A stretch of DNA of 20,238 nucleotides from a virus (IMGVR_UViG_3300013132_000337:1-20238), one strand, 5' to 3'; numbered from the stretch's first letter, positions 1 through 20,238 are shown. Made by a program: numbers and translations. Notes: generated by a model from the letters alone, not told the origin.

Positions 1-3000
1 GTCGGTCGATCATGCTCAACTGGGGCAGCGCCTCGGAGAGAGCGTAAGCGGCACCCTCCCCGATGCGCAGTTCGCCTTCGGCTCCGCGACGGGCGCCGAG
101 CACTTGGCCGACACCAGGGATACTGGCCAACGCGCCAAGGTAGCCGGTGGCCTGCGTCCCTTCGGGCCCGAACTTTGCGCCAGTATCCACGTTCACTCCG
201 CCGACAAGGCTGTACGGGAGGGTGAAGCCCGGGCCTACCATCTTGGCGGCCTCGCGCATGTTGATGGGGAATCCACCAACTTTGAACAGGCGGTTCACGT
301 CGTCATAAGGCATGCGGGAACCGAACGCGATAGGCCCGGCGGGGGTGCTCAAACGGGATACGAAACCGCCAGCCTCTTGGAGGTACTCTGGTAGCATCTG
401 CTCGTACCAAGAGTCTTCGTCTTCTTCCATGGCTTTGCGGATATTCTCTTGGGCGTACATCCACTTTTTCATCTTGCCTGGGTCGAGGAACATTGCTCGC
501 AGCTGGGTGGGCACGTTATGTCGCGTCCAAGTGTAGAAGGGGACGAGACGACGGATGGTCTGCTCGGCGTCAGAAAGGTCAGCGTAGTCGAAGTGGAGAA
601 GGTTCACACGGTCAAGAGCGAACATCGGATCGTCGTAGCGCTTGATGCCGTCAAGGTAGGTGCCGAAACGGAGGAACAGTTCAGATGACTGCGCGAAGTT
701 GTTCATCCGCCGTTGGTAGCCGTTGGTAAGCGTAGCGTCAACGAACTTGCTGAACCCCTTACCTACCGGCGTGATGGCTTCCTCACCGCGGATCTGTACG
801 GTTTGCCCAAACCGCATTGCCCGCCCCTTTAGGCGCTCAGCCTCTTCCGGCGTGGCGGAGGCAAGTCTTCCCGTCAGCGCAATCGCGTCAGCGGTTTGCG
901 TGCTGCCGTAGCCGTTATAGAAAAGGAAGTCCTCAAGCACAGTGTAGGCATCCCGCTCGCCAATCTTCTTGCCAGCAAGTCGCTCTTTGAGTATCTTCCC
1001 AGCACGCTCAAGAATCTGCGCGTCCGACTGGCCAGGGAGTTCGCGGGCAGCGTCATTGTAAGCCTTCTTCAAACCGACTAGCAGTTGCCCGCCCTCGGCC
1101 AAGTTGCGGGCCGACACGCCACCTAGGAACGACATGTACACGCCGCCGATGATGTTAGTGATCACGTAAGCGGGGCCGCGGCCGACCGTCACACCAGTCT
1201 TCCACATAAGCAGTAGCGGGTCAGTGACCTTGTACACGAAGTCCCGGAACGCGGAAGTGGTCTCAGCGCGGTACATGTTCTCCAACACGACACGCACACC
1301 AGACGAGGCGTGCAGCCCCTGCAGCACCGGCGGCAGGTTCGTCGGGGCGGTGTCATCGATACCTCGAGAACCGATCACCGCCATATCGTTGTCGGTCAGC
1401 CACTCGCCGTATTCGGACATGCGGGAAACCTTCTTGGTGAGGTCAAGGTCGCCGATGTTCTTTTTGCGGAGAAGTGCCTGCTCAACTTTGTTTAGGTCAG
1501 TCAGATCGTCGAACGTGATGTCTTTGCCGCGGATGGCAAACCAGGTCTCCTTGATGGAGTCAGACAGGCGGGTGATGGATTCCATGTCCCCGATGGTGTA
1601 GGCGTCCTGCATCTGCGAGAGAAGGTCAGTCATCTTGGCTTCAGAGGCAAGTACGCGCGCCGCATCGAACTCGGCCTCACCGAGGTTCTTGGCCAACTTC
1701 TCCAGCGTGTTACGGTACGTTGCCAGCGGCGAACCCTTCGGCAGTTTGTAGCCGATAGCTCCGCGCAGCGCCTTGGCAGCCTTGTCAGCCTCGGCGCGAA
1801 TCTCCTTGATGGCTTCCTTGTCAAGTCCGCTTTCCTGTGCGCGCAGCAGCGCGTTATGGGCGCGAGAGTACAGGGTGGCTAGGCGTTGGATTTCCTCGGA
1901 GCGGGCCACCGCCGGCGCGTCTTTGAACTTCGCCCAGCGTTCCGCGGCCTTGCCGCGCAACTTTCGGGCCTCTTCGTACTCGGCGCGAATCTGCTCGCGG
2001 CGCACCAAAGCCGCCTCATAGTTGTCGAGTTCAGCCAGTTCAGCGGCGGATACTGCGTTGCGAAAACGGTTGCGAACAGCGCGCACCTCGGAAAGTTCCT
2101 TCGCCGCCGCCTGCTTCGCCTCGCCGGAAAGAACCAGGTCAGCGTACTTGTCTTCCATCGCAATGTACTCATCTTCAACGAAACCGGATCGGCTCGGCAC
2201 TTCCTCCATCCGCGTCGTAGCACGCGCGGCGCGGAGTTGCTCCAGCGCATCGTCATAAACCGCTTCGGCTCGTTGCATATCGAGTTCTGCGGCAGAGCGC
2301 GCATACCCGCTCAGGCGGGCGTTGATCTCCCCACGAGACGGACGTGCCTGCCGGGCCTCACGGGCCGCGTCCCGCAACCGTGCCCGTACAGCCGCCTGGC
2401 CTTGCACCGCGGCATCGTACTCGGCGTTCATCTTGATGCGCAGAGCTGTGGCTTCCGCGATAGTCTTGTCGCGGGTAGCCTCACCAGCCTCGTCGGCAAG
2501 TTTCTTGGCGGCAGCGGCACGCGAATCGTCGATACGTTTAGCAACCTGCGGGGCGGCCTTACGGACACCCGCAAGGAACTGCGACAGCCGGTCAAACTGC
2601 GCCTGTGTCGCCTGATAGTCCAGGTCGGCTACCAGCACACCGGCGCGCATCGCTTCAGAGACAAACAGTTTAGCGGCAACAGAGCGGGCAGAACTCTCTA
2701 AGTATCGTGTAGCCACCTGCACTGGGTCGGTTACAACTTCGTCGTAGCCAACCAGTTTGTTGATTTCCGAGTTAGCCAGCGCCTTGGTGTCGGTGCCCTC
2801 AATGCGGAAACCGCGCCGCGGATCGGACAGCGGAACAATCCACTCCTTACGGTGCGCGGACGGGGTATAGCCCAACTTCCCAGTGGTGCCAGTCACCATC
2901 TTGTACTTGCGCTGTGCCCTTGCAGCGCCCTCATCGGTTAGATACATTGGGGTGTAACCAGGGCCAAGGTCGTTGACAGAAATACCGGCAGCAATCTGAT

Positions 3001-4363
3001 CGGCGCGTGCAGCGCTGATGGCCTCTTTCAGTTTACGTCCCTGCGCCACACCGTCTTGGAACGCCTTCGACGCCGTGTCTGGCGCGACAGCCTCAGAGTC
3101 TTCAAAGCCGAGCAGCCGCCCCGCAAGGAAGTCGTCTGCGAGCCCTTGGTTAGCAAAGTCGCGCTCAATGGCGTTGTTCTCACCGATGACGTTCCATACC
3201 GCAAACATTCTGGTCAGGCGGGCCCGGGACATGTTGCGATGCGCGTTGCGCAAAGCGTCATACGTGGTGAGGGTTGTGCGGTCAAGGTTGTCCTTGAGAA
3301 TATCGAAGTTAGGATCCTGCATCGCGCGACGCAAACCGGTCTTCACTTTCGTCCACGCGGGACCGTACTGGCCACCGAGACCGGATCTGCCGGTAGCGGC
3401 GGACACCGCACGTCCCAGCGTTTCCGTAGCCTTGAAACGTGCTTCGTTAGCTCCCTGCGAAACTCCACCAAACGCACGGCCGCGGCCAGTGCTAGGGAGT
3501 AGCCCGACCGTTTTGCCGAGAACGGTGCGCACGGCGATACCGCCGCGCACCTCAGTGGGAAGTGACGAGAATACTTGGCGGGCAATGTCTTCGTCACCGA
3601 AAACGCGCGTAAGGTTGTCGAGCAGTCCGGCGCGGCCCTGCACCAGCAGAGATTCGCCCATGACGCGGCCCAGTTCTTCCTCGGCGATCTCTCGGCGCAG
3701 AACGGAATCGACGTTTGTTTCGTTGGCAACTTTTGTGTCGATAAGGTTCTTGCGGCGCAGAGCATACTGGTTGATTGCGTCGGCTTCCTCGTCGATGTTG
3801 CCCGCTACGCGCAGCAGTTCATCGCGCCTCTTGACCAAAGCACTGTTCTTGTATAAAGTCTCAATCACGTTGTCGGCATCCTTACCGGCGGCGCGCAGCG
3901 CCGTCTCGCCCACGTTCAAAGCGGCGGAACGAGTTGCGCGGGTAGCGGCAAGGGACGATACCGCTTTGCGGCCAAGTGTGCCTGGGGCACCCACGTACGA
4001 CAACGGGTCTGTGGCAACGTCGAAAGCGAACGCACCGCCAAGCTTGCCGATGCGTTCTAGGATGGAGTCGTCCTTACGGGTACGGAAGATGTCCCCGCCC
4101 GTAAGTTCTGGATCCACACCAGCGATCCGGAACGCGAGATTCCTAGGCGCGTTCAGTGCTTTGAACACAGTGTCAAGCACCCCAGGCCGCGTCTGCGCGG
4201 TAAGCCCGGACGGATCGATGTCAGCGCCGGCAAGCGCTAAGGCTTGCCCTCCGGCGCGGTTCACATTGTAGGTGTTGACGGTGCGCAACAGGTTGCGAAA
4301 CCGTTCGCCTTCCTCCCCTAGGGGGATCTGGCCGCGAAGTAGGTAGTCGTCCAGCGAGGCCAT
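1..4363 (-). CDS. Giant virion protein, N-terminal 1454 codons (probable internal/ejected virion protein)
   Basis: An open frame runs without a stop from ATG at 4363 to the window edge, so the true length exceeds 1454 residues. It begins 3 bases after the upstream stop, with AGGTAG as ribosome binding site. Visible parts: a mixed N-terminal region (1-330); a long Ala/Glu/Arg-rich helical, coiled-coil-like region (about 640-880); a hydrophobic Gly-rich stretch near 1055-1085 (PAYVITNIIGGVYMSF); and the motif VPFYTWTRHN at 1274-1283. From memory, FPFYTWTR-type motifs occur in very large phage virion or 'polyvalent' proteins, possibly the LPD38 domain; this is recall, not a search. No peptidoglycan hydrolase or protease signature is seen in the visible part. 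Position after two smaller internal-virion-like genes parallels T7 gp14-gp15-gp16, so a role inside the capsid or in DNA ejection is inferred. A tape-measure-like role cannot be excluded. Confidence 0.85.
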   Translation of the reverse strand, partial: MASLDDYLLRGQIPLGEEGERFRNLLRTVNTYNVNRAGGQALALAGADIDPSGLTAQTRPGVLDTVFKALNAPRNLAFRIAGVDPELTGGDIFRTRKDDSILERIGKLGGAFAFDVATDPLSYVGAPGTLGRKAVSSLAATRATRSAALNVGETALRAAGKDADNVIETLYKNSALVKRRDELLRVAGNIDEEADAINQYALRRKNLIDTKVANETNVDSVLRREIAEEELGRVMGESLLVQGRAGLLDNLTRVFGDEDIARQVFSSLPTEVRGGIAVRTVLGKTVGLLPSTGRGRAFGGVSQGANEARFKATETLGRAVSAATGRSGLGGQYGPAWTKVKTGLRRAMQDPNFDILKDNLDRTTLTTYDALRNAHRNMSRARLTRMFAVWNVIGENNAIERDFANQGLADDFLAGRLLGFEDSEAVAPDTASKAFQDGVAQGRKLKEAISAARADQIAAGISVNDLGPGYTPMYLTDEGAARAQRKYKMVTGTTGKLGYTPSAHRKEWIVPLSDPRRGFRIEGTDTKALANSEINKLVGYDEVVTDPVQVATRYLESSARSVAAKLFVSEAMRAGVLVADLDYQATQAQFDRLSQFLAGVRKAAPQVAKRIDDSRAAAAKKLADEAGEATRDKTIAEATALRIKMNAEYDAAVQGQAAVRARLRDAAREARQARPSRGEINARLSGYARSAAELDMQRAEAVYDDALEQLRAARATTRMEEVPSRSGFVEDEYIAMEDKYADLVLSGEAKQAAAKELSEVRAVRNRFRNAVSAAELAELDNYEAALVRREQIRAEYEEARKLRGKAAERWAKFKDAPAVARSEEIQRLATLYSRAHNALLRAQESGLDKEAIKEIRAEADKAAKALRGAIGYKLPKGSPLATYRNTLEKLAKNLGEAEFDAARVLASEAKMTDLLSQMQDAYTIGDMESITRLSDSIKETWFAIRGKDITFDDLTDLNKVEQALLRKKNIGDLDLTKKVSRMSEYGEWLTDNDMAVIGSRGIDDTAPTNLPPVLQGLHASSGVRVVLENMYRAETTSAFRDFVYKVTDPLLLMWKTGVTVGRGPAYVITNIIGGVYMSFLGGVSARNLAEGGQLLVGLKKAYNDAARELPGQSDAQILERAGKILKERLAGKKIGERDAYTVLEDFLFYNGYGSTQTADAIALTGRLASATPEEAERLKGRAMRFGQTVQIRGEEAITPVGKGFSKFVDATLTNGYQRRMNNFAQSSELFLRFGTYLDGIKRYDDPMFALDRVNLLHFDYADLSDAEQTIRRLVPFYTWTRHNVPTQLRAMFLDPGKMKKWMYAQENIRKAMEEDEDSWYEQMLPEYLQEAGGFVSRLSTPAGPIAFGSRMPYDDVNRLFKVGGFPINMREAAKMVGPGFTLPYSLVGGVNVDTGAKFGPEGTQATGYLGALASIPGVGQVLGARRGAEGELRIGEGAAYALSEALPQLSMIDR

Positions 4364-4366
4364 GGA

Positions 4367-5545
4367 CTACCTACCCGTAGAAGTTCCGCGTGCCCTTGCG
4401 ACAACGTAGTCATTCACAGAGTTGATGCCTGCCGCCTGCAACATCTGCCTACCCTGTGCGGTGCCCAGATAGCCTTCATACTCGTTGAAAGCAACAGCAA
4501 TGTCAGCCGGAGCCATCGGGGGGACCGTTTTCTGCGCCTCAAGCGCAATCAGCGCATCGTAGAAATCCTTGTCGGCCTGCGCTGCGCGGCCAGCGGCGGC
4601 ACGCCGGTCGGCTGCCTGCTGCGCGGCGATGGACTGCTCAAGTTCGAACGTCTTGTTAGCAATAGCCATGTTGATAGTGTTGTTCAACTGCTGAGCATAC
4701 GCGGGCCCCATCATACGGGCAACGTTACCCATGTACGCAAGATCGTCACGGGTCAGGTTCAAGTCGCGCAGAACATAGTCGGCAGCGATCTGCGAAGTAT
4801 CAGCAATACGGCCAGGGATATCGTAGAGCTCACCGGAAACCGGTACGAGACCAGTGGTCTCCGTCGGACCAGCCGGGCCCGCGGAGGTGATGTCTTGGGT
4901 TGCGGCTTGCGCATAGTCGCGGCCGATACGGCCGATATCCCCGTAAGCAGCGCGGGCGATGGCCTCGGCTGCAGCCGCGTCAGCGTCGGCGCGCTCAGCG
5001 AGTCCGCCGTACTCGCGTTCAAGGGCAGCGGTCTGACCGGCGCCGTAGTCGCGGAGAGTGCCCGCCCAGTTCCGCAAACCAGAGCGCATACCGCCGTAGC
5101 CGCCTCCGCCGCCACCGGATCCTCCGGCACCGCCCCCGCCTGCGGCGGCGCGGCGAGCCTCGAGAAGGGCCAGCATGTTAGACTGGTCTACCCCATTGCT
5201 CATAAGGTTTAGAGCAGTGGTGTCAAACGAGTAGCCTTCTTCATCTTCGCCAGCACCAAACTGGTCCACCAGGTAACTCGCGGTCGAGAAGGCGCCAACG
5301 GGTATCAAGACCCATTTGCCGCCACGCCGAACCCACTTGCCGACCTTGCGGGCAGTGCTGGCCGGCTTCTTCACAGAGGTGCCCGAGTCAGCCTTCTTGC
5401 CGCCACCAGTGACGGCACCCCAGACGCGCTTGACTACGCCGCCAGCCTCCTCAGCCGCCTTCTTGGTGCCCTTGGCGATGTCAACAACGTCGTCAGCAAC
5501 ACCACCTGGTGTGCCCCATCCTTTAGGTAAGCTTCCTCTGGCCAT
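4367..5545 (-). CDS. Gly/Ala-rich virion protein, 392 aa (internal-virion-like)
   Basis: ATG at 5545 follows GAGGAG with 5 bases between, and that site is the end of a repeated 28-base motif. The protein has a basic N-terminus (1-75), a short hydrophobic segment (WVLIPVGAFSTASYLV, about 77-92), a Gly-rich linker around residues 135-153 (GGGGAGGSGGGGGGYGG), and then a helical, Ala/Gln/Asp-rich C-terminal half. It shares an IxRIGRD motif with the 432-residue protein encoded just upstream, including a 12-base DNA identity. Place and composition resemble the internal core proteins of podoviruses, but no family is recognised with certainty. The short hydrophobic segment could be membrane-active during ejection; this is inference. 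The next gene starts 3 bases after its TAG. Confidence 0.85.
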   Translation of the reverse strand: MARGSLPKGWGTPGGVADDVVDIAKGTKKAAEEAGGVVKRVWGAVTGGGKKADSGTSVKKPASTARKVGKWVRRGGKWVLIPVGAFSTASYLVDQFGAGEDEEGYSFDTTALNLMSNGVDQSNMLALLEARRAAAGGGGAGGSGGGGGGYGGMRSGLRNWAGTLRDYGAGQTAALEREYGGLAERADADAAAAEAIARAAYGDIGRIGRDYAQAATQDITSAGPAGPTETTGLVPVSGELYDIPGRIADTSQIAADYVLRDLNLTRDDLAYMGNVARMMGPAYAQQLNNTINMAIANKTFELEQSIAAQQAADRRAAAGRAAQADKDFYDALIALEAQKTVPPMAPADIAVAFNEYEGYLGTAQGRQMLQAAGINSVNDYVVARARGTSTGR

Positions 5546-5550
5546 AGAAT

Positions 5551-5578
5551 CTCCTCAGTATCAGCCGCTCGTGGGGAG
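5551..5578 (-). promoter_or_regulatory. Repeated 28-base motif, copy 1
   Basis: Core 5563-5578 reads CTCCCCA-CGA-GCGGCT on the minus strand, followed by GA and TACTGAGGAG. The final GAGGAG is the ribosome binding site of the gene starting at 5545, so the motif and the translation start are physically joined. It fills most of the 34-base gap between two genes. Confidence 0.8.
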
Positions 5579-5579
5579 C

Positions 5580-6878
5580 CTAACTAACGAAGTTGGCGGC
5601 ACGTCCCACGCTAGCCCGCGCCTGACGGTTGATACGCTGCCTTTCCAAATCAGCCAACTGCTGCGTCTTCAGCGCTTCCGCCCGACGACGGTCCTCTACC
5701 AGACCCTGAAGCAGGCCGGCACTCTGGCCTCGGCGGGCCGCCACACGGCCCTGACCGGCCGCCGCCAGATAGTCGGCGTACGCGCCCGCTGCCGGTGAGG
5801 TATCTAAGCCCATCTGTGCGAGCGCGCTAGAGACATCTTGTCGGCCGCCAGCGACCCCGCGGCCGACGCCGCGAATATAGTCGTAGAGGCTGCGCTCCTC
5901 AGTGGCGGTGTCCCGGCCGATACGGTTGATGGTTTCCGCGTAGCCGCGCTCTGCTTCGCGGGCGGCGCGCATAAGATCTTCGTACTCCTCTGGGGTTAGC
6001 GCCTCAAGTTGCGTATCGACAACGCTGCCGGCTGTGTCGGCACCCGTGCCAGTACCAGCGACCGCGGCGGCTGTCGCTGCCGCAGCGTCCGCGCCTTTAC
6101 CCTTTCCTTTACCCTTGCCCCCTTTGCCTTTGCCGCCACCAGTCCCGGTGCCTGTCGCGCCCGCACCTGTTCCGGTTTTTGCCGTAGGAAGGTTCGCGGC
6201 GATGCGCGCAAACCTGCGATCCTCTGCACTCTGCCCCATCTGCGGCTGCCCTGTGGCGGACACCGGCGTTGCGGCAGCACCCCCCGCACCGAGAGCCCCA
6301 GTGAGAGCGGCTCCCGAAACCAGAACGCCGGCAGGGGTGCCGACATATGTGCGGAACTTTCCAGCTCCCTGCAAACCCGTTGTTACTGGCTGCTGTATGC
6401 CAGCGCGCAGTGCGCCAGGGGACGAGAGCGATCCCTTAGGCACTAGGCGTGTTCCGCGAATACCTGCGAGCGCAGAACTGACGGGGTTAGCTCCAGTTTT
6501 CAAACCCATACCGACTCCGCGCACGGCGCCTGCGGCACTGCCCGCACTTGCCGCGGTACCGAGAGTAGTGATCGCGCCCAGAGCGGTCTGCCCGAGTGCC
6601 CCCTTCAGGTCGCCTCGCTCCGCGCGGCGGGCGGCCTCTTGATAGTTGGCTACGCCGCTCAAGTTGTAGGTGCCGCGCGCCAGCGGATCGAGGACGGGCA
6701 TAGCGCCCATCACCAGCCGGTTCGCCATAGGGTTGTTGCTGATGACGTTACCCCAATAGTTTCCGGCACGCTGCGTGACCGCAGGGTTGAACGGGTTCAG
6801 ATTAGCGTTAGTCCAGGACAAAGCGTTACCGGTGCCAGACACCGCTTTCTTGCCCCAGTTGCGTGGATCCCAACTCAT
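5580..6878 (-). CDS. Gly/Ala-rich virion protein with Lys-Gly repeat, 432 aa (internal-virion-like)
   Basis: ATG at 6878 is preceded by GAGGTGA with 4 bases between, again the end of a copy of the repeated motif. The N-terminal 200 residues hold several Gly/Ala-rich hydrophobic stretches (for example GALGQTALGAITTLGTAA) that could insert in or lie along membranes. A low-complexity segment follows, with Thr-Gly repeats and then GKGKGGKGKGKGKG. The last 130 residues are charged and probably helical, with an IxRIGRD motif shared with the 392-residue neighbour. I do not recognise a named family. Position between a fibre-like gene and the giant virion protein, together with the composition, suggests an internal or ejected podovirus protein. 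The stop lies 2 bases beyond the core of motif copy 1. Confidence 0.85.
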   Translation of the reverse strand: MSWDPRNWGKKAVSGTGNALSWTNANLNPFNPAVTQRAGNYWGNVISNNPMANRLVMGAMPVLDPLARGTYNLSGVANYQEAARRAERGDLKGALGQTALGAITTLGTAASAGSAAGAVRGVGMGLKTGANPVSSALAGIRGTRLVPKGSLSSPGALRAGIQQPVTTGLQGAGKFRTYVGTPAGVLVSGAALTGALGAGGAAATPVSATGQPQMGQSAEDRRFARIAANLPTAKTGTGAGATGTGTGGGKGKGGKGKGKGKGADAAAATAAAVAGTGTGADTAGSVVDTQLEALTPEEYEDLMRAAREAERGYAETINRIGRDTATEERSLYDYIRGVGRGVAGGRQDVSSALAQMGLDTSPAAGAYADYLAAAGQGRVAARRGQSAGLLQGLVEDRRRAEALKTQQLADLERQRINRQARASVGRAANFVS

Positions 6879-6883
6879 GAAGT

Positions 6884-6911
6884 CACCTCACTAAAAGCCG
6901 CTGATGGGGAG
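6884..6911 (-). promoter_or_regulatory. Repeated 28-base motif, copy 2
   Basis: Core 6896-6911 reads CTCCCCA-TCA-GCGGCT on the minus strand, then TT and TAGTGAGGTG, one mismatch from the consensus tail. The GAGGTGA end is the ribosome binding site for the gene starting at 6878. It occupies nearly all of the 37-base intergenic gap. Confidence 0.8.
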
Positions 6912-6915
6912 GAGG

Positions 6916-8568
6916 TCATAGCGTTAGTCCTTCCAGCCAGTCTTTCTGCACGTATACGCCGGATGATATTTCGGCCTGCACGCATATCGCCGAAATCAGG
7001 TCGGACGATCCCGGCTCGGCCCCCACCGAGGCATGGTTACTGTAGTCCTCCATGCGGGGCCTTGTGTTGGTGGTGCCTGTCGCTGATGACGTGTAGTGGT
7101 ATTCAAAAACGCGGGAATCCGAGGTGGCGTATATGCTAGTAGTTGAGTTTGCGATGTCGTAAACTACTACAGCGGGCCTACTAGGGTCTTGCGCTGCGTT
7201 TGCCGCGTAAGCGGCGTCAAAGACCCCCAACGCTATGGATCCCCCGTAGGCAACCTTTGGTCCGTCCAAAACCGCAATAGTTGTAACTGCGCGCAACTCG
7301 CCATCTTTCCACAAGCCGGACACTGTAGTAACTGTCGGATAGGTGATTGTCGCCAGTGTTGGACTTGTTAGGTCCATCGCACCTATTCCTATAGTGTCGT
7401 CCGTCGAGCTGACCTGAGCGGCGCCTGTAACACTAGGTTGGTCGCTGACGGCTGCACCGCTTCTGTAGATATAGTAGAGTTTATCTCCGTATATTTCTTT
7501 AGAAAATCTCTCCTCAAGAAGAACCGGCATGGTGCCTGCCGCCCCGAACGTGTACGGGTGGACAGTGCCATCAACGTAAATGGTGTTGCCGCTGCCCCCG
7601 CCGACGCCGTGTCCGACAACAACGTGACCGTCGCCTGATGCACAGAACAGTTTTGTGTTGTTTACTGTTCCGCCAGTTGTCATTGTGGAGGTTAGGTCGG
7701 TATCGGTAACGGCGCCAGTACCGTCTATCTCCAAAAGCCAGATGCCTGCCGTCCATACACTGCTGATGAGTTTTTGCCCCGCAACTCCCCACAGAGATCC
7801 CGAGGATGGCCGTTTTCCTAACATCACATAGCCGTAGTCGTGAGTAACCCAGGTTGTTCCGTCGTTTACCGCTAACGCGTCTTTTCCGGCCGTTGATGCG
7901 GATGCGACTGCGAGTATTGTACCATCCGTGCAAAACGAAAAGGTGGTTGACGAGTAACTGCTCGGCCTTATCGCGGTAGGCAGGGATGTCACTGTACGCG
8001 TAGCCGCCACCCAGTCCTCGGCTATCAACGTAAACGCGTCATAATCTATCGTGTATCCGGCAGTTCCGTACACTAGAAACGCGGGATTATACTGCTGAGT
8101 AGCGACACCAAAAGATGAAGACGTGCGCGGCAAACCTGGTATACCGCTAGGGCTGATGAACTCATACTGGTCATAGCCCAGCGGCCCGCCGCTCCGGTAA
8201 ACAAGCCCAACCGCAAAGGGATCTGGGTAGTCCTCGTTGGCTGACAATATGATAGTGTCACCAACCTCCAACTTGACACTTGCCGCGTTTACAAAGTTCA
8301 CCACGGCGCCCGCTATGTCTACGGTACCAGTATTCGACGCTGGCGTATAGGTCACCACGTCCCCAATCAGCAGCTCGGCGTTACCAGTGATGTTAGTGAT
8401 GCTCTGGTCAACATACTGAGTGATTTCCTGCGTAGTGTTGTTGATACTCTGAACGGTCTCCCGCTCAAGATCCTTTACCTCCTCTTCGAGGCGGTCCAAC
8501 TGGTAGCTTTGCGGGGTGCGCGACGGCCCAAACTGTACCGTGTTACGGTCGTTGCGTGCCTCGCTCAT
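6916..8568 (-). CDS. Probable tail fibre / receptor-binding protein, 550 aa
   Basis: ATG at 8568 overlaps the upstream stop as ATGA, with GAGGAG 8 bases upstream. Residues about 21-62 form a predicted coiled coil (DRLEEEVKDLERETVQSI onward), typical of trimeric fibre stalks. A small beta segment follows with a GDVVTY...VGDTIILSANEDY pattern, OB-like in appearance. The remaining ~400 residues are rich in Thr, Ser, Gly, Ala and Val with few charged residues, as in beta-rich receptor-binding domains. The gene has visibly lower GC and a different codon choice from its neighbours, common for host-range genes acquired by exchange. No catalytic motif is recognised. It sits between the nozzle-like and internal-virion-like genes, a plausible place for a tail appendage. 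The function is inferred from architecture and position only. Confidence 0.8.
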   Translation of the reverse strand: MSEARNDRNTVQFGPSRTPQSYQLDRLEEEVKDLERETVQSINNTTQEITQYVDQSITNITGNAELLIGDVVTYTPASNTGTVDIAGAVVNFVNAASVKLEVGDTIILSANEDYPDPFAVGLVYRSGGPLGYDQYEFISPSGIPGLPRTSSSFGVATQQYNPAFLVYGTAGYTIDYDAFTLIAEDWVAATRTVTSLPTAIRPSSYSSTTFSFCTDGTILAVASASTAGKDALAVNDGTTWVTHDYGYVMLGKRPSSGSLWGVAGQKLISSVWTAGIWLLEIDGTGAVTDTDLTSTMTTGGTVNNTKLFCASGDGHVVVGHGVGGGSGNTIYVDGTVHPYTFGAAGTMPVLLEERFSKEIYGDKLYYIYRSGAAVSDQPSVTGAAQVSSTDDTIGIGAMDLTSPTLATITYPTVTTVSGLWKDGELRAVTTIAVLDGPKVAYGGSIALGVFDAAYAANAAQDPSRPAVVVYDIANSTTSIYATSDSRVFEYHYTSSATGTTNTRPRMEDYSNHASVGAEPGSSDLISAICVQAEISSGVYVQKDWLEGLTL

Positions 8569-10571
8569 CGCTTAGGCTCCTCGCCGGTAGTCCAGAACGC
8601 CGCCTCCTGCAGCCGCACATACCCGCGGAACGTCACCGTGGCACTAGCAATGACCTGTTTGCCGATACCGGCGGGGACCACAAAGTCCCCGTACCCTGCC
8701 GCATAGGCCCGGTTCAAGGTGACGGTATGCGTCGCCGGTGCGGTAGACTGGTTGAGGGCGCCGGAAGCCTGCACTCGCACGGTACGCACCTCAGAGGTGG
8801 CGCCGGTGGGGGTTTCGAAAGTCATGCCGAAACGATGCCAGTTCTTGCGGTTATGTTCGTTCGTCTCGCCTACAGTGGGGGACGATACGGTCAAGTCGGT
8901 TGCGGTGCCGTAGATTTTGCCGCGCTCACCCTCCGGGCCATTTGGCGTGTAACGATGCACGACACCACCAGACACGAAGAACAGCTCCTCGCCGCACCCA
9001 ACCATCGAGTACACACCGGCCTCTGGGGCGACGAACTCAGTCCAGCAGCCCGTCGCCTCAGACCCAGACGATGTGAGGAGCGTGAATACGAGCAGGCGGC
9101 CACCACGCCACACGAACAGGTGCTTACCGACCGCAGCCACATGATCGTCCTGGCCAGCAGCGGCGGGGGCCTTCGGCCCAAACCGGTCAAGCCGGTCACA
9201 CTTGTCACCGTCAGTGTACCAGACACCGCCGAGACGGTCCATGAACACGACCACGCCAGCTTCCGCCCACACGCACGACACGGAGCGATGCCCGAGGGTG
9301 GTTTCCGTTGGGGTGACAGAGCCGAGACCGCCGCGGACGATTTCTTTCTTCACAGCGAACGGATCGGGGGTGCCGAAATATGGGTGCAGTTGTGACAACT
9401 GGCCACGGAAACTGATGACACCATCACCCTCCGAACCCGAACTCGTGATAGCGACCAGAGTGTTATCTAGTACGTGGAGGCCGACAACAGTGGTGTCGCT
9501 AGTGCCTGCGCGCAGCACGGAACGAGGATCCCACGTGTCGATGTCGTCCTCAGAGTAGTAGATGTAGGAACGATACGGCGCCGTGATGGAATCGTCAAGA
9601 GAGAACACAGCCGTGTTGTCACCAGCAAGAATAGCGGTAGTGGCTTTGTCGCTACGCCACTCCACGTCACCGAGAATAAGCAGACCGCCCCACGACACAC
9701 CGACGTTGGCGCGCGGAATCGTGCCACGCCCAGGGAGCAAAGTACCGTTAGCGTCAAGGTAAGTGTACGGATGAAAGTCGTTAGCAGCAGCCGGGACACC
9801 GGTACGCGAGCCGAGCCCGTACCCGTTGAACAGCGAGGCGGCACCCGCCGGTGTAGCCACCGACAGGAAAGCGCCCGCAGAAGTTTGCGGCATCCGGCGC
9901 CAGTTCGGGAACGTGCAGGCCCTCACCTGCCCAGCGCCGCTAGCGGCGTACGGGTCAACGTAGGCAACCACGGCCATCTGGTCCGACACCGAGGTGTAGG
10001 ATCCGCTGCCTGTGGAGTAGCGGCGCGAATGTAGCAGCACCGCAGACACTACCGCCTTGGGTGAAGAGGCGAGGGTGGTGTCGGTGGAGAAGTTCGTAGC
10101 GGTGCCGTTCGTCGGCTCAACCGCGTACTTGTACACCTCAAACGGAATGGAGCAGATGAACCGGAAGTCTGGGTTAGCGGTGATAGTGATAGCAGGCTGA
10201 TCGGCCTTGTCGTTGTCGCCCACCTTCACACCAACGTTCTCCGCGGTGGTGATCTGCGTCCACACCGCGTCGTCGGCAACCGTGTGGACGGCGTTAGACG
10301 CGGGGGCTTTACACCACCAGATAGTTCCGGCGTCACCCTCCCCAGGGGCTTTGATGCCGACAAGGAACGTGCCCACCGGTGAGGCCAGCGGATACACGGC
10401 CTTGAAACCGGTAGTGACGCCAATCTGTTGGCACGGCCACTGCGACACGAACGACACCTCGGACTCGGGGACGAACCCCTTCAACTGCGACCATTGGCGT
10501 TTCGTGAAGTCGCCTGGACCGGTAGCCTCTTGGATGCCTCCGGAGAAGTCGCTCAAAGTGAGCTTCTGCAT
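8565..10571 (-). CDS. Tail nozzle-like protein (tail tubular protein B type), 668 aa
   Basis: ATG at 10571 directly follows the TAA of the adaptor gene, with GGAGG 6 bases upstream. The N-terminus (LTLSDFSGGIQEATGPGDFTKRQW) has the 'DFSGGI' opening that I associate with long beta-rich tail proteins placed after the adaptor in podoviruses. The body is almost wholly beta-type sequence with repeated aromatic/Gly turns (for example VVFMDRLGGVWYTDGDKCDR and HLFVWRGGRLLVFTLL), consistent with a propeller like that of T7 gp12. Length (668) is near that of T7 gp12 (about 790). Position after the adaptor supports a role as distal tail tube or nozzle. The assignment rests on order and fold-like pattern, not on an aligned family. 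Confidence 0.8.
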   Translation of the reverse strand: MQKLTLSDFSGGIQEATGPGDFTKRQWSQLKGFVPESEVSFVSQWPCQQIGVTTGFKAVYPLASPVGTFLVGIKAPGEGDAGTIWWCKAPASNAVHTVADDAVWTQITTAENVGVKVGDNDKADQPAITITANPDFRFICSIPFEVYKYAVEPTNGTATNFSTDTTLASSPKAVVSAVLLHSRRYSTGSGSYTSVSDQMAVVAYVDPYAASGAGQVRACTFPNWRRMPQTSAGAFLSVATPAGAASLFNGYGLGSRTGVPAAANDFHPYTYLDANGTLLPGRGTIPRANVGVSWGGLLILGDVEWRSDKATTAILAGDNTAVFSLDDSITAPYRSYIYYSEDDIDTWDPRSVLRAGTSDTTVVGLHVLDNTLVAITSSGSEGDGVISFRGQLSQLHPYFGTPDPFAVKKEIVRGGLGSVTPTETTLGHRSVSCVWAEAGVVVFMDRLGGVWYTDGDKCDRLDRFGPKAPAAAGQDDHVAAVGKHLFVWRGGRLLVFTLLTSSGSEATGCWTEFVAPEAGVYSMVGCGEELFFVSGGVVHRYTPNGPEGERGKIYGTATDLTVSSPTVGETNEHNRKNWHRFGMTFETPTGATSEVRTVRVQASGALNQSTAPATHTVTLNRAYAAGYGDFVVPAGIGKQVIASATVTFRGYVRLQEAAFWTTGEEPKR

Positions 10572-11582
10572 TTAGACCCTCCGGAACCAGTATGGGTACT
10601 GTTGGAGCTCCCTGCCCTCGATGCCGATTTGGAAAGCGGTGTCGTCGTGGCTCAACTCGTAGAAGGAAACCATGTCAGTATACATTTCGGCAGCCAACTG
10701 ATCGAACACGTCGGCGCGCTCAGGGGTCTCAACGTCGATGATGCGCAACACACGAGCAGCGGCCATGTAGGCCAGCATAGGGTTGAACTGCGCGTGGAAC
10801 GCGGGGGTAGCGTTATCGTTGGCAAAAGTCACCGTCTGGGCAGAGAATCGGACACGCAAGTCGTACTCGTCACCGCCATCGAACCGCTCCTCGGGAGACA
10901 AAGTGATGCTGCCCGCAGAGTCGTTCACATCGTAGTAGGCGGCCCGGCGGTTCGAGTTCACGTTCACCGTATCGGCACGCTCAAACACTTCCTCCACCAC
11001 ACCGCGCGGATCAACCAACTGGACGGAGATGACACGCGGGTTCGCGGTACCAAGCGAGTGCGGGCCAACCGTGCTGATGTCGTTGAAGGTGACCGTCGAC
11101 TCCAGCCAGTCCCAAGTGCGCTGACGCGCAACCGTCTGATAGGCTTCCTGAATCCACTGGTTGATCAGGGCGTCGGAGATAGTGTCCGACTGAACGCCGG
11201 TGATGTCACGCACATAGTCGCGCAACTGGCCGCGGTTCCCAACCGTAGCCGCAGCCAACTTCGGGAAGTACTCCTGTTTCATCGCAGCAAGCAAACCAGC
11301 ATACTCGGCGGCGTACGCCTCGCCGCGCTTGGTGTCATCGGCCTGCGAAGCCAGCACACGGATAGCGGTACGGTAGGCAAGGATAGCGTGGAACTGCTCC
11401 TCGAACGTTGGGGTGTCCGTGCCCGTCACCAGTTCAGCCACCGCCCACGGCCACTTCTCCGTACGATACAACTCGTACAGGGACTCGTTCATCCAGCGGT
11501 CAAGAAGGGTATCTGGTACGAGGTCGGTCGCATACACGCCAGTCAGATCGCGAACATACACCCTAAGCGCAGCAAGATTCAA
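10572..11582 (-). CDS. Head-to-tail adaptor (tail tubular protein A type), internally duplicated, 336 aa
   Basis: The start is TTG at 11582, supported by GAGGAG 7 bases upstream; no better ATG is present nearby. The protein contains two related helical units. Unit 1 has RVYVRDLTGV...LLDRWMNESLYELYRTEKWPW (7-46) followed by FHAILAYRTAIRVLASQ (64-80). Unit 2 has RDYVRDITGV...LINQWIQEAYQTVARQRTWDW (121-159) followed by FNPMLAYMAAARVLRII (266-282), with a beta-type insertion of about 100 residues between its two parts. The 'RDxTG...xxWxxEA...W.W' pattern fits podovirus adaptors that form the ring under the portal. T7 gp11 (196 aa) has one unit, so the extra length is explained by duplication. It lies directly after the capsid gene and its terminator. 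Confidence 0.85.
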   Translation of the reverse strand: MNLAALRVYVRDLTGVYATDLVPDTLLDRWMNESLYELYRTEKWPWAVAELVTGTDTPTFEEQFHAILAYRTAIRVLASQADDTKRGEAYAAEYAGLLAAMKQEYFPKLAAATVGNRGQLRDYVRDITGVQSDTISDALINQWIQEAYQTVARQRTWDWLESTVTFNDISTVGPHSLGTANPRVISVQLVDPRGVVEEVFERADTVNVNSNRRAAYYDVNDSAGSITLSPEERFDGGDEYDLRVRFSAQTVTFANDNATPAFHAQFNPMLAYMAAARVLRIIDVETPERADVFDQLAAEMYTDMVSFYELSHDDTAFQIGIEGRELQQYPYWFRRV

Positions 11583-11597
11583 GACAGTACTCCTCTA

Positions 11598-11625
11598 CTC
11601 CTCAGTATGAGCCGCCGTTGGGGAG
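11598..11625 (-). promoter_or_regulatory. Repeated 28-base motif, copy 3
   Basis: Core 11610-11625 reads CTCCCCA-ACG-GCGGCT on the minus strand, followed by CA and TACTGAGGAG, a perfect consensus tail. A second GAGGAG (11590-11595) follows within 3 bases, and it is this second one that is correctly spaced for the TTG start at 11582. The motif lies just downstream of the capsid terminator. Confidence 0.8.
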
Positions 11626-11633
11626 CCCCTATA

Positions 11634-11661
11634 ACGAGAAAAGCCCCCCGCCGAAGCGGGG
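11634..11661 (-). terminator. Rho-independent terminator after the major capsid gene
   Basis: On the minus strand the stem is CCCCGC / GCGGGG around a TTCG loop (11646-11661), followed by GGGCTTTTCTCG. A C(UUCG)G loop is an exceptionally stable RNA tetraloop, and the short T run fits a terminator. It would end or reduce capsid transcripts before the adaptor gene. Confidence 0.75.
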
Positions 11662-11672
11662 AGCCAATCCCA

Positions 11673-11690
11673 TGTCCCCCTTGCGGGGCA
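11673..11690 (-). other. Hairpin with GCAA tetraloop in capsid 3' UTR
   Basis: The minus strand reads CCCC-GCAA-GGGG inside TGCCCCGCAAGGGGGACA. GCAA is a GNRA-type stable loop. It is the middle of three consecutive hairpins after the capsid gene and has no T run of its own, so a transcript-stabilising role is more likely than termination. Confidence 0.6.
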
Positions 11691-11694
11691 GAAA

Positions 11695-11710
11695 CACCGC
11701 TTAGGCGGTG
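11695..11710 (-). other. Hairpin spanning the capsid stop codon
   Basis: The minus strand reads CACCGC-CTAA-GCGGTG, a perfect 6-bp stem. The TAA stop of the capsid gene lies in its loop. It is the first of three hairpins in the capsid 3' region. The same CTAA loop caps the 9-bp hairpin at 19892-19913. Confidence 0.6.
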
Positions 11711-12711
11711 CGGATGAGCAGACCGTTTGCGCGGCGCTCGGAGACACCCACCGTCACGGTCGAGGCCAGCGGGACAACGGTGTCCAGCGTGCCAGGAACG
11801 ACCTGAGCGGGGAATGCCTTCATGAACTCGCCGGCGCAGTAGGCGAACCGGAGGCTGTCCTGGTTGAGCAGGTAAGCGCGGTCATCCTGACAGTCCGGAT
11901 CGAGACGGACGACGGTTCCACCGAACTTGATCTCGTTGAAACGAGTCTCGACGGTGTTGCCACCGAGCACCTGGAGGGTGCCCTTTTCAGCCAAGTAGGC
12001 CTCGAGTTCCTCGTAGACGTCGAAGCCCACGATGATGTGGGTAGGACGCTTGCGCGAGTTGCGGTAGATTTCGTTCGTCGCGGTGCGGAGAGCCTCAGCG
12101 ATGTCGGCGGCACCGGCGGAAATTTCTCCACGGAAACCGGCCTGCCAGTAGCTCTTGCCAGCGTCGGACGGGTCGATGCCACCCACTGGGTTGGCAGCGA
12201 AGTCCGCGTTGACACCTTCGTAGTAAGTGTCCGAAGACAGGTTACCAGTCAAGTTGTCAATCGAGTTGAACGCGTCGGCGTCCCAGTCAGCGGACAGAGT
12301 GTGCAACTTCGAGGTGAGGAAGTTGCCGTGGTCCGCAGCAGCGGCCTTGACGTACTCCTCGACGAGGTTGATGATCTGTTCCGGGCCGGAGTTCTGGAGA
12401 ATCTCACGGTGCTTGACGCGGAACGGGGTGATGATGCCCTTGGCCCAGCCGTAGACAGCGGAACCCATGATGTCAGCCGAAACGCTCGACGAGAAACCGC
12501 CGGAACCGGCAGCAGTGTCGAACGCAGTGGCGTTGAGGTTCGCAGCGCGAACCGGGATCACGAGACCACGCCCAGTGATGGACTTGGCATTCTTCTTGAA
12601 AAGCTCGAGAGTGGGGTGCTCGAGCAGCACGTTGTCCACCAGCGTCTTCTCATATTTCTGGAGAGTCGCGGTGAAAGTCTGGACGAAAAAATCGTCACCC
12701 AATGCAGCCAT
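11701..12711 (-). CDS. Major capsid protein, 336 aa
   Basis: ATG at 12711 has a strong GGAGGT ribosome binding site 7 bases upstream, and codon choice is strongly GC-biased, as expected for a very highly expressed gene. It follows the scaffold gene and has the size and pattern of HK97-fold shell proteins. An N-terminal helical arm (FVQTFTATLQKYEKTLVDNV) comes first. Next are a Gly/Ala/Ser loop region (about 65-85) and long central helices (LVEEYVKAAAADHGNFLTSKL). A P-domain-like segment (PTHIIVGFDVYEELEAYL) then precedes a beta-rich C-terminus ending in a 'TVTVGVSERRANGLLIRTA' strand. It forms the icosahedral shell with the upstream scaffold. No head-decoration gene is evident nearby. The family call is by pattern and position and I regard it as solid. 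Confidence 0.9.
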   Translation of the reverse strand: MAALGDDFFVQTFTATLQKYEKTLVDNVLLEHPTLELFKKNAKSITGRGLVIPVRAANLNATAFDTAAGSGGFSSSVSADIMGSAVYGWAKGIITPFRVKHREILQNSGPEQIINLVEEYVKAAAADHGNFLTSKLHTLSADWDADAFNSIDNLTGNLSSDTYYEGVNADFAANPVGGIDPSDAGKSYWQAGFRGEISAGAADIAEALRTATNEIYRNSRKRPTHIIVGFDVYEELEAYLAEKGTLQVLGGNTVETRFNEIKFGGTVVRLDPDCQDDRAYLLNQDSLRFAYCAGEFMKAFPAQVVPGTLDTVVPLASTVTVGVSERRANGLLIRTA

Positions 12712-12803
12712 GTTGTTTACCTCCTCAGGTAGTTGTTGGTTGGCTTGTTACTAGTAGGGGATACAAACCTACGTCAAGGACCAGGAACCGAGGAGGGGCG
12801 GTT
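12712..12803 (-). promoter_or_regulatory. Intergenic region upstream of the capsid gene with possible promoter and dyad
   Basis: This is the only gap over 30 bases in the structural block without the repeated motif. On the minus strand TTGACG (12772-12777) lies 18 bases from TAGTAA (12748-12753), a fair -35/-10 pair for a host sigma factor. The same stretch forms a dyad, GGTTTGT...ACAAGCC with TACTAGTA inside, that could be an operator. A strong GGAGGT follows. Capsid genes often have a dedicated promoter, so I give this modest weight. Confidence 0.4.
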
Positions 12804-13817
12804 TCAGCCGCCGTTTTCCTTCATCGATTCAAGAATCAAAGAACGCAGATCCTTGGGCTCCCCCGCAACCGGCTGTGCGCCGGCTCCGCTGGAACCCTTT
12901 CTAGCCACCGCTGAAGTGGCCTTCTTTTGCTTTGCGCGCTCAGCCGTCTTTTCAGCGACCTTGCGTTTCTGGCTTTGCTCCTCGTACTTGAGAGCCTTAT
13001 AAGCGGCCTTCAAGTTCGTGAGCTCGTTGTCCCGGGCATACGCCGCTAGGCGTTGACGGAACTCGGCACGTTGCTGACCCGACAACTTGAGACCTTCGTT
13101 TCCGATGATCTCGTCGATGTCCTTGTCAAACTGGACGATGGCCCGCTGAACAGCGGCCTCAGTCTCCTGGGCTTGCGCCCGAGCCTGCTCCTGCTGCTCA
13201 TTGCGAGTCACACGCTGACGAAGTGTTTCCACTTCAGACTGCTGCGCCCATTCGGCACGCACCTCCGGAGTGATCCCGAAAATGTCGAGAAACTCACGCT
13301 CCAAAAGGTTGGCGGAAGCCAACTCCTTGATGAGCAGAGCAACCGCCTGTGTCGGGTTGTCCGTCGCTGCGGTGAAGTGCGCGAGAACCGTAACAGGGTT
13401 GTCGTTCCAAGCCTCGTCGAGCGATGTTACCTGCTCAACGGTCTCGGACAACTCCTGTCGGGCTGTCTCGAACTCCTGCCGTTCGTGTGCCAGTGCCTGC
13501 GCCTTGCGGGTATAGTCCGCCTGACGCTGGTACCCTGCCAATGCTTCCTCGAGGGTCACACTGACGGCTTCGCCGTCGATGGTCACCTCATAGGTTTCAC
13601 CGGCTTCCTCGGAGTCTTCCGCCTCGACCTCTTCGGTCTCGTCGGCAGCCTCTTCGGTTTCTTTGACTTCTGCGTCGTTTATGTCTACGGGCTCCTCGGT
13701 CACCGCTTCAGCGGCGGTGTCTTCGGTGTCGCCTGCCTCGGCCGGAGTGTCCTGGGTTTCAGGGTTCTGGCTGGCCTGCATCGCCTCGTTGATGATGTCA
13801 CGAAGTGCGTCTGTCAT
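12804..13817 (-). CDS. Capsid scaffold protein, 337 aa
   Basis: ATG at 13817 (MTDALRDIINEAM) has GGGAG 6 bases upstream; an in-frame extension further upstream runs through hairpins and has no such site. Residues about 20-75 are extremely acidic (Glu/Asp/Thr/Ala). They are followed by a TIDGEAVSVTLEEALAGYQ segment and the RQADYTRKAQALAHERQEFE pattern (about 98-117) common in phage scaffolds. Long Gln/Glu/Arg coiled coils fill 115-290. The C-terminus is Lys/Arg-rich then short and polar (to ENGG), which in scaffolds usually contacts the capsid protein. It lies directly before the major capsid gene. No protease domain is seen, so the scaffold is probably expelled or cut by another enzyme. Confidence 0.85.
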   Translation of the reverse strand: MTDALRDIINEAMQASQNPETQDTPAEAGDTEDTAAEAVTEEPVDINDAEVKETEEAADETEEVEAEDSEEAGETYEVTIDGEAVSVTLEEALAGYQRQADYTRKAQALAHERQEFETARQELSETVEQVTSLDEAWNDNPVTVLAHFTAATDNPTQAVALLIKELASANLLEREFLDIFGITPEVRAEWAQQSEVETLRQRVTRNEQQEQARAQAQETEAAVQRAIVQFDKDIDEIIGNEGLKLSGQQRAEFRQRLAAYARDNELTNLKAAYKALKYEEQSQKRKVAEKTAERAKQKKATSAVARKGSSGAGAQPVAGEPKDLRSLILESMKENGG

Positions 13818-13893
13818 GTCTGTCTCCCTTACGAGTGTCCTAGCCGCCCGATTGTCCCTGAGGGGTTCGAGGGTGAACTTGTTCGTGGTTAGC

Positions 13894-13913
13894 GAGAATA
13901 CGGCTGTATTCTC
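13894..13913 (-). other. Perfect 8-bp hairpin in the scaffold gene leader
   Basis: The arms are GAGAATAC / GTATTCTC with a 4-base loop (AGCC on the minus strand). It starts inside the tail of motif copy 4 and lies about 77 bases before the scaffold start. There is no T run, so it is more likely an RNA-structure or protein-binding element than a terminator. Confidence 0.55.
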
Positions 13914-13935
13914 AACAATAGCCGCCAGTGGGGAG
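13908..13935 (-). promoter_or_regulatory. Repeated motif, copy 4 (degenerate tail)
   Basis: Core 13920-13935 reads CTCCCCA-CTG-GCGGCT on the minus strand with all 13 fixed bases present; the tail TGTTGAGAAT is only partly like the consensus. The CTCCCCA arm also closes a hairpin with the end of the preceding gene. It lies about 90 bases upstream of the scaffold start, too far to be its ribosome binding site. Confidence 0.7.
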
Positions 13936-13948
13936 ATTTCACTCCCCA
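13929..13948 (-). other. 7-bp hairpin joined to motif copy 4
   Basis: The arms are TGGGGAG and CTCCCCA with a 6-base loop (TGAAAT on the minus strand), and the stop codon of the 61-residue gene lies within the hairpin. One arm is the CTCCCCA half of the repeated motif. The same arms occur at 19966-19985. Confidence 0.65.
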
Positions 13949-14124
13949 GTCCCGGCATTTGGGGACAGGTGGATAGCGGCGTTGATAAGATCCTCCACCG
14001 TCCCAACCCACTCAGGCAGCAGAAGCATGAACGTCTCCCGCTGATCTTGGGTCATCGCCAGGAATGCGTCCACCTGCTTGGCGGCACGCGACTTCACAAA
14101 CGGCGGCACATCGTACTTGAACAT
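13939..14124 (-). CDS. Small DQRE-motif protein, 61 aa, unknown function
   Basis: ATG at 14124 overlaps the preceding stop by one base (TGATG). The body carries AFLAMTQDQRETFMLLLPEW followed by VGTVEDLINAAIH. This closely matches the C-terminal end of the 250-residue protein just upstream (LTNDQREAFLALLPEWTESLDDLVAAVR), so the two are related, most simply by local duplication. The segment is predicted to be two or three short helices. No known function is recognised. Translational coupling to its larger relative suggests that they act together. Confidence 0.75.
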   Translation of the reverse strand: MFKYDVPPFVKSRAAKQVDAFLAMTQDQRETFMLLLPEWVGTVEDLINAAIHLSPNAGTGE

Positions 14125-14876
14125 CAGATCGTCCGGACGGCAGCAACTAGGTCGTCGAGGGACTCGGTCCACTCGGGGAGCAGGGCCAGGAACGCTTCCC
14201 GCTGGTCGTTGGTCAGTTGGCGCCACGTAGAGCGTAGCGCGGCTCCTATTCTTTTGACGTCAAGTTCGCCTGGGCCTGAACGTTGTGTATTGAGTATTCT
14301 AAACGCGCTTCCAGTAAACTCTCGCTGGTCGTTGGTCATTGGGCGCATGAGATCGGCAAAGTCCTTGATCCTGTTTCTATTTATACGTCTTTTTCCGCCT
14401 GGGCCTGCTATAGCACTTTTCGGCAAAGCAGCAGCCACTAGTCCAGTCCATTTTCTGGGTACGTCGGCTTGTTCTACGGCGGACATCACATCTTCAAAAA
14501 GCCGCACTTCAAAAAGCGTATTGTCTATCCAACGTGTTCCGCTACCACTCTTCATCTGCTTAACGAGCGGACTGTCTGGGTATTTGCGGGAAAACCTATC
14601 GACATGGTCTCGCAGTTCAATATCAGCAAGTTCTAAGTCGCCTCTAGCGCGCAAATCTTTTAACTGGCCAGCAGTGACCTCACCAGGCTTACCGCCCTTC
14701 CAACCCCAGTCGTCAGCCTTCTCCGCAACCTTCTCACCGGCGTCACCAAGCATACGCTTGACAGCCTCAACGCGATCACCGACGTTGACTTTCTTTGTCA
14801 AGTCACCAAGGTCAACCTTCTTGACCCCGCCGACGATCTCGTCGAGGGCCATCTTTAGGACGCGACCCTTACTCAT
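14124..14876 (-). CDS. DQRE-repeat protein between portal and scaffold, 250 aa, unknown function
   Basis: ATG at 14876 lies inside the end of the preceding gene (8-base overlap), with AGAGGA upstream. Residues 1-70 are Lys/Asp/Gly-rich in GC-rich DNA. Residues about 73-215 are encoded by clearly AT-richer DNA with different codon choice, suggesting an inserted or recombined segment. Two in-frame tandem units are visible: GPGGKRRINRNRI...MTNDQREF (158-187) and GPGELDVKRIGAAL...LTNDQREAF (201-229). They are matched at DNA level by an exact 16-base and an exact 12-base repeat, 123 and 129 bases apart. The end LALLPEWTESLDDLVAAV recurs in the next gene. I do not recognise a family. The gene falls among head-morphogenesis genes, but a moron (non-structural passenger) is equally possible. 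Confidence 0.75.
   Translation of the reverse strand: MSKGRVLKMALDEIVGGVKKVDLGDLTKKVNVGDRVEAVKRMLGDAGEKVAEKADDWGWKGGKPGEVTAGQLKDLRARGDLELADIELRDHVDRFSRKYPDSPLVKQMKSGSGTRWIDNTLFEVRLFEDVMSAVEQADVPRKWTGLVAAALPKSAIAGPGGKRRINRNRIKDFADLMRPMTNDQREFTGSAFRILNTQRSGPGELDVKRIGAALRSTWRQLTNDQREAFLALLPEWTESLDDLVAAVRTI
14200..14407 (-). repeat. In-frame tandem duplication, about 126 bases per unit
   Basis: A 16-base sequence (CGCTGGTCGTTGGTCA on the plus strand) is at 14200-14215 and 14323-14338. A 12-base sequence (CGCCTGGGCCTG) is at 14267-14278 and 14396-14407. Offsets of 123 and 129 bases keep frame. The rest of the units have diverged. Confidence 0.75.
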
Positions 14877-15072
14877 CCTCCGAGTCCTCTTCCTTGTCTT
14901 CTTCGTCGGCCTCGTTGCACGACTCGCACGGAGCGCCACAGCACGGGCACTCACACTTGTGGTGCTCCTCGTCCTTCTCACCCTTCTCGTCGTAGCCTTC
15001 CTCCTTGTGGAGTTCCTTCATCGGCTTAGCGAGACGCTCAAGGGCGTCGAGTTTCACATACTTGTCTTTCAT
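14869..15072 (-). CDS. Small acidic Cys-rich protein, 67 aa
   Basis: ATG at 15072 overlaps the portal stop as ATGA. The N-terminal 30 residues are basic/amphipathic. Then comes a cluster HHKCECPCCGAPCESC, with six Cys (40, 42, 44, 45, 49, 52) after two His, followed by a wholly acidic tail (EADEEDKEEDSEDE). The Cys/His cluster could bind a metal such as zinc. The acidic tail suggests contact with a basic partner or DNA mimicry. No family is recognised. Tight coupling to the portal and to the next gene argues that it is real and expressed with the head genes. Confidence 0.75.
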   Translation of the reverse strand: MKDKYVKLDALERLAKPMKELHKEEGYDEKGEKDEEHHKCECPCCGAPCESCNEADEEDKEEDSEDE

Positions 15073-17000
15073 ACCAGCGGCGCCCCTTCCGCAACACCAG
15101 GCATCGGCGCTCCGCCGAGACCCATCAACTGTGCGATAGCAGGATTGTTCATGTCGACCGGCGGCTCACCCATCGGCGGCATACCCGCCAACTCCGGCGG
15201 CAACCCCTGCTCCATACCTGGGACCATACCAGCCTCCGGGCCCATCGGGGCCGGCTGGGGCTGCGGGCGAACCAGCAGGTGATCAGGGTTGAGACCCATG
15301 TAGGTGAGCGCTGAACGTACAGCGTTCTCCGGGTCGTAGCCCATCTGGGCGAGCATTGGGGCGATCTGGGTGAGAATCTCCATACCTTGCCGCGCTTTTG
15401 TGAGCGGGTTCACCGCCTGGGTAGAACCGCCCTCAGTTTCGATAGAGAACTCGCCGTCGATATCTTCCGCCGACACCTGCAACCACATCGGAGCGTCCGG
15501 GCCTGCGATACGGACAGCCTTACCGGTGTCGAGGAACTGCTGGCACAGGGCCAACAGGCGGGTGCCGATTTCGCGCGAAGCGCGCTCAACGTTGACCTGC
15601 TTATCCATCGAGCGGAGCGTCGAAGCGCCCTCAACCGCAGCGGCGGCCGTAGCCGGAACACGCGAAGCGACCGACACGGCACCGGCCTGCAGGTCGGTCA
15701 CGCCGAGGATGCGCTGCATGTAGTCCTGCAACTTGTTTTCCATCGCATAGTTGTCAGACGGGGTGGCGAGACGCTGCACCGGGACGAGCACCTCGTTGAT
15801 GTTGACGTTACCAGGGACCTCGATGGGGATCACCGCATCGGGCTTGTTCTCTTGGAGGGACTTGGCGAGTTCGGGGGTGAGGACTTTCTTGTTGACGAAG
15901 TACTTGTTACCGACGCGTTTGAGGTCGTTGATTTCCGCGACCATGATCTCGTTCACCATCAGCTGCAGACCGGCAACGTTTTCGACATCACCGAACGACC
16001 AGAAGGTCTGGCCGCCGTCATTGAAGTTACGCATATGCACGAACGGCGGGTAGCGGTGAGCGTACGGAATCGGTCCCTCATAGAGGGCCTTGTTGGCGTC
16101 CAACTGGAGTACGCACATCGTGCGCGAATCCATGTCGTAGAACTCGTAGACGGTTGCGTGCGAAAAGATAGATGGCAGCGAACCTTCCTGGTCTTCGTAG
16201 CGTTCAATGGTTTCACGCTCAGCGTAACCAGTGTCAGGCACGATGTCTTTGACGGCCTGCTTGTCAAACAGAGGGTTCTTCTTGAGGTCCTCAACGGGCA
16301 GGCGGAGCTTCTGGGCGATCCAGCGTGTCGAGTTCAACCGGCGGGCGTTCGCGGGAACGAAGATGTCGTACGGGGAAACGTACTCGACGAACGGCTCATC
16401 GGTCTCAACAAGTTGGTTCGTCAGGGACACCGACTGGACGATCTCTGCGATGTCAGCATCGTTGAGCGGGGTGCCCAACTCTTGCGCCACTTCGAGCGCG
16501 GTCGCCATCAGTTCATCCACCTCAGCGGCGATGTCGTCATCGGTGCGGTCCGAGGTCATCTCATTGTAGGACCAGCCAACCTTACAGAACCCGTTGCCGA
16601 TGACCACCATGTCTTGCGTCATGTCGCGAAGCACGTCAGTGGAAGCGGAGCGGCGCCAGAAGTATTCGAGGACGGCTTTCGCGATGGTGGCGTTCTTCTC
16701 GATGACGGCTTCATCACCGCCGAGAGGGGTGACGATGAGCTTGGGGTCCCGGGCAGTGACCGAGTTGATGATCAAGTTCAGGTGCGGCAGCACCATGTTC
16801 ACGGTCCGCAGGAACGTGCCAGGGGTCGGGAACGGCAGGATACGGTTCAGGTCGATGGCGGTAACTTCGCGTTGCGCGCCAATCCGGTAGAGGGACTCGA
16901 GCATACGCCAATGCTGATGCACCGGCTCCATGCGACGGATAGCGTCGCGTAGGGCCGCCTGCTTGTCAGCCAACGTATACTTACTCTTGTACTCAGCCAT
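15069..17000 (-). CDS. Portal protein, 643 aa
   Basis: ATG at 17000 overlaps the end of the large terminase gene by 8 bases, with GAGGA upstream. The N-terminus (IRRMEPVHQHWRMLESLYRI, 21-40) is followed by NMVLPHLNLIINSVTARDPK (68-87) and DMVVIGNGFCKVGWSY (130-145). This series is typical of podovirus-type portals, with wing, stem and crown regions beyond. The last ~65 residues are Pro/Met/Gly-rich and probably flexible (PQPQPAPMGPEAG onward), as in portals with a disordered barrel end. Twelve copies are expected to form the DNA channel at one capsid vertex, binding the terminase during packaging and the adaptor afterwards. Position between terminase and scaffold is canonical. Confidence 0.9.
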   Translation of the reverse strand: MAEYKSKYTLADKQAALRDAIRRMEPVHQHWRMLESLYRIGAQREVTAIDLNRILPFPTPGTFLRTVNMVLPHLNLIINSVTARDPKLIVTPLGGDEAVIEKNATIAKAVLEYFWRRSASTDVLRDMTQDMVVIGNGFCKVGWSYNEMTSDRTDDDIAAEVDELMATALEVAQELGTPLNDADIAEIVQSVSLTNQLVETDEPFVEYVSPYDIFVPANARRLNSTRWIAQKLRLPVEDLKKNPLFDKQAVKDIVPDTGYAERETIERYEDQEGSLPSIFSHATVYEFYDMDSRTMCVLQLDANKALYEGPIPYAHRYPPFVHMRNFNDGGQTFWSFGDVENVAGLQLMVNEIMVAEINDLKRVGNKYFVNKKVLTPELAKSLQENKPDAVIPIEVPGNVNINEVLVPVQRLATPSDNYAMENKLQDYMQRILGVTDLQAGAVSVASRVPATAAAAVEGASTLRSMDKQVNVERASREIGTRLLALCQQFLDTGKAVRIAGPDAPMWLQVSAEDIDGEFSIETEGGSTQAVNPLTKARQGMEILTQIAPMLAQMGYDPENAVRSALTYMGLNPDHLLVRPQPQPAPMGPEAGMVPGMEQGLPPELAGMPPMGEPPVDMNNPAIAQLMGLGGAPMPGVAEGAPLV

Positions 17001-18780
17001 ATGGTCCTCTCGGTGTTATGAAGAGCCCGTCACTGTTGAGGGCGATACCCTCCCACTGTCGTGCTGCCTGCTCCTCAGCGGCAGCTATGGCCCGCTCACG
17101 TGCCTCGCGTATCGGCTTACCGACATCGAAGACGAAAGCGGGTTTCTCCTCAATAGGAGCCGCTTGTGGGGAGTCGCCAGCCTCTTCGATGAGAACCCAG
17201 AGGGCGATAGCCATAGACATCACCAAGTCGTCGTGGCATCCGACATCGGCCGCGTAGCGGATATTGCCGTTCGCGGTCTCCTGCGCGACGAACTGGCCGA
17301 GCTCCACACGGAGGGCGGGGTAGAGCCCGTCGAGGGTCATTTCGCCGTTTCGCACCGCCAGATACTTGGCGAGCCGGTCCACGACGGCGCGCCGGCGGTC
17401 CACCGTCATAGGGAACGCAAACATTCGGGCACCCCGAGACCGTTTCGCACCTGGCGTCTGGTGCATATACGGGTTAGGGTAGTCTAGGTGCCTATGCAGC
17501 TCGTTGATCGGCAGGGCGCCCTGACCGCCCTGGTCTTCTACGGCAAGCAGGGCCGCCCATTGGCGGCCGGAGAAGAACCGGCCGAGCCGGTCCAAGGCCG
17601 CCGCGAACTCTGGGGGCTGGACAGTGTTCGAATGGTAGTAGCCGACGATCTCTGGGCGGCCGTCAGCGTTCAACGTGAGCAGATGCGCGGACGCATAGTC
17701 CTTCCCGACACCTTGGGAGGGGTCGGCGCCGATGACGTAGAAGCCGTTCTTGTCAGGGTCAAGGGTCGCCAAGTGGAGCGGCCCGTGGTCGTCTTGCTGA
17801 AACTCGAGCGTTTTGTCGTCCCGCCACACCAGGTCGCCGCGATACAGGAACTCTGGGAGGGTCTCCTCTGAGGGGAGGCCCACGAAACGGGGTCGGCCAG
17901 ACTCGCGGAACGCTTCCTCGTCATCTGTGGGGTATTCTGCGAAGAAACGCCACGGTTCGTCCGCAAAATCGCGTCGTTTGTTGTCGTGTCGGGTGACGCA
18001 CGCGGTTCTGGTGCCTTCTTGACCCCCACACCAGCCGCAGTCTTTGCTGCATCTCATGAACGGGGAGACCATCCACGGACGGAAAAATGCTACGAACTGG
18101 GTGTCTCCTTTCTTGGCGGAACGGTAAAGTTTAGCGAACCGGTTGTATGCTCCTCGCGCGGTAGAGATGATCCACATAGACCCGCCGGCGTCGACGGTCG
18201 GGAGAAGGGTGCGCAGCACGTCATCCTGCAGGGAGGCAGGTTCGACGAGGGCGGCCTCATCCCAGATGACAAACGAGGCGGTTTCACCGGCGAACACGCC
18301 TGCGGTAGCGGAAGCAGCCTTGATGTTAGACACCATCCCGTCCGGGAAGACGAAACCCATACCTTTGGTTGAGTCGGCGTCCAGTTTCGGTCCGCGTGCC
18401 TGCAGCCACTGCGGCAGGAACCGGTACGCCAACCGGGCCTGGGCAAGGTTCTTGTTTGATGAGTCTTGGGTGCGGGACACTACGAGAATGTTGGCGCCGG
18501 GTCGGAACAAGGCGAGCCAGAGTGCGTGCGCCATCGCCAAAGTGGTGTAACCGATCTGGCGCGCTTTCAACGAGACGACGTAGCGGTTGTTGCGGATAAG
18601 GTTCCTGAGGTCTTTCTGGTAGTCGAACAGTTGAAACTTGGTGCGGCCGCGGGCGTCCTGCTCACTGGGAATGTAGACGTAGTTCTCAATAAAGTACTCT
18701 TCATCTTGGGCGCAGCGCCGCCACTCGAGTTCCGTCCAGAGCTGCTGGAGTTCCTGGGCCCGTTTAGAGTTCATTGCCAC
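16993..18780 (-). CDS. terL: Terminase large subunit (packaging ATPase and nuclease), 595 aa
   Basis: The ATPase domain shows Walker A SLKARQIGYTT (70-80), Walker B FVIWDEAAL (170-178) and the coupling motif ISTAR (205-209). The nuclease domain shows acidic residues expected to bind metal in GADPSQG (D353), AVEDQGG (E415/D416) and GCHDDLV (D517/D518). Unusually, a Cys cluster C244-x3-C248-x2-C251-x9-C261 lies between the two domains and may hold a zinc ion. The enzyme cuts concatemeric DNA and pumps it through the portal. The start is GTG at 18780 or ATG at 18774; both overlap the preceding gene and the ribosome binding site does not decide. A copy of the repeated motif lies in the coding sequence near the C-terminus (residues ~536-544). 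Confidence 0.93.
   Translation of the reverse strand: MAMNSKRAQELQQLWTELEWRRCAQDEEYFIENYVYIPSEQDARGRTKFQLFDYQKDLRNLIRNNRYVVSLKARQIGYTTLAMAHALWLALFRPGANILVVSRTQDSSNKNLAQARLAYRFLPQWLQARGPKLDADSTKGMGFVFPDGMVSNIKAASATAGVFAGETASFVIWDEAALVEPASLQDDVLRTLLPTVDAGGSMWIISTARGAYNRFAKLYRSAKKGDTQFVAFFRPWMVSPFMRCSKDCGWCGGQEGTRTACVTRHDNKRRDFADEPWRFFAEYPTDDEEAFRESGRPRFVGLPSEETLPEFLYRGDLVWRDDKTLEFQQDDHGPLHLATLDPDKNGFYVIGADPSQGVGKDYASAHLLTLNADGRPEIVGYYHSNTVQPPEFAAALDRLGRFFSGRQWAALLAVEDQGGQGALPINELHRHLDYPNPYMHQTPGAKRSRGARMFAFPMTVDRRRAVVDRLAKYLAVRNGEMTLDGLYPALRVELGQFVAQETANGNIRYAADVGCHDDLVMSMAIALWVLIEEAGDSPQAAPIEEKPAFVFDVGKPIREARERAIAAAEEQAARQWEGIALNSDGLFITPRGPYG
17146..17173 (-). promoter_or_regulatory. Repeated 28-base motif, copy 5, inside the large terminase gene
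   Basis: Core 17158-17173 reads CTCCCCA-CAA-GCGGCT on the minus strand, then CC and TATTGAGGAG, matching the consensus fully. It is coding (for DSPQAAPIEE) and lies about 145 bases upstream of the portal start. No start codon is correctly placed after its GAGGAG, which argues that the motif is not just a ribosome binding site. Confidence 0.7.
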
Positions 18781-19108
18781 CAGTTAGGTACTGTACCAGG
18801 TCGGGGTTGTCGCGCAACAGGGCGAACAGGGCTGGGGACAGCGACCGGATCAGGTGCTCCTCGGCTTTGTCGCTGAGGCGGTCGGAGGTGCCGGTGACGT
18901 AGAGGACGGCGTGCAGCACCTCGTGGAGAAGCGTTTCGCGGAGCACCGTATCGGCCACATCGGGATGCAGGACGATCTCCAGATGCCCGTGGGTGGTGAT
19001 ACCGTAGAGGTCGCTGTCGGACTCTTTTTCCAACTCTTTGATGCGGGACAGGTCAACTTTGACCGTGTACCGGTACGGGCCGATCCGGACAGACGTCGGG
19101 GTGCTCAT
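18764..19108 (-). CDS. Small HEXXH metallopeptidase-like protein, 114 aa
   Basis: ATG at 19108 (MSTPTSVRIG) overlaps the preceding stop as ATGA, with GGAAGGAG 5 bases upstream, so a slightly longer in-frame start is not needed. Residues 58-72 (RETLLHEVLHAVLYV) contain the zinc-protease motif HEVLH (62-66). Glu83/Glu84 in KAEEHLIRSL could be the third metal ligand. The remaining helices (SPALFALLRDNPDLVQYL) complete a minimal metallopeptidase-like fold. Known relatives of this type include ImmA/IrrE- and SprT-like minimal domains, but the exact family is not certain. Its place between the two terminase genes raises the idea of processing a head or packaging protein; an inactive structural role is also possible. 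Its last 17 bases overlap the large terminase start. Confidence 0.8.
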   Translation of the reverse strand: MSTPTSVRIGPYRYTVKVDLSRIKELEKESDSDLYGITTHGHLEIVLHPDVADTVLRETLLHEVLHAVLYVTGTSDRLSDKAEEHLIRSLSPALFALLRDNPDLVQYLTGGNEL

Positions 19109-19311
19109 CGCAACTCCTTCCAAGGTGACCAGTGCCGATGATGGTAGACTGCACCGACGGTGCCGTTCTTGTCCAGATACACAATCCGGGCCCCGCAGGC
19201 GCAGACGGCAGACCGAGGTTTGCCGGACGGCGGTTCGTGCCCGAACCAGTCGTCCATGTGTCCCTGCCGGTCATGTTCGTCGTCTTCTTGGAACACGTGC
19301 AGCAGCTGCAT
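19105..19311 (-). CDS. Small Cys/His protein between terminase genes, 68 aa
   Basis: ATG at 19311 lies 4 bases after the small terminase stop, with a weak GAGAAGAG ribosome binding site; an internal ATG at 19257 behind AGGGA is an alternative start. Residues 33-60 hold VCACGARIVYLDKNG...VYHHRHW, a CxC plus HHxH arrangement that could bind one zinc ion. The first 30 residues are acidic and His-rich. It overlaps the metallopeptidase gene as ATGA, so translation is probably coupled. No family is recognised; a short zinc-ribbon-like accessory protein is the best description. Confidence 0.65.
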   Translation of the reverse strand: MQLLHVFQEDDEHDRQGHMDDWFGHEPPSGKPRSAVCACGARIVYLDKNGTVGAVYHHRHWSPWKELR

Positions 19312-19315
19312 GACG

Positions 19316-19786
19316 CTACTCTTCTCGTGGACGCTCAACCCGCCACCCCAAGGTAGTGAGGGCAGACTCAAGTTCGTCTGCCGATAGAGCCGCAACCGCA
19401 CGCGCGACCAAGCCAGGAAGTTCCACGTTCTCAAGATCAAGTGTACGAGCAGCCACTTCCTCCTCGACGAAGGGCTTGCCGTAAGTTTTGAAATATAACT
19501 CAAGAGCTTTAGCGTTACCGCCACGCGCACCCGCGACCAACTGAGCCTTGACAGCGCGGTAGGAAGCCTCATCAGAACCATCATCACCAACCTCCACAGT
19601 TGGCGCACCCCCCAAAGAGGCACGCAGGGCCACAAACTCGGGTTCCTGCTTCCAACGCCGCAACGTACGAGCAGTCACACCGTTAGAAGCCGCCCAATCC
19701 TCCTCAGTAGAGATAGCGCGCGTAGACTCCGGCGAATCAAGCCAAAGAGCGAAAGCTTTCCACTTGGCGTTCGTTTTCTCACTCAT
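19316..19786 (-). CDS. terS: Terminase small subunit, 156 aa
   Basis: ATG at 19786 (MSEKTNAKWKAF) follows GGAGG with 4 bases between; upstream in-frame codons lie in a non-coding leader. Residues 26-50 (STEEDWAASNGVTARTLRRWKQEPE) form a clear helix-turn-helix of the kind that binds the packaging site. A central helical part (YRAVKAQLVAGARGGNAKALELYFKTYGKPF, 76-106, written here in two overlapping pieces: YRAVKAQLVAGARGG and NAKALELYFKTYGKPF) probably builds the oligomeric ring. The acidic C-terminus is expected to contact the large subunit. It is the first gene of the packaging block, preceded by about 450 non-coding bases that could contain its recognition site. Confidence 0.85.
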   Translation of the reverse strand: MSEKTNAKWKAFALWLDSPESTRAISTEEDWAASNGVTARTLRRWKQEPEFVALRASLGGAPTVEVGDDGSDEASYRAVKAQLVAGARGGNAKALELYFKTYGKPFVEEEVAARTLDLENVELPGLVARAVAALSADELESALTTLGWRVERPREE

Positions 19787-19831
19787 AGGTCCTCCAAAGT
19801 CTTTATTGCACTGCGGTGTATGACCTAGCGC

Positions 19832-19860
19832 AAAAAAGCGATCTTTGGCACAGCCCAAAG
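19832..19860 (-). terminator. Possible weak terminator/attenuator before the small terminase gene
   Basis: The minus strand forms CTTTGG / CCAAAG around 6 bases, then ATCGC and a run of six T. The 5-base gap before the T run and the short stem make it a weak terminator at best. It would lie in the leader of the packaging transcript, 46 bases before the start codon. Confidence 0.35.
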
Positions 19861-19891
19861 CCCCTGGCGCCGGTTCCGGCTCTTGGAGCCT

Positions 19892-19913
19892 GAGCGGGCC
19901 TTAGGGCCCGCTC
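19892..19913 (-). other. Perfect 9-bp hairpin with CTAA loop
   Basis: The arms are GAGCGGGCC and GGCCCGCTC, with loop CTAA on the minus strand. No T run follows. The stable GC stem in the leader could protect the 5' end of the transcript or be a protein-binding site. Confidence 0.65.
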
Positions 19914-19924
19914 CGGAGGCCGGA

Positions 19925-20062
19925 TGCCGGAGCCAGCTTCCTGACCCGTTTATACTAGCCGCTAGTGGGGAGGAAAAACTCCCCAACTTTTGGGACACTG
20001 TATCAACGTTCACACAACTGGCATACCCCCAAAAACCCTGCCCCCAAATGCTGGCTCCGGCA
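19925..20062. repeat. 13-bp inverted repeat enclosing motif copy 6
   Basis: TGCCGGAGCCAGC (19925-19937) and its exact complement GCTGGCTCCGGCA (20050-20062) are 112 bases apart. They bracket motif copy 6 and its hairpin. This could be a long-range RNA stem or paired protein-binding sites. Confidence 0.6.
19945..19985 (-). promoter_or_regulatory. Repeated motif, copy 6, with joined hairpin
   Basis: Core 19957-19972 reads CTCCCCA-CTA-GCGGCT on the minus strand; the tail is TATAAACGGG, which departs from the consensus but includes a TATAAA that could be a -10 element. A hairpin TGGGGAG / CTCCCCA (19966-19985, 6-base loop) uses the motif's own arm, as at copy 4. It lies about 160 bases upstream of the small terminase gene. 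Confidence 0.7.
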
Positions 20063-20164
20063 CCCGATGCCTGAGCTCCAGAAGGCTCCGCCCTGCCAGC
20101 CAGCACCCCCCGACAGGTGCCAGACCAGCAGGGGCACCCCGCAAACGGGGGCGAGGGTAGGTGT

Positions 20165-20225
20165 GTCCGGATCTGTCCAAACGTCCGAAACCCGTCCGCC
20201 AAAAACAGGGGTCGATGTCCGGTCC
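20165..20225. repeat. Cluster of six GTCC repeats
   Basis: GTCC occurs at 20165, 20175, 20183, 20194, 20217 and 20222, always on the plus strand, each followed by G or A. The first four are 8-11 bases apart, near one helical turn. Such spacing fits a ring-shaped DNA-binding protein such as a small terminase, but the unit is short. Confidence 0.4.
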
Positions 20226-20238
20226 AAAACGGGTGAAA

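Follow-up and report, generated by a model that had tools for sequence, protein, structure and literature searches.

The window analyzed here, the whole stretch of 20,238 bases, is recorded as a linear virus sequence; it comes from IMG/VR as a 20-kb piece of a podovirus-like phage that has not been cultured, and it carries no early arm. All of its large genes with a family match lie on the minus strand, as do all copies of the repeated element listed below. Beyond the capsid gene, the same strand encodes candidate tail and internal proteins without family hits, together with a 1454-aa open frame. The scaffold gene begins at ~13817 and not at the TTG of the long open reading frame, which makes copy 4 of the element a true leader copy, with 96 nt between the putative +1 and the start codon. 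Searches of the window for tRNAs and Rfam families found none. Alignment of GTDB genomes with the capsid protein gave no host match, and a pattern match in a Clostridiales MAG was set aside as a host clue, since it occurs once, roughly as often as chance would predict. The features of the window are:

5552–5578, minus strand: copy 1 of the element; putative +1 at 5556, start codon of a 392-aa gene 11 nt downstream
6885–6911, minus strand: copy 2; putative +1 at 6889, start codon of a 432-aa gene 11 nt downstream
11599–11625, minus strand: copy 3, after the post-capsid terminator; putative +1 at 11603, start codon 21 nt downstream
11642–11665, minus strand: intrinsic terminator (10-bp stem and T run), separating copy 3 from the major capsid gene
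11701–12711, minus strand: major capsid protein (PHROG 9953, E 2e-18)
12804–13817, minus strand: scaffolding protein, corrected start (PHROG 3927, E 6e-21)
13894–13913, minus strand: hairpin GAGAATAC-AGCC-GTATTCTC, at the putative 5′ end of the scaffold mRNA
13909–13935, minus strand: copy 4, in the scaffold leader; putative +1 at 13913
13942–13948, minus strand: upstream inverted arm TGGGGAG of copy 4
15069–17000, minus strand: portal protein (PHROG 156, E 1e-22)
16993–18780, minus strand: large terminase subunit, terL (PHROG 2, E 5e-38)
17147–17173, minus strand: copy 5, inside terL; putative +1 at 17151, portal start ~150 nt on
19316–19786, minus strand: probable small terminase, terS, with a long structured leader (by position, no family hit)
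19946–19972, minus strand: copy 6, upstream of the small-terminase candidate; putative +1 at 19950
19979–19985, minus strand: upstream inverted arm TGGGGAG of copy 6

The six exact copies of CTCCCCA-N3-GCGGCT that a preliminary description had located in this DNA are all there, on the strand of the genes, and its view that they exceed chance is borne out, as none is expected (100 dinucleotide shuffles). Copies 1, 2, 3, 4 and 6 lie in intergenic gaps and copy 5 within terL, as had been proposed, and the tail shared by copies 1, 3 and 5 is TANTGAGGAG. The 13 fixed bases are part of a longer unit of ~25 bp, and the inverted arm upstream of copies 4 and 6 had escaped the earlier description.

The element in related phages

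Terminase and capsid searches yielded about 30 related contigs; the sole relative in the isolate collection, MW202803, is remote (portal identity 31%). The 41,074-base contig of one relative, G038, has a 127-base end repeat, which indicates a complete circular genome. Its late arm runs rightward from terS through to the internal proteins; its early arm, which runs leftward, encodes small proteins as well as a helicase, an exonuclease and a RusA-like resolvase. The same layout is found in G022. An AAA_25 helicase, a PD-(D/E)XK exonuclease and the RusA-like resolvase form an early set common to G006, G019, G022 and G038, and a SprT-like metallopeptidase is found in the early arms of G006 and G022.

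Alignment of 105 distinct sites from 30 contigs defines the unit as TCCCCA-N4-CGGCT-WWTAnT-RRGG. Its information is confined to 25 bp, with conservation ending past about position 25; position 21 is a purine in every one of the 105 sites and position 20 is T in 90. The upstream inverted arm is present in 34 of the 105 sites and in all 19 scaffold sites. The oriented relatives contain 47 copies with one mismatch or none, and every one of them is on the late strand. The complete relative has nine or so credible late copies; on its minus strand no site passes the full-pattern cut, and none is convincing on the early arm. Homologous slots are occupied upstream of terS, the scaffold gene and several later genes, downstream of the capsid gene, and within the 3′ part of terL. 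The outcome that the preliminary description had named as fatal to its proposal, namely random positions, both orientations and absence from relatives, was sought and did not appear: copies with one mismatch or none keep to the late strand in the relatives, and the homologous slots are filled. The distance from the putative +1 to the start codon ranges from 8 to 219 nt across copies and is 8–16 nt at many of them.

A collection-wide scan with the arm-bearing version found eight stretches, seven of them in this phage group. Single-copy matches in other viral contigs were dismissed as chance, since they are accompanied by no further copies and by one or two one-mismatch extras. Gapped-word searches of G039 and MW202803 showed no related element. 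The latter genome (MW202803.1) has repeats of its own, 39 palindromes of the form GTTTC-N4/5-GAAAC spread at ~1/kb over both arms of the 42-kb phage genome, a number far above chance.

The preliminary description had likened the repeats to the start-associated sequences of cluster K mycobacteriophages. These have the consensus GGGATAGGAGCCC and are found in the non-structural half of the genome, 3–7 bp away from start codons (PMC3203893). Both systems consist of short asymmetric repeats in one orientation near start codons, some with an upstream inverted repeat. However, TCCCCA-N4-CGGCT is not GGGATAGGAGCCC, the element occupies the structural arm, and its +1 lies 8–219 nt from the start codon, with some leaders of 86–219 nt; the analogy was therefore rejected.

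Evidence for a probable transcription start

The gap after the capsid gene keeps the order terminator, element, gene in each of 17 relatives; the terminator of the window runs from 11665 to 11642, and the element follows from 11625. Because the element stands behind an intrinsic terminator, a new transcription start is needed there. This arrangement argues against a reading in which the element acts on RNA, as a signal for processing or translation that would be cut or bound within a long polycistronic message and leave an mRNA end before the Shine-Dalgarno sequence. Many copies overlap a Shine-Dalgarno sequence and some upstream arms could form an RNA stem, which would suit such a signal, but only about a third of the sites have the arm, and the terL and long-leader copies are not beside a start codon. 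We regard this explanation as distinctly unlikely.

The scaffold leader provides a second fixed point. A stem of at least six pairs begins 0–3 nt past position 21 of the element in 19 of 19 relatives, compared with 32% of random windows, and the count falls from 19 to 3–5 when the frame is shifted by 4 nt or more. The sequences of these stems vary while pairing is kept. The hairpin was tested sequence by sequence, in place of RNAalifold, which missed it because the stems align poorly. Constraint is also seen within terL, where the Ser-Pro codons covered by the element read TCC-CCA in 29 of 29 relatives, against a background in which TCC accounts for 12% of Ser and CCA for 26% of Pro codons; the neighboring Ala and Glu codons are nearly fixed.

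These relations bear on a further possibility, that the copies are bound, in the manner of stoperators, by a phage repressor, or else by some other protein with no role in starting transcription. Asymmetric gap repeats in one orientation, with an inverted arm at some copies, would suit such sites. Yet the element is limited to the late arm, with none credible on the early arm, and it keeps a fixed relation to hairpin, purine and terminator, which makes this reading very unlikely. The stoperators of L5-like phages are repressor-bound sites scattered through the whole genome. The comparison with stoperators drawn in the preliminary description appears unlikely on the same grounds, as copies lie directly behind terminators, with hairpin and purine at a fixed distance.

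Ordinary bacterial promoters do not account for the element. Sigma-70-like promoters show no excess in the window, nor any over shuffles on the early arm of the complete relative, and no pair of −35 TTGACA and −10 TATAAT at a spacing of 16–18 nt occurs at any copy. Positions 9–14 of the element read NCGGCT, unlike a sigma-70 −10. If TAnT served as a bacterial −10, with the start 6–7 nt further on, the Shine-Dalgarno sequence would be lost from the message. Position, strand, constraint and the links to terminator and hairpin instead point to position 21 as the probable transcription start, which would place the Shine-Dalgarno sequence at the extreme 5′ end of many messages. Judged from these sequence relations, the element, which is real and strongly conserved, is most likely a late promoter array, for which only candidate readers can be named.

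The leaders have conserved features of their own. The ~95-nt scaffold leader (13894–13817 in the window, minus strand) is conserved past its 5′ hairpin in 19 relatives, with a single-stranded ACGAACAAG, a stem of CCC..GGGACAATC, and CACTCGA ahead of the Shine-Dalgarno sequence; it is possibly a translational or antitermination element. The terS leaders of relatives (19945–19787 in the window, minus strand) are long and rich in hairpins (e.g. GATCGGCCCTAAGGCCGATAC), with ACCGGT repeats, and are possibly a packaging site. Folding of the whole motif as a single RNA hairpin (CTCC..GGAG) was rejected, as the outer bases show no covariation (e.g. a 5′ C to T change is unmatched).

Candidate readers of the element

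Promoters of single-subunit phage RNA polymerases were another analogy drawn in the preliminary description, and its layout and promoter-like function have stood, whereas the polymerase has not been found. The T7 promoter reads CGACTCACTATA. The late (class II/III) promoters of T7 and the Autographiviridae are, like the element, compact units of ~23–25 bp that include the start and occur in many copies on one strand, with a TA-rich stretch just before a purine-rich start. The element is likewise one contiguous start-spanning unit, with TAnT directly before the purine, constraint extending to +4, a CGGCT-N3-TATA-like resemblance to CGACTCACTATA, and leaders as short as those of T7 phi1.5 (13 nt) and phi1.6 (11 nt). 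It differs from T7 promoters in its sequence, in the TCCCCA block at −21 to −16 and in the optional inverted arm. A profile search with PF00940 (Pfam RNA_pol) found nothing above cut-off in the contigs searched, including the complete genome, while T7 itself, the positive control, was detected at E 1e-110. The lone weak match (E 0.01) falls in an alanine-rich coiled-coil part of a big virion protein of G002; this protein was rejected as an N4-like virion RNA polymerase because of that location and because its profile finds no polymerase in the PDB. The early-arm genes of G022 and G038 do not exceed about 350 aa. As neither a complete relative nor the other contigs searched yielded a single-subunit polymerase, plain membership of the T7 promoter class is not supported, and we consider it rather unlikely that the copies serve a T7-type polymerase, whether one encoded by the phage and diverged past recognition or one supplied by the host or another element.

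Two early proteins, both known from relatives whose contigs reach the early regions, are more attractive. The first (148–151 aa; G002, G006, G019, G022, G023 and G038) resembles ECF sigma factors, the match being limited to region 4 (NCBIfam SigZ, 1e-11; SigE in the PDB, 2e-5; fold, SigR region 4); among the long contigs, G002 is the relative nearest to the window by capsid (91%). Sequence and fold agree on an ECF region 4, the model being confident only over residues 45–111. Profile matches begin near residue 27 and reveal no sigma region 2; on its sequence, the protein would not be a complete ECF sigma factor. ECF sigma promoters have a CGTCT-type −10 element, which CGGCT at −11 to −7 resembles. 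The invariant second block of the element is, however, at −21 to −16 and not at −35. An ordinary sigma factor, which reads −35 and −10, would need the blocks to be further apart, and the element fits no known sigma promoter. Within the literature covered, no paper turned up that links a phage sigma factor to a late promoter and to ECF, an absence that does not by itself establish novelty.

The second protein (about 200 aa; G005, G006, G019, G022 and G038) contains two helix-turn-helix (HTH) domains ~50 residues apart, with a model that is confident over residues 50–195. Its match to a late-activator family is weak (E 0.012), and Foldseek returned no significant match to the model. A structural match over residues 151–198 only, to sigma-4 and other HTH domains, has a Z of ~5 and is not diagnostic. 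The two blocks of the element lie one helical turn apart, a bipartite site that would suit a tandem HTH protein. We infer that this protein and the ECF-sigma-region-4-like protein, together with host RNA polymerase, are the best candidate readers.

A distant relative, G040 (terminase 48% and capsid 46% identical to those of G038), offers a comparison. It has no exact element, but its homologous slots contain [GA]CCCCA-N10-ATGATAG-like sites in the same register, in which CCCCA is retained and CGGCT is changed. With at most two mismatches, this variant occurs six times on the late strand and never on the early strand (shuffle mean 0.3), a count that is not independent because the pattern was derived from those slots, first picked by eye. 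In the tandem HTH protein of G040, the first recognition helix is near that of G022 and the second differs; its sigma-4-like protein is only 24% identical, with an insertion in the HTH. This single comparison, a lead only, suggests that the first HTH may read CCCCA and the second CGGCT.

The nearest functional analogy for such a small early activator of late genes would be Ltr/RinA of Gram-positive temperate phages, where a small early protein is likewise proposed to activate late genes via host RNA polymerase. Those regulators act at a single promoter, which precedes the packaging genes and has its repeats on the upstream side of a sigma-A TATA box (PMC13123087); the phages described here would have many promoters, with the site beside the start.

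We find it moderately likely, from the arrangement of the sites and the early gene content, that the element is a compact late promoter of ~25 bp at which early phage proteins redirect host RNA polymerase. Spaced along one arm, it would give nearly every late transcription unit its own start. Counted from that start, TCCCCA would occupy −21 to −16, CGGCT −11 to −7 and the AT-rich TAnT −4 to −1, with a purine-rich RRGG from +1 that would often also provide the Shine-Dalgarno sequence for a gene that begins 8–16 nt on. The two strongest sites, those of the small terminase and scaffold, also carry the upstream inverted arm TGGGGAR. Host RNA polymerase would most likely be redirected by the tandem HTH protein touching both blocks, with the ECF-sigma-region-4-like protein perhaps acting alongside it. 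More speculatively, and with considerable doubt, these may be T7-like promoters that evolved, in a phage lineage not described before, without a T7-like polymerase, for which the HTH protein and the stand-alone region 4 protein together form a split initiation factor made by the phage.

The element provides a DNA-only marker for finding members of this uncultured phage group. If the proposed mechanism is true, a small phage would run a T7-style late programme on host RNA polymerase, using promoters organized around contact blocks at −21 to −7 and not at −35 and −10.
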